Shown piece by piece: positions 1-64,000 of a stretch of 64,000 nucleotides of DNA. Each line of letters starts with the position of its first letter. Positions within the stretch are counted from its first letter, which is position 1. The stretch spans positions 25,682,727 to 25,746,726 of the forward strand of contig CM044958.1 of NCBI GenBank assembly GCA_024516035.1, in the 5' to 3' direction. A program made the position numbers and the translations under genes. The DNA comes from Bactericera cockerelli. Lineage: Eukaryota; Arthropoda; Insecta; Hemiptera; Triozidae. Under the pieces are notes generated by a model. The model did no database searches, had not been told where the DNA came from, and saw nothing but the letters and a program-made list of their open reading frames with translations.

Positions 1-1429
1 TCCATTCACTAGGCTCAGTTTCTTTACAAATTATTCTTTCTCTCTCAAGTTCAGTCAGTTTATCTTTTAATTTGTCTCTCATTGCAATAGGTACACGTCT
101 TGGATACTGTTTGACTGGAATTACAGATTTATCTACTTCTATGTTATATTCACTTTCTAAACAGCCTAGTCCTTCAAATACATCTTTGAATTCCATAATC
201 AAATTTTCTTTGGTAAGTAACTCACCTTTTTGAATGAAGCAAAGATCTGCTTTCACCTCTATCAAATTTAACTTTGTACAGGATTCTGCAGAGATCAGTG
301 GTGGATGACTCTTATTGGTCACCTGGAACTCCAAGTCATATAGGTTGCCTTCATGTACAACAGTAAGAGTTTTTTTACCAACAGGAAGCAAAATTTCTCC
401 TCCTATTGCACCAAGTTTGGTTCTTGATTTTTCAAGATTAACATTTCCACATAGCTTCCTGAAATCTTTGAGGCTAATTACATTGCAAGCAGCACCTGTG
501 TCTAAATGACACGGAAAGGAAATCAAATCATTATTAATAAGAAAAGTAAGATTAGTAATAAGGACTTTCTTGGTGTCACTACTTCCAATGTGCCAAACAT
601 TGTTATCAGTACTGGGCGTTTCCACTTCATAGCTCTGGTTTTCAACATAGTTCGCACTTTTAGCCTTCTTTTGCTTACAAACTTGACTGAAATGATTCAA
701 ATTACCACAATTAGAACAAACTTTTCCGAACGCTGGACAAAGTTCTTTTCTGAAAATATGACTTTTGCCACAGTAAGTACATTTTCTAGCAGGAATTGAT
801 TTAATATTGGACTTGTGAAACTTGAATATTTCTCTATCCTCTTGAACTTTTACTTCAGCACCGCTTATTACATGACATTGTTTTTCAGTGGCTTCAAAAG
901 ATTTTCCTATTTCCAAAGCTGATATCAAAGTTAATTTGGAATCATTAAGATATTTTTTTCTCAGCTCTGAACTTGAAACTCCTAGTACTAGCCGGTCTCT
1001 GAGTAGCTCGTCATGCATTTGTTTGTATTCGCAAGAACTAGCTAGATTTCTAATTCTGCTGTAATACTTGTCTATAGTCTCGCCTGTTTCTTGTTTCGCA
1101 ATACCAAGTAAATATCGTTCATAGATAATGTTCTTTTGAGGTAATATATATCTGTCAAATGCATTTAATAATTTGTTGAACGTACTTACATTATCTGCCT
1201 CTAGAGTCATGAATGTCTTGAGCATTTCTTTATCAAACAAAGATATAATAAATGAAATCTGTATGTCATCTTGCTGTTTATCTAAGCCTGTTAATTTCAT
1301 GTAATTCTTGACTTGTAATTTGAAAATATTCCAATCCTCTGCAACCGTCTCTGTTTTCCATTCAAAAATCTTTGGAACTGGTATAGCATGAGCAATCGTG
1401 GTTGTTTCTTTGTCATTTGGTTTAGTCAT
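1..1429 (-). mobile_element. Ty3/gypsy retrotransposon, gag-pol 5' part (truncated by window edge)
   Basis: On the minus strand an ATG at 1429 opens a frame of about 476 codons with no stop up to the window edge. In order it shows an alpha-helical Gag region (residues 1-200), two zinc knuckles of the C-x2-C type (about 221-255; the second is CSNCGNLNHFSQVC), a retropepsin active site LDTGAA (about 310), and the start of a gypsy reverse transcriptase (PRRVPIAMRDKLKD, about 440). Gag and Pol share one frame, as in several Ty3/gypsy lineages. No LTR is visible between 1430 and 2000, so the 5' end is not defined. The uninterrupted frame suggests a recent insertion. It lies upstream of the last NCX exons on the opposite strand, hence probably inside an intron of that gene. 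Confidence 0.85.
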
Positions 1430-2062
1430 TATGTAATGTAACACTCACGTAACACGAAAAATAAATAATTATATGCACTTCAATCTATGTTGAAAAATGA
1501 AAATTTGCGCTGTCACCATGTTATATTATGTTAGATGCTCTAGAAGAGAAAACTACATTTCAAGTTTATTAGAATAGAACTGAATTTATTTGGAACTTTC
1601 AACTTTAGGAAAACTGGTTGAACATAAATATTGCCTGGCCTCAAGACCTATCACAACGAGTACTTAAGTAACTAGTTTTTTTTGTAATCTGGAGGCCGAC
1701 ATGGTACAAGTCCCAAGTTAAGCATTTAGTAAAGTGAGTTTGAGTAATCGATAACTAAACAAATATATGATAACTATTCGCTGGTTTCATTTTTGCAATG
1801 TCAAATATTCAGTTCTTGTAATCAAGACTGAGCAGATTTTCTTGTGATGTTGTTACAAAATTATCATCTTCGAAAATTGAAGACTCAGCGTTTTTTTTGA
1901 GAAATAATCGCTCCAGGCGGGAGTAGATACTGAAATTTTAAGTCAAGCGATATTTATTTATTTGTATAACTACCTGTTATATCTTTCAGGTTCTATATTA
2001 TGTCTCTGTTGGTATATGTTTGAAACCCTTTTTACATACATTTTTTTCTTTGTATGTTTCAG
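1430..2062. other. AT-rich non-coding stretch with SINE relic
   Basis: No exon is visible here. Positions 1686-1770 resemble the 3' half of the tRNA-derived SINE seen intact at 13951 (shared 'ggaggtcgg...tcaagtccc' and 'tttagtaaagtgagtttgag' blocks), but the copy is badly decayed. The rest is probably NCX intron plus the 5' flank or LTR of the gypsy element. Confidence 0.4.
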
Positions 2063-4940
2063 AAGACGATGAGAACGGAGAGCCAGGGAAAGCCAGTTCT
2101 TGTGATTACGTCATGCATATCTTAACTTTCGTTTGGAAGTTCATTTTTGCTTTTGTGCCACCTACCAGTAAGTTGAACATTTTCTACTCATGTGCCACCT
2201 ACCAGTAAGTAGAACATTTTCTACTCATGTGCCACCTACCAGTAAGTAGAACATTTTCAACTCATGTATTTGATGATGATCTCCACAAAACGACTTGGAT
2301 TGTCTTTGACTAGCACTTATTTTACGCCTTAAAACGATTTACCGTTTTTGGGTTCAAAACATAAATTACAGAGTTCTCTCAATGAAAGGTACCTATTACC
2401 TACCTACTGTTGAAAAATGGATATTTGTGGTTCCACGCCTCATTTTAGTCAGGGCCTTAAAACTTGTGCTTGTCTCATTCTAGTCAGGGCCTTAAAACTT
2501 GTGCTCGTCTCATTCTAGTCAGGGCCTTAAAACTTGTGCTCGTTTCATTCTAGGTAGGGCCTTAAAAACATCATTGTGTCTATTCAATGTTGTTAGACCT
2601 TCATCAGTTAATCTGACAGGGGACCATCACCTCAACTCTTGGCAACACCGCTTCTGTTCTTCCTCAGGTATATGTTCTGGCTACATCTGCTTCGTCGTGT
2701 CCATAGTGTGCATAGGGGTGCTGACAGCTTTCATCGGGGATCTAGCCTCGCACTTTGGCTGCAGTGTGGGGCTCAAGGACGCCGTGACTGCTATCTCCTT
2801 TGTAGCTCTAGGAACCAGCGTGCCAGGTGAGCATAGCATTACTTCGTAGCTCTAGGAACCAGCGTGCCAGGTGAGCATAGCATTACTTCCTAGCCGTAGG
2901 TACCAGCGTGCCAGGTGAGCATAGCATTACTTCGTAGCCCTAGGAACCAGCGTGCCAGGTGAGCACAGCATTACTTCGTAGCTCTAGGAACCAGCGTGCC
3001 AGGTGAGCATAGCATTACTTCGTAGCTCTAGGAACCAGCGTGCCAGGTGAGCATAGCATTACTTCGTAGCTCTAGGAACCAGCGTGCCAGGTGAGCATAG
3101 CATTACTTCGTAGCTCTAGGAACCAGCGTGCCAGGTGAGCATAGCATTACTTCGTAGCCCTAGGAACCAGCGTGCCAGGTGAGCATAGCATTACTTCGTA
3201 GCTCTAGGAACCAGCGTGCCAGGTGAGCATAGCATTACTTCGTAGCTCTAGGAACCAGCGTGCCAGGTGAGCACAGCATTACTTCGTAGCTCTAGGAACC
3301 AGCGTGCCAGGTGAGCACAGCATTACTTCGTAGCTCTAGGAACCAGCGTGCCAGGTGAGCATAGCATTACTTCGTAGCTCTAGGAACCAGCGTGCCAGGT
3401 GAGCACAGCATTACTTCGTAGCTCTAGGAACCAGCGTGCCAGGTGAGCATTATTGATTTGTGTTTTGATTTGCTTGAAAACCAAAAACTCTACAAGAACT
3501 TGAAAGTGTTATTCGACCTGAAAATCAATGTTATCCCCGAATACGTACATGTTGCAGGTAAACGCTATGCGCAACTTGAGAGAATGCATAAGCTTTAAAC
3601 TCATGCCTTCTGTATTGAAGCCAACATCTCCGCGATGTAATATTCAAAACATGAATGGTGAGTGTTTCAATAAATGACACTTTGTTTTCTTCAAAAAATC
3701 CTTTTTTTTATGAAGCTTCAGTATCGAAAATAGAGGTGTAGTATTGCGGCCAGTCACAGGCCAAATCTTATTTTGGTTTTCAGATTTCAATCAGTCTTGT
3801 ACATCGAAGATTGCTTCCAAATAAATGTTTGTTACGTTTCATAATTTACTAATGTTTTGTGTATTGAATAGATAGAACAAGAGGTACATATTTCAAAATT
3901 GTTCATAATAAATGGAGGTCCCTGTATGAACATTTTCAGATGAACTCCAATTTTACTATTCAACATTTCCTTATAATCACACCTCCCACCTCCCCACTCT
4001 AGACACATTCGCCAGTAAAGTCTCTGCTATCCAGGACAGCACTGCTGACAACTCAGTGGGCAATGTGACGGGGAGCAACGCCGTCAATGTGTTCCTGGGC
4101 ATTGGTATTGCCTGGAGTCTCGCTGCTGTCTACCATGCCCTCAACGGCAACTACTTCTATGTGGATCCTGGCAAGTAAGTCTCGCCTCTGAGCTGCCGGA
4201 AGCCTCTTTGGGAGCTATTTTATATGAAGTGCTTGGGGTCTTGCTGGGGTTTGTTAAATAGATGCGGTAACAGACATGTAAAGCCAAAAGACAATAGCAC
4301 AAATAATTGGTGTCCTGGTGTGCTTAACGAAGTCAATCATGAAGTTTTACCAATGTCAACCCCATGTAAAATTGAGAAAAGACAAAGGAGTGCTATTTCT
4401 GGTCATGATACAACCAAAACTGTTGTAAAAGAATGCCATTTTCAGGATGTTCAGTAAATTTCTAGGTTTCTTAGGTCACACGAGTCATACAATTCATACA
4501 TGTTTTCTAATTTATATTAAGGTCGGGTTCTACGAAAAACACCTAACCTAAAAAACACCTGAAAAACACAAAAAACGTTAGTTCCAAAGGATTCGTCAAG
4601 ATAGCGCCAGTAGAGTTTTGCTCTAAACTCTACTGGCGCTATCTTGACGAATCCTTTGGAACTAACGTTTTTCGTGTTTTTTAGGTTAGGTGTTTTTCGT
4701 AGAACCCGACCTAACTCGCTTCCACTTCCCCCCAGCCTCGCGTTCTCCGTCACTCTCTTCTGCTCAGAGGCATTCATCGCTATCCTCATCCTCATGGTGA
4801 GGCGCCACCGCTGCATCGGGGGTGAACTGGGAGGACCCACCATCTCCAAATACGTCACGGCATTCTTCCTGGCCAGTCTATGGCTGTTTTACCTCGTCAT
4901 GTCCACACTTGAGGCGTATGACGTCATCGAAGGCTTCTAA
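2063..4940 (+). CDS. Calx: Sodium/calcium exchanger (NCX/Calx), last four coding exons
   Basis: Four exons, 2063-2167, 2668-2826, 4003-4174 and 4736-4940, join in frame with GT-AG borders to give 212 residues ending in TAA; the N-terminal part lies outside the window. The protein is a plasma-membrane antiporter exchanging Na+ for Ca2+. Diagnostic stretches are DYVMHILTFVWKFIFAFVPP, LTAFIGDLASHFGC, the alpha-2 repeat VALGTSVPDTFASK followed by GNVTGSNAVNVFLG, and the terminal membrane helix ending LEAYDVIEGF. The first exon shown begins in the acidic linker after the cytoplasmic Ca2+-binding region. The next three encode the C-terminal membrane domain. Two exon ends (2167 and 2826) are the seeds of tandem arrays that repeat the splice donor. 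The last exon's 3' splice site abuts a hairpin MITE. Gene identity is very secure; the fly symbol is used by homology. Confidence 0.93.
2154..2264 (+). repeat. 37-bp tandem repeat carrying an NCX 5' splice site, 3 copies
   Basis: The unit spans the last 14 exonic bases (GTGCCACCTACCA) and the donor GTAAGT plus 17 intronic bases. Donor GTs fall at 2168, 2205 and 2242, exactly 37 bp apart. Copies two and three change 'gtaagttg' to 'gtaagtag', so the genuine exon is copy one, identified by frame. Confidence 0.9.
2440..2570 (+). repeat. Short tandem repeat of about 35 bp in NCX intron, about 4 copies
   Basis: The block 'tctagtcagggccttaaaac' recurs at about 2450, 2483, 2516 and 2553 (the last with 'taggtagggcc'). 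It sits about 100 bp upstream of the exon at 2668. It is a distinct unit from the donor arrays on either side. Confidence 0.7.
2801..3452 (+). repeat. 44-bp minisatellite of exon end plus 5' splice site, 15 copies
   Basis: The unit contains the last 26 bases of the NCX exon (encoding VALGTSVP) and the donor GTGAGC plus flank. Donor GTs recur every 44 bp from 2827 to 3443, giving exactly 15 copies (616 = 14 x 44). Copies are nearly identical, differing at gctct/gccct/gccgt and gcata/gcaca. Because 44 is not a multiple of three, including one extra unit in mRNA would shift the frame. Confidence 0.97.
4521..4711. mobile_element. Hairpin (foldback) MITE, 191 bp
   Basis: Two arms of about 90 bp are inverted copies of each other: 'ggtcgggttctacgaaaaac' at 4521 and its reverse complement ending at 4711, meeting around 4616. 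It carries no coding capacity. It ends 24 bp before the last NCX exon, within the intron's 3' splice-site zone. Confidence 0.9.
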
Positions 4941-5844
4941 ACCAACGTCATCTGATGCATTTGTTTAAATGTTTCTAAATAAGAACAATGAGAGGTTAAA
5001 TCTTCTAATCATGTACAACATACATGGTACTATTGTACTGTGCTTTTAACACATACCATAATATACAGAGTGTCCCATTATAAAAGAGACATTCAAATAT
5101 CTCGAGGTCTACTGACGATAAAAGAAAAATACCAAAAAATTATTTTCAAAGCTCTAAAAGAGACACTTAATGGTGACCTTGAGAAGTTTCTCAGATGACC
5201 CCTCCAAGGTTATTTTAAGCTCAACTTTGGAATTTTAAATCAACATCTTTCAGGAAATTTTTGGAATCCACACAAAATTTTAAGTTCAAAGAAATTCTTA
5301 CTAGTAGTTTTTGTCACATTTTCACACCCTTCTGGGAGTGTGAGATTTATTCTATCCTAGAATATGAGTGTGGCAAATCATATAATTTTAGGTGCTGAAC
5401 ACGATAATACTTTTTGGATCCATTATAATTGAGATACAAAAGAATAAGTACCTAAAATGAAAAATGATCTTTGGACAGATTTTTTTCTATCATCAGTAGA
5501 TCTCCAGATATTTGAATGTTTCGTTTATAAAACGTTCAACGCCACGAATCCCATATGTGATATTCAGGCAATGTTTAGACAGGCCGTAAAACCCATATTT
5601 GGGTTTCACCCACTTGTTGCTGTGGGCCACGTACTTTCAGGGTACTTTTTTTCGGTCAAGTAAAAAAGTGAAACCCAAATACGGTATTCAGCTCAAATTT
5701 AGGCGCTACAGTGAAACCCGTATTTGGGTCTCAGCCCAAATTTTGACAGTGCCTAAAATCAGCGTGGCCTATTCAGGCCATACCACAAACATGCCTTGGC
5801 GTTTATTTCATCGGTCAGATATTGTTACTACGAGAACCCAACAC
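4941..5844. other. Non-coding, dispersed repeat fragments
   Basis: The NCX 3' flank. At 5066 'acagagtgtcccattat' resembles the CAGGGTGtcc ends of the long-TIR elements elsewhere in the window. At 5590-5740 the phrase 'gaaacccaaatacgg/cccatatttgggttt' occurs in both orientations. No exon or RNA gene is recognised. Confidence 0.4.
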
Positions 5845-6350
5845 TATGTGGTTGAAGTTTTTCCAGAAGTGCTTCAAAACACAATGTGGTTGAAGTGTTT
5901 TTTAAAAGACATTGGGGTTGAAGATTTTCAAAACACAATTTGATTGAAGTGTTTAAAAACACAATGTGGTTTAAGGGCGGAATTAATAGACAACATCAAT
6001 AACTTAAGTCGTTGGTAAGTGTCGATTTTCCCTATCTTACACAGTACGCAATCCGTGACTTAGCGCCACAGAGGTATTACAAAAACGTCTATTAATTCCG
6101 CCCTTAGTGTTTCAAATCACAATGTTGGTGAAGTTTTTTCAAACAAAGTCGTTGAATTACTTCAAAACACAATGTGATTCAAGTGTTTTTAAAACACAAT
6201 GTGGTTGAAGTGTAAAAAGACAATGTTGAAATATTTCAAAATATAATGATGTTGAAGTGTTTTAAAACGCAATGTGGTTGAATTATTTCTAAACACAATG
6301 TGTTTGATGTGTTTCAAAACGCAATGTGCTTGAACTGTTTTCAAACACGA
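5845..6350 (+). repeat. Degenerate tandem repeat of about 25-30 bp, split by a MITE
   Basis: Variants of 'aaaacacaatgtggttgaagtgttt' repeat more than a dozen times on both sides of the inserted MITE at 5972-6106. Units vary in length and sequence, so this is an old array. Confidence 0.8.
5972..6106. mobile_element. MITE with TAAGGGCGGAATTAATAGAC terminal inverted repeats
   Basis: The left end TAAGGGCGGAATTAATAGAC is matched by its exact reverse complement ending at 6106. The 135-bp element interrupts the degenerate array. A related copy lies at 36618-36755. Confidence 0.9.
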
Positions 6351-8300
6351 TATGTTGATATTCAAATATAGTTTTTCATTAAAAGTTTGAACGGTTGCAT
6401 TGTAAAATGTGCAAGGAAAATTAGGGTTATGCATTATGTATTACTAAGTAATCAGCTCACCGTACATAAAAAATAATGTTTTTCTACAATTTCTACCTTA
6501 GAATAATGTATTTACCTACGATTATAGGTAGGTATAGATCAGGTACTTATGTAAAGTACCTGCCTAATATTATGAGCCCAAAGTATTATGTACTAGCTTA
6601 CCGATGTTTTTTCATCGATCATTTGAATTATTTTAAATAGGTAATTACTTAAATGTGTTGTTGATGTTTCGATTTTGTGTATTATTTTGTTTAAATTTTC
6701 AATTTTATCGTAAGTCCATAGTAAATTTGTTTTGTTAAGATGAGATAGAATATTGGTAACGTAGTAAGTGAGTTTATAAAATTTAGCTAAATAGAATAGA
6801 TGATATTATGTATTTACCTCCTAACCTAAAGTTACAAAGTGAAGTATTTATGAACATTCCACTATGTTTCATGGACTGTTCTTGGTATACAGTTAAATGG
6901 GTATAAAGATTAAAGTTTTCTTGCCTATTTAGAAAAATCTAGTTATTTGAAGTACGAATATACAGAACTTTTATTTCATTTATGGATTGCGAAAAATAAT
7001 TACGACAAAAAAATGCATGCATATTTCGCTGTCGCCATGCATTACTGACGAGGAGGCCGAACTGAAGACGTACGCCACAACATGTTCTTTCCAAGAAGGT
7101 AATGTCTATCTAAAGTCTGTTCCCAAACTTTATTCTCAACTTTTAATTCTGATTCACGAATAGGTGAAGCTATTACTGTTACACTCTATCATTGGATTAT
7201 AGAACATATCGTCAACGTGCTGGATTGATTCTTCCGCCAAAATGCTCCGAACGATTATGCTCGGTTATTATTTACATATATTAAATCTAATAAGTAGTAA
7301 TGTAAAAGTACCAATGTAAAAGGAGTTTACCTAGGCCTTTGAATTGCTAGCCTCTGATAAAGCCATTTTTTCACCTTGTGAGTTGTGTTGGAGTAAAATA
7401 AAAATCATAAAGGTAATGTGTCTATTTGTGTTGATATAGACTTTGTTTTATACGTTTTTTTCAAGTACAGTGATATCCTTTAAGATAATATCTAATATCT
7501 CCTCTATAGCTTAACTTTTTCTTCAATTTATTTAATTCCATTTCTTTCTCTTTTAGAAATTTAATTCTTTTTTCCATTAGTTTTATCCTGAAGTTTATTT
7601 GAGGAATTTTTCTATTGACAAAACTAGGAATTCTTGGGATTATGTAAAACTATAAGAGGCTTTTGTCGAACCATTCCTCAGGAAGGAACGACTCAAGTTT
7701 TGATGATGTAAACTGAGATTCCATAATTGCAATGAATTTTCTGTTATTATTGAAACAGTTGACATTTGTGATTTCATTAACTAATAATTTAATCTAATAT
7801 CGACTCTAAAAAGACTATGAGAATAAGTGATAATTTTAATGTTATCATTGTTTCCAGGATTTTAAAAGTGCCAGAATAATGGTTCGTTAATTAATTGTCA
7901 AATAAATTGAATCTTACAACTACCACGAGTATTTATAATTTATCTACCTTTTGACGTTAGAACTATTAGGTACTTTTACCATCTTCTTGAGTAAATAGGT
8001 CAAAAATATTGTTACGTTTAGAAACCTGTAAAAACAATAATATAATAATGTTAATAATAGATAGTAAAATATCATAACTTTTTAAGGACTAATTTTCATG
8101 AACTAGGTAGGTATCTAGCATATCTAATAGAAATTATATTATATTTATTATCATTTAGAAAAGGTGTTTTCACTTTCTACTAGGTACCTATTGCATTGGA
8201 AATCGTATTTTTTTATTGTTGCTAATAAACAGGTTGGTCCGGAAATATAATATGGACAACAAACTATATAATGTTACAATGTTACATACTTAGGTATGTT
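6351..8300. other. AT-rich intergenic stretch
   Basis: About 2 kb of AT-rich DNA with frequent stops in all frames. I see no exon, RNA gene or clear repeat structure apart from short 'taggtaggta' microsatellite-like runs. Confidence 0.4.
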
Positions 8301-8304
8301 GAAT

Positions 8305-8460
8305 CATTAAAAACAAAACATGTGTGATATCTTTCCCACAAGTCTCCTTATCACACGAAAAGAAGTCAATTAAATTTCGCGACTGGTGACTCAACGATAA
8401 CACAATAGCTTTCGGCCTCAAATTTTCGACGAATACTTTCACAAAACTTTCTTTATCATG
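8305..8460. repeat. Dispersed repeat fragment, family shared with 29936 and 61885
   Basis: Shared blocks are a 'gtgtgayatc..' start, a 'cacacgactttccttat'-like segment, 'gactcaacg..taac' and a 'cctcaaaatc'-like stretch. The family is unidentified. The copies are too decayed to define ends. Confidence 0.5.
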
Positions 8461-8686
8461 GGATAAGGAAATAAAAAAAAAGAACATTTCCATTCATACC
8501 TGTTTCATCTTCGTAATTTCCAATAAATTTGTAGTTTTTTTTTATCAGAGGTACTCTCAGTCTGTTTATATTAATACCAACAATATCTTTTTTCTACTAA
8601 TCGTTTTAAAAAACTTTTATTTTTGTAATCAGCACATACTTTGTTATCTAAAATCATCATTTCAACATGCCAGAAATAAACTCTTA

Positions 8687-8935
8687 CCTGCCATCGTCCA
8701 TAGCGCGTTGAATGCACCATATCACCGAAGTTAAGCAAAGTCCAGCGAGGTGAAGATTTCGTGATGCTGGCATTCCGGCCCAACCCAGGCTGGGTGAAAT
8801 TAATGTGGGTAACAGGTTTGTGAGTTTCCTGCAAATGGAGCGTAACACCCCCGTCGTGATATGACCATGTAGTTCAGTAGTTGAAAGCGACGTTAGGTAG
8901 GTATACCCGAATTACAAAAAAAAAAAAAAACTCTT
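8687..8935 (+). mobile_element. 5S-rRNA-derived SINE
   Basis: The head (8690-8755) matches 5S rRNA in order: 'ccatcgtccata', 'gttgaatgcacc', then 'atcaccgaagttaagca' (the internal promoter region). A body containing 'cccaacccaggctgggtgaa' follows, and the copy ends in an A-run at 8918-8933. Related copies lie at 52683-52942 (minus) and 63931-64000 (plus), and a relic lies at 41350-41580. Confidence 0.85.
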
Positions 8936-9125
8936 ACGTAAACCTAGTTTAACTGGTTATAAGAGACAAACTAAGAACTGAACTATTAGTTGAATCTTAC
9001 ATTTTTTCCGTCATATTATTTGCTGCAATTTTTCCTCGATTTGAAATATGGCACTGACCAGAAATAACATGATTGTGTAAATCATGAATATTAAATCGAT
9101 TGCAGAATGCAAATATCAAAGAAAT

Positions 9126-9505
9126 TCTTAAGAACCTATGTTGTTACCGCTCGCGTGGGAGGTAAGTACATCACTTGTATGCAGGAAACAATTGTAAGTT
9201 GCTAACATTCCTCCTCTAACATTGATTGTTTGACCAATATTTACAGCAGGGACTTGACGAGCAGGCCAGGATTTCAGGTTCCCGCAGTCATAGGAAAATA
9301 TTTTTTTTTTTAAGTACTGACTACCAACTTTTGTGCGTTCAGCTGTGTAACTCGGACACTGCTCATCTACGAGAAAAAAGTTCTTCAGCAAATGGAGACA
9401 CGACAGGTGGTGGTATTTCACCGGGTAGGACCATACACCATCTGGCCAGGACCTAGGACCTACGACTTCCCCTTCGTCATCACTGCTGTCATAAAATTCA
9501 TACAT
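9126..9505 (-). CDS. Unrecognised minus-strand frame with acidic N-terminus (low confidence)
   Basis: An open frame starts at ATG 9505 and gives about 125 residues (MYEFYDSSDDEGEVVGP...). Upstream of the ATG the frame is a poly-A run, and a longer version would need a TTG start. The acidic DSSDDEGE head resembles the leader of many domesticated or active transposases, but I recognise no catalytic motif. It could be an eroded exon of a DNA transposon or chance. Confidence 0.2.
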
Positions 9506-9549
9506 TTTTTTTTTTCGACAAGCGAGTCTACGTAGACTTGCTAGCAATT

Positions 9550-10577
9550 AATTAAAAAATTTAATTAACCAAAGAATTTTCAGAAGGTTTGAAATATTTT
9601 TTTGCAAAACAAAAAAAATAAATTAATTAGACTTACCAATTTAACAAATTTAATGAATAATTTACAAGCATAAACGTTTGTAACACTTTGGGGTTTACTC
9701 ATAAAATGACTTTCAGAAAGTTCAAAAATGGAAATAATGGTTGGTAGGTATACATCGGTCACCCAGTTCGATTGAAATAAAACATAGTTTGCTATCGTGT
9801 GAGACTGTTCTGGACACAATCAAATAAAATCAAACACCTCGGCCGAGGTGTGAAGAACGCCTATACAAAGAAAGAGACATCCCGGCAGAGTGTAAGGTTA
9901 CGGAAAACATAGTTCCCATGCATTTCATGTACTTTCAGCCAGCGAAAAGTGCAACATGAATTTCAAAAATCGCGATTTTTATTGCAGAAATGGGCTCTAC
10001 GTTGAAAAATAAGTTGATTTGACTCTTTGTTTGACTTCCTAGGCCACCGGGAACCCTATTTTCGAGACCCCCCAACAATCGTGAAAGACATGAAAAGATT
10101 CATAATTTTTTTTTTTTTCTGTTTTTTTTTTTCATACGGATCCTTTGAGACCCGACTTCGTGTCTTTAACTTGGCACTGAAGATTAAGTGAGGTGTCTAA
10201 AGTGATCAAGATATAATGGAGATGAGCCCGGACCAAAAAAAAATTCTAAATTATAAGCGGGCGGCTCATTTGGGCGGCCTCGGGTTTTGGGAGCCCAAAT
10301 CGGGAATTGAAGGATAATACTAATCTTAAGTGGTATCAAATGAAAGATCTTGATGAGCAGATACCAAATTTATTGATTTTATTCCTTCATCCGGTCCACT
10401 GGGTGGTACCTGGTGGCCTTTTCATTTTCTTTGGCGGGTAGGTACCTTCGAATCCTTAGCTTAGTGGTCAGATCTTGGCCAGTATGTATTTTTCGAGATG
10501 ACCTCGCTCTCTCACTGCAAAATTTTAATGTTTAAGTTTCCAAGTATTAATTTAGTTCATTTTCCGCCCGTTTCTTT
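9550..10577. other. Non-coding intergenic stretch
   Basis: No supported exon. Short poly-T tracts occur at 10108-10131. The block around 10020-10480 is less AT-rich and could be a decayed retroelement tail, but nothing diagnostic is visible. Confidence 0.35.
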
Positions 10578-11040
10578 AGAAGATAACTTTGTCTATTGGT
10601 AGCATGCTCGACCTGCCACCCAGTCAGCATGGGTTCGAATCCTGGCGGGGACGAAACTTTTTAGCTCTATATTTTCAATTTGGGCTTAACGTTGTTTTGC
10701 TTTTCCGATCTTTATATTTGATCTTCATGACGACCCCATTACCCTCGCGAGGAAAATTTTAGTAGTTGCGGAAATTGGGCAATGACCTGTGGCGGCATTA
10801 CGAGATTGATTTTGGACAATCATGGTTGGATGGAGATAAAATATGATGAATTAGCTCTCATAATGTCGATGCTACTCACTAAAAGTTGTGACAAAGTAGT
10901 GACTGTGCCAATTGGGTAGCATACTAGGCTTGCACGCATGATGACTTGGGTTCGATCCCCTTCAGGGAAGTTTTTTTTCTCTGTTCTTTTTTTCTCATGT
11001 CCGGGGTACACTCATACCTCGTGAGGTATTGATAAGGGAC
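10578..11040 (+). mobile_element. Two tandem copies of tRNA-derived SINE family A
   Basis: The first copy (about 10578-10892) has a tRNA-like head with B box 'gggttcgaatcctgg' and the family tail 'gcgaggaaaa...ctactcactaaaagttgtgaca'. The second (about 10893-11040) has B box 'gggttcgatccc' and 'tcatacctcgtgagg'. The same family occurs in better shape at 39918 and 48418. Confidence 0.75.
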
Positions 11041-11169
11041 GTCACCACCGAGTTCTCTCCCGCTCATGGTTTTATCAACACCAAATTGTCTCCCGTCGCG
11101 TCGCTTGGATTTTTACCTGATTTTATACATACATAGTTTAGGCCTAGCATAAAAATTATAATCGAAACA

Positions 11170-11400
11170 CCTAGGAATCATTGATATAGACCTGAGGCAT
11201 GGCCTTTTATGTATTTTTCCTAACCCTATGATAAACCCAAGGCATGGCCTATATATTTACCTAACCCTACTATAAACCCGAGGCATTGCCTTCTATGTAT
11301 TATCCCTAACCCTACTATATTCCTGAGGCATGGCCTTCTATGTATTTTACATAACACTACTACCTATACACTGAAGGCATTGCCTTTCATTAGTTAGAGA
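11170..11400 (+). repeat. Degenerate tandem repeat, period about 50 bp, about 5 copies
   Basis: The unit contains 'gaggcatggccttctatgta' followed by 'cctaaccctactata'. Variants recur from 11190 to 11390. The embedded CCTAA motif looks like insect telomere repeat but occurs only once per unit. Confidence 0.7.
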
Positions 11401-11950
11401 TTTAAAAGATTTCCTTATAAAAGGCCGATTCTTATATAAAAATCATAATTTTATAGTTTTCATTTTCTTAAATACCTAATGTAAAAAAGCATGGTCTTAT
11501 TTCCGGGAGAGATACTCGTGGTGACCCCTGCAACAAGCCGGAGAGAATTCGGGTAACAAAAGGTCAACGGGAGAGAACTCATTACCTCACCTTGATAAGG
11601 TGATTACAAATTAATTTCTTTGGCATTTGTAAATCCAGGTGTTTTAGTGTCCCTCATAGGAGGCTCCGAGTTCTATTTAGCATTGAAAGATAAACCTAAT
11701 TATGTGGAGTATAGAATCAAGAGGTCTTGCATTGCAAATTTATATATTATTTACTCACTTTAGGGACTCAGGGGGACAAATCTGTGATCCAAATACATAT
11801 TGACCTTAGAAAAATTAAATACGTACTGCTAAAACTATATCTAAAAAAAAGACAACTTGGTACATTCACATTTTCCCAGCTTATTTACTTTTGTTATTCA
11901 TAATGTTTCAGTAGTGTATGAACCTATATTTTCGTACAAAAAGAACTGAT
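11401..11950. other. Non-coding stretch before the palindrome
   Basis: AT-rich DNA in which I recognise neither exon nor repeat unit. Confidence 0.35.
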
Positions 11951-12493
11951 ATCCCCCCAAAAACACCACTTCGTGGTTAAAAAAAGAAGAACGCCTCACT
12001 CAAAAGAATGATTATAATTAGCTAAAAATAAATGATATCAAATTGAGAACACCTTACCACCTCTCTTTCTATATCTCTGCACTCCTCTCTGAATTTATTC
12101 CTCTTATGTTTATCTTTCTTTATCCTTTCTAGGGGTCATCCCAAACTTGATTTCTCTTTAAATTCACTTGTTGTACGGCAATAAAAAAGGCGGTCGCGGT
12201 GTAATTTTCTCGATTCAAATCAAATAAGTTCAGAAAAATCATACTCCGACCGCCATTTTTTATTGCCGTGCAACAAGTGAATTTAAAGAGAAATCAAGTT
12301 TGGGATGACCCCTAGAAAGGATAAAGAAAGATAAACATAAGAGGAATAAATTCAGAGAGGAGTGCAGAGATATAGAAAGAGAGGTGGTAAGGTGTTCTCA
12401 ATTTGATATCATTTATTTTTAGCTAATTATAATCATTCTTTTGAGTGAGGCGTTCTTCTTTTTTTAACCACGAAGTGGTGTTTTTGGGGGGAT
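11951..12493. mobile_element. Foldback element, 543-bp near-perfect palindrome
   Basis: The left end 'atccccccaaaaacaccact' is matched by its reverse complement ending at 12493. The two arms of about 240 bp pair almost perfectly around a loop at about 12192-12256, which is itself bounded by ggcggtcg/cgaccgcc. There is no transposase. Open frames inside it are by-products. Confidence 0.95.
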
Positions 12494-13657
12494 TATCCAT
12501 TCTGAACAGGAATATAAAGCTGGATATCACAAAATTATTGTGTTGTGTGCCTTACGAGAGAGTTACGAGAGAGGTTCATAAGTCAGGCCGCGCCACTGCA
12601 CAAAATTTGGTAACTACCAAGGTATGTAGTTCAATTTATGTGATGCTTTGTACATGGGTGTCCTACCTACGAGTATCTCTGACAAAAAAAAATGTGTGCC
12701 ATTACAAAGCGATACACTTTTTGAATAGGTTTGAAGGTTTGTCGGAAGGGTGCTATGTTGTCAAATGCACGCAAATTGAAAATCTCTGGTCAGAGATGTC
12801 TAATCCATCCGTATTCAATTGACTTAAGTAGAGAGTGATAAAACTCAAGCTAAGAAATTTTCCGCCAAAAAAATCTCTTGTTTGAAACTTTTGAAAATTT
12901 TCATTTTCGTAATTTCGTTAATCGTTTTTGCCATTTGCCATTCGCATTCGTTTAACTTTTCTTCATTCTTATTTTCTTTGTATTATTAGACGGTGTACCT
13001 TTTTTCTAATTGAATAGATAAAAATTTACTGCTTTTCTTAATTTTATAATTCCTTGGAGCTTTTAGTGTCATAAAAGTACAAATCTATTTCATTACAATT
13101 TCGATTTTACACACTGAGACCGAGAATCCAAGATCCTAGAGCTTTGTTTGTGTGGCACATTCATGTTTATAATCTATTTACTACCCAATCAATAAATAAT
13201 CAGTAAAAACTCACAATCACCAGAGTCAGCTGTAAGTATGTACTTGTGATAGTTACATCTCTTCTTATTTAGTATAAGAATTTATCACATTTGTTAAAAT
13301 GAGAACTTTTTCTGTTCCTGCCAGTAACATTAACAAGCCTATTTAAAACCTTAGAAACTGGCCAGGCTAGGAGGTAGTTGTTCCTGTTTGTTGCTTTGTA
13401 TGACAAGGAGAACAGCCTGTGGACCTATTCTTCCAGGAACCACAAAGCTACGCAAGTCATGTTTTTAAATAATAGTAGTTTATCAGTGCTAACCTGTGGT
13501 GTGCATGACCATAGAAGTTGACATACATCACTATGATTTAATAAGTTGACATACATCACTATGATCTAATAAAAAGATAGATAGATAGATTAGTGCCAAT
13601 CTTGATAGCCATTAGGTCATAAAAAGTGAATATAATAAATTTGCATTTTCATTCCAG
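12494..13657. other. HAT1 5' flank, probably including a 5'UTR intron
   Basis: The HAT1 start exon is preceded by an acceptor (attccag, ending 13657), so a non-coding first exon should lie somewhere upstream. I cannot place it. A block at about 13320-13450 ('aaactggccaggctag...tgttgctttg') recurs in decayed form at 14275-14400, and 'aagttgacatacatcactatgat' is tandemly doubled at 13517-13560. Confidence 0.4.
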
Positions 13658-13670
13658 ACACGGCACCACC

Positions 13671-16600
13671 ATGGATATCATAACAGAAGCAGAGAAATAC
13701 ACTGTTGACAGCAATGAAGTGGTTGAATTCAAAATGGGTACAATCTTTTATAAATACCTTCCTAATTAACTATCATATCACAATTCAGAAAAAAAAGACT
13801 GGGGCCCAAGTGCATAGTTGCTAATTCAAACAACTTTATACACAATCAAATGACTAATATTATTGCTTAATCAGGTTGTTAGTGAATATGCACTGTAATA
13901 ACTCTGTAGGCTCAAGATTGTTGTAGTGGCATAGGCTATACCAAATTATAACCGACCTCAGTAGCTTGATCGATAAGGCGACGGACTTGTAACCTGGAGG
14001 TCGGTGGTTCAAGTCCCGGTTTCAGGGTAGATTTAGTAAAGTGAGTTTGAGTAGTTGTGATATCACAAAAGTGATTAACACAAATATGATAACTATACCA
14101 AATTATTATGATGGTCTCTAACTTGTTCAGTAAAAAATAATTTCAGTGTGTTATGTCTTTCTAATATTAGAGAGAATTGTCACACACAGCTATTCCCAGC
14201 TTGTCCTGACCTACTTGTCAAGAGTGATTTGATGTGGGACCAACCATTGTGAGGACTTTTGTCTTCTTTATTTGTTTCAATCTTATTTAAACACTAGAAA
14301 TTGACCAGCTAGCTAGGCTGGATAAGGGTTTATTACTGTTAGTTGCCTTGGATAATAGGTAAAAAAATCCATTTTGTTATTATTTCCCTGGTACCACACT
14401 GTGAGCTCATTGATTTTACATACTCTATTTAACATGTTGATATGCTTTTGTTCATATATTGATTGTGCTCACATTGTAAGAAAATTTAGCTCAATTTAAT
14501 GGTATATCTAGGTTAGGTTTGTGGTAAAATTTGAAGACTGAGTTTATTTTATTATGAAAACAGGCTCATGCAATGTTTGAAATTTGTGGTTTACCAACAT
14601 GTGGTCTTACATTAAACATTTGTCCCACATCATTAAATTATCTATCTCTGGATTTATACATTAATTAATGATAAATAGGTAGTGTGCGGTATGGTATATT
14701 TTACAGTACATGACCAATTTACACAAAAAAAAGAACAATAACAATTTTTTTTTACAGTAATACCATTTGACAGAGCTGCATTGTTTTTTCTATCCTTGAA
14801 GTTAATATTTATTAATTATTTATTTTATTATTTCCAATTTCAGTGAAAAAAGTGTCTGATTTGGAAAATGATTTGTGTTCCTTTAAACCAGAAATGTCTC
14901 ATCAAATATTTGGACAACAGTAAGTATATATGATATATTTAAGTATTTTTTTTTTACATAAAATTGGTCATACCTAGTTAAAGTTGTTTGCATGGTCACT
15001 TCAAGAACACATTATCAAAAATAATTAAAGATCATGTTTTATAATTATATAATATGTAAGTAACTACATACTTTCATAATCAAACTTATCACTAAATTAA
15101 TGCACTTTCCATTACTTATATAACTACCTGATGAGGTTGATGCTCAAAATCTTTTCTACCACCTAGTCCTTAAAGTATTATTAATTTGTGGTGACATACT
15201 CAAATAAATGAGGAAAAAGTGCAAGCATAGGTAGGTTATTCAATCCACAGATCAATGTTCTTCCTTACCTATTTGCATTACAAATTTAGTGTCCTGTCCA
15301 CATCTGGTAGTTACCAAAGCTTCACATGATTAGAAAGAAGCATCGTTTTCGTAAAGAAGGGTATTTTGAGAGTGGTAATTTTTGGGAAAGGGACAAAGGT
15401 GTCTTGTTTTCAGGTACTCTGAGCAATGCAACATAGTGGATAAATCTGGGAAAAAAAAAAAAAAAAAAATCAGTTTCTAACAAAGGATTCTTAGGGACAT
15501 GTATTGTTTTGTTCCAATATTATTCTTATTTTTTGATAAAAAGTGTAAATTGTATTCATTAGACTAATTACTTCCAAGAATATCTAATATTATGTAGATA
15601 TTAGAAAATTGTGTTTGTTTTTGTAAAAATAAATAAATACATTTTGTAACCTTCTGAGCAATCATTTTACTGATTTCACTCACAAGAACTAATGCTATTT
15701 GATGGTTTTTACATTTGTTTGTTATTTTTTATTTCAGAGAAACCATATTTGGATATCTAGACTTGAGAATCAAGCTGTATTTCACTGCTGGAAGATTGTT
15801 CGACTATGTAAACATTGAATACACAGATAAAATTGATCCAGAACAATTCAATGGAGTTAAGGTAATTTTTCAAGTTATTAATTATTATATTATTATTAAA
15901 TATGTTAGATCATAATAATCATGAAATGTCAGAAAGTTACTACCACTGGGAACTGTGTATTGAGCTGATACCTACTCAAAATTACACCTCTCTGAGAAAC
16001 TCCTTATTTCAGGTCCTCTTTTTCATGAAGTACTCAAAGTTGAACTCTTGTGATGGCTATTCTCAATTTAAACCAGGTAGAGTTGGGTTAATATTTTGTA
16101 AGTTTTCACATCATGGTGTAAACCCCATTTGGAAGAGAGAAAAAAATAAATATTGCAAGATAAAGATGTAGGTAAGTTGGCATTGCTACTATAGCCCAGA
16201 CTTAGACAATATTTTATTTAATTATAAATGTATGTCCCTGAGGCAATCTTTATATCTTATTTCCCCAGCCAGATGATATTCATGAGGCATTGAAGAAGCT
16301 GTACAACTTTGAGATGAATACTAATTTAGACAAGTTTGTGGCGTCCATTGATAAGGAACCCCTTTTCAAACCTAGGGAGAACTCATACATAGCTTCAAGC
16401 ATATCACAGGTATTTTTTCCGTTTCTTTTAGTTTATCTTTTAAAATTAAAAGTAATTTCAAACAAAAATAAGTTTGTTATAATTATGTATAAATCTATAA
16501 ATCTCTTTTGAATAACCCGTATGTGTTTTAAGCAGAACAGTTACAAGTTACAGCATTGAAAATTGACATTATTTTCAGAATTCTGGTTCTAATAACAATA

Positions 16601-19600
16601 CTTTCAATTACTTACCTGTATTGGTCACATTTGCTGGAAAATGATTGTTTTGCTTTTCAGTGAGTGAGGATGGAGACCATAGTGAGAAAACATATGAACT
16701 GTTCAGTGTGCAGACAGTAGACCCAGAAATTGTCTCCTACCTGTCTCGTGTGCAGCCATTTCTTCTGTGGTACATTGACTGTGCTTGCTTTGTTGATACC
16801 GATGATGACCGCTGGTCCTACTTCTTCCTGTAAGTCCACTATTTTTACATTCCTTATCCTATAATAAGGAAAGTATTGTATTTATCGAAAATTTGACCTA
16901 TTCAGTTTCTTACATTTCTGAACAAATCAGTGATACCGTACTAGTGCCTTATGCCTATACCCCTGAACGACCAATATATATTAAACAAGAGCTACATCAC
17001 AAACAAGTATAGTTCGAGAATGTGCAGTGTCAGTAGATTATTATACATAATTGACTGTTCTACTGGGAAATTTAATTATATTTTGATTTTTTTTTTTTAA
17101 TCAGCCTTCCTTAATAATTATCTCCAGCAAAGTATGAGATGATTGTGGGGGCCCAAGATATGCAAGTAATCCTAAGAGTTATGGAATGGACTGTCTGGTT
17201 TTATTGCTCACAATGGAAACATTTATTTTTATTTATTTACACTTTATTTTTTATACAATACATACAACAATAAATTATTAACAAAGATAGAAAAAATTAA
17301 CAATAGGTATTAAAAAAAAATAAGATATAGAAAAAATAAATAAATTTAAATTGTCATGAACATTATAATATGACTTTCAGCTTCGAGAAGTACTCCAATG
17401 AGAACCAGGAAACATGCTATGGGCTGGTGGGCTACGCCACAGTGTACAAATACTACACCACCCCCTTCTCCCTCCCCCCCAAGTGGAGACCCCGCATCAG
17501 CCAGCTGTTTGTCCTCCCCCCCTACCAGGGCTCAGGGCTGGGGCCCCGCCTCTATGACTCCATATGCCGTCGCTTCCTACAGGACCCTCACGTGATCAGC
17601 ATTACAGGTGAGAGCCACAAAATAAATAAATATCTACATATTTTATGTATATATTTATTTATTTTTTGTTATCATATAATTATAATGTATATATTTATTT
17701 ATTTTTTCTTTATTTTTTTCTTCTATTATATTGTATTTTAATTTGTAATTATTTGTATTGTATATAATATGTCCTATCAATAAAGTGTAAATAAATAAAT
17801 ATGTGATAAGCATTGCAGGTGAGATAGCCTTATGTGATCAGCACTACAGGTGAGATAGCCTTATGTGATCAGCATTACAGGTGAGATAGCCTCATGTGAT
17901 AAGCATTACAGGTGAGATATGTAGCCACATGTGATCAGCACTACAGGTGAGATAGCCTCATGTGATCAGCATTACAGGTGAGATACCCTCACGTGATCAG
18001 CATTACAGGTGAGATAGCCTCATGTGATCAGCATTACAGGTGAGATACCCTCACGTGATCAGCATTACAGGTGAGATAGTCTCATGTGATCAGCATTACA
18101 GGTGAGATAGCCTCACGTGATCAGCATTACAGGTGAGAGCCACATGTGATCAGCATTACAGGTGAGATAGCCTCACGTGATCAGTATTACAGGTGAGATA
18201 GCCTCACGTGATCAGCATTACAGGTGAGAGCCACATGTGATCAGCATTACAGGTGAGATAGCCTCACGTGATCAGCATTACAGGTGAGATAGCCTCACGT
18301 GATCAGCATTACAGGTGAGAGCCACATGTGATCAGCATTACAGGTGAGATAGCCTCACGTGATCAGTATTACAGGTGAGATAGCCTCACGTGATCAGCAT
18401 TACAGGTGAGAGCCACATGTGATCAGCATTACAGGTGAGATAACCTCACGTGATCAGCATTACAGGTGAGATAGCCTCACGTGATCAGCATTACAGGTGA
18501 GAGCCACATGTGATCAGCATTACAGGTGAGATAGCCTCACGTGATCAGTATTACAGGTGAGATAGCCTCACGTGATCAGCATTACAGGTGAGATAGTCTC
18601 ATGTGATCAGCACAACAGGTGAGATAGTCTCATGTGATCAGCACAACAGGTGAGATAGCCTTATGTGATCAGCATTACAGTTGAGATAGTTTCATGTGAT
18701 CAGCACAACAGGTCAGATAGTCTCATGTGATCAGCATTACAGGTGAGATAGCCTCATGTGATCAGCATTACAGGTGAGATAGCCTCACGTGATCAGCATT
18801 ACAGGTGAGATAGCCTCATGTGATCAGCATTACAGGTGAGATAGCCTTATGTGATCAGCATTACAGGTGAGATAGCCTCATGTGATAAGCATTGCAGGTG
18901 AAATAACCTCATGTGATCAGCATTACAGGTGACATAGCCTCATGTTATTAGCATTACAGGTGAGCAAAAAACAGAAGAGGTTTTTGACAGAATCTCTAGA
19001 GAGATAAAATTGAGATCTTTTGCAAATGTAGAGAGAAGATAAATAACTATGCGAGGAAGAGATTTGAATGATTAGAGTGAAATAGAGTGAGACCATAGTT
19101 CAGATAGAGAGAATGCAAGTACATATGTACTAGAAAAGGACAAAACTGTGGTTAGCAAAATCAATGATGTGGTTAGCAAAATCAAAGTAGATAGTAAACA
19201 TTTCTGGAAATTCTATAAAAACAAGAAAGCCCTATCTAAAAAAGATACATTAAGATACAATGGAATAGAAATCACTGACCCTCAAAATATTGCTGACTCG
19301 TTTGCCACTCATTTCTTCAGTGCTTACAACCATGCCACTCCACCTAACGTCCATACAACCGAAACATCAGATTTTATATCATACATACACATCGATGAGA
19401 TCACAGAAAAAGATATCGAATCAGAAATAAAAAACATGGACACCAACAAACCAGCAGGAACTGATGAAATACCCCCTATTTTCTTTAAAAAATGTTTAAA
19501 ATCTATAATAATACCACTTATTTACATTTTTAACTCAGCCCTAAAAAACTCTCTATTTCCCACTAAACTAAAAGAGGCTATGATAACCCCGGTACCTAAG

Positions 19601-21013
19601 AAATCTTCCACTGAAATCTCAACATTCAGACCTGTTTCAAACCTGAATGCAATAGCAAAGATATTGGAAGGTATTCTTTACTCAAAAATCTCCAATCATG
19701 TTTTATCCATCATATCGAAAAATCAGCATGGTTTTGTTGCCGGTAGATCAACAGTGACAAACCTTGTTGAATTCTGCCACTATACCTCAACAACAATGGC
19801 TGAAAACAATCAAGTAGATGTTATCTACACAGATATACAAAAATGTTTTGATCAGATCTTTCATACAGCGATCATAAATAAATTAAGGTCCGCAGGATTT
19901 TCACCTCCCCTTGTAACTTTTCTCAATACCTATCTGACCAACAGAATAAACCGCGTCATTTGGACAGACCTGGAGGGACATAATAAGTACTTGTCACGTT
20001 CTTTCAGTCCTCCATCTGGAATTGGTCAGGGGTCGAAGTTGAGCAGCCTCATCTTCATTCTTGCATATGATGACCTAAAACATCACATATCTCACTCAGA
20101 ATACAAACTTTATGCTGATGACATTAAAATTTATAGAATAATCAATAAGACAAGTGACTGTGACTTACTACAAAAGGACCTCGATTCTCTACATCTTTGG
20201 CTAAACTCTATTGGACTACATTTTCATCCAGACAAGTGTGCCAAAATGACTTTCACATACAAAAAACATAAAATTGAACACACATACAACGTTGACAATA
20301 CCCCTCTGCAAGAAAAATCATCAATCAAAGATCTTGGTGTTGTAATAACTAACAATTTATCTTGGAATAAACACATTGAACAAACAACTAAAAAAGCCTA
20401 TTCTACCCTAGGCTGCATAATACGCCACTGTGATCCCATAGACGACATGGACGCTATACTCCTTCTATATAAATCCTTAGTGCGTTCCATACTTAACGCC
20501 TCTGTTGTATGGTGTCCTCAAACCCAAATAAATAGAAAAAAAGTTGAAATCATCCAGAAAAAATTTGTTAGGTACCTTTTCTACAAGCTAAATGGTTTCT
20601 ACCCAAAGTACCCTAACTACATACCCTACAATTCATTAATAGAAAACATTCCTATAGACTCAGTCCAATCAAGATTTGACCAAAACCAAATTTCATTTCT
20701 ACTAAAATTACTAAGTCACAAAATAGATAGTCCCTACATCCTCTCCAATCTCAATATTCATGTACCAAAACCTAGATTACGTCCCAACATCTCTACCTTT
20801 TTTAGTATTCCAATATCAAGAAATAACCATCATTTAAAATCTCCCATTAACCATATAATGCACCATTATAATACATTAAACCCTAAACCTGACATATTTT
20901 AATATAATGTTGGGAATAATGTACCTAATTATAACTTTCGTTTTTAGTAAAAACATTTCAGTTATTGCTGTGTTTTGAACCATTTACGGTCGAAACACAG
21001 TGTTGAAATTACG

Positions 21014-21047
<34 letters not shown>

Positions 21048-21896
21048 AACCGATCCTTTGGTTAAGGGGAAGTATAAAAATATATTGCTAAGAGGGAACT
21101 TAGTATTTTTCCCCTATTTTTGTGATAGTTTTATGTCCTCATTAACAAAGCTCAACCTCTTTAACTTCTAGTGGAAGACCCTTCAGAGGAATGCCAATAT
21201 CTGAGGGACTACGTAGATGTTAGCAACTGTGCCAAGCTGTCTGGCTGGAGTAAGCAAGATCTGCTCAAGGGCTACTCACCTGCCATGGAAAAGCAAGTGT
21301 ATGAGGAACTGAAATTGTGTAAAGTAAGTTAGTTTCTTATTATGTGCATGGCTATGGTGCTAGTTTGTGTACCAGAGGGTCTTCTCTAAATTCCAAAGTA
21401 AATATTTTTGTACCATATTTCATGAAAACTCGTGAAATATCTGTGAAAGGCTTAATTTATTAATAATACTTTTGTTGATGCTTCATAAAACTTGGTTTGT
21501 TCTGATAGATATTTTTTTTTCAATTAATAAAGCCATAAAAAAATGAATGAAAACTTGTAGTTGACCAATTCATATCATACAAGTAAGACTAACTAAAAAC
21601 ATAGATTTTCACCAGGATCGCCTCACGTCCTGCTAGTGTCCCCAAAATGGAATTAGTTGTGTTTTATAAATTGTCATGCTATATTTTAGAATTCAAGCTT
21701 TTCTCAGGTACCCTAAAATTGCTAAGTTATACAACAAAGTACTCGCTTCCACAGGTATTCCTCAAGAAATTATAAAGAATGAAAATAAAATAGATCCTTC
21801 AATACCAGCCATTTGTCTACTATGCCAGAATACAAACCATGATGTACAGTTGTACACTAACTCTTCGCCTGCCCAGCCATAAGCACAACTCTAGAT

Positions 21897-21929
<33 letters not shown>

Positions 21930-24796
21930 CTTTATTACGTAGAACAAAAAGTATATGCAGTAGAACACAATGAAATATAAAGAAAAAACAAAAAGATTAA
22001 ACAAATATACAAGAAGGAAAAAAACAGAGAAATGTCCTACCTAAAGGGCGGGGTTATTGCCTGTGGCAATCTCTTCCACCATATCCCTCTGGAGAGATCC
22101 CGTTCCATTGTCGGCATTACTTGACTTGGGGCCACATTATAGCTAAATCAAAGTTCAGCTAAACCAGACACGCCCTCAAAATGGAGTTTCAACCAATCAC
22201 AGAGCATGATAGCCCGAGTTGAGGGATAGTGTCCACTTGATTAAATCCTATTCTGTTTTAATAATTCGGCCCTTAGAAACAGACCAGTGATGTAGACGAC
22301 AACTTGAACAACAACATAAGTATAAATAATATTTTGCACAAATCCAAGAGAATAGAACAGATAACATGTCTGTCCCTGTAGCTCAGTGGTAAAGGCGGCA
22401 CTCTGTGAATCCAGAGATTCCAGAGGTCGTGGGTTCGAAACCCAGCCGGGACATGACATGTTATCCTACCATTTGGGATTTTTACCACATAATAATCTGT
22501 CTTGGGCTTTACTGCTTTAATAATGGGACTTTTAATAGTCCTAATCTTAAACTTCAAGTAATGATATTTTTCGGTTCCAAGTGCGGTTAGCTTTTAGAGA
22601 AGGTGGGTTTTTAGTGGATGGAAATCCCACACCCCAGGATCTGGGTGTCTTTGAAAGATTTTTTCCTGCCTTCCACTAAAAAAAAAAAAAAAAAAAAAAA
22701 ATGGTCCTAATCGGGCAGTATAAATAAGACGATATTATTATTATTATTTTAGTGGTGGTTGACTATTATATTATTATTATTATTTTAGTGATGGTTGACT
22801 GCTATATTATTATTATTATTTTAGTGATGGTTGACTGTTATATTATTATAATTTTAGTGGTGGTTGACTATTGTATCAAATTCATGTTTGAATTATTTTC
22901 ACTACAGAAACAAGCGCGTCGTGTGTACGAGATCCTACGCCTTGGCGCCACCAACACGAGCAGCCCCCTCGAGTACAAGAAGTACAGACTCCTGGTGAAG
23001 AATAGACTCAACGCGCCGCATCAGGTACTGAGCCCCGCCCCCCCACACTGGTTTACCATGTAGGAGGCCCGGGTTCGAATCCCAGCCGGGTATAAGTATA
23101 AGTAGTGCTTTATTTAGACTGTGAGCGCAAGACAGGTAGTCCCATTATGCCAACAGTTTAACAAAGCACCTCTTTATTCATTTGAGTATAAATACAATGT
23201 AATAAAATAACAACAATTAGAGAGTAAAGATAATGAAAAACAAGAAAAGGAAATAATAGTGGAAGATAGTATAACAATAGTAGAAATTATGGTAGTTAAA
23301 AGAAAAGCAAAAAGAAAGTAGAAATCTAAATCTACCCTGGATGTACGACGGGGTAGTGTGGTACACTCATATAGTATCCCTCTTGACGCGAAATGCTTTA
23401 TTAGTAGGATGAATAATGATCGGATGTGACATTAGGGGGGAACAAAGAGACGTTTTTGTAATACCTTAAACGGCTCAAACTTTAAATTTACTCAATCTCA
23501 TAATATGTCTAAACTTTTAGCGTATCTCATAAATAAAACTCTACACAGGTAGTTAAAAAAACAAAATGGGTGAAAATTAAATAATATTTTCATTTTTATC
23601 CACTTCTTCTTCTTCTTCTCACCGAACCAAAAGCCATGACCGAACCACCGAACCAAAAGTCAGGATTTTTCAGTCTAGTCAAATAAAAAAAAGTGAATTT
23701 CAGTGACCAGGTCAGCTCCGGTCCGCTTCGTTCAAAGAAACCCCGCTTTTAGTTGAATTGTATTATGCGTAACAACACAAACAGTCATAATAAAATGGCA
23801 TGTTGTCTTTTGTATACGAAAATTTTAATGTATAAAAATACCCTAAACACTTCGCAACACAGCTTGGAGACTAGGTTTTTTTGGACAAACAGTGTTACGT
23901 TTTCAAGCAATCAGAAACAAGAAATATGTTCATGATGTTACTTTTCAAAACCCATAATATAATTAAACTCTTATATGTAGTTATAAACAATAAAAAGTTT
24001 CAACTTAAGCCAACGTTGAAAAGTTGGCTTGTTTTAAACCTTTTTCTTACCTGAACTTTTCTTTCTCTCTATTTGTGATCAACCATCGAGAGAACTTGGG
24101 CTTTCTCTTTATAAGCCATCAGCTCTTGCGAAACTGCAAGCTAGCCGGGAGAAGAAAGCCAGAGCCTGAAAAGACTCTTGCTTCAACACAACTTTACAAC
24201 TTACAACTTAAGTTGGCTTGTTCTGATTTCTGAACCTTTTTATTTCCTGAACTTTTCTTTCTCTTTATTTGTGATCAACCATCGAGAGAACTTGGGCTTT
24301 TTCTTTATAAGCCATTAGCTCTTGCGAAACTGCAAGCTAGCCGGGAGAAGGAAGCCAGAGCCTGAAAAGACTCTTGCTTCAACACAAATAACTATTCTTA
24401 CTCGTGGACTTACCGACCTCAGTAGCTTGATTGATAAAGCGGTGGACTTGTAACCTGGAGGTCGGTGGTTCAAGTCCCGGTTTCAGCAAAGATTTAGTAA
24501 AGCGAGTTTGAGTATATGTGACATCGCGAAAGTGATTAACACATGTATGATAACTTTAAAAAAAAAAAACTTTAAAAAAAACTTACTCGTGGACTTTCTG
24601 TTCCATTGTGTCACAGAAAGACGTGAACTACCAGAAGCGCCTGAACAAGGTTCTGAAGCCAGAGGAGATGCGGACGTTCTCTTGCGTGGACACGGAGCAG
24701 CAGAGGAAGGACAAGCTACACAGCGAGTACAAGGACCTGGAGAAGGCCTACCTCAGAGTCTTGGACCGAATCAACCACCATCCCTTCCACAACTAG
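13671..24796 (+). CDS. HAT1: Histone acetyltransferase type B catalytic subunit (HAT1), complete, nine exons
   Basis: Exons are 13671-13737, 14844-14919, 15738-15861, 16269-16409, 16669-16829, 17381-17607, 21172-21323, 22908-23024 and 24617-24796: 1245 bp, 414 residues, close to the usual HAT1 length. The enzyme acetylates newly made histone H4 at Lys5/Lys12 together with an RbAp46-type partner. The N-terminal half carries [17 protein letters not shown] and [20 protein letters not shown]. The GNAT core has [17 protein letters not shown], with the acetyl-CoA loop QGSGLG near residue 239, followed by [10 protein letters not shown], which holds the conserved catalytic Glu. The C-terminal helices include [16 protein letters not shown] and [12 protein letters not shown]. 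The exon 5 acceptor is uncertain: AGs end at 16660, 16664 and 16668, and only 16668 keeps frame with exon 4. Intron 6 holds a 31-bp array and a LINE. The stop codon is the seed of a 39-bp array. Confidence 0.95.
13951..14095 (+). mobile_element. tRNA-derived SINE family C, in HAT1 intron 1
   Basis: The tRNA-like head (accgacctcagtagcttgat... with B box 'ggttcaagtccc') is followed by the constant tail 'atttagtaaagtgagtttga...gtgattaacacaaatatgat'. Near-identical copies lie at 24412 and 55245. Confidence 0.88.
17625..17805 (+). repeat. AT-rich insertion between HAT1 exon 6 donor and its satellite array
   Basis: About 180 bp of T-rich then A-rich DNA ending '...caataaagtgtaaataaataaat' separates the true exon 6 donor (17608) from the 31-bp array. 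The composition resembles the 3' tails of the LINE fragments at 50283 and 63125, so this is probably an inserted retroelement tail. Confidence 0.5.
17806..18964 (+). repeat. 31-bp minisatellite of exon end plus 5' splice site, about 38 copies
   Basis: The unit 'cctcacgtgatcagcattac' + 'aggtgagatag' repeats the end of HAT1 exon 6 (coding HVISITG) with its donor GTGAG. I count about 38 units, mostly 31 bp, with 29-bp variants bearing 'gagagccacatg', the form found at the real exon. Between 18110 and 18560 the order 29-31-31 recurs, and a 'cagtatt' variant marks every sixth unit (about 182 bp). Nearly every unit keeps ACAG|GTGAG. Confidence 0.96.
18965..21045 (+). mobile_element. 5'-truncated jockey-type LINE with reverse transcriptase frame, in HAT1 intron 6
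   Basis: A 584-codon frame (19148-20902; extends upstream of the GTG at 19148) encodes a non-LTR reverse transcriptase. Motif A is [11 protein letters not shown]. Motif B is [13 protein letters not shown], where GxPQG is usual. Motif C is YADD in LYADDIKIY. The C-terminal thumb has the usual [18 protein letters not shown], and a short 3'UTR ends in poly(A) at about 21015-21043. No endonuclease domain is present, so the copy is 5'-truncated, as is normal for LINEs. It inserted beyond the last unit of the 31-bp array, same strand as HAT1. Confidence 0.9.
21324..21895. other. HAT1 intron 7, unique part
   Basis: AT-rich intronic DNA. A short frame at 21676-21882 (ending [13 protein letters not shown]) resembles the C-terminal cysteine region of LINE ORF2 but is too short to assign. 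Confidence 0.35.
21896..22090 (-). mobile_element. LINE 3' end fragment, minus strand
   Basis: A T-run at 21898-21925 is the poly(A) tail read from the other strand. It is followed by 'cctaaagggcggggttattgc' and 'ggcaatctcttccacc'. The same 3' block occurs at about 40210-40390 (minus), 50240-50430 (plus) and 62020-62075 (plus). Confidence 0.7.
22371..22748 (+). mobile_element. tRNA-derived SINE family B, interrupted by a small retroposed insert
   Basis: The tRNA-like head 'gtccctgtagctcagtggta' and B box 'gggttcgaaaccc' are followed by the tail 'cctaccatttgggattttta'. The tail is split after 'gtcctaatc' (22538-22546) and resumes at 22713 'gggcagtataaataag'. Uninterrupted copies at 25034 and 51494 confirm the join. 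Confidence 0.9.
22547..22703 (+). mobile_element. Short poly(A)-tailed retroposed insert with 9-bp target duplication
   Basis: About 157 bp, ending in an A-run (22677-22701), sits between two copies of 'gtcctaatc' (22538-22546 and 22704-22712). This is the mark of LINE-mediated retroposition. The source RNA is not recognised. Confidence 0.85.
22740..22875 (+). repeat. Tandem repeat of about 40 bp just upstream of HAT1 exon 8, about 4 copies
   Basis: The unit 'ttattattattattttagtg' + 'atggttgactgctata' occurs four times. Each copy carries 'ttattttag', which looks like a 3' splice site, and the array ends about 35 bp before the real acceptor of exon 8 (22907). Confidence 0.85.
23045..23100 (+). 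mobile_element. tRNA-derived SINE fragment in HAT1 intron 8
   Basis: Only the B-box region remains: 'cccgggttcgaatcccagcc', followed by 'gggtataagtataag'. It begins about 20 bp after the exon 8 donor. Confidence 0.55.
23101..24000. other. HAT1 intron 8, unassigned
   Basis: Intronic AT-rich DNA. A decayed duplicated phrase 'accgaaccaaaag' occurs at about 23624 and 23650. No exon is seen. Confidence 0.35.
24003..24387 (+). repeat. Tandem duplication, period about 192 bp
   Basis: Two copies of a block running from 'agttggcttgtt' through 'gatcaaccatcgagagaact' and 'gcaagctagccgggagaag' to 'gactcttgcttcaacacaa' lie head to tail in HAT1 intron 8, about 95 percent alike by eye. Confidence 0.9.
24412..24581 (+). 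mobile_element. tRNA-derived SINE family C with 15-bp target duplication, 20 bp before HAT1 exon 9
   Basis: The head 'accgacctcagtagcttgat' and B box 'ggttcaagtccc' are flanked by CTTACTCGTGGACTT at 24397-24411 and again at 24582-24596. Exon 9 begins at 24617, so the insertion lies in the 3' splice-site region of intron 8. Confidence 0.93.
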
Positions 24797-25790
24797 GTAT
24801 ACCACAGAATCAACCACCATCCCTTCCACAACTAGGTATACCACAGAATCAACCACCATCCCTTCCACAACTAGGTATACCACAGAATCAACCACCATCC
24901 CTTCCACAACTAGGTATACCACAGAATCAACCACCATCCCTTCCACAACTAGGTATACCACAGATCAACCACCATCCTTCCACAATAGATACACAGAATC
25001 AACCACCATCCCTTCCACAACTAGGTATACCACAGTCTGTCCCGGTAGCTCAGTGGTAAAGGCGGCACTCTGTGAATCCAGAGAATCCAGATGTCGTGGG
25101 TTCGAAACCCAGCCGGGACATGACAAGTTATCCTCCCATTTGGGATTTTTACCACATAATAATATGTCTTGGGCTTACTGCTGGAATAATGGGACTTTAA
25201 TAGTCTTAATCGCACAGTGTAAATAAGGCGATATTATTATTATTCCACAGAACCAACCACCATCCCTTCCACACTGGTATACCACAGAATCAACCACCAT
25301 CCCTTCCACAACTAGGTATACCACAGAACAACCACCATCCCTTCCACAACTAGGTATACCACAGAATCAACCATCTCTTCCACAACTAGGTATACCACAC
25401 AAAAACGCAAACCACCATCCCTTCCACAACTAGGTATACCACAGAACCAACCACCATCCCTTCCACAACTAGGTATACCACGAATCAACCATCTCTTCCA
25501 CAACTAGGTATACCACAGAACCAACCACCATCCCTTCCACAACTAGGTATACCACAGAATCAACCATCTCTTCCACAACTAGGTATACCACAAAACCAAC
25601 CATCATCCCTTCCACAACTAGGTATACCACAGAACCAACCACCATCCCTTCCACAATTAGGTATACCACAGAACCAACCACCATCTCTTCCACAACTAGG
25701 TATACCACAGAACCAACCACCATCTCTTCCACAACTAGGTATACCACAGAACCAACCACCATCCCTTCCACAACTAGGTATAGCACTCTG
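24762..25790 (+). repeat. 39-bp minisatellite seeded at the HAT1 stop codon, about 20 copies
   Basis: The unit 'accaccatcccttccacaac' + 'taggtataccacagaatca' begins with the last codons and TAG stop of HAT1 (HHPFHN-stop, 24796) and runs into the 3'UTR. A SINE (25034-25245) splits it. The period is 39 bp = 13 codons, which leaves long repetitive frames open on both strands. Each unit holds AG|GTATAC and CCACAG, i.e. donor-like and acceptor-like sites. Confidence 0.95.
25034..25245 (+). mobile_element. tRNA-derived SINE family B inside the 39-bp array
   Basis: It starts 'tctgtcccggtagctcagtg', has the B box 'gggttcgaaaccc' and ends 'gcgatattattattatt'. 'ccacag' on both sides (25030-25035 region and about 25246) is probably the short target duplication. 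Confidence 0.88.
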
Positions 25791-26969
25791 CATAGCGAGC
25801 ACTTAGCGAAATGGGGAAGTGTATATATTTCTTGATTTCCAACTTTACCATTTATTTTTCGAGAAGGAGTGGTTCATGTAAAAAAATTGATCATCACACA
25901 CTTCAGTAAACCAAAAATATTCTCCTGTCCAAAAGTTTGATTTGGGTCGACATTCTCTTCCTATTTATAGCTCCTCATAAGTTTCTTTCTCATGAAACTA
26001 AAAAACCAGTTGCAAAAGAAAGTCGCCTTTAAATACGTTTCTAGCCACAGGATCTTTGAGTTTATCGTGCCATTTCTTTTCTAATTTGAAATGGGATTTG
26101 TCCCCAGAAGAGCCCCTACGCCAGTACTTTGCAATACACTGTCACCCCGCCCCCTTGTGCATACAAAAGAAATTCCTGCTGCGCTCAACCCCTATTGCTA
26201 GGATAATCTACGTGGGTGTTGTTGTGTCCATCATTGTAATGTCATGTTATAAAATCCCAAGTTATAACACTGAAAAGTACAGTAACTTCTATTTCACGTT
26301 TAATAACAATTCGTTGCCAATAATGATTGAATTAATGTAAAAAAAGTGGAAGATCCAGTGGCATAATCATATGATCAGTAGTTCCGACTGATGAGTCATG
26401 AATGTTTTATGTTACAAGTGTCTGGTATTGTACTTTTTCCGTCGCTGTAGTATAAAGCCTCAAGTAGGAATGAAATGTTTTTATTTTATTTATTGTGAAC
26501 GGTCATATTCATTAAAATGTAAGTAATAACTTTCAAAATTGCAACGTTTTAACGCTAATGATAATGTAATGTTGTTAACTTAGGCTCTGAGGTCATATGA
26601 GTTCAATTACGTATTTATAAATACAATTAATCTGCCTATAAATCGGAGCCCTCATCTTGTTGAAATCAATTTTCTCTCATCAACGAAAAAGCTTAGGAAA
26701 AGAAATCAATACTGTAAAACTTGTTCGTTTTTAGTGTTAATATAATTTCGTTATTTATTTTATAGTGAGAGAATAAAAAAAAAAAAAAAAAAATCAAAAT
26801 TTTGCCTGTATTCCTCTATGTTCATTAAAGTCCTCATTGAGATTATTATTTGATTTTACATTTGAAATTTGCCAATGATTGATTATAAAACACATTGCTC
26901 ATTTATTTTACAAAACATCAACTTGGGTATTTTTTATTTCTTTTTATTCCATCTTGAAAGTTCTCTCTA
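25791..26969. other. HAT1 3' flank, no gene seen
   Basis: AT-rich intergenic DNA with an A-run at 26776-26793. A 94-codon frame at 26056-26340 has no recognisable content. Confidence 0.35.
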
Positions 26970-27137
26970 CAGGGTGTCCCACAATCAGATGCAATTATTT
27001 TAAGTGCATTTATGTCATGGACTATCAAATAAGCTGAAGTTGCAGTGGGGTATTTCGCTTTGTTAAAAAGTTCTGGATAGTCCATGAGGTGCCAAACCTA
27101 CCCTTAAAATATTTGCACCTAATCCTGGGACACTTTG
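26970..27137. mobile_element. MITE with CAGGGTGTCCCA-type ends
   Basis: The left end 'cagggtgtcccacaatcaga' and the right end 'cctaatcctgggacactttg' are imperfect inverted copies, with 'atattttaagtgca'-like blocks mirrored inside and 'tggactatc/gatagtcca' nearer the centre. Confidence 0.7.
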
Positions 27138-28599
27138 AATTAAGTCATCAGGATGCATGCGCACCTCGCTGGTTTTAAGCCCATTGGAGATTAAAATTCA
27201 AGTGTTAATTTTGGAATCCCGCACTGGCTAAAAAATTCTTAGTATGTCAAGCTTGTTTATACTTTTAAATTTACTGAAAATTGTATCTACCAAGTTTTAC
27301 TGTTTAACGAACTAAAATCTGCGGTATAACAGCTTTATTCTCATAGATGAAGGTTGGTAACATGTTACTTTTTTCGTCACTTTGCCCTTATAAACGTATA
27401 ACGTCGGTATTACTTAAGACACGCCATAAGCAAGGAAGTTTTGATAGTCCCTATAACCAAATAAAGTATAATGTTTTAATTAAAACTTTTGAAAGAAACA
27501 AATCACGTGCTGAAATTCAGATTAAGCCAGGGTATGGATAGTAGGGAGTTAGGAAGGACAGAATTTTAATCCCAGTGAGTAAAATAAAATCTTAAGTGAC
27601 TCAAGTGGGCCGGAAATGCCAGCCTCACGTGTTTGAATGGAATAGAATTTTTGTCGAAAAGTCTGCCCCAACCCGGAGTCGAACTCGGGAACTCTGGACT
27701 ACTGGCAGTAGTCATAACTATTACGCCACGGAGGCTCAAACCTCTCTCATACACGATATAAATGTTGTTATTACTTTAAAATCTCACCCATCCCCCCCTA
27801 TGGAAGCGAATCCTCGATCATGTATGACACCTAGAGATGCTATAGCAACCTTTATATATTAGTTTTTATTGAATTGTGTCCTAGCAACCTATCTGTGATT
27901 GTAGACCTGAGATAACAACTTGGGTACTCAAACGCTCTCACTACTATCTCCATCTGAGTACATGCGAGGTTTCAGTAAACAACATTTTCAATTAAAACTT
28001 GTTATCTAGTTTTATTGATTCGTGCTCCTTGCTCCAGTGCCAGGCAGTGACAGGTCGGGAATGCCTCTCGGGAAATTTACTCTCTACATTGACTAGGTTG
28101 TCTTGCCTAGCGAACATCGGTTGACATGTACTGCTAAAAGACTCAATCATAAATCGCATTTTAAATTCTAAAATACCTACAATTTAGCGCATTACAATCT
28201 TGATTTTTTGTGTTAAATTAATAAATCACAAATGTGTGTGGCGCTATGGACAATATATTGTCGATTTAAATTACTATTTTTGTTGTGGGTGTAGTAAATA
28301 CTAAATCGTAGTAAAGTAAATAATAGGTGTTGTAAAATTACTAGGAAATAATAACATGACTGTTGCTCATTCATTGAAAAATCTAGTGTTCTATAAGTTC
28401 TAAAACAATTTCTCAAAAGCACTTAACTCTAAACAACAATTTTATCATATATAAAAAAAAATTATCATTATTAAATAGGGCGGAAGACATGTTGTTGCGA
28501 TGGCGGATTAAACTCCACCGACTTTTATCCATAAAACTCAGGTAGGACGACAAACAGTTTGCTAAAAACAATCGTGTGCTCCACTCCCTACTCGACAAA
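27138..28599. other. Intergenic stretch with a minus-strand tRNA-like SINE relic
   Basis: At 27605-27745 the minus strand reads 'gagcctccgtggcgtaatag...gagttcgactccgggt', a tRNA-like head with B box and therefore a SINE relic. The rest shows no exon. Confidence 0.45.
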
Positions 28600-29487
28600 A
28601 TGATGAAACGTCGATTCAAAAAAGTGATGAGCTATTTCTTTAACTTCGACAGCATCAACACGCCCAGAAAGAAATCTCGCAAAGCCGCGGCCCCCGGCGG
28701 AACGTCACGTGATCACCTGGAGAGCGAGTCCCAGTATGTCATTCGTAAGCTGAGCGAGGGCAACTCTACACCGCGGGAGAACGTGTCTTTCTCCCGGTAC
28801 ACCCCGCTGCCACGCATCGGTGAAACGGTGGAGAATAAACCGCAGCAGCGTCACGACGCAATGGCCACTGGGCACGGTGACACGCCTGCCTCTCACATCA
28901 TCACGTACAAGTTCTCACCGGTACGTGTTCACGTGCCGCCCAAAGTGTCCTATCAGCTGTCCCCGCTGCCTGCGGGCGACCACTCTGCAGACAGAGAGAG
29001 GGCGTTCAACCCAGCAAGAGACAGACCAGATACCCGCTCGAAGGAGAGTTTCGATGAGCACTCAAATCAGAAAATAGACGACCTCGCAAAAGAGTGGCGT
29101 GGTAACAAATCAAAAGAAAGAACAAACAACCGCTCGAGAGATTGGCTGAGTAATGAATCAAGAGAAACAAACGAGCATACCTCCCTCGCCCGACCCCGGC
29201 TGAAGAGACAAGGAACCTACGTGGTGAGGGAGCCTGTGTTCATCAAGGGGAACTTCCTGGAGTACTTGAGACACAACGACAACATGGTGACGACACGCGT
29301 GCACCGCCGGGAGAAAAAGTCTAGAAGTACGTCGAAGCGAAATGGCAATGCTCCCAAGCACAGTGTTGCCAAAGTGAGCAACTCAAAGCAGAGGCTGAAT
29401 GAAGTGAAGGCGAACTTCAAGAGACAGCAGGAGGAGTTGAGAGCCAGGGCGCATGCGCAGGAGCAAGGGTTCTGGTTGGAGCTCTAG
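28600..29487 (+). CDS. Single-exon orphan protein, basic and low complexity
   Basis: The first ATG at 28600 opens 295 codons; the frame also extends upstream through a GTG. Base composition is much richer in G+C than the flanks, with many synonymous C/G third positions, which argues for a real gene. The protein starts MMKRRFKKVMSYFFNFDS, then is hydrophilic and rich in Arg, Ser, Asp and Asn, with a central run of R/K-E/D-S repeats (about residues 135-195). A conserved-looking patch TYVVREPVFIKGNFLEYLRH (about 208-227) follows, then a basic, coiled-coil-prone C-terminus (SKQRLNEVKANFKRQQEELR). No signal peptide, transmembrane segment or known domain is recognised. A nuclear or cytoskeletal role is conceivable but unsupported. 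Confidence 0.7.
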   Translation: MMKRRFKKVMSYFFNFDSINTPRKKSRKAAAPGGTSRDHLESESQYVIRKLSEGNSTPRENVSFSRYTPLPRIGETVENKPQQRHDAMATGHGDTPASHIITYKFSPVRVHVPPKVSYQLSPLPAGDHSADRERAFNPARDRPDTRSKESFDEHSNQKIDDLAKEWRGNKSKERTNNRSRDWLSNESRETNEHTSLARPRLKRQGTYVVREPVFIKGNFLEYLRHNDNMVTTRVHRREKKSRSTSKRNGNAPKHSVAKVSNSKQRLNEVKANFKRQQEELRARAHAQEQGFWLEL

Positions 29488-31196
29488 GCCATGTTGCCAA
29501 ACGCTAGTTATTTCTTTTTTTACTTCAGCACTTTCGCCAATGTTCTGGTAAATATTTTAGACAGATTCATACGCTCTTAATGTGGTTTTCATTAGAAAGC
29601 TATCCAATAATACTTAGAAATATATTTTAAAGGCGATCTCTTCAAGTTGGACCAGTTGAACGCTGCCTAGTATTGATATTTTCCACTCAAGTAATGGTAG
29701 ATGTTATATATTTATAAGCTTAAAATTAGCTACCAATTTGTATGCCTTTTTGAAATATTTTTCTGAAGTAGATTGATCAATAATTTAAGGAAGGGGGTGG
29801 ATTCTCATAAAATTTCGCTATCTGTTACCGTAACGGATGTGGAAATAGACCCTTAACTGGTCGGTTAGGTTAGGGAAATAAACAGACACACCTACCTAAT
29901 GCATCATTTGATGTGAGATTTATAATGTACAGGGTGATCTGATTCGGAGATCATCAATTAAATTTCCAATACATTAAAAAATCTGGTGTGACATCACACG
30001 ACTTTCCTTATCCCCCGAAAATAAGTCCGCTACTCTTGACTCAACGGAGTCAACGGTAACAGATAGCAAAAAATATTGCCAAATTTGTAATCAGCGCCTC
30101 AAAATCATTGGATTGGATATTACACAACCCCCATCTAGGATGAATAATAAAAAAATTAGTCTGAGCCGTAAATACCGGTAAATTGGGGCCGAGGTCCAAA
30201 AAGTTCAAGAAATGATCAGAATAGATCCCTATTATTTTTTTATTTGTAAGAAAAAGTTGTTCCTATAAATTTTTCGGATCTCTTATCGTTTAGCCAGAAC
30301 CGCCAAATGATTTTATCGGAAAGTTTCGTGTCTTAAAGGAAATCATGCTTCAGACCATGCTCAGACGGCGTTTTCTGTTCATAAATACGGCTGTAAGACT
30401 CTAAGAGATATAGTATTAGATAACTATATTTAAGATCTATTTTTTGTTGTTGTGAATAAATGAACGCTCATTTTGTGAATTTATTATAATAGTTTTTAAT
30501 CTATTGTATTTTACACTGAAAAATAGGCTATTACCGGAGTCACAGAAGACAACGTAACTTTTTTCGTACTTTCGTTCTGAGCAGTCATTCAATCTGAGCA
30601 GAGTCATGTGTATTGTTAATTGTTATTCATATAATAAATAAGAAACTACTATAGGTACATACATCAGTAATATTGGACTGATTTGAGTGTAGGTAATATA
30701 TCAATGTAAAATAGTAAAATGAATATAAAGCTGGACCCAAAATAGATGTCAGAACTTTTTGGGTGCAGAATATTTATACCACCAAATGGTTTTTTTTTGA
30801 GAAATGGAAAATAATTACGTATATCCCCATTTGTAATGAAGAGACGACCACTGTAGGAACCTGGAAAGCGTGATTCCACTCTACGATAAACACCATTTAA
30901 ATTCATAGGCCCTTGTTTGCTGCTGAGCTCTAAAATAGTAATATGTAATTTCGGAATTTATTTTTATGCACATAATTATTTTATTATGCCTATAAGTCTT
31001 AATGCTGAACAAAATACGTTAAAAGACTCAAGTCATTATTAAGGTAGGTAGGTATAGTATATTTTTTTTATCGGATCATATTATTACCTATACTTAATTA
31101 CAATAGTAAGCTTGAAATTCAATCTTTCTTACATAAAAAATATAGCTGTCTTAAACATAATTATCACAGTGAAGTCTATTTCTAGCTGAAGAGAAG
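29488..31196. other. Intergenic stretch with dispersed repeat
   Basis: At 29931 'acagggtgatctgattcgg' is a CAGGGTG-type element end. At 29936-30135 lies the repeat family also seen at 8305 and 61885. A minus-strand frame at 30664-30906 (SRFPGSYSGRLFITNGDIRN) is unrecognised and not called. Confidence 0.45.
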
Positions 31197-31424
31197 TTAC
31201 TCGCCGCACGGTTTCTGAGCCAACTGTTCCTCTAGTTCGGGGTCTACAGGTTCGATGTACGGTCCCCGCTCCGGTTTGTAGCAGATCTCTGGTTTGCCAT
31301 CTTTCTTGTTGACGGATTCAACGTAAGCGCCAATAGAGTAAGTGTTAACCGGTCGGTGAATTAGGAACATAAAGTTAACACTTATTAGAAGAAAAGTAAT
31401 CCAGACAGATTTTATGAAGAACAT
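31197..31424 (-). CDS. Small secreted or signal-anchored protein, 75 residues
   Basis: ATG at 31424, stop at 31197. Residues 5-23 (KSVWITFLLISVNFMFLIH) form one hydrophobic segment, either a signal peptide or a type II anchor. The rest is polar and acidic (PYIEPVDPELEEQLAQKP) with two cysteines. Immediately upstream the minus strand reads TTTTTAATTTCAG|AGGG, a good 3' splice site at 31440, so a non-coding first exon is likely further upstream (higher coordinate). I recognise no family. An alternative is a chance frame, but signal segment, splice site and codon use together favour a gene. Confidence 0.55.
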   Translation of the reverse strand: MFFIKSVWITFLLISVNFMFLIHRPVNTYSIGAYVESVNKKDGKPEICYKPERGPYIEPVDPELEEQLAQKPCGE

Positions 31425-31440
31425 TTTCTTTTCCCTCTGA

Positions 31441-33130
31441 AATTAAAAACTATTTAACTTGTCGGGAAAACAGTGTCAATGAAGAGTTTTACGTTGACTT
31501 TTATTGTTTTTGAGAACTTCAGTAGACATGTGTATCAAGATGAAAATGGGTAGAGATAAAAAAAAATCTGATTTAACGAAGAGTATATTTTACACAAAGA
31601 GAATCAAATTAATTATCTTTTACATATTTTCAAACATACTTGTTTTGTTTTATACTATAACTTCAAAGAACATGAATTTTTTCAAAAATATTCAACAAGA
31701 CAAATTAATTTATTGAGCTTTTCTTAGCAGTTTAATACTTCCGATTGTATTAGTATAATTATTATGTCTCTTCTAGTTGCTCTACCGCCCGGCAGGATAG
31801 TATATACACGGTTCACACTTTTTTATATTTTTTGCTTCGCCAAGTGTGAGTCTTTTTTTATTTTATGTACAAGAAATCATGATGGTTTTCCTATATTTCT
31901 CGGGTTTGGCGTAAAGTAAACACAAGAGAGAGAGAGAGAGTGATCAGATGGTACTGTTAGCATTGTTCTGTCGTCATGACGCTACTTCCTCTTTTCCTCA
32001 AATAGAGAGATGTTCAATTAAGAAGAGAGATAAATATTTATCATTGCCTTCTTGTTTTATTACTTATCTCATCCCAAATTGGAAGAGTTACATCCAATTT
32101 GGGATGAGATAAGTTAGTAATGTATTACTAACTAAGTATTTGAAAATATCTATGTCTGTATTATTTATAACCAAACTAAACAAATATTAATATCGTAGCA
32201 CATAATAATAAGACGCCGATTGTGGGGTGGTAGAAAATGCTGTGAAAAGTAACCTCGCCTGGTAGTTACCTTCCACTAGAGTATTATTATTATTACATAG
32301 CGATGGAGTATGATGAATTCAGATTTTGGGATGTAAGTCCAAGGCATAGTCTTGGAATTTGACTTCATAGAACAAGACATCATACTGGATATCTTCGATC
32401 TGTTTTACAGTTTTACCTATGGCTGGATTATATATTTTAACATATTTTAGATTGCATATTAAAAAAAAAGGTTTTATTTGATGAAGGGTAGAGGACATAC
32501 AAAAGCTCCTCTCAGAATAGGGAAATGGAGCTAAAAATGGGCGTGCGCTATGAGATGTCCCATTAAATAGAACATTGCCATAATAATTATTATAAAACAG
32601 ACACAAGTTAAGCCTTCGTCATTTTACCTCAGTTGCACAAGTGATAAGCATCACATTCATTTCGAGCTGCTAATACTTATGATAAACATGCTAGAAAAGG
32701 AAAAATTGAAAAAGAAAAACATTTTTCTAGTTTTTTTTTTTTTTAAAAATATCAGACTTTTAAGTCTTTATGGACGATTTTTTTTTTTTATTTTTTGACA
32801 ATTTCTCAAGTCAGAAACGAAAACTGAGAAATGAAACCAGGAATGCGTTATCGTCTAAACTTAAACCAAGTAGTCCGAAACATCATAGAGTGTGTGTGAC
32901 TCAGTAGGTATTTCTATGTGGTACTTGAAGACTTTGCAGCATCGATCTTCAAACATGTTTTCACTGAAATTTCGACCCCACATAGGCTGGATAAAATCGT
33001 GATAAGATAAGAAATATGACCAATTGACTATTTATTAGTTGATAGCGGCGTTATAGGAAACCTCAAAGTCAAAGGAAATCCTTCTGAGCAAAAAATAGAG
33101 TTTCTATTTAAGTACCTATTTTTTTATTTT
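31441..33130. other. Intergenic stretch
   Basis: Contains a perfect hairpin (32063-32115), an AG dinucleotide run at 31928-31944 and a fragment at 32205-32290 with a 'gcctggtagttacc' tRNA-SINE-like phrase. No supported gene. Confidence 0.35.
32060..32121. repeat. Perfect short hairpin
   Basis: 'cttatctcatcccaaattgg' pairs exactly with 'ccaatttgggatgagataag' across a loop of about 12 bases. It is probably a minimal foldback element remnant. Confidence 0.85.
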
Positions 33131-34175
33131 TTTTTAATGAGTGTTTATTTCGTAGCCATGAAACAGGAGCTACTGTAGATAATTGTGGTCATTGTTGTAG
33201 CCTGCCCATCCCGTAGTATACGAGGTTTGGCTATTAAGTTCGTAGACGCGAGCCGCTACGTAAAAGCCCGTCCATGCTAGGAAGATATGATGAACATGTT
33301 TAGAAAGCTTCAAGTCTTGTGTTTTGATTGATAGCTGTCACATGCCTGTACTGTAATTAGTTCTGTTGTGATAGCCCGACGCGCAAGACACCTTTTTTAA
33401 TTTTGCCGGAATTATGATTGATACAAACGTTGAGCAACGAGTGATTATTGAATTTTACGTAAAACTTGCTGGTAAAACTTTTTCTTTGTTAAAGACAGTG
33501 TACCAGGAGTCATGTTTGAAAAGATCAACGCTTTATAAGTGGTTTAACGATTTCAAGGTGGTCAGGAAGATGTTGAGGACGATCCACGTCCTGGTCGCCC
33601 CAAAACCTCAAAAACTGACGAAAACATTGAAAAAATTGGTGTTATGATTCGTTCTGACCGTAGATTAACTCTAGGACTAATGACTGATAGATAAATTAAT
33701 AGATAATGTGTGAGACAAATTTTGCACGAAAATTTCAACATGACAAAAGTTTGCGCAAAAATGGTGCCATGCGCCAGTCCACAGTGCCTTCTCCGTGAAG
33801 ACGTTCCTGGCCAAGTACAACATCCCAGTGTTGGAACACCTTCCTTACTCACCCGACCTGGCCCCGTGCGACTTTTACTTATTCCCAAAAATCAAATCTA
33901 CCCTGAAAGGTACCAGATTTGACAGCGTAAATGACGTTAAGAAAAAACCGGCAGAAGTATTGAAAGGCTTCACACAAAATGACCTCCACCACTGTTTCGA
34001 TCAATGGAAAATTTGCTTAGAACGTTGTAGGGATAGAGGAGGGGAGTACATTGAAGGGGATAACTACTAAAGTTGGGTAAGTCAAACACACATCGTTTTA
34101 TGGAAAGAGTCTACGAACTTAATAGCCAAACCTCGTACCTCCCCTCTAATGGGCGAGAAGTGACACAATACTTCC
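33130..34175 (+). mobile_element. LINE 3' fragment interrupted by a mariner
   Basis: 'tcgtagccatgaaacaggag' and 'gtagcctgcccatcccgtag' precede the mariner, and 'cctcccctctaatgggcgag' follows it. The uninterrupted version is at 63010-63118 ('...cccgtagtatgcctcccctc'), so the two halves were once contiguous. Confidence 0.85.
33221..34135 (+). mobile_element. Mariner element, internally deleted
   Basis: The inverted ends CGAGGTTTGGCTATTAAGTT and its complement lie at 33221 and 34135, each bordered by TA. At 915 bp it is shorter than a full mariner (about 1.3 kb). The transposase is in pieces: an N-terminal helix-turn-helix region at 33414-33560 (EQRVIIEFYVKLAGKTF, RSTLYKWFNDF) with a frameshift and stops, then a join into the C-terminal third (33790-34069) with LPYSPDLAPCDFYLFPKIKS, the region holding the last catalytic Asp. 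The middle of the catalytic domain is missing, so it cannot encode active enzyme. Confidence 0.93.
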
Positions 34176-36307
34176 CATGTAGGTGCTGGGTCAACACGAA
34201 CACACCGGAAGGCATTATCCCTTGCAAAGAATTGTAACCAAATTAAGAATACAAATTCTGTCAGCACGGGCGATCGGACCTTCACCAATGAGTTAATCGA
34301 GCGCTCCATTATTTTAAACTGTTAAATTTTGAAATATTCTGTCAAAAATTTGTCGTTGGGTTTAGACGTTAGGTTTAAGAAAATAGAGGCGTTCGTTGTG
34401 CGATTATCTGAAGCATTTCATCAGAAGTGTAAATACATCCACCAACTCTTGACATGTGCTATTCATATATCAAGGTCCTAGTTCAAACCATGGTCGAGAA
34501 AAAGATAGTGGCTGGGTGGCTTGGATAGTGGCTGGGTGGTTTGGATAGTGGCTGGGTGGTTTGTATAGTGGCTGAGTGGTTTGTATAGTGGCTGGGTTGT
34601 TTGGATAGTGGCTGGGTTGCTTGGATAGTGGCTGGGTGGTTTGGATTTCGAATCACCCTATATTACCAATATTTTTTGTTGTTGTAAATTTTACACAATA
34701 CTTGAACTATTTTATTGAATATAAAAATCACAGCAATGGCCACTACATCCAATTCCTGTGATAGTGTACACTGTGCATTGTACAACATACGATAGTATGT
34801 ACAAAAAGAGGTTCTCACTTTAGTTATTTACACCTGAGGTATAAACAGAGTCAGTATTCGATGTGGTCAAGTAGATAGACATATTATGGTACTCATATGG
34901 TTTTTGCAATGGGTGCCCACCTACTTCTTTGTTATTTTATTGGTTGTTAAACTAATATGCTTGTGCTAAAACAATAACTATGAACAGTATAATAGGTCAC
35001 TTGCAAATGGAAAAAAATGTATTAGCAAATAACTAATTCTGATGTAATTACACCTGAAAGAGTCATTTCTGGCATCAACACCAGGATAAACGAGCTCCAA
35101 AGACCTTGCATAGCCTTTTAAAGTTGCCTCGTTCGGTTTTGTAACTTTACGTCGTATTTACTTAGTTGGATTTTTCAGTCTACACGTCTTATGGAACTTT
35201 TTTTTCTACCAAGTTTTTCCATTGAGTTTTTGGCTTCGGATTTCGGGCGGACACTCTCAGATTCCTTTGAATTTTTGTCAGGGGTTGTTTCTTCGTATAT
35301 TCAGAATTTACATTAACAACAACAATAAAAATGTCTAGAAATGGTCGAAAATTTAAAAAGAACAGACCTAAGTCGGGCCTTTTCTGACGTGCGAAACTTT
35401 ATAGAGACGCATGATCTCTATAAAGTTTCTATAAAAGGTACCCTCTCATATTGCTTGCACATAAAGAGAATTCATACAAATCGGTTTTGGCAGCGGGAAG
35501 AGTGACTAGCATTTAAAAAAGATTTCAAATTTCCAGTGTTTTCCGTAAAATTCAACAAGCTTTCTGAACTCGGAAAAAAAAACGATGAACTCTTTCCATA
35601 GAACCAATAAAAAAATTAGGTGGAAGTGATCCATTCAGCTTCTTATTTGCACCTATTAAATATTAAGTGCCATAAAAAGTGGTAGCGTTCTCGTGGTTCT
35701 CCTACGCGTATGTAACATTATTACATATGGGAGAGAATAGTTACAACGAAGCTGAGAGAAGAGACAAAATAAAATGAAAACAAACAGTGAAGCCCTTTTT
35801 GGCCTTAGGATTCATGAAAAATGTAAAGAGAACAAAAAAATAGAAAAATGTGTAAAGTTGGGTTTAACTGACAAGGGTAGAAAAAATGACATGGAAAAAG
35901 TTTGCGTTCCTGGAGTCCCCGTCTTCTCAATCAGGCGAGTGGATTTTTTATTTACAGAAAGAAACCATTCATTGTCTTTATTACCAGCCTCTTTAACTGT
36001 CATGTTTACATCATCCATCATTCATAAAAATCATGTATCATCTCACAAGGACAAATCCACGACAAGGACAAATTCACGAAGGTATTGGTGAGTTTGTTAG
36101 GAATTGAAAGGGTTTTTCAGGAAACTATGGACGATAACCCATATCCCCACCCAATTAGCAGGTAATCTCAAGAGCAGTTGAATCATTCTCACTTTAGATA
36201 CCTACCACTCTGGGAAGTCTGATTTACACCTATCAGTGGATTAAATATTAGACTGAAAACTATCCACGCGTAATTCTGATAACAATTTCAGTATTGTATT
36301 GGACATT
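34138..36307. other. Intergenic stretch upstream of the sulfotransferase
   Basis: Apart from the 20-bp array at 34503-34646 I see no gene. A 105-codon frame at 35774-36091 is lysine-rich and unrecognised. Confidence 0.35.
34503..34646 (+). repeat. 20-bp tandem repeat, 7 copies
   Basis: Unit 'ggatagtggctgggtggttt' with variants 'gtatagtggctgagtggttt' and 'ggatagtggctgggttgctt'. Confidence 0.93.
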
Positions 36308-38483
36308 ATGAAAGTGTACAGAACAGCTTCTCTGTTCTCAATTGTATTTTTTGCCACATTTGTTGTGTTTACAATGCAGTTATATTTGTTCAGGTGAGTG
36401 CGCGTACCTTGCTCTTTAACTAAAGTACAGTTTTTATGATGTGGATTTGATACTCTTGACAGCCACAACTGCATCCTTTTTTAAGATAAAAATTAGATGG
36501 TTCATTTTTTTAAGGAATTGTTTTATCCAAGTTAGTATTGCGCACGTGACTTAATTATTATTGTTTTGCGTTCTTTCAAAAAAAAACTTATACGGACACA
36601 TTTGTGTGTAACTTGTGTAAGGGCGGAACTAATAGGCGTAATTGTTGTACCTCTATGGACTTAGGTCTAGATATTACGTATTTTTTTATAAATGGGGGAA
36701 ACTACTGCTTCAGTCCGAACTTGTGATTTAGATTTTGTCTATTAATTTCGCCCAAGTGTACCTGCGAGGTGTAATGACGGCGACGCGACGCTTTAAACTG
36801 CTAGTCCTATCACGACACGAGTTTCACACTTCACACTCACCCTTATACACATACTAGCCGTTTGCCCGTGCTTTGCAACGGGACTAAATTTCAAATTTAC
36901 TAAGGCATGGCCGTACTGCTGGACAGTAATGCCTTTTTGAGCTTTTTATAATTTTTCTGGACAAAGCGATAATGGTTTTGGGGGGGTCAATTCTGAGACA
37001 TTTTTCGCTATCTCTTACCGTTTTGGCTAAACAACTCCGGACAAACAAACATAGGTAGGTAGGTAGGTAGTCCTTTTTTCTGTTTTATATATAGAGATTA
37101 TAACTAGTATAGCTGTCCAGCGCACAGTCAACCGCATCTCTGCGGTGTGAGAGATAGGAAGCTGGAAAATCTTACACATCTCCTTTTTAGTGTTTTTATA
37201 GTTATCAATAATAAAAAAAAAATCTCAATTCAGTCAGCGTTGGAGCCACAAAGACGGTGGAGTCCTTAATTATCTATAGTTCAGTGTTTTAGAACAGGTT
37301 GTGCACATTTAAAACTTATTTAAATCTTCCTGAAGTAAACTAATAAATAATATCTTATCGAAAATTTAAAGTTTTCTTTATGCCTAACTTTAGTTTTATT
37401 GTTTTATCTTACAGATTCTCAAATGAAGTGAGGATTAACTATAGCAACTTCACAGATGAATTTAAAGCAACTTCAATTCATAACAAAAAGAGAGAGAACA
37501 TCTTCTTTCTTAAAGCTCACAAGTGCGGTAGCTCTACAGTCCAGAATATTATCCTCAGATATGGACGAGAAAACCACCTGCTCTTTGTGTTGCCATGGAA
37601 AGAAAACTACATCGGTCATCCAAAGATTTTCGAGAGCAGTTTGATTGCTGAGAACCTCCGCAGTGAGGACAACAAGTATAACGTGCTGACACATCACATC
37701 AGATACAATTCAACTGAAGTGAAGAAGGTCATGAAACCCAATGCCGCTTTTGTTACCATCTTGAGAGATCCTGGGACTCTGTTTGAGTCCATGTTCAATT
37801 TTTATCGTTTAAATATAAGACTTAATACCTCTTTAGAAGAGATACTGGCAGATCCCGACCGTTACAAGGACTCATTGTATTATAGAAGAGGCTATCGATA
37901 TGGTGCAAATCAAATGAGTTTTGATCTAGGCTTAAGTGAGCTTGATGGCAACATTACAGAGAAAATAGATAATTTTATTTATAGTATTGAGCAAGACTTT
38001 GATCTTGTCATGATATCTGAGCACATGGAAGCATCGCTAATTCTTCTGTCAGATCTCATGGGATGGTCCCTGGACAAAGTGGTTTTCCTAGATTCCAATG
38101 TGAGGCAGCCTAATTCGAAAACTAATCTAACAGTCGAAGAGAAGCAAAAGTTGCGTTCTGTCAACCAAGTAGATACAAAGTTATACAACCACTTCTTCAA
38201 AATTTTCAAAGCCAAAGTAGAAGCCTACGGTGTAGAGAGAATGAAACAACAAGTTGATAAGCTCATAAATATGAACTTTGACTTTTACCAAAAATGTGTT
38301 GATCAAGTCAGCACTCGAGGATATGCGAAGACGTTCTCTTATGATATCAAGAAAGGAGCGCCTTTGAAGTGCTTTTTTCTTGCCCAACAAGAGCTACATT
38401 TTACTCAACAGTTGAGGAAGGAACAAATCTATAGATTGGCACAGCTGCGAAAGTTAGACACTTTAATGAGCCAAAAATCATGA
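36308..38483 (+). CDS. Galactose-3-O-sulfotransferase-like Golgi enzyme, two exons
   Basis: Exons 36308-36393 and 37415-38483 join (AG|A = Arg29) to give 384 residues. Exon 1 encodes a short cytoplasmic tail and a membrane anchor (TASLFSIVFFATFVVFTMQL), the type II layout of Golgi sulfotransferases. Exon 2 begins the lumenal part. The PAPS 5'-phosphosulfate loop is FLKAHKCGSSTVQNI (residues 60-74) and the 3'-phosphate region is FVTILRDPGTLFESMFNFYR (about 136-155), both typical of the Gal3ST/galactosylceramide sulfotransferase family. Several N-glycosylation sequons (NYS, NFT, NTS, NIT, NLT) fit a lumenal enzyme. The family transfers sulfate to the 3-OH of galactose on glycolipids or glycans; the insect substrate cannot be read from sequence. 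The frame visible before 37415 is intron. Confidence 0.9.
36618..36755. mobile_element. MITE, second copy of the TAAGGGCGG family, in sulfotransferase intron
   Basis: Begins 'taagggcggaactaataggc' and ends 'gtctattaatttcgccca'. It matches the element at 5972-6106 at both ends and in size, with more divergence. Confidence 0.85.
36850..37105 (+). repeat. Dispersed repeat with TAGG microsatellite in sulfotransferase intron
   Basis: 'actagccgtttgcccgtgct' at 36854 through a 'taggtaggtaggtagg' run (37053-37070) to 'tatatatagag'. This arrangement resembles the tails of insect non-LTR elements, but I cannot name the family. Confidence 0.45.
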
Positions 38484-39917
38484 CCATAAGAACAAATACA
38501 TTATTGTTAGATACATAATTTGATTACCCCTTTATTTGATTGTGTAAAGGGAGACCTAATGATTGATATGAAAACATTTAGCACATTTCATAGGTGGGTT
38601 ATTTGATTACCACGTGTGTGAATAATACTGACATGATAGCAAAAGAATGTTCCATTTGACTTGCATCTTTTGAGGCTTCCAATGTCGTGATTTTCCTACA
38701 CCATGTACACTGTTGAGTGTACATGATATTGAAATATGGTATATTTAGCGATTTTCAAAAAAAAAAAAACACTACGAGATAAGTTCAGTAAAACGTGATA
38801 AATCTTGAACGCAAGAAGAGATCTGAAATTTTGATACGTTTTCTGGATCATTTAGGACACAAAACCTGATAAGAGAACTATTATCTTCAGAGTCAGTAGA
38901 AGAATAATTATGATCAATACTATCATGGTACCTAAGTTCTCATCAAATTTAAGTTTTTCTCCTTCTTTGTTGTGCCTTATCTTCAAAAGAGGTTGGCTAT
39001 TAATTATTCTGGCCCAGCTTTCTTTATTCAATGCATTGTTTATTAGTTCTGTTGTTCTTGAGTCAATCTTGTCCATGTTGTAATGTTGCTCATCCATGTT
39101 CCGGGTCTTCCTCGTGTCCTGTTTCACGAGACATTGGATTTGACAATGTCTTGGAGTAGTTTGTATTTTTCAATGCGAAAGATATTATTATTATTATTCA
39201 GCTAATTCAATCAAGTTTTATTAATATACTAACTATTATGGTACAAATACAAAGTAAAAAATATAAAACAAAACTTGATCTTGTAACCCTTTCAATTAAA
39301 TTCTGTTGCTTCTGAGGTATGACCTTAAATCCGATCATGAATGATTTTCAAGGAAAGTTTGAGCATGATGTGGTTCATCTAAGCAATGGTTCGATGTTCT
39401 TGGCATTGTTTGGCGTGTTGTTTCTTTGGTATCGGAATGAATTTGAGCACCAACATATATTATCCTTTGGGGATTCTACTGAGTGATAATGTTATCTATA
39501 CTTTTATAGAAGAGAGTTTCACTCACTGACTCACTCACTCACTCACTCACTGATTCATCACTGTTTCTCCGAACTGGTAGGTCCTAGAGAGCTGAAATTT
39601 GGTAGGTAGCTTTGTCTTATAGTCTAGATGTGCAATAAGACGGGATTTTTCGAAATTCCCACTACAACACCTGCCATTTTTTTTTTTTTTTTTTTTTTGA
39701 TTTTATGCTTTGCGGGCCATGCCTCGGCCCACAAAGCGGGCGACAGCCCGCTAGCCAGAAATAAAATAAAAGGTCAAAGTGATCAAAAGAGGATAGAATC
39801 GAAATCAAATTTTAAAAAACTTGTTCGTTTCTAAACCCGCTTTAAACTAGGTATTGTTTTTTTTTTTTTTTTTCCTTTCTTTCAACTTTATACTTTAATG
39901 TACATTATTTTCTAAGT
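38484..39917. other. Sulfotransferase 3' flank
   Basis: A (TCAC)n-rich run at 39521-39552 followed by 'gctgaaatttggtaggtagc', a common insect dispersed-repeat arrangement, and T-runs at 39679-39699 and 39858-39874. No gene is supported. Confidence 0.4.
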
Positions 39918-40205
39918 AGTCACTGTGGCAGAGCGAGTTAGCGCGCTAGGCATTGCACACATGGTGACCTGGGTTCGACTCCCAGCGGGGGAGGATTTTT
40001 ACTGCTCTGTACTTGGATGTTCGGGGTCCACTCATACCTCGTGAGGAAAAATGAGTAGCTGCTTTAATATGAAGCAGCGCCCAGTGGCAGAATCTTAGGC
40101 AAAAAAATAATACAAGATATTGTAAATTAAAGTGGTAAAGTCCTATGATTCTGCGCTACCCACTAAAAAAAATTGTGACATAATAACACAAAGAAAAAGC
40201 ATTAC
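39918..40205 (+). mobile_element. tRNA-derived SINE family A
   Basis: Head 'tcactgtggcagagcgagtt' with B box 'gggttcgactccc'. Body 'tcatacctcgtgaggaaaaa' and 'cagcgcccagtggcagaatc'. Tail ends 'cacaaagaaaaagcatta'. Matches 48418-48712 nearly throughout. Confidence 0.9.
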
Positions 40206-40395
40206 TTACATAATTTTCTACCCTCTTTTTATTAGAGTTATTAAATTATTTATTAGATAATAAGACATACATAAGTACAGTACAAATAATGTTAACAAAA
40301 ATTTAAAAAATAGATATATATTTACACACATAATTATGTCCTAACTAAAGGGCGGGGTTATTACCTATGGCAATATCTTCCACCCAACCTTTAAT
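40206..40395 (-). mobile_element. LINE 3' end fragment, minus strand
   Basis: Ends with 'ctaactaaagggcggggtta' and 'ggcaatatcttccaccc', the same 3' block as 21896 and 50240 but reversed relative to the latter. Confidence 0.7.
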
Positions 40396-41349
40396 TGTAT
40401 TGTTTAAAGTATTGTTGAAATTTATTGTTTAAAGTTATAAAAATTGTACATATTATATTAATAATTATAAGGAACCATGTAGTCAAATTTGCATTATTTA
40501 TACATAATAGCCATGTCGTAATTATTATCAAAAATATATTATGATAGATGCTGGTTGGAATCAATTTCACTATTCTCACGGACTCGTTTTTTCCTCTTTT
40601 TGATACTTTTTTGTTGTGCTTAAGGTCCCTAACATCAAGGTCATTCTAGACTAGGGTTGTTCCAATCCATTCGCAGGAAACATACAAAACTTCTAATACC
40701 CACATTAGGTAACATTAGGCCAGCACCACGAAGGGAGAACCTGGGCGTCAACCAGGAAGACTACAGAGACACAATTGAGATCATAAGTTCGAGTCATCCT
40801 CATTTAAAAAGTCTAAAAAGTACTTTCTGGAGCCGCCAGTGGCGAAATTTCGACTGCCGGCGGGCGGACTATGTTGTTAAATCGCGAGATATTAAAAAAA
40901 TCATGGAAATAAACCCCCCTTAATGTATACCCAAAAACTAATAATCTGTTTTAAAAAAATCAATTACTCATTGGTGGAACCTCCAGAGATGGAATTAAAG
41001 AATCAAAATTACGTTTTACTAACCAGTTGTGGGGTTTTCGTTTTCATATATTTTTCGATATCTTCAATCCACCAAAATACAGCAAATACACTTTTTGTCA
41101 GATATAGGGGTTTTGGCGTAACGGTTGAAGATATCGTAAAATTTATAAAAATTAAACTCCCATAAACCACACATAAAAACGACGAATCCAAGATATGACG
41201 TCAAGAAAATGACGTAAGAAAATACTTTATGACTATGAGGTAAGAAATCAAGGCCTAGGCTCCCCTACAATTAATATTCTCTTCTTCTTTCATTTCGCTT
41301 TTTCCCAAACCCTCTTGGGGTCGGCATTGTTCAACCTCATTTTTGAGGT
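40396..41349. other. Intergenic stretch
   Basis: At 40570-40920 'ttcgcaggaaacatacaaaa' and 'ccagcaccacgaagggagaa' look like another decayed 5S-SINE body. Two short frames (40657-40923 and 40923-41165) are not recognisable. Confidence 0.35.
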
Positions 41350-41580
41350 TCAATAATTGGTTGTGGAACATTTTTTAACTCTGGATGCTCTTCCTAACGC
41401 CAACGATTCTATTTGATTTAACGTCTTGATTAGGATGGAGGTTTTATCCTCCATTCGCTGGGAATCGTACCAGCTACCCACAATACATTAATCTCACCCA
41501 GCCTATGAGCTCACTGGAACTTTTCTTTACTTGAGTGATCGGATGAGATGAGCTCGCATGGTGAACGTGGTATGTCCGCT
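41350..41580 (-). mobile_element. Relic of the 5S-type SINE, minus strand
   Basis: 'ggaggttttatcctccattc' and 'ctcacccagcctatgagctc' correspond to 'gggttttaccctccattcgc' and 'ctcacccagcctgagtgggg' in the copy at 52683-52942. The 5S head is almost lost. Confidence 0.55.
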
Positions 41581-41608
41581 GTCACTGGCTACTCAGGCTA
41601 GTCCTTTA

Positions 41609-42556
41609 AGCTGGCCATTCACGATCCGATTTGTAGTCCGACTAGTAGTCCAACATCCGAAGTTGGATACAAAATCGGATCGTGAATGGACTTGTTGGGA
41701 TTGTTGGATACCTTGTTGGAGAGTTGGGTGATATGAAGTTCCGACTCGTCCGACTTGAGACTCCAGTTGGAACATGAATGGGGAAATCGGATGAATCGGA
41801 TCCAACTCCTCAGTCAGTGCTAGGTCCCGGCTTGTAATAATTTTTAATTTTTATACACGTTATTTTATTATCATTATTATTATAATAATGATAATAAAAT
41901 AACGTGTAAAAATTAAAAAAATATTTATTATTATTATTATTCCACTCTCTCTCCTTGGAGGGTAATTATTACCCTTCAATCGGTATTACACCAGGAGCGG
42001 ATCATATGATCAAGTCTCCTGGTGTTTTAACTTCAGGAGCGGATCCGAAGATCAAGTCTCCTGAAGTTGTTTGGTTCATAGTGTGGGGAGGCAATTTTAT
42101 GATGGACTCTGATGTCCATCTTTTTCTCTCCCGTGGCTATCCCCCTTGGTGGTCCAATGGATTTTTCAATAGGAAAACACTTTCGGGGGTACGGATGAAT
42201 CCGAACAGCCACTTGGTCACATTATGAACCATTATTATTATTATTATTATTATTATTATCAACATATAAATTTTTCACCCAACATTTTTTCTTTTCCTTT
42301 TCAAATGATGTAGAGGCTAACAAACACAATACCGTCATTTTTCTCTTTTTTACTTTCCTTATTATATTTTGTGCGGACTGCACTCGATACATTTTTAAAC
42401 TCGGGCAGCTCGAACTTGACGCAACAGTCGCGGTCGTTAGAACAGAACTGAAGTTGGATTTCTAGTTGGATACAAATCGGAGCGTGTGTGGAGTTTATCT
42501 ATCCAATTAGTAGTCCTACTAAGTCGGATGACAAATCGGATCGTGAATGGCCAGCT
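41609..42556. mobile_element. Non-autonomous TIR element flanked by TTA (PIF/Harbinger type)
   Basis: Ends AGCTGGCCATTCACGATCCG and its complement are flanked by TTA at 41606-41608 and 42557-42559, a target duplication typical of PIF/Harbinger. Inside, the motif 'tagtccgac/gtcggac' and further 'aatcggatcgtgaatgg' copies recur near both ends. A nested AT palindrome (about 41846-41922) and a (TTA)n run (42232-42260) lie between. No transposase is seen. Confidence 0.88.
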
Positions 42557-42737
42557 TTACTCCATCGTCAGAATGATGTTGCAAGTTTAAATGTACGCTG
42601 GTTCTTAAAACTTCCAAATTAGAATTTTGGGCGGAACAAATATCAGTTTTAAATGGTATTTTAGAATTTCAATAGACACGTATAAACATTAAGTGATATA
42701 CATTTTACCTACGTACCTCTCGTGTGAAGGTAACAGT

Positions 42738-45700
42738 ATGGCATCCGCCGAAGTTCTGGAGAGCGAGGACATGGAAGGAGACGAGAACGTCAAAACTTCT
42801 TTCGAACAAATCAAGGACGATCTATCCGCCAAACTTTCTGCCAAGTTGTCAAACCCGAGTGTCTCATCCCTTCAAATCAGTAGATCAATTTATGATCGGA
42901 TGAATTTACACCTGCACAGTTATGGCGGATTCAGCCCTAATGTTGAATCTGCTGTATCTGAATCTGCAATGGAAATGGATAAAGAATATTCCCATTCCAA
43001 GACTTCATCTTCATTAGGAATTTGCGGGCATGGATCTGGTAAACCCCTTACAGACTCACACCTATTCTGGGCGACCCTTACGGGCATAGCGACCCTTTGC
43101 CCTTATTAGATTTAATATTATTATTATTAGTCATTGTTATATACTCGCAGTTGCTTAAGCGAGCCTATTCCATAGTTATTTCAGATTTTTAGGTCTTATC
43201 AGTAAGCCAAAAAACCATGTAGGTAGTAATGCTTTCATTTATTACCCACCTTAAATGAATTCCTAACATTCAGATTCAGCGTTGTTTAAAATTAGGTATA
43301 CCTGACTTAAGTGTTTTCTGACATTCAAATTGTTCTCTTTGAGATTAGGTCTACCAGACTTGAGTGTTTTCTGACATTCAAATTGTTCTCTTTGAGATGA
43401 GGATTTAGGTTATAATCAAAATTCTTCCAGGTTTAAACATGGCACAGATTTCCGTCCTAATATTGGACTCTTCGTCAAAAATATCACTCCAGATTTCATA
43501 TACCTACGTATTTATTGCTTTGTGAGACGTCAAATCAAATAAAGTACACTGCCAATTATGGAAACAATACCTCCTCGTGAATAGCAATCATAATGTTCAA
43601 CTTTCTACTGCTAAAATCAGAAAAAAATTTCTTTAATCACTTATATACGAGTATATCTACAAAAGTTTTCAATCGATTCTCTTCAAATTTATTTTAATTG
43701 GTAGAATACCGTTTTCCTATATTTTAGATACTACAAAAAAAATCTTTATCGGCAAGTTGTAGACCTTATTTTTGCACTTTTTGGTCCAATTTTCTCGAAC
43801 ATAATACTTCCGATTTCTAATAGTAATTTATCGAAATTTCTAATAGTAAGTACATCATGTCAAAATATTGATTCCTATGATTAAAATATTTATCATCAAA
43901 ATTTAAACTAATTCCTTCAGGAGGAGACACTACGGATTCCATCTGCCATTACGGAAGCAGAGTGGAAAATGTGGACGCATTTGGTGATGGTAAGTGTTTT
44001 ATACTTAAATAAAATAGATAAATAATAAATTATAATACCTACCTTGAACGTAGGTATAACTCTAGCTGGTGAAATGTAAAAACAATAAAATGAGTTAGAG
44101 ACCACCTTCTTTGTAGGTATTAATCTTATTTCCGCCATTTTGTCTACCTCTAACAATTTTTTAAATTAAAAATTTTACGTGCAGTAGGTACTCATTAACA
44201 CTTTCACCGCCAACTGTATTTTCGACTATTTTCATTCATAGGCCAGGCGTGATTTTGATGTGGTGATACTTCAAAGTATCACTGGCCTGGGGAAGAGATT
44301 TTGACAAAAATTTGACATGTTCTTGGATACTGCTAGGCCAGAGCAACACATTCCTCATGTTAAACATAGAAAGTGTTACTCACAAGTATCACCAGCGTCT
44401 TATATAAGACTCTGTGGGTGATACTTTGAAGTATCACCATGTTCATACTAGCGCAGAGCCAGGTGATACTTCCAAGTATCACCTGGCGCTGAAAGTGTTA
44501 AATACCATTGAAGTACATAGATACATTTGATTATTTAAGGATAATATACCTGCATAATTATAACAAAAAGTTTCACAATAAGAGGCTTTATCTTTTCCCC
44601 TGTAATATTTTTAAATTTAAAATCCTATTACCTGTTTACGTAATTGCATATCGCACGTTGCATAGAATAGTGTCACATCTCATTTTTCCCCATTTGGGAT
44701 TTTTGTATCGCTAAAACAGCAAAAGGTCTCCTGAAAGTTAAGGTTTTGAGATGTGACACTGTTCTATGCAACGTGCGATCGCACGTTGCATAGAATAGTG
44801 TCACATCTCATTTTTTCCCCATTTGGGATTTTTGTATCGCTAAAACAGCAAAAGGTCTCCTGAAAGTTAAGGTTTTGAGATGTGACACTGTTCTATGCAA
44901 CGTGCGATATACATAATATGCCTGTAAACAGAGAGATAAAAAAAAGACGATTTAGGCCAGGTATCGCTCCTACACTTATCCTATTCCACAGGAACCACTC
45001 AACCTCGCCCCTACACGGACCTCATAGACAAAACCTTCCCTGACCATCTTCTAGCCAAAGCCTGCGCAGAGATTGCGCGTAAGAGACCTGATAGTCCCAT
45101 CCGATATCTGGCGTTCTTCCTGATGAACCACGCTGAGAACCAGGAGAGAGACAGGCAGTACGCTGCCCTGCTGCGGGATATGATGGACTACAAGAAAACC
45201 CTGGTAAGTCACGGCATCGGCTGACATCGGCACGTAAGTTTGGCTGACCACATTAGTACCACCGATCGACGGACGTCTTGAGGTCTCAAATTCCAGCCAG
45301 GGCGAACTTTTCAGACAGAAAACTGTAAGATTTTCTACCCCAAAGCATTTCTCACGCAGTTTCAGAGCTAGGTATTTTTTATTTTATTTTTTACTTTCTT
45401 TATCGCTGTTTCTTTACTTTCCTTTTACTTTTTATTTTACTTTCCTTTCCTTTCCTAAGGAAAGTATTGTTTTCTTTTTACACATACCTACTAACATCAA
45501 ACATCACCCAGTCTGAGTAGATACTCAATATGAACAGAAAAAAAATCTGAAAATGGATAGAGCCGTGCCACGGTGCCATGCTCTGAGTGGAAACTGAGTG
45601 TATTCATCTCCGCTGGTTCGTAAACAGTTTCCATTGAAAGATTGACAATGTTCCAACCATCAAAATGGCCATTTAGAAGCTTGCTATCTCGCTTGCTAGC

Positions 45701-45942
45701 GCAGAAGCTTGGTATCTCGAAATCCCATTCATTTGAAAGATTTTTTTTTTAGTTTTTGTTGAGCTTTGCTCCTTAGTTTTTTTTTTTTTTTAATAAACAA
45801 GATATTTTTTTTCCTCCAGGAAGTCCCGGATGCAGAGTCCTATCTGGAGGAAGAGAACCTCAACTCTGCTGAGGAAGGAAGCGTGGCGGAGGAGCTCAAC
45901 TACGAATTGGAAACCGAGTCCATACCTCATCACACGCTCTGA
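42738..45942 (+). CDS. DPY-30-motif protein, four exons
   Basis: Exons 42738-43038, 43921-43989, 44992-45203 and 45820-45942 join in frame for 234 residues, ending HHTL-stop. Residues 1-125 are acidic and serine-rich with no fold recognised (MASAEVLESEDMEGDENVKT; repeated LSAKLSAKLS). Exon 3 holds the DPY-30 dimerisation helices: LLAKACAEIARKRPDSPIRY followed by LAFFLMNHAENQERDRQ, which matches the family pattern of a helix, a 'RPxxPIxFLA' turn and a second helix. DPY-30 motifs occur in histone-methyltransferase complexes and in sperm-flagellar proteins that dock regulatory subunits; the long acidic tails fit neither core DPY-30 (about 100 residues) nor adenylate kinase fusions, so a DYDC-like protein is possible. 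The start at 42738 is the first ATG; a longer frame would need GTG. Confidence 0.75.
43140..43920. other. DPY-30-motif gene intron 1
   Basis: AT-rich. A unit of about 68 bp containing 'gtgttttctgacattcaaat' and 'tgttctctttgagattaggt' is tandemly repeated at about 43305-43402. Nothing else is seen. Confidence 0.5.
44199..44497. mobile_element. TTAA-flanked piggyBac-like MITE, in DPY-30-motif gene intron 2
   Basis: Ends CACTTTCACCGCCA and TGGCGCTGAAAGTG are flanked by TTAA (44195-44198 and 44498-44501). Three internal hairpins of the form gtgatactt..aagtatcac lie near 44262, 44410 and 44461. Confidence 0.9.
44650..44908. mobile_element. Head-to-tail dimer of a 130-bp MITE
   Basis: Each monomer begins ATCGCACGTTGCATAGAATA and ends with its inverted copy (tattctatgcaacgtgcgat, with one C/T change). 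Monomers occupy 44650-44779 and 44778-44908 and share the central AT. The two are almost identical, including the inner 'catttgggatttttgtatcg'. Confidence 0.93.
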
Positions 45943-46927
45943 TGTTATGCGTCATAAGTGAAACTGCCTCTTTTCATTGTATTTTCATACATTCATTTCT
46001 TTTATTTTTTTAGTATGAGAAGAAGATTTAACTAGTAAGGAATACAAAAGTATAGATTCTCAAGCTACTTTTATTTTTGTAAAGGGTCTTCCATAATTAA
46101 AGAACGACCTAATATATATTATGATAATAAAAGTAAGTAATAAAACGAAGGTTCTTTAGAGTAGTTAATGGTATCAATTTCTTTTTTCAAAGTATACACA
46201 CTTTTATCTTATTAAAAGAGTTAAATATCGGCATATCATGTTCACCACGTGCCTGCTCACAGGAGCCCATTCGCTGGAAATCTCTGGAACATCAGTTGAC
46301 ATGTGTGTACATCTGTACATGTCCAACTACTGGACTCCTGTAAGCGAGCACGCTTCTAAATAATATAATTATGCTGATATTTAATTTCTTTCATAATGGC
46401 AAAGTGTTGAGGTACTTTCTATACTTATAAATACAAAATTGATTTAAACGACCTCGGTTTTATTATCACGTTTTTCTAAATGTATAGGATTTTTATTTAG
46501 CATTCTGATGTCTACATAGAAAAAATCAACTCTCTTGCTCTCTGATGCTGTCAAAGTAAATTATTGTAGGCTCACTTGGCTCACATATTATTATTAGTCT
46601 AAGCATGGAATCAACAGTCTTATTTATAAGTGCAGCTTTGAGAAAAAACATACATTTATAGAGGCAAGTTTAAAGCTTCTTTACCCAGGAAAGGCTATGA
46701 AAGCGGCTCATTCCGCCCCTAACGATGCCCATGAAAAACTCCCCTGTAGTTATATAAAACATTATATGTTAGTTCTTAGCTTAGGGGAATTATGTAGTAA
46801 AAAATAATGAAATAGAATAGAAATTACCTTGTTTATACTGCCGAGGCGAGACTAAAAAGTCCCTTTATTCCAGCAGTCTTAAAATAAAACAATTTATAAT
46901 ATTATCAATCAATCAAACTCCCCTGGC
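45943..46927. other. Convergent intergenic space
   Basis: Lies between the plus-strand DPY-30-motif gene and the minus-strand protease. It includes the 3'UTRs; AATAAA-like signals are present (for example 'aataaaa' at about 46126). Inverted phrases 'acgtgcctgctcacaggagc' and 'ctcctgtaagcgagcacgc' occur at 46247-46350. No gene. Confidence 0.4.
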
Positions 46928-49900
46928 TCATTTCCACTCGCTCAGGAAACTGGTTTTCCTCTTGCTCGCCTCATCCGCCTCCAGCTCAGCTCTCTTGTAC
47001 CCCAGGGCCGTGTCCAGGTCAGTCCCCCCCACCAGGCGACCCCACACCGTGTGAACTATCCAGGGGATGTAGTAGGAGACCCGCGTGTACACAGCAGGGG
47101 TGTTGGCGTGTCCACATTGCCGCCCGTAGGAGGTGATGCCTATGATACTGTACATGCAGAGGGGGTGCGGCTGGATGATTTGCAATGGCCCGCCTGAGTC
47201 TCCCTGTGAGGAAAAGGTAATAGCATCATACATTTTTAACTAAATTAACACATTCAGCGCCAAGGGTTTTTTGGTAATATGGTTCAGTGGACCAACCTTC
47301 TCTTCTTATTTTGTCTGAAAGAAAGAGGTAGGTAGACTCAAACAGCCATAAAAAGTCACCAGATAGATATTTTTCTGGTCCAAAAAACTTCCACGAACCA
47401 CGACAATCGAATCCCCATAAGATATACACAGTAGCGGGTACACTATTAAGAGTATCGGTTTCTGAAAGTGAGAGGGTGAGGTGTACAGCATAGTGTACAC
47501 GCGGTCCACTGTAGAAAACACTCGTGTACCCTCTATTGTACACGTGGCGCTGAATGTGTTAATAAACCTTCTTTGACAATTATTCTACTCTGTACCATAC
47601 ATTGTCTTATAAGAAGGTATTCTGTACTTTGCCTTAACGATGCGGAATCTCTGCTTCCTCTGATCTGATTATGCCTTTTGATTACATGTAGGTACCTACG
47701 TATTGATTATTATTAATATGATAGAGGTAATATGAAGATATTTGTTATTTATCAAGTATCTTATATTTTTGACATTTTACGTTTAATTAATTAGTTATTA
47801 CCTAAATATTTTTTAGTTTTATACTTAAATAGGTTTTTTTATAGCTAGGAACTAATTATTGTATAGTTAGCAATGGGTCCGTCCGTATTTTGTTGTATAA
47901 ATAAGTAAATAAAATAATTTAAATTAATACATTCACATTTTTAAAGAAATTTAACCTCTTAGAATAATTATATCATATTTTATGTTTCAATAGTAAAAAA
48001 TAAATATATTCCATACAGATATTTTTTATACCTACCCAAAATATTAGTATTACCTTCAGTATACATAATAATTTGTGTATACCTACCCACTTAAATTATA
48101 AAAAAAATATCATTTGTAATCTTATCAGTATTTCACACTTTTCTGTTACCACTGGAACTCTATTCAGTACATGAAATTGGCAGCTAATGGTTGATAACGC
48201 ACCTGACAAGTGTCTTTGCCACCAGACATGACGGTGGCACACACCTGGGACGAGATGAGAGCGGACTCTAGTGACGAACAAGTCTTCCGGTCTATGACGT
48301 CCAAAGTAACCTTCATCAGACGCAAACTCTCCGATGTATCTGTTTACAATAAGGCAAAAGATTATATTATTATAATAATAATTAATAATATTGGGTATAC
48401 TGTGGTCACTGTGGCTAGTAGTCACTGTGGCAGAGTGAGTTAGCGCGCTAGGCATTGCACACATGGTGACCTGAGTTCGATTCCCAGCGGAGGAGGATTT
48501 TTTCTGTTCTGTACTTGGATGTTCGGGGTCCAGAAATACCTCGTGAGGAAAAATGAGAAGCTGCATTAATGTGACGCAGCGACCAGTGGCAGAATCTTAG
48601 GCAAAAAAATAATACAAGATAATATTGTAAATTAAAGTGTTAAAGTCCTTTGATTCTGCGCTACCCACTAGAATTGTGGCATAATAACACAAAGAAAAAG
48701 CATTATTATTATAAGGCAAAAGATTATATAATAGTATTGGGTATACCGATTCATTTATTTACGAGCAGAGCCCATTATACATTAATACACGATACAAAAA
48801 ATAATTAAAATACTAATTTTAAATTAAATATTAAAGAAGGTAATGAAAATACAGGTATCTAAATTCACAATTACAACAGTTAGGTAAAAAAAAATTAAAA
48901 AAAATTAGCTGTTCGGAATTCTCATCATACGGTTGAGAGGAGAAAAGAAAGTATATAGTTGGTAGCACACTGTCTAACATAAAAGGTTTTAGTACTTCTC
49001 AGGCGACGACGGCAATCAAGATGAACCAACTCAAGTAGCTTGGCGCAATCCACACTGCCTTCAATCAATTTGTTGAAAAAGTTGAAATGAAAAAGGAATC
49101 TCTTCTGGACTCTCTCATATATGTTAATGTGCAGTATATGCACCACATATAGTGAGGAGACCAAACAATACAGCCATATTCAAGGATAGGACGAATGAGA
49201 GCCTTGTATAATATGGCAAAAGCTTCTGAAGAGAGTCCCTTAGAATTACGAACAACATAACCAAGTAGCCGGTGACAACACGTGGACAAATTGGCAATAT
49301 GATACGTAAATGAAAGTTTGCTATCACGTAGGACCCTAAATCTTTCATTTGTACGACATTGCTCAAAGGAGTGGAGTCAAGATAATACGTGAAATCAAAA
49401 GATTCGTTACAGCGAGAAAAAATTATATCTGAAGATCTTGAAGTTTTTTTTTTTTTTTGAGATCTGATTCATTTGTACTTAAAACGGGACACAAACTTAC
49501 CGTGAAATGTCAGTTTCCCAAATCCCGACGCAATGGCTCTATCCGATGTTATATCATGACGAGTATTCAGACACACTGGTTTCAACGTTTCTGAAAAGTC
49601 CACCGTTCGAGCGAGTTCCACCAAGCCTATGTCATCATAGAGACCCCGGGTAACCGGTGAGAAGCGGGGATGTGGTATGGAGCGCCGCACTGAGAAGATG
49701 TTATCCGTCACACTGTAGGAGAGTTTAGTGGTGAGGCCAAACCGAACGTACCGGGGCCTGCCTCTGATGAAGGCATGCGGGAAGAAAGAGATGGAAAAAG
49801 AGTTCAATATCACGGCGTTCATCAGTTGGGCGAAAATGCAAATAAAAAGGGTTTTTCTTATACCTGTGAAGGAATCAAAAAAAATCAATAATCACATGGG

Positions 49901-51404
49901 CAATTTGAAAAAATATGGCAGGTGTTTTTTTTTTCATTCAGTTTGAATCACTCATTCAAAATTGTGACTGTTTTATTTCAATGTTTGATATTACTTTTTT
50001 TAAAAGATTTTTTTGTTAGAAATAATTTTGTAGTTAGGGAGGGTTAGGTAAATTTAACGAGGTGAGATATTACACATTATATTGTGATTGCTGGGTAGGA
50101 TACTTGGATGATGGTTTTACCTTAGGTTGTCAGAATGAAAATTAACGCCGGAAACCCAGTCTAACAAAACAAAACATCTCTCTTTTCATTATTTGGGCAG
50201 TTTTTAGGGGCAACATTATCAATATAATAAGGGTTTTGTGGAAAGATTGCCATAGGCAATAACCCCGCCCTTTAGTTAGGACATATGTATATATTTTGTT
50301 TATTTATTTATTTATTTATTTTTTCTTGTTTAGATGAATATTGTCAACTCCGTATATTAATTTTTACCATTATTTGCTTGTATACCTATATATTCTACTA
50401 ATAAAGAGTTTCTGAATAAATAAATCAATAGAAAGCAATTTCACAACGTTTGTTATAAAGTTGACCCCCCCCCCAAAATGGTTCATAATATATATGTGGT
50501 TAACGGATTTACCTAATTTTTCAATCACCCTGTATATTAGTTCATTAGAGTAGTCTGAAGTTAACTCACAGATCGGTCTTCACGCAGTGGGCTGCCGTCA
50601 GCACAAACCGCTCGGTTATGAGGGACCCACCACACACCCACCTCACAAGCCTCATGGCCTCTCCTCTCTTGGAGTAGCCCAGCTCAGCCTGCAACTCAAC
50701 AGGTATCATTGAAGAGGGTAGACAAAACAGGTAAAACATTATATGTCAGCCATGTATGAAAAATCTCACGTAAATTCCTATGGAACAACTAAAAAAATAC
50801 TAGATAAAACATTTATTATGGTAGAGTGGTAGACAGCCAAGCATGTAAGGAACGAATCCTGAAAATTCCAGCTCTATTAGACAAAATTGCAGCTTTAATG
50901 ATAAAATATTATAAATATGGTCATTTTTTAAATTAAATGTGAAAAAAGACGCTAATGGTGAGTTTAGAAACTCACGAACTTTACATGCGCAAGTAGCATA
51001 CGCCTTAAACCACTCTGTCAAACTGACGAAGAAAAGCATTGTGGAAATTGGTGATATAGAAATAGCGGAAGACGCGAGAGACGTGTGACAGACGGCGTAC
51101 GGAAAAGGGCTCGTTAATAGGGCTTTTTCTTTATAATTATGAACAAAACCCTAAAATCTTGATCAAGGGTTGTGCTACTACCTAATACGTTTCTCTCTTC
51201 CTTCTAATGATACCTAAATAAAATAATGAGAGTAAAAATATTTTACCTGATGAGGAAACTCGCCAAACTTGGCTCGGGTACCGCCCACAATGAGAGGTGT
51301 CCCCAACAGATCGCACTGGGACCTCACATGGTGGAGACCCATGCTCAACCCTCGGGCTACCGCAATGGGCGCGTCCTCCTGGATTTTAGAAAATTCGGAG
51401 CATT
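46928..51404 (-). CDS. Snake-like trypsin-fold serine protease, 5' exons missing
   Basis: Minus-strand exons 51404-51247, 50688-50570, 49763-49501, 48339-48203 and 47203-46928 join in frame for 316 residues plus stop; the signal and clip-type N-terminus lie upstream and were not found. The order is cysteine-bearing pro-peptide ([20 protein letters not shown]), activation site PL|IVGG, GEFPHQ, catalytic His in LTAAHC, catalytic Asp in YDDIGLVEL, then [11 protein letters not shown] with the catalytic Ser. The residue six before that Ser is Asp, predicting cleavage after Arg/Lys. The activation P1 residue is Leu instead of Arg or Lys, as in some snake/persephone-type immune or developmental proteases. 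After the usual PWI end there is a charged extension of about 40 residues ([20 protein letters not shown]). It is secreted, acting in a haemolymph cascade by family inference. Confidence 0.9.
47249..47558. mobile_element. TTAA-flanked piggyBac-like MITE, in protease intron
   Basis: Ends CACATTCAGCGCCAAGG and GTGGCGCTGAATGTG are flanked by TTAA (47245-47248, 47559-47562). It is a cousin of the element at 44199-44497, 310 bp, with no coding capacity. It ends about 45 bp upstream (in the gene's sense) of the last protease exon. Confidence 0.92.
48418..48712 (+). mobile_element. tRNA-derived SINE family A, in protease intron
   Basis: Head 'tcactgtggcagagtgagtt', body 'tacctcgtgaggaaaaatga', tail 'cacaaagaaaaagcatta'. 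Antisense to the protease. Nearly identical to 39918-40205. Confidence 0.9.
48895..49440 (-). mobile_element. Jockey-like LINE fragment, C-terminal reverse transcriptase
   Basis: In three overlapping minus-strand frames the translation gives the ORF2 thumb/C-terminal signature: [27 protein letters not shown], then [13 protein letters not shown], then [14 protein letters not shown]. Frameshifts break it, so it is a pseudo-copy. It differs from the LINE at 18965. Confidence 0.8.
49764..50240. other. Protease intron
   Basis: Intronic DNA between the Asp and His exons, AT-rich, with no other feature recognised. Confidence 0.4.
50240..50430 (+). mobile_element. LINE 3' end fragment, plus strand
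   Basis: 'gattgccataggcaataacc' then 'ccgccctttagttaggacat', a (TTTA)n run, and 'ctaataaagagtttctgaat' with terminal 'aataaataaatcaat'. Confidence 0.75.
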
Positions 51405-51493
51405 CTGTTGAAAGTAAGCAAAATCGCCTTGCTTCAGGCTGAGTTAATTCATGGTATTACAGTTGCAGTTGTAGTATTTTACTCAAGGAGTAG

Positions 51494-51715
51494 TAATAAT
51501 AATATAATAATAATATCGCCTTATTTATACTGCCCGATTAGGACTATTAAATCCCATTATTCCAGCAGTAAGCTCAAGACGTACTTATTATTATGTGGTA
51601 AAAATCCCAAAGAGGAGAATAACTTGTCACGTCCCGGTTGGGTTTCGAACCCGCGACCCCTGGAATCTATGGATTCACAGAGTGCCGCCTTTACCACTGA
51701 GCTACCGGGACAGTA
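51494..51715 (-). mobile_element. tRNA-derived SINE family B, minus strand
   Basis: Starts at 51715 on the minus strand with 'ctgtcccggtagctcagtgg', has the B box 'gggttcgaaaccc' and ends 'gggcagtataaataaggcga'. It gives the uninterrupted tail used to interpret the copy at 22371. A 3' remnant in the same orientation lies at 52236-52312. Confidence 0.9.
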
Positions 51716-52355
51716 GTAAGGTTTCATTGAGAAGAGAAGTACCTAAATAAATTTGAGACCAAAAGTTCACTTTTATAATATAAATATTCCATGGTTCATG
51801 TGGTAATTGTGGTATATAAAATCATCTTCCGCATACTAAATGTCAAGTTTCTAGCTTTTACCGTTCTTGAGATAGCGCGTTCACAGAGGAATGGACGGAC
51901 GCATGGATCAATGGCTGAAAACAACTTTTTTGGTATCCTGAGGCTATGATTGTTCCAGAAATATCAAAAGCTGGGTAGGTGAAATTTTTATCAAATGAAA
52001 TACTTTCCTTATTATAGAATAAGGAAAGTAAAAATAGGGGGCTCCATTTAAAAATTGAAAGTTGATGCCGGTTTACTACTTTTGGAACACCTTGCAAAAA
52101 TTTCAATTCCTCTAAAAAATGGACAATTTTGTGTTAGAACTTCATACAAAAATTCAAGTATTTATCTTGAGCCGTTGAAAAAATTAGAATCCTTCCGGGA
52201 CTTATTGTTTATTTTGTATACTATAAAGTACATACCTAATAATAATAATAGTAATATCGCCTTATTTATACTGCCCAATTAAGACTATTAAAGCTTCATT
52301 ATTGCAGCAGTAATACTTACATAATACATTATAATTATAAGTATGCATATACATA
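51716..52355. other. Protease 5' flank or intron with SINE tail
   Basis: Upstream exons of the protease should lie at or beyond this stretch, but I see no signal-peptide exon. 'aataatatcgccttatttat' repeats at 52250 as a SINE B tail. Confidence 0.35.
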
Positions 52356-52682
52356 TACAGGGTGGACCAAAAAAACGTTTACACCCGTTAATGGTAGATT
52401 ACTGACGACATTTCCAGCCCGGGTCTGCAATCCGTTTTTTCGGATTCGCCTTTGTAACTGCACAAAGTCATTTTTTGCAACTTTCTGAAAAAGTCCGACT
52501 TTGGCTTATTCTTCAGGTCAGAACTTTTTTCCTGTTTAAGATGAGTTGATTCTGAACAATTCTGCAGAAAGCCAACAAAATTTCGATGTTTCTACCTACA
52601 CTACTTTGTTTTTTACGGTTTGGTTTGACATCTTTTTTGACACCTGAATAGAAAAAAAATTCTCATGTAAGTTTTTTACACT

Positions 52683-52942
52683 TTTTTTTTAAGTGGGGTT
52701 TAACGTCGCTTTCAACTGCCATGGTCATATCACGACGGGGGTTTTACCCTCCATTCGCAGGAAACTCACAAACCTGCTACTCACATTGACCTCACCCAGC
52801 CTGAGTGGGGCCGGGAAAAGCCAGCGTCACGAGAATTAGAATTTGAATGGTCACCCATCCAAGTCTTAACCTCGCTGGATGTCGCTTAACTTCGGTGTTC
52901 TGAAGGGAACCGGTGTATTCAACATGCCATCGACGCTGGCTC
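52683..52942 (-). mobile_element. 5S-rRNA-derived SINE, minus strand, nested in the long-TIR element
   Basis: Read on the minus strand from 52942: 'agccagcgtcgatggcatgt', 'tgaatacaccggttccc', 'acaccgaagttaagcgacat', 'acttggatgggtgaccattc', covering nearly the whole 5S rRNA sequence order. The body follows, with 'ccccgtcgtgatatgaccat'. It is the best 5S match in the window. Confidence 0.92.
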
Positions 52943-53324
52943 TTTTTTTTTACACTTTGAAACACTCAAGATTTGCCCGAACAAATTTTTCTCTAGTCTT
53001 TGAAATTATTATCTTTAAACTTCTTGAGTTTTTTTAGTACAAGTAACCTAATTATTATTATTCGGATGCTGAAATGGCAGATATGCATTTAGCATATGGA
53101 GCTGCCAACAGGAACATTTGGGATCACGTGAAAAACATAGTTTACAAAATACCAGTGGAGACGCAAGAGTAGCAGAATCTGGTAGCAAGAATCCTGTTGG
53201 CATTCGATGACCTGACAGAAAAACCTGGAATTTTTCGCAACATTCGACGGAACATGATAAAGAGGTTAAACTTTTGCATCCAGGAAGGTGGACGCCACTT
53301 CCAACATTTCCTCTGAGGGAATTG

Positions 53325-53359
53325 AGAAGGGAGAGAGAGAGAGAGAGGTAGAGAGCGAA

Positions 53360-53400
<41 letters not shown>

Positions 53401-53402
53401 AA
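53325..53402 (+). repeat. (GA)n microsatellite
   Basis: GA-rich simple repeat directly after the transposase remnant. Confidence 0.95.
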
Positions 53403-53554
53403 GGGACGGTTCTGAGTTAAAACTAAGGTTCTAAAGTCACCATTGCTTTCAAAAAATTGTGTGAGGAGAAACCATAGTGTGTACTATGGCTAAATAAAAA
53501 ATGACAACAGTCTTTTTTATTTTGTAGTCATGAATTTTTTGCTGGCTCTGGCGT

Positions 53555-53620
53555 TCGGACCGGGGTGGTATCTTTCGCATGGCAAGTAACTAGCTTACCA
53601 CTGAGCTAATCTTGCGCTTC
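53555..53620 (-). mobile_element. tRNA-like SINE relic or tRNA pseudogene
   Basis: The minus strand reads 'gcgcaagattagctcagtgg', 'cttgccatgcgaaag' and 'ccccggtccgaacgcc', a tRNA-like layout with A and B boxes, an anticodon position of GCC and a broken B box. The acceptor arms do not pair well. A similar relic is at about 54125-54205. Confidence 0.5.
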
Positions 53621-54845
53621 TAATCGTTTCTCATTGAACAAGAACATACTAACACAAAATGTTTTTTAAAATACCTTTTTCTTTATATCAAAATAGTACA
53701 ACATAATAAAGACTGCAAAAGTTTAATAAATTTACAAAATATTATCTTGTTTTTTCTTCTTCAAGATTTCTGAGTTGGCAATCGGTAAATATTTGTTATT
53801 TAATTAGTATTGTTTAGGATAGAAGAACCTACCTACATATTTATCTGGCTTCATTTTATAAACTCTATTTTCGTTAGGAATATTCGCTACTTTTTTTTCT
53901 CTCGTAGGGAAGCATAAGAAAAACCATCCTTACATTATCAAGGCAATCTCTCAGGGGCTTACCATGAATAATAATTATGTGTATTGTGATACCAATAGTA
54001 TCTGATATAACTCAATTTACAGATGGTATTACCCCCAAAAAAAAACCATAAGTTGTTGGTGTTACAACAGGTCAGATACAGGTATGAATAAAATATTCCA
54101 TCAGATTTTTTTAATAATTAAAATAATATTGTCCGCCGAGAATTGAACCTCGGTCATGCGACTAACACTTTTAACACTATCACATCTTGCTAACTCCACT
54201 GACAAACTGAAAAGCAAGAAAATTATCATTTGAATTTTCCTAAACTGGCTGATGAAGGCATGTGAGACCGCGGTATTCAAAGAAGCCAATGTAAACAATT
54301 TTTGTAAACAATACAAGACGTCCTTACACAGTCTACAGCTAGAAAACTCTTCGGATTTTTGAAGAGTTTTTGGCAAATATCTAATAATTTTTCCCAGAAG
54401 ATCACATTATAAAAAATCATAAAATTATTTTTCAGCATCCTTGGGTTGGTCGCCAACTTTTATCAAACTTGCCCGTGTCTGTGCCAAAATTTGTTCAGGC
54501 AAATGTCGAGTGTTTTATTTAGTAAAAAAGTTTTTTCGTGTGTTTTTTTTCTGTTCAGGTGTAAAAAAATATGCCAAACCAAACCGTAAAAAACAAAGTA
54601 GTGTAACTAGAAACATCGAAATTTTCTTGGCTTTCTGCATAATTGTTCAGAATCAACTCATCTTAAACAGGAAAAAAGTTCTGACCTGAAGAATAAGCCA
54701 AAGTCGGACTTTTTCAGAATTTTGCAAAAAATGACTTTGTGCAGTTACAAAGGCGAATCCGAAAAAAACGGATTGCAGATCCGGGCTGGAAATGTCGTCA
54801 GTAATCTACCATTAACGGGTGTAAACGTTTTTTTGGTCCACCCTG

Positions 54846-56218
54846 TATTGAATATTATACAGTCGAATCTGGATTGAGAGAACTAGCTATATTAGAGAAA
54901 CCTGGACAAAATAATGTCCGGGTCAAATTGATCTCTCTTCAAGAAAAAATAACATCTCTTCAAGAGAAAATAACATCTCTCCAAGAGAAAATAAGTTTCT
55001 CATTTAAAAAAACGTGGATAAAAGAGAAAATAAGGAAAGTAAAAATTCCAATCCCTTGTCGAGATCTTTTATATCCAGGCTAGACTATTATGAAAGAGTC
55101 TTACGTGGTTCTTTGTTGGCAAGAAGGATATATACCTCGATTGATATGCATACTTGCATAGGCATAGGTATATTATTGTTTTCTAGTGTAGGTATTTGCA
55201 TATTATTAGGTGCCTACCTACACAATAATATATTAAAATTATTGACCGACCTTAGTATAGCTTGATCGATAAGGCGGCGGACTTGTAACCTGGAGGTCGG
55301 TGGTTCCAGTCCCGGTTTCAGCGTAGATTTAGTAAAGCGAGTTTAAGTAGTTGTGATATCACGAAAGTGATTAACACAAATATGATAACTTAAATTAAAA
55401 TTATTTACTGTAGGTACTCTTACTTTTCTTAGCAACATCGAAGTATATATCATATTGAGTCTCGTTGTTTACTGCTGCTACTTTGACATATCTCGAAAAA
55501 CAACACAGATTTAGAAACACGAATTTCGCAATTAAAATTATTTTCATTTGAAATGTCAAAAATATCAAAGACACGATATTTGGGGCAGTTGCACTGATCT
55601 AATAGAACAAAAAGATACTCATGGCCATTGACTTTGAATTTTATCTCTGACAAAAACGTGAACACTTGAAGCATATACAGTAATGTGCCTCTGTTCACAC
55701 GTATCTTAACCTCATATCTCACAGCTGATACGGTGATATGGTGGTAGGAAGCTAAGAAAATATTTCCTTGACAAATTAATTACTATGACCGTATGGCCCA
55801 TCTATACATCCTAGGTATTTATATAGCAACTATAATGCAGGCAGCATAGTATACAGGGTTACTACTTTCTAGTTCCATAGGATTTTACGTGACATTTTTG
55901 ATACATGTCTGGTATTTAATCCTTCCAGAAGTTATAGATGGTAGGTATATTATTTTAATTTTGATTTTAATTAAAAAAAATAGATACTTGTAAAATTATC
56001 CTTCAAACTAAGGTTGACTAATTAGATGAGAAAAACAAGTGGACGAAAAATAAAATAATTTTCATTTATTTAACACAAATAAAGATAGATTGAAATGCAA
56101 TAATTATCATAATATTATTTGGAATGAAGTGTAGTGCTAAACTAACAAGGATAATGCGAAAAGATGAATCTTGTTTAATTTATGTTCCTTCTTAGCATCA
56201 TTTTCCTGTTCAATTTAT
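54846..56218. other. Intergenic stretch with one SINE
   Basis: Contains a three-fold repeat of 'tctcttcaagagaaaataaca' (54932-54995) and the SINE at 55245. A minus-strand frame at 55450-55722 (VFTFLSEIKFKVNGHEYLFVLLDQCNCPKY) is not recognised. Confidence 0.4.
55245..55390 (+). mobile_element. tRNA-derived SINE family C
   Basis: 'accgaccttagtatagcttg' head, B box 'ggttccagtccc', tail 'atttagtaaagcgagtttaa' to 'cacaaatatgataact'. Third full copy in the window. Confidence 0.88.
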
Positions 56219-59200
56219 TCAAATTTGTCTATATCTATATCTTTTGTTCATTTCTACAACTTCCTTGTCATGCAACGTTTTGCCAATAAACCCAAAATTT
56301 CCTTTTTGTGGACTAGGGTGTAAAAACTCTAATAAAGAAACCAAAGCTGAGCCAAGATTGTCAATGTTTTGTAAAGATTTCGAGGAACCCAATGAATATT
56401 TCTTGTTGGTTGTTTTCGACGACTCTCCGAGCGCAGATTCTAAATAAAGTCTCTTAGAATAAAGCGCTCCCACAGTATTTATACGAGTCTCTGTGTTCGG
56501 TCTTGGTGCAGCTCGTTTTATAAGTCTTGAAAGATTTGATTTTTTATTAACTTCTCCTTTAGATTTTAATGTGGCAGGGTAACTCTCTATAGACCTCCGC
56601 CCCAAGGCTGGAGCACTGGAGGAACTGGAGCTGGATGAAGACCCACCTGGTCCTGATGATGATGAAGCGGATGAAGATGAAGCGGCGGGAGACATAGGAC
56701 TGGAGGAGGAGGAGGAGGAACTGGAGGAGGAGGCAGCCCCTCCCAGTCCAGGAGCTGCAGAGGAGGAGGAACTTGAAGATGAACCACCAGGACCAGCAGA
56801 TGAGGAAGAGGACGAGGAGGAGGAAGGAGGATACATTCCCGCCATCATACCTGGCATTCCTCCCGGCATACCTGGCATTCCTCCCGGCATACCTGGCATT
56901 CCTCCCGGCATACCTGGCATTCCTCCAGGCATACCTGGCATTCCTCCAGGCATACCTGGCATTCCTCCAGGCATACCTGGCATTCCTCCAGGCATACCTG
57001 GCATTCCTCCAGGCATACCTGGCATTCCTCCCGGCATACCTGGCATTCCTCCAGGCATACCTGGCATTCCTCCAGGCATACCTGGCATTCCGCCAGGCAT
57101 ACCTGGCATTCCTCCAGGCATCATGGGTACACAACCAGGCATAGGCATGCCAGACATTCCACTTCCAGGCAACGGCATTCCAGTGCTGGGCAATGGCATT
57201 CCACCTGGAGACATCATTGAGCCAACAGGTTTTTCAGTCAATGCTTTTGCTAGTAAGTACAGTTTAATGGGAATGTCCATCATACCTGGCATACCCATAC
57301 CTGGCATACCCATTCCTGGCATACCCATTCCTGGCATTCCCATACCTGGCATACCCATTCCTGGCATTCCCATACCTGGCATTCCCATACCTGGCATACC
57401 CATTCCTGGCATACCCATTCCTGGCATTCCCATTCCTGGCATACCCATTCCTGGCATACCCATACCTGGCATACCCATTCCCATACCTGGCATACCCATT
57501 CCTGGCATTCCCATACCTGGCATACCCATTCCTGGCATTCCCATACCTGGCATACCCATTCCTGGCATACCCATTCCTGGCATACCCATTCCTGGCATAC
57601 CCATTCCTGGCATACCCATTCCTGGCATACCCATTCCTGGCATTCCCATTCCTGGCATACCCATACCTGGCATACCCATTCCTGGCATTCCCATTCCTGG
57701 CATACCCATTCCTGGCATACCCATTCCTGGCATTCCCATTCCTGGCATACCCATTCCTGGCATTCCCATTCCTGGCATACCCATTCCTGGCATGCCCATT
57801 CCCATACCTGGCATACCCATTCCTGGCATTCCCATACCTGGCATACCCATTCCTGGCATTCCCATACCTGGCATACCCATTCCTGGCATTCCCATTCCTG
57901 GCATACCCATTCCTGGCATACCCATACCTGGCATACCCATTCCCATACCTGGCATACCCCATTCCTGGCATTCCCATACCTGGCATACCCATTCCTGGCA
58001 TTCCCATACCTGGCATACCCATTCCTGGCATACCCATTCCTGGCATACCCATTCCTGGCATACCCATTCCTGGCATACCCATTCCTGGCATACCCATTCC
58101 TGGCATTCCCATTCCTGGCATACCCATACCTGGCATACCCATTCCTGGCATACCCATTCCTGGCATACCCATACCTGGCATTCCCATTCCTGGCATACCC
58201 ATACCTGGCATACCCATTCCTGCCATTCCCATTCCAGGCATTCCCATTCCAGGCATTCCCATTCCTGGCATACCCATCCCTTGCATACCCATTCCTGGCA
58301 TTCCTCCCAGAGGTGGAAACACACCTGGCATCATTCCAGGGTTTGCCGTCAATTCCTTTGCAAGCATAAATAGTTTGAAAACATTGTTCATATCAATAAC
58401 AACACTGCTGTCGGGGTAACCGTCTCCTGACCTATCAAGCGGAAGGTTAAAATAGTCAGGCCGCCCATCCCTATTCATATCCATCGGGCTCATCATGCTA
58501 TCGGGCCTTCGGTCTCCATTTAGATCAAGAGGCATTCCCATTCCTGGCATTCCCATTCCTGGTATTCCCATTCCTGGCATACCCATACCTGGCATACCCA
58601 TTCCTGGCATACCCATTCCTGGCATCCCCATTCCTGGCATTCCCATTCCTGGCATACCCATTCCTGGCATTCCCATACCTGGCATTCCCATTCCTGGCAT
58701 CCCCATTCCTGGCATTCCCATTCCTGGCATACCCATTCCCATACCTGGCATACCCATTCCTGGCATTCCCATACCTGGCATACCCATTCCTGGCATTCCC
58801 ATACCTGGCATACCCATTCCTGGCATTCCCATACCTGGCATACCCATACCTGGCATACCCATTCCGTGCATACCCATTCCTGGCATTCCTGGCAAAACAG
58901 GTGCTATTGTTAACCCTCTGGCTGCTAGGAATAGCTTTATAGCGTTATCCAAGTCAATAGGGATCATTGTGTCAAACATGCCGTTACAATTCATATCTAC
59001 ATTCAAGTCTAAATAATCTGGAATACCATCGCGATTAATATCAACAGGCATCAAGAAACTGTCTGGTCTACCGTCATCATTAAAGTCTATTGGTATTGGC
59101 ATGCCGGATCCTCCTGCCATCATTCCCGGCATTGCCATCGGTGCTATAGACATTCCCATTCCTTCTGGACCTCTATTGTTTATTTGCAAATTACCAGTAA

Positions 59201-61694
59201 GAGCTTTTGCGCAAATGTACAATTTTATCACATCCTCCAAGTCTATTGGTATTACAGAATCAGCCATTCCATTGCAGTTGGTGTCTGTATATAAAATGTA
59301 ACTTTCCGGTAGTCCATCCATGTTGGCGTCAACAGGTACAAGAATACTGTCCATTCGAGAGTCACCATTGAAATCTAGTGGAATGGATCTCTGGAAACCT
59401 GTACCGACAGTGGGCATTGGTATTCCTCCCGTCATGAAAGGTAAAGGTAAACCCGTTGGTATCATATTACACATATTCAGAAAAGGGAACCCCATTGGAG
59501 AAATACCCATGGGGTTCATGCCTGGTGGCATACCCATTGGGTTCATTCCTGGTGGCATACCCATTGGGTTCATTCCTGGTGGCATACCCATTGGGTTCAT
59601 TCCAAATGGCATACCCATTGGGTTCATTCCTGGTGGCATACCCATTGGGTTCATTCCTGGTGGCATACCCATTGGGTTCATTCCTGGTGGCATACCCATT
59701 GGGTTCATGCCTGGTGGCATTCCCATTGGGTTCATTCCTGGTGGCATACCCATTGGGTTCATTCCTGGTGGCATACCCATTGGGTTCATTCCTGGTGGCA
59801 TACCCATTGGGTTCATTCCAAATGGCATACCCATTGGGTTCATGCCTGGTGGCATTCCCATTGGGTTCATTCCTGGTGGCATTCCCATTGGGTTCATTCC
59901 TGGTGGCATACCCATTGGGTTCATTCCAAATGGCATACCCATTGGGTTCATGCCTGGTGGCATTCCCATTGGGTTCATTCCTGGTGGCATACCCATTGGG
60001 TTCATTCCTGGTGGCATACCCATTGGGTTCATTCCTGGTGGCATACCCATTGGGTTCATTCCAAATGGCATACTCATTGGGTTCATGCCTGGTGGCATTC
60101 CCATCGGGTTCATTCCTGGTGGCATTCCCATTGGGTTCATTCCTGGTGGCATACCCATTGGGTTCATTCCAAATGGCATACCCATTGGGTTCATGCCTGG
60201 TGGCATTCCCATTGGGTTCATTCCTGGTGGCATTCCCATTGGGTTCATTCCTGGTGGCATACCCATTGGGTTCATTCCTGGTGGCATACCCATTGGGTTC
60301 ATTCCAAATGGCATACCCATTGGGTTCATGCCTGGTGGCATTCCCATTGGGTTCATTCCTGGTGGCATTCCCATTGGGTTCATTCCTGGTGGCATACCCA
60401 TTGGGTTCATTCCTGGTGGCATTCCCATTGGGTTCATTCCTGGTGGCATACCCATTGGGTTCATTCCTGGTGGCATACCCATTGGGTTCATTCCTGGTGG
60501 CATACCCATTGGGTTCATGCCTGGTGGCATTCCCATTGGGTTCATTCCTGGTGGCATTCCCATTGGGTTCATTCCTGGTGGCATACCCATTGGGTTCATT
60601 CCTGGTGGCATACCCATTGGGTTCATTCCAAATGGCATACCCATTGGGTTCATGCCTGGTGGCATTCCCATTGGGTTCATTCCTGGTGGCATTCCCATTG
60701 AGTTCATTCCTGGTGGCATACCCATTGGGTTCATTCCTGGTGGCATACCCATTGGGTTCATTCCTGGTGGCATTCCCATTGGGTTCATTCCTGGTGGCAT
60801 ACCCATTGGGTTCATTCCTGGTGGCATACCCATTGGGTTCATGCCTGGTGGCATACCCATTGGGTTCATTCCTGGTGGCATACCCATTGGGTTCATTCCT
60901 GGTGGCATACCCATGGGGTTCATGCCTGGTGGCATACCCATTGGGTTCATTCCTGGTGGCATACCACCTGGTGGCATTCCATATGGTGGCATACCACCTG
61001 GTGGCATTCCATATGGTGGCATACCACCTGGTGGCATTCCATATGGTGGCATACCACCTGGTGGCATGCCCATTGGGTTCATTCCTGATGGCATTCCCAT
61101 GGGATTCATCATGGAGTTCATTGGTCCTCCCATTCCATAAGGTGGCATACCACCTGGTGGCATTCCATATGGTGGCATACCGCCTGGCATACCTCCTGGC
61201 GGCATTCCATATGGTGGCATACCGCCTGGCATACCTCCTGGCATTCCTCCCGGCATACCTGGCATACCTCCCGGCATACCTGGCATACCGCCTGGCATAC
61301 CTCCTGGCATACCTGGCATACCGCCTGGCATACCTCCTGGCATTCCTCCCGGCATACCTGGCATACCGCCTGGCATACCTCCTGGTGGTGAATTATTATT
61401 ATTGTTGCTATTTAAGACATTTACGTCCCCGCCTCCGCTTTTTGGGTTGTTGTTGTTGTTGTTGTCATTTATTATATTTACATCTTTCCCTCCTCCTTTT
61501 GACGGAGAATTGTCATTTTTGTTAACGATGTTGACATTGGTACCACCGGAATCAGAATCTTTCTTTTTACCACTTCCACCACTAAATGTGATTTCTTTCT
61601 CTTTCACTTTCAGAGGTTTATTGTGTTTAATGAGATCCTTTGTGTCATCATCTGCTTTGCTGGCCTGAATATAAAAGAGAAAGAATAATAACAT
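56219..61694 (-). CDS. Giant Met/Gly/Pro repeat protein with calcium-loop modules (one frameshift)
   Basis: Read from ATG 61694 the frame is open to 57264. Removing one extra C near 57956 leads instead to a stop at 56219, giving 1824 residues. The N-terminus [17 protein letters not shown] looks like a cleaved signal peptide. Residues 15-105 are charged and Asn-rich, with three D/NVN(I/V)(V/I/L)N repeats. Next come GMPGG/GMPPYG repeats, about 58 units of PPGMNPMGM (27 bp), and then a module (59400-59170) with [33 protein letters not shown] and helix [13 protein letters not shown]. Two more modules (about 59110-58900 and 58535-58335) and a helix-only remnant (57282-57205) alternate with GMGMP arrays. 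The tail has MPGGMPG repeats, poly-Ser blocks and basic pairs. The loops match EF-hand-like D-x-N-x-D-G sites. An extracellular structural matrix protein is inferred; I know no named homologue. Confidence 0.75.
56860..57125 (-). repeat. 21-bp coding repeat (MPGGMPG)
   Basis: About 13 tandem units of 'ggcatacctggcattcctcc' plus one base, coding MPGGMPG on the minus strand. Variation is mainly ccc/cca at a Gly third position. Confidence 0.9.
57283..58310 (-). repeat. 15-bp coding repeat array (GMGMP), with the frame-breaking extra base
   Basis: About 68 units of 'cctggcatacccatt' with catacc/cattcc variants, plus occasional 6-bp shortened units (GMGM). 'catacccca' at 57952-57960 has one C more than every other unit. 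Confidence 0.95.
58543..58890 (-). repeat. 15-bp coding repeat array (GMGMP), second block
   Basis: About 23 units of the same unit as at 57283, in frame, lying between calcium-loop modules two and three. Confidence 0.95.
59515..61090 (-). repeat. 27-bp coding repeat array (PPGMNPMGM), about 58 units
   Basis: Unit 'cattgggttcattcctggtg' + 'gcatacc'. Most units are identical apart from cattcc/catacc and attcct/atgcct. A PFG variant ('attccaaatggc') appears at irregular spacing of about 4-10 units, and the blocks between variants are themselves repeated, so the array grew by copying multi-unit blocks. Confidence 0.95.
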
Positions 61695-62079
61695 GAGAAT
61701 GTATGTTTTAAGAAAATCAGTAGACTTTATACCTTTTATACCAATAAGATAATTTTCTATAAAAAATATCAGATAATATTTTATTTCAAAAATGATATAA
61801 ATGAAGGAATTTAAAAAATGAGATTATTTAGGCATACATTCTTTTATAATAAGTTTAGTGAAAGAGTTTGTATCAAAAAAATAATATCCTGTGTCACTAC
61901 ACGACTTTCCTTCTTGAGTTCAAAAAAAAACAAATTCGCAATCAGCACCTCAAAATCATTGGATTTTATATATTATCTTACAACTACCATCTAAGATGAA
62001 TATTTGAATAATACCTTTGGGTGGAAGAGATTGCCATAGGCAGTAACCCCACCCCTTAGTTAGCACATCTATAGATATA
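61695..62079. other. 5' flank of the repeat-protein gene with repeat fragments
   Basis: Holds a decayed copy of the repeat family at 61885-62000 (shared with 8305 and 29936) and a LINE 3' block at 62025-62075 ('gattgccataggcagtaacc'). No upstream exon or TATA box could be fixed. Confidence 0.4.
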
Positions 62080-62962
62080 CAGGGTGAGCATAAAGTCTCA
62101 CCCCACCCCCCGTATCTTGAGAATGGCTGAAAATACAAGAAAACGCAAAAACCCGTATTCCTTAATTTTTAGGGGGATTAATTTTCAGCCAATTTTTTTT
62201 TGTCTACACGGCCCCAGTCAGGCTGGGCATGGTCCAACTTTAAAATCTTAAATAGAATAGTATGTCTTGTGGCATATTGTTTTAAAGGTCTCATAGAGAA
62301 AAGATCATTACAACAAATTTCAGTGAGCTACAACTTACCGTTCTCGAGATACAGGGTCGGACGTCCTGTGTAATATCCATATATTTTGACCTATAACTCG
62401 TTGACCGTAAATTCCAGAAAAATAAAATTTGTTGATAATAACTACTTATGGCAAGAACTTTCGAACAAGTAAAAACTTGATTTGTTTTTTCGTTAAAAAT
62501 TTTCGGACTGTTCGTCCATCTGACTGACGAAACCGACCAGAAACTAATATGAACAGAGTATGTGGAGTTATACCTTTTTCGACAGGGCTTGTCATAAGGA
62601 GTTATTATCAACAAATTTCATTTTTCTATAATTTACGGTTAAAGAGTTATAGGTCAAATATATGGAAATTACGCAGGACGTTCGACCCTGTATCTCGAGA
62701 ACGGTAAGTCGTATCTCACTGAAATTTGTTGTAATGAACTTTTCTCTATGAGACCTTTAAAACAATATGCCACAAGACATACTATTCTATTTGAGATTTT
62801 AAAGTTGGTCCATGCCCAGCCTGACTGGGGCCGTGTAGACAAAAAAAAATTGGCTGAAAATTAATCCCCCTAAAAATTAAGGAATACGGGTTTTTGCGTT
62901 TTCTTGTATTTTCAGCCATTCTCAAGATACGGGGGGTGGGGTGAGACTTTATGCTCACCCTG
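62080..62962. mobile_element. Foldback element, 883 bp, TA-flanked
   Basis: Ends CAGGGTGAGCATAAAGTCTC and its complement are bordered by TA (62078-62079, 62963-62964). Arms of about 370 bp pair nearly perfectly (e.g. 'ccgtatcttgagaatggctg' with its mirror at about 62920), leaving a loop of about 140 bp at 62450-62600. There is no transposase. End sequence and TA target link it to the elements at 52358 and 26970. Confidence 0.95.
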
Positions 62963-62979
62963 TATATTTTTATCTATGT

Positions 62980-63215
62980 TTTTTTTTTTTTTTTTTTAAG
63001 ACGAGTGTTTCACAGCCTTTTTTATTTCGTAGCCATGAAACAGGAGCTACTGTCGACGCTTGTGGTCTGTGTTGTAGCCTGCCCATCCCGTAGTATGCCT
63101 CCCCTCTGATGGGCGAGAGTTTTTTTTTATCTTTTATTTGTTTATATTGTTGTCTGTATTTTAATTTTTATCATTATTTGTTTGTACAGATGTCTTGTTA
63201 ATAAATAATAATAAT
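62980..63215 (+). mobile_element. LINE 3' end fragment
   Basis: Intact version of the sequence broken by the mariner at 33221: 'tcgtagccatgaaacaggag', 'cccatcccgtagtatgcctc', 'ctctgatgggcgagag', then a T-rich stretch ending 'ttaataaataataataataa'. Confidence 0.8.
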
Positions 63216-63930
63216 AAAGTTAGTCCAAGCGCGACCACACCGAAATAACCCACCTTTAATTTTTCTAACACCTAAAGCAAGAAGTTTCCGAAATCAGTCC
63301 TAAAAGTATCTTAGGCTACAGTAATAGCTTTGACCTCTTTTAGAGTTACAGGGGTATGTCACAAAAGATCCATTTAAGGTTGCAGTGACAAAGAGCTTTC
63401 GTAGCCGACAGCCCTACTTATACCAATACCAATCCATACCACCTGGTATGTAATATAATGGTATTATGATTCCTTGTTCGTTAGATAGGAAAAGTTAGCT
63501 ATTTCAGAAGCTTTTACCAAAATCAATCATCAAAGATATAACCATTGCATCAATAAGAGGGCCTGATTCATAATCAAATAATCATGTTTAGAAACAAGTA
63601 GACGCGTTGAGGCCAGGACTGCGGCGCGTGTGAGTATATCGAGGCATGGCCGACTTGTTATGAAAACATTGTATTTTTAATGTCCACAATAGTTCGTTCA
63701 AACAAGAAAAACTTGTACCAATTTTGAATGAGACTCATCTCATGTAGCTTTACTACAGCTAAAGCGGTGTGTATGACCAAATGAAAATAGATGTTGACAT
63801 GCACCATTATATAATTTAATTAAAGATACTCGTAGATCGATACTCGTTCCTAAATTATTATTTGGTGTATTATTGCTCATGTGAAAAGGGACTGTTCTGA
63901 AATTAAGTTAGAAGAATACTAAAATTAGTT
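63216..63930. other. Intergenic stretch
   Basis: No exon or clear repeat. 'tagatgttgacatgcaccat' (63788) resembles the doubled phrase at 13517-13560, so a dispersed repeat may be present. Confidence 0.35.
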
Positions 63931-64000
63931 AGCCAGCGTCGATGGTGCGTTGAATGCACCGGTTCTCGTGAGATCACCGAAGTTAAGCAACGTCCACAGA
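63931..64000 (+). mobile_element. 5S-rRNA-derived SINE, head only (cut by window end)
   Basis: 'agccagcgtcgatggtgcgt', 'tgaatgcaccggttctcgtg', 'agatcaccgaagttaagcaa' follow 5S rRNA order. The start 'agccagcgtcgatgg' matches the copy at 52942. Confidence 0.85.

Follow-up and report, generated by a model that had tools for sequence, protein, structure and literature searches.

Tandem arrays at exon ends of NCX and HAT1 in Bactericera cockerelli: probable mirage-type minisatellites with a likely donor bias

Arrays at the exon ends of NCX and HAT1

The window, a stretch of 64,000 nucleotides of Bactericera cockerelli DNA, contains the genes NCX and HAT1, in which four tandem arrays are confirmed by tandem-repeat calls and by reading of the units; the NCX and HAT1 features described here all lie on the + strand. 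In NCX, exon A (2063..2167) was delimited by its open reading frame and by comparison with relatives, with the junction phase set by eye, and its donor (2167|2168) is spanned by array 1 (37 bp x3.1; 2154..2267), each unit of which joins 14 exon nucleotides to 23 intron nucleotides. The donor of exon B (2668..2826; donor 2826|2827) is similarly spanned by array 2 (44 bp x14.8; 2798..3450), with a unit of 29 exon and 15 intron nucleotides, and the donor 8-mer CAGGTGAG is intact in all 15 of its 15 units. HAT1 exon 6 (17381..17607; donor 17607|17608) provides the model for array 3 (31 bp x37.7; 17801..18964), which copies the exon end and its donor; the first copy is the genuine exon end itself at ~17586-17616 (22 exon and 9 intron nucleotides), and the array, built of 31-31-29 super-units, carries CAGGTGAGA in 34 of 39 units. 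Array 4 (24768..25786) consists of 39-bp units copying the end of the HAT1 coding sequence, of which it covers the final 29 nucleotides in the last exon (24617..24796, through the stop codon), together with the TAG at 24794-24796. It includes no splice site, and its copies number 26 according to TRF vs 20 recognisable steps by pattern match; with a donor score of 2.8, compared with 1.3-12.2 for the 11 NCX/HAT1 donors (weight matrix), it is a stop-codon array and not a donor.

A sequence-only reading of this DNA had correctly described three arrays (1-3) as repeating an exon end with its 5' splice site and the fourth as carrying the HAT1 stop codon; however, it placed the array starts exactly at the exon end, whereas the actual starts lie 14-29 nucleotides inside the exon. 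In addition, ~184 bp of AT-rich sequence separates array 3 from its exon copy, and an insert at ~25033-25240 interrupts array 4. The unit sequences are unrelated, as had also been claimed, and each unit reproduces the local exon and intron (by reading), so a single dispersed, spreading satellite was rejected. Two wholly intronic arrays, which that reading had omitted, are present in the same genes as counter-examples: a 35 bp x3.7 array (2439..2567) occupies the same NCX intron as array 1, away from the exon ends, and a 36 bp x4.1 array (22732..22876) in HAT1 intron 7 stops 31 nucleotides 5' of exon 8.

Arrays span 3 of the 11 NCX/HAT1 donors, where the share of these introns covered by first copies predicts 0.38 (P 0.005); the count is biased because these two genes are the discovery set. 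None of their 12 acceptors is spanned. In three further genes of the window, eight donors located by eye carry no TRF array with a score of at least 50, and therefore 3 of the 19 window donors examined are spanned.

The splicing of these genes seems to ignore the arrays. A transcript-derived HAT1 protein (contig <=1433 bp), 97% identical to the HAT1 of the window, crosses the junction of exons 6 and 7 without repeat units, thereby using the first donor copy and leaving regular splicing undisturbed by array 3, and it terminates at the same stop, which is the first one. For NCX, the exon structure was compared with a relative's protein only, and the use of first donors comes from the gene model; likewise, the gene model of KIF21, a gene outside the window, keeps an open frame across five exons when the first donors and the last acceptor are used.

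Boundary arrays at other loci and across the genome

Outside the window, 14 kinesin loci were chosen before their DNA was viewed from those behind 85 kinesin matches, the criterion being exons close together, and exon ends were placed by script and by eye. Donors that could not be placed were excluded (L031 third exon, L033 last, L034 second and third, L036 second and fourth, L040 third exon and L043 last), as were two repeat matches of one exon in L039, boundaries less than 60 bp from a locus end, and L044, a copy of L043. Two near cases were scored as not spanned, namely L030 exon 3, where the array begins 8 nucleotides into the intron, and L043 exon 4, where it begins at the GT. On this basis, a local duplication spans 5 of 45 donors vs 1.2 expected, with P between 0.003 and 0.009 across four flank settings, and the GC-matched expectation for the same donors is 1.55 (or 1.17). 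First-copy coverage increases with GC in both introns and random sequence, and GC accounts for part of the donor excess. Acceptors are spanned in 2 of 53 cases, with no excess over expectation, and donors and acceptors in these loci do not differ significantly (Fisher p 0.24). Donor arrays occur in L031, L039, L041 and L043 and acceptor arrays in L039 and L043, and at 6 of the 14 loci nothing was found at any boundary noted. Independent examples are provided by a Dscam-like gene, two donors of which bear arrays, and by the transporter-like locus L023, which has an acceptor array.

At the genome-wide level, tandem triples of the donor 8-mers CAGGTGAG and CAGGTAAG gave 4008 and 1614 matches, compared with 121, 375, 402 and 111 for four control 8-mers, a 4- to 36-fold difference; such counts give long arrays too much weight and are no proof of a position at exons. 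The single-motif rates of donor and control 8-mers are similar in a 160 kb sample, and arrays were counted by eye among the first of the matches listed. At the same time, 23 complex arrays in 180 kb of arbitrary sequence show no donor-motif excess (3 seen, 3.1 expected). The kinesin donors and the tandem donor 8-mers are in favour of the proposed enrichment of arrays at exon 3' ends, and the random arrays, the comparison of donors with acceptors and the existence of acceptor arrays speak against it; overall, the over-representation of exon 3' ends among arrays is supported.

Unit numbers differ between near-identical genes. The KIF21 copies L043 and L044 contain 7 vs 1 units at an acceptor and 13 vs 8 at a donor, as well as 7 vs 5, and L030 has ~3.5 units where L038 has one. 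L043 and L044 may be haplotypes or duplicated genes, or may owe part of their difference to the assembly.

Relation to described minisatellites

The arrays belong to a known kind of minisatellite that is common in this genome and probably biased towards donors. The claim that no such system had been described does not survive comparison with the "mirage" minisatellites of amphioxus, which, in the available parts of the reports (PMC3087553, PMC3902484), are found in Adh3, the globins BflGb6/BflGb9, PGBD5 and TnC as tandemly duplicated exon-intron boundaries, many with AG/GT in the unit, which may lie at the 5' or the 3' boundary, leave splicing undisturbed and are unstable in unit number; the length of the Adh3 mirage varies between alleles and also somatically. 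Correspondingly, the units of arrays 1-3 span an exon-intron boundary, 5' and 3' boundaries are both affected (acceptors in L023, L039 and L043), and unit sizes resemble the 10-72 bp given for Adh3 in those parts. Unlike mirages, the present arrays belong to an insect instead of a lancelet, reach up to ~39 units, come with counts across loci and the genome, show a probable donor bias, and include one array, at the stop codon, away from any intron. No insect report of such arrays was found among the papers listed by searches of open-licence literature, and the terms "tandem repeat" and "minisatellite" are absent from the accessible portion of PMC12203342.

Minisatellite units of ~30 bp at exon-intron boundaries are likewise described for human segmental-duplication genes, where the available text (PMC2812944) ties them to novel introns or alternative splicing, neither of which is seen here. 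Intron gain by tandem AGGT duplication, as in the Rogers model and, from the portion available, the potato case (PMC4974935), similarly involves a duplicated segment with AG|GT; however, no new intron is observed here, and what has been duplicated is a donor that was already present.

Origin and growth of the arrays

The favoured reading, to which a probability of about 0.6 is assigned, is that these are mirage-type minisatellites that are seeded and then grow, are tolerated by splicing, and are seeded more commonly at 5' splice sites. A segment of ~30-70 bp across an exon end would be duplicated in tandem, as gene copies with and without an array suggest, with little or no homology at the ends (0-5 bp at the sites examined), and the array would subsequently lengthen or shorten by slippage or unequal exchange, a step that the copy-number differences support. 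The exon-proximal donor copy, or at acceptors the last copy, stays in use and translation takes the first stop, as shown for HAT1 by the transcript-derived protein and indicated for NCX and KIF21 by gene models, so that the remaining units are tolerated as intron or 3'UTR. Since the donor excess exceeds what GC explains, seeding itself, beyond mere tolerance, may favour 5' splice sites; the likeliest guess at its source is a co-transcriptional event, for example the repair of R-loops or nicks where exon meets intron. More tentatively, a mutational process tied to splice sites or transcription could act across the whole genome in psyllids and favour 5' splice sites when it seeds tandem duplications, in which case exon ends would be local hotspots of mutation from which introns could keep growing.

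Alternatively, and with less probability than the favoured reading, GC-dependent duplications may arise everywhere without any splice-linked mutation bias; those anchored in exons would be tolerated, as their first donor or stop remains functional, and selection on one of the copies would keep them recognisable for longer. The rise of coverage with GC, array 4 spanning a stop instead of a splice site, and the random arrays agree with such a filter; however, introns are tolerant too, so tolerance alone should not put donors above introns, and both the kinesin donors relative to their GC-matched expectation and the tandem donor 8-mers exceed what it predicts. Chance with selective noticing, or assembly artefacts, is improbable: the window was indeed chosen for its striking look and the random arrays lack a motif excess, but the independent Dscam-like and kinesin loci show the same arrays, and units with differing substitutions and super-units are unlike simple assembly stutter. 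Functional decoy or regulatory donor arrays under selection were rejected for want of support and are very unlikely, as the motif conservation in the NCX and HAT1 units is also predicted by recent homogenisation, while unit number varies freely between near-identical genes and some copies have no arrays. Least probable of all is the suggestion, also made in the sequence-only reading, of intron birth by tandem AGGT duplication in progress; the units do carry AG|GT and the mirage authors propose this route (PMC3087553, in the part available), but the arrays sit in introns that are already spliced, and it was rejected because the HAT1 protein, which uses the first donor and first stop, has no new junction between duplicate AGGT sites.

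Until now, mirages have been an oddity of a small number of genes in lancelets. An insect genome of 565 Mb, in which tandem donor motifs match thousands of times and near-identical gene copies may have or lack the array, would make it possible to measure the start sites of short tandem duplications, to test splice sites as hotspots of mutation, and to estimate the frequency with which such arrays extend introns or create new ones. For gene annotation, each array copy presents a false donor.

Exon-end arrays in NCX and HAT1 and splicing across them

All four arrays claimed for NCX and HAT1 by the sequence-only reading are confirmed by TRF and direct reading, and the exon ends agree with three arrays at 5' splice sites (donors) and one at the HAT1 stop codon. 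Array 1 consists of the final 14 nt of NCX exon A (end 2167) and 23 intron nt, repeated 3.1 times, and array 2 of the final 29 nt of NCX exon B (end 2826) and 15 intron nt, repeated 14.8 times. The unit of array 3 (22 exon nt plus 9 intron nt) occurs as a single copy at the end of HAT1 exon 6 (17607), followed by an AT-rich spacer of ~184 bp and then by ~38 further copies, while array 4 joins the final 29 coding nt of HAT1, stop included, to 10 further nt in 20 to 26 copies, depending on the count. A location at coding-exon ends thus holds for these four arrays but not for two others in the same genes, which lie wholly inside introns (2439-2567 and 22732-22876). Array 3 is more divergent from its consensus in the edge units (those opening the array have 4 and 7 changes, those closing it 3, 2 and 4) than in the inner ones (0-3 changes each, one with 5) and has a 31-31-29 super-unit; from these sequence features, its growth looks like that of an ordinary minisatellite.

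The nearest named protein to NCX is that of Diaphorina citri (91%, among the best 120 of 2492 matches), and the nearest to HAT1 are those of D. citri (81%) and Cyamophila willieti (78%; best 120 of 284); both species are psyllids, and the window is presumably psyllid DNA as well. P0121, a HAT1 protein of 417 aa predicted from contigs of at most 1433 bp, is 97% identical to the HAT1 of the window, the query containing one X. Since P0121 runs continuously over exons 6-7 and shares the C-terminal HHPFHN, splicing at array 3 uses the exon-proximal donor and translation ends at the first of the stops in array 4, and the proposal of intron birth in progress is not supported; the underlying contig is shorter than the introns would need, from which we infer spliced RNA. 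Support for the NCX junctions comes from relatives' proteins. Near the end of HAT1 exon 4 (16269-16409) the window leaves the P0121 frame, through either an assembly error or a real variant.

By eye, array 4 is split by an insert (25033-25240) with a tRNA-like start (gtagctcagtggtaaagg), and similar sequence occurs at ~22370 and, inverted, near 51700. Directly after array 3, a long open stretch (18990-20902) resembles, by eye, a non-LTR retrotransposon reverse transcriptase.

Donors and acceptors elsewhere in the genome

The assembly comprises 565 Mb in 1032 contigs, and the window occupies 25682727-25746726 of C4. Fourteen kinesin loci were picked by position from kinesin matches before their DNA was inspected, and a boundary was scored as spanned when a direct repeat with a partner within 3 kb, 20 bp or longer and 82% or more identical, covered at least 5 bp on each side of it; the expectation was the first-copy fraction among intron positions of the same loci. 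Donors were spanned in 5 of 45 cases (once each in L031, L039 and L041, twice in L043) against 1.2 expected (P 0.006-0.007), two of the five (L031, L041) being two-copy duplications rather than arrays. This P ranged from 0.003 to 0.009 across four flank settings and from 0.002 to 0.005 without the paralog L038, and GC matching put the expectation at 1.55 from the loci themselves or at 1.17 from random loci other than L019. Kinesin acceptors (3' splice sites) showed no excess (2/53 against 1.5-1.8 expected, P about 0.5), and kinesin donors and acceptors did not differ significantly (Fisher p 0.24). Partial copies of the start, inside and end of a kinesin exon region lie at 5856-7400 of L039, in units larger than those of other arrays, and a mid-intron array with 32-bp steps lies away from boundaries at 848-1400 of L041 (both minus-strand coordinates).

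In NCX and HAT1 themselves, the genes of the initial discovery, 3 of 11 donors (0.38 expected) and 0 of 12 acceptors (0.38 expected) are spanned. Genes met in eighteen arbitrary 10-kb stretches, taken at round coordinates and scanned for arrays, gave 2/7 donors (0.19 expected) and 1/10 acceptors (0.42 expected), these genes having been noticed partly owing to their arrays. For example, L019, inspected because two of its arrays had donor motifs, is presumably part of a Dscam-like gene, named from FN3 and membrane-span sequence; its membrane-span exon end and donor are repeated in 69-bp units across ~2.7 kb, and the end of the following exon is repeated as partial copies and 33-bp units. In L023, a 47-bp x28.8 array covers the acceptor of a transporter-like exon. 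Cuticle-protein-like and peptidase-like genes of this sample had no arrays at exon ends. Among 23 complex arrays from 180 kb, a small sample scored with a weight matrix, donor motifs were not in excess (3 against 3.1 expected at score 7).

Genome-wide, three copies of an 8-mer at 20-50 bp steps were sought: donor motif CAGGTGAG gave 4008 matches against 121 for the reversed pattern, donor motif CAGGTAAG 1614 against 111, and the dinucleotide-preserving permutation CAGAGGTG 375 against 402. As single motifs, the three occur at similar rates on the two strands of 160 kb, with 5, 6 and 5 counts, respectively, and 3, 2 and 10 for their reversed forms. Because long arrays are over-weighted in such counts, arrays were counted by eye among the matches listed, approximately (some are adjacent look-alikes) and irrespective of exon position: 6 for CAGGTGAG within the first 15.7 Mb of C1, 10 for CAGGTAAG within the first 31.9 Mb of C1 and 13 for the permutation within about 150 Mb (binomial P 0.007 and 0.003 for the donor motifs).

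The donor bias has passed most tests run, each of them modest or indirect, and chance within one window is an unlikely explanation. The suggested enrichment at exon 3' ends finds partial support, but is weakened by the non-significant donor-acceptor contrast and by the lack of motif excess in the 23 arrays.

Gene copies and array birth

The KIF21-type gene copies L043 and L044, which may be haplotypes or a duplication, align in pieces mostly 96-99% identical, falling to 88-93% over some arrays. Their donor arrays contain 7 vs 5 and 13 vs 8 units, and the unit at the exon 3 acceptor has seven copies in L043 but a single copy in L044. The reading frame of L043 aligns with vertebrate KIF21B-type proteins at 66-68% along the full query, its top match by E-value being a nematode protein (50%). 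Similarly, L030 carries ~3.5 units of 57 bp where its paralog L038 has one copy, with TCATT at each end of the segment; by eye, TGT is common to both segment ends of NCX array 1, and no clear end homology is seen in array 2 or the L043 acceptor. Kinesin matches fall in near-equal pairs per chromosome (C1 63.2/64.7, C3 24.42/24.59, C6 25.1/25.9 and C5 26.9/27.6 Mb), which may be recent duplications or unpurged haplotypes, the DNA of both members having been inspected for the C1 and C3 pairs.

Comparison with amphioxus mirages, and further repeats in the window

The statement that no such system had been described is contradicted by the mirages of amphioxus, which PMC3087553 and PMC3902484 present as minisatellite-like tandem duplications of exon-intron boundaries, variable in length, that leave splicing intact. 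Arrays 1-3 match that description in the features tested here, whereas array 4, although the same kind of repeat, is located at a stop codon. The arrays are a known kind of repeat in a host group for which no report was found among the open-licence papers listed, and the point of interest is whether the donor bias is mutational in origin. Three other psyllids have genomes of 588-656 Mb in 13 pseudo-chromosomes, according to the abstract of PMC12203342.

Other repeats of the window include one at 1000-1660, probably part of a mobile element, with 42 genome matches listed (40 of 322 candidates scored). Several kb of 15-, 21- and 27-bp repeats at 56846-61385 are coding-like on the minus strand, for a protein that by eye is rich in Met, Pro and Gly. 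At 44650-44908, a 129-bp unit occurs 2.0 times in copies 99% alike, with unit ends that look palindromic by eye.
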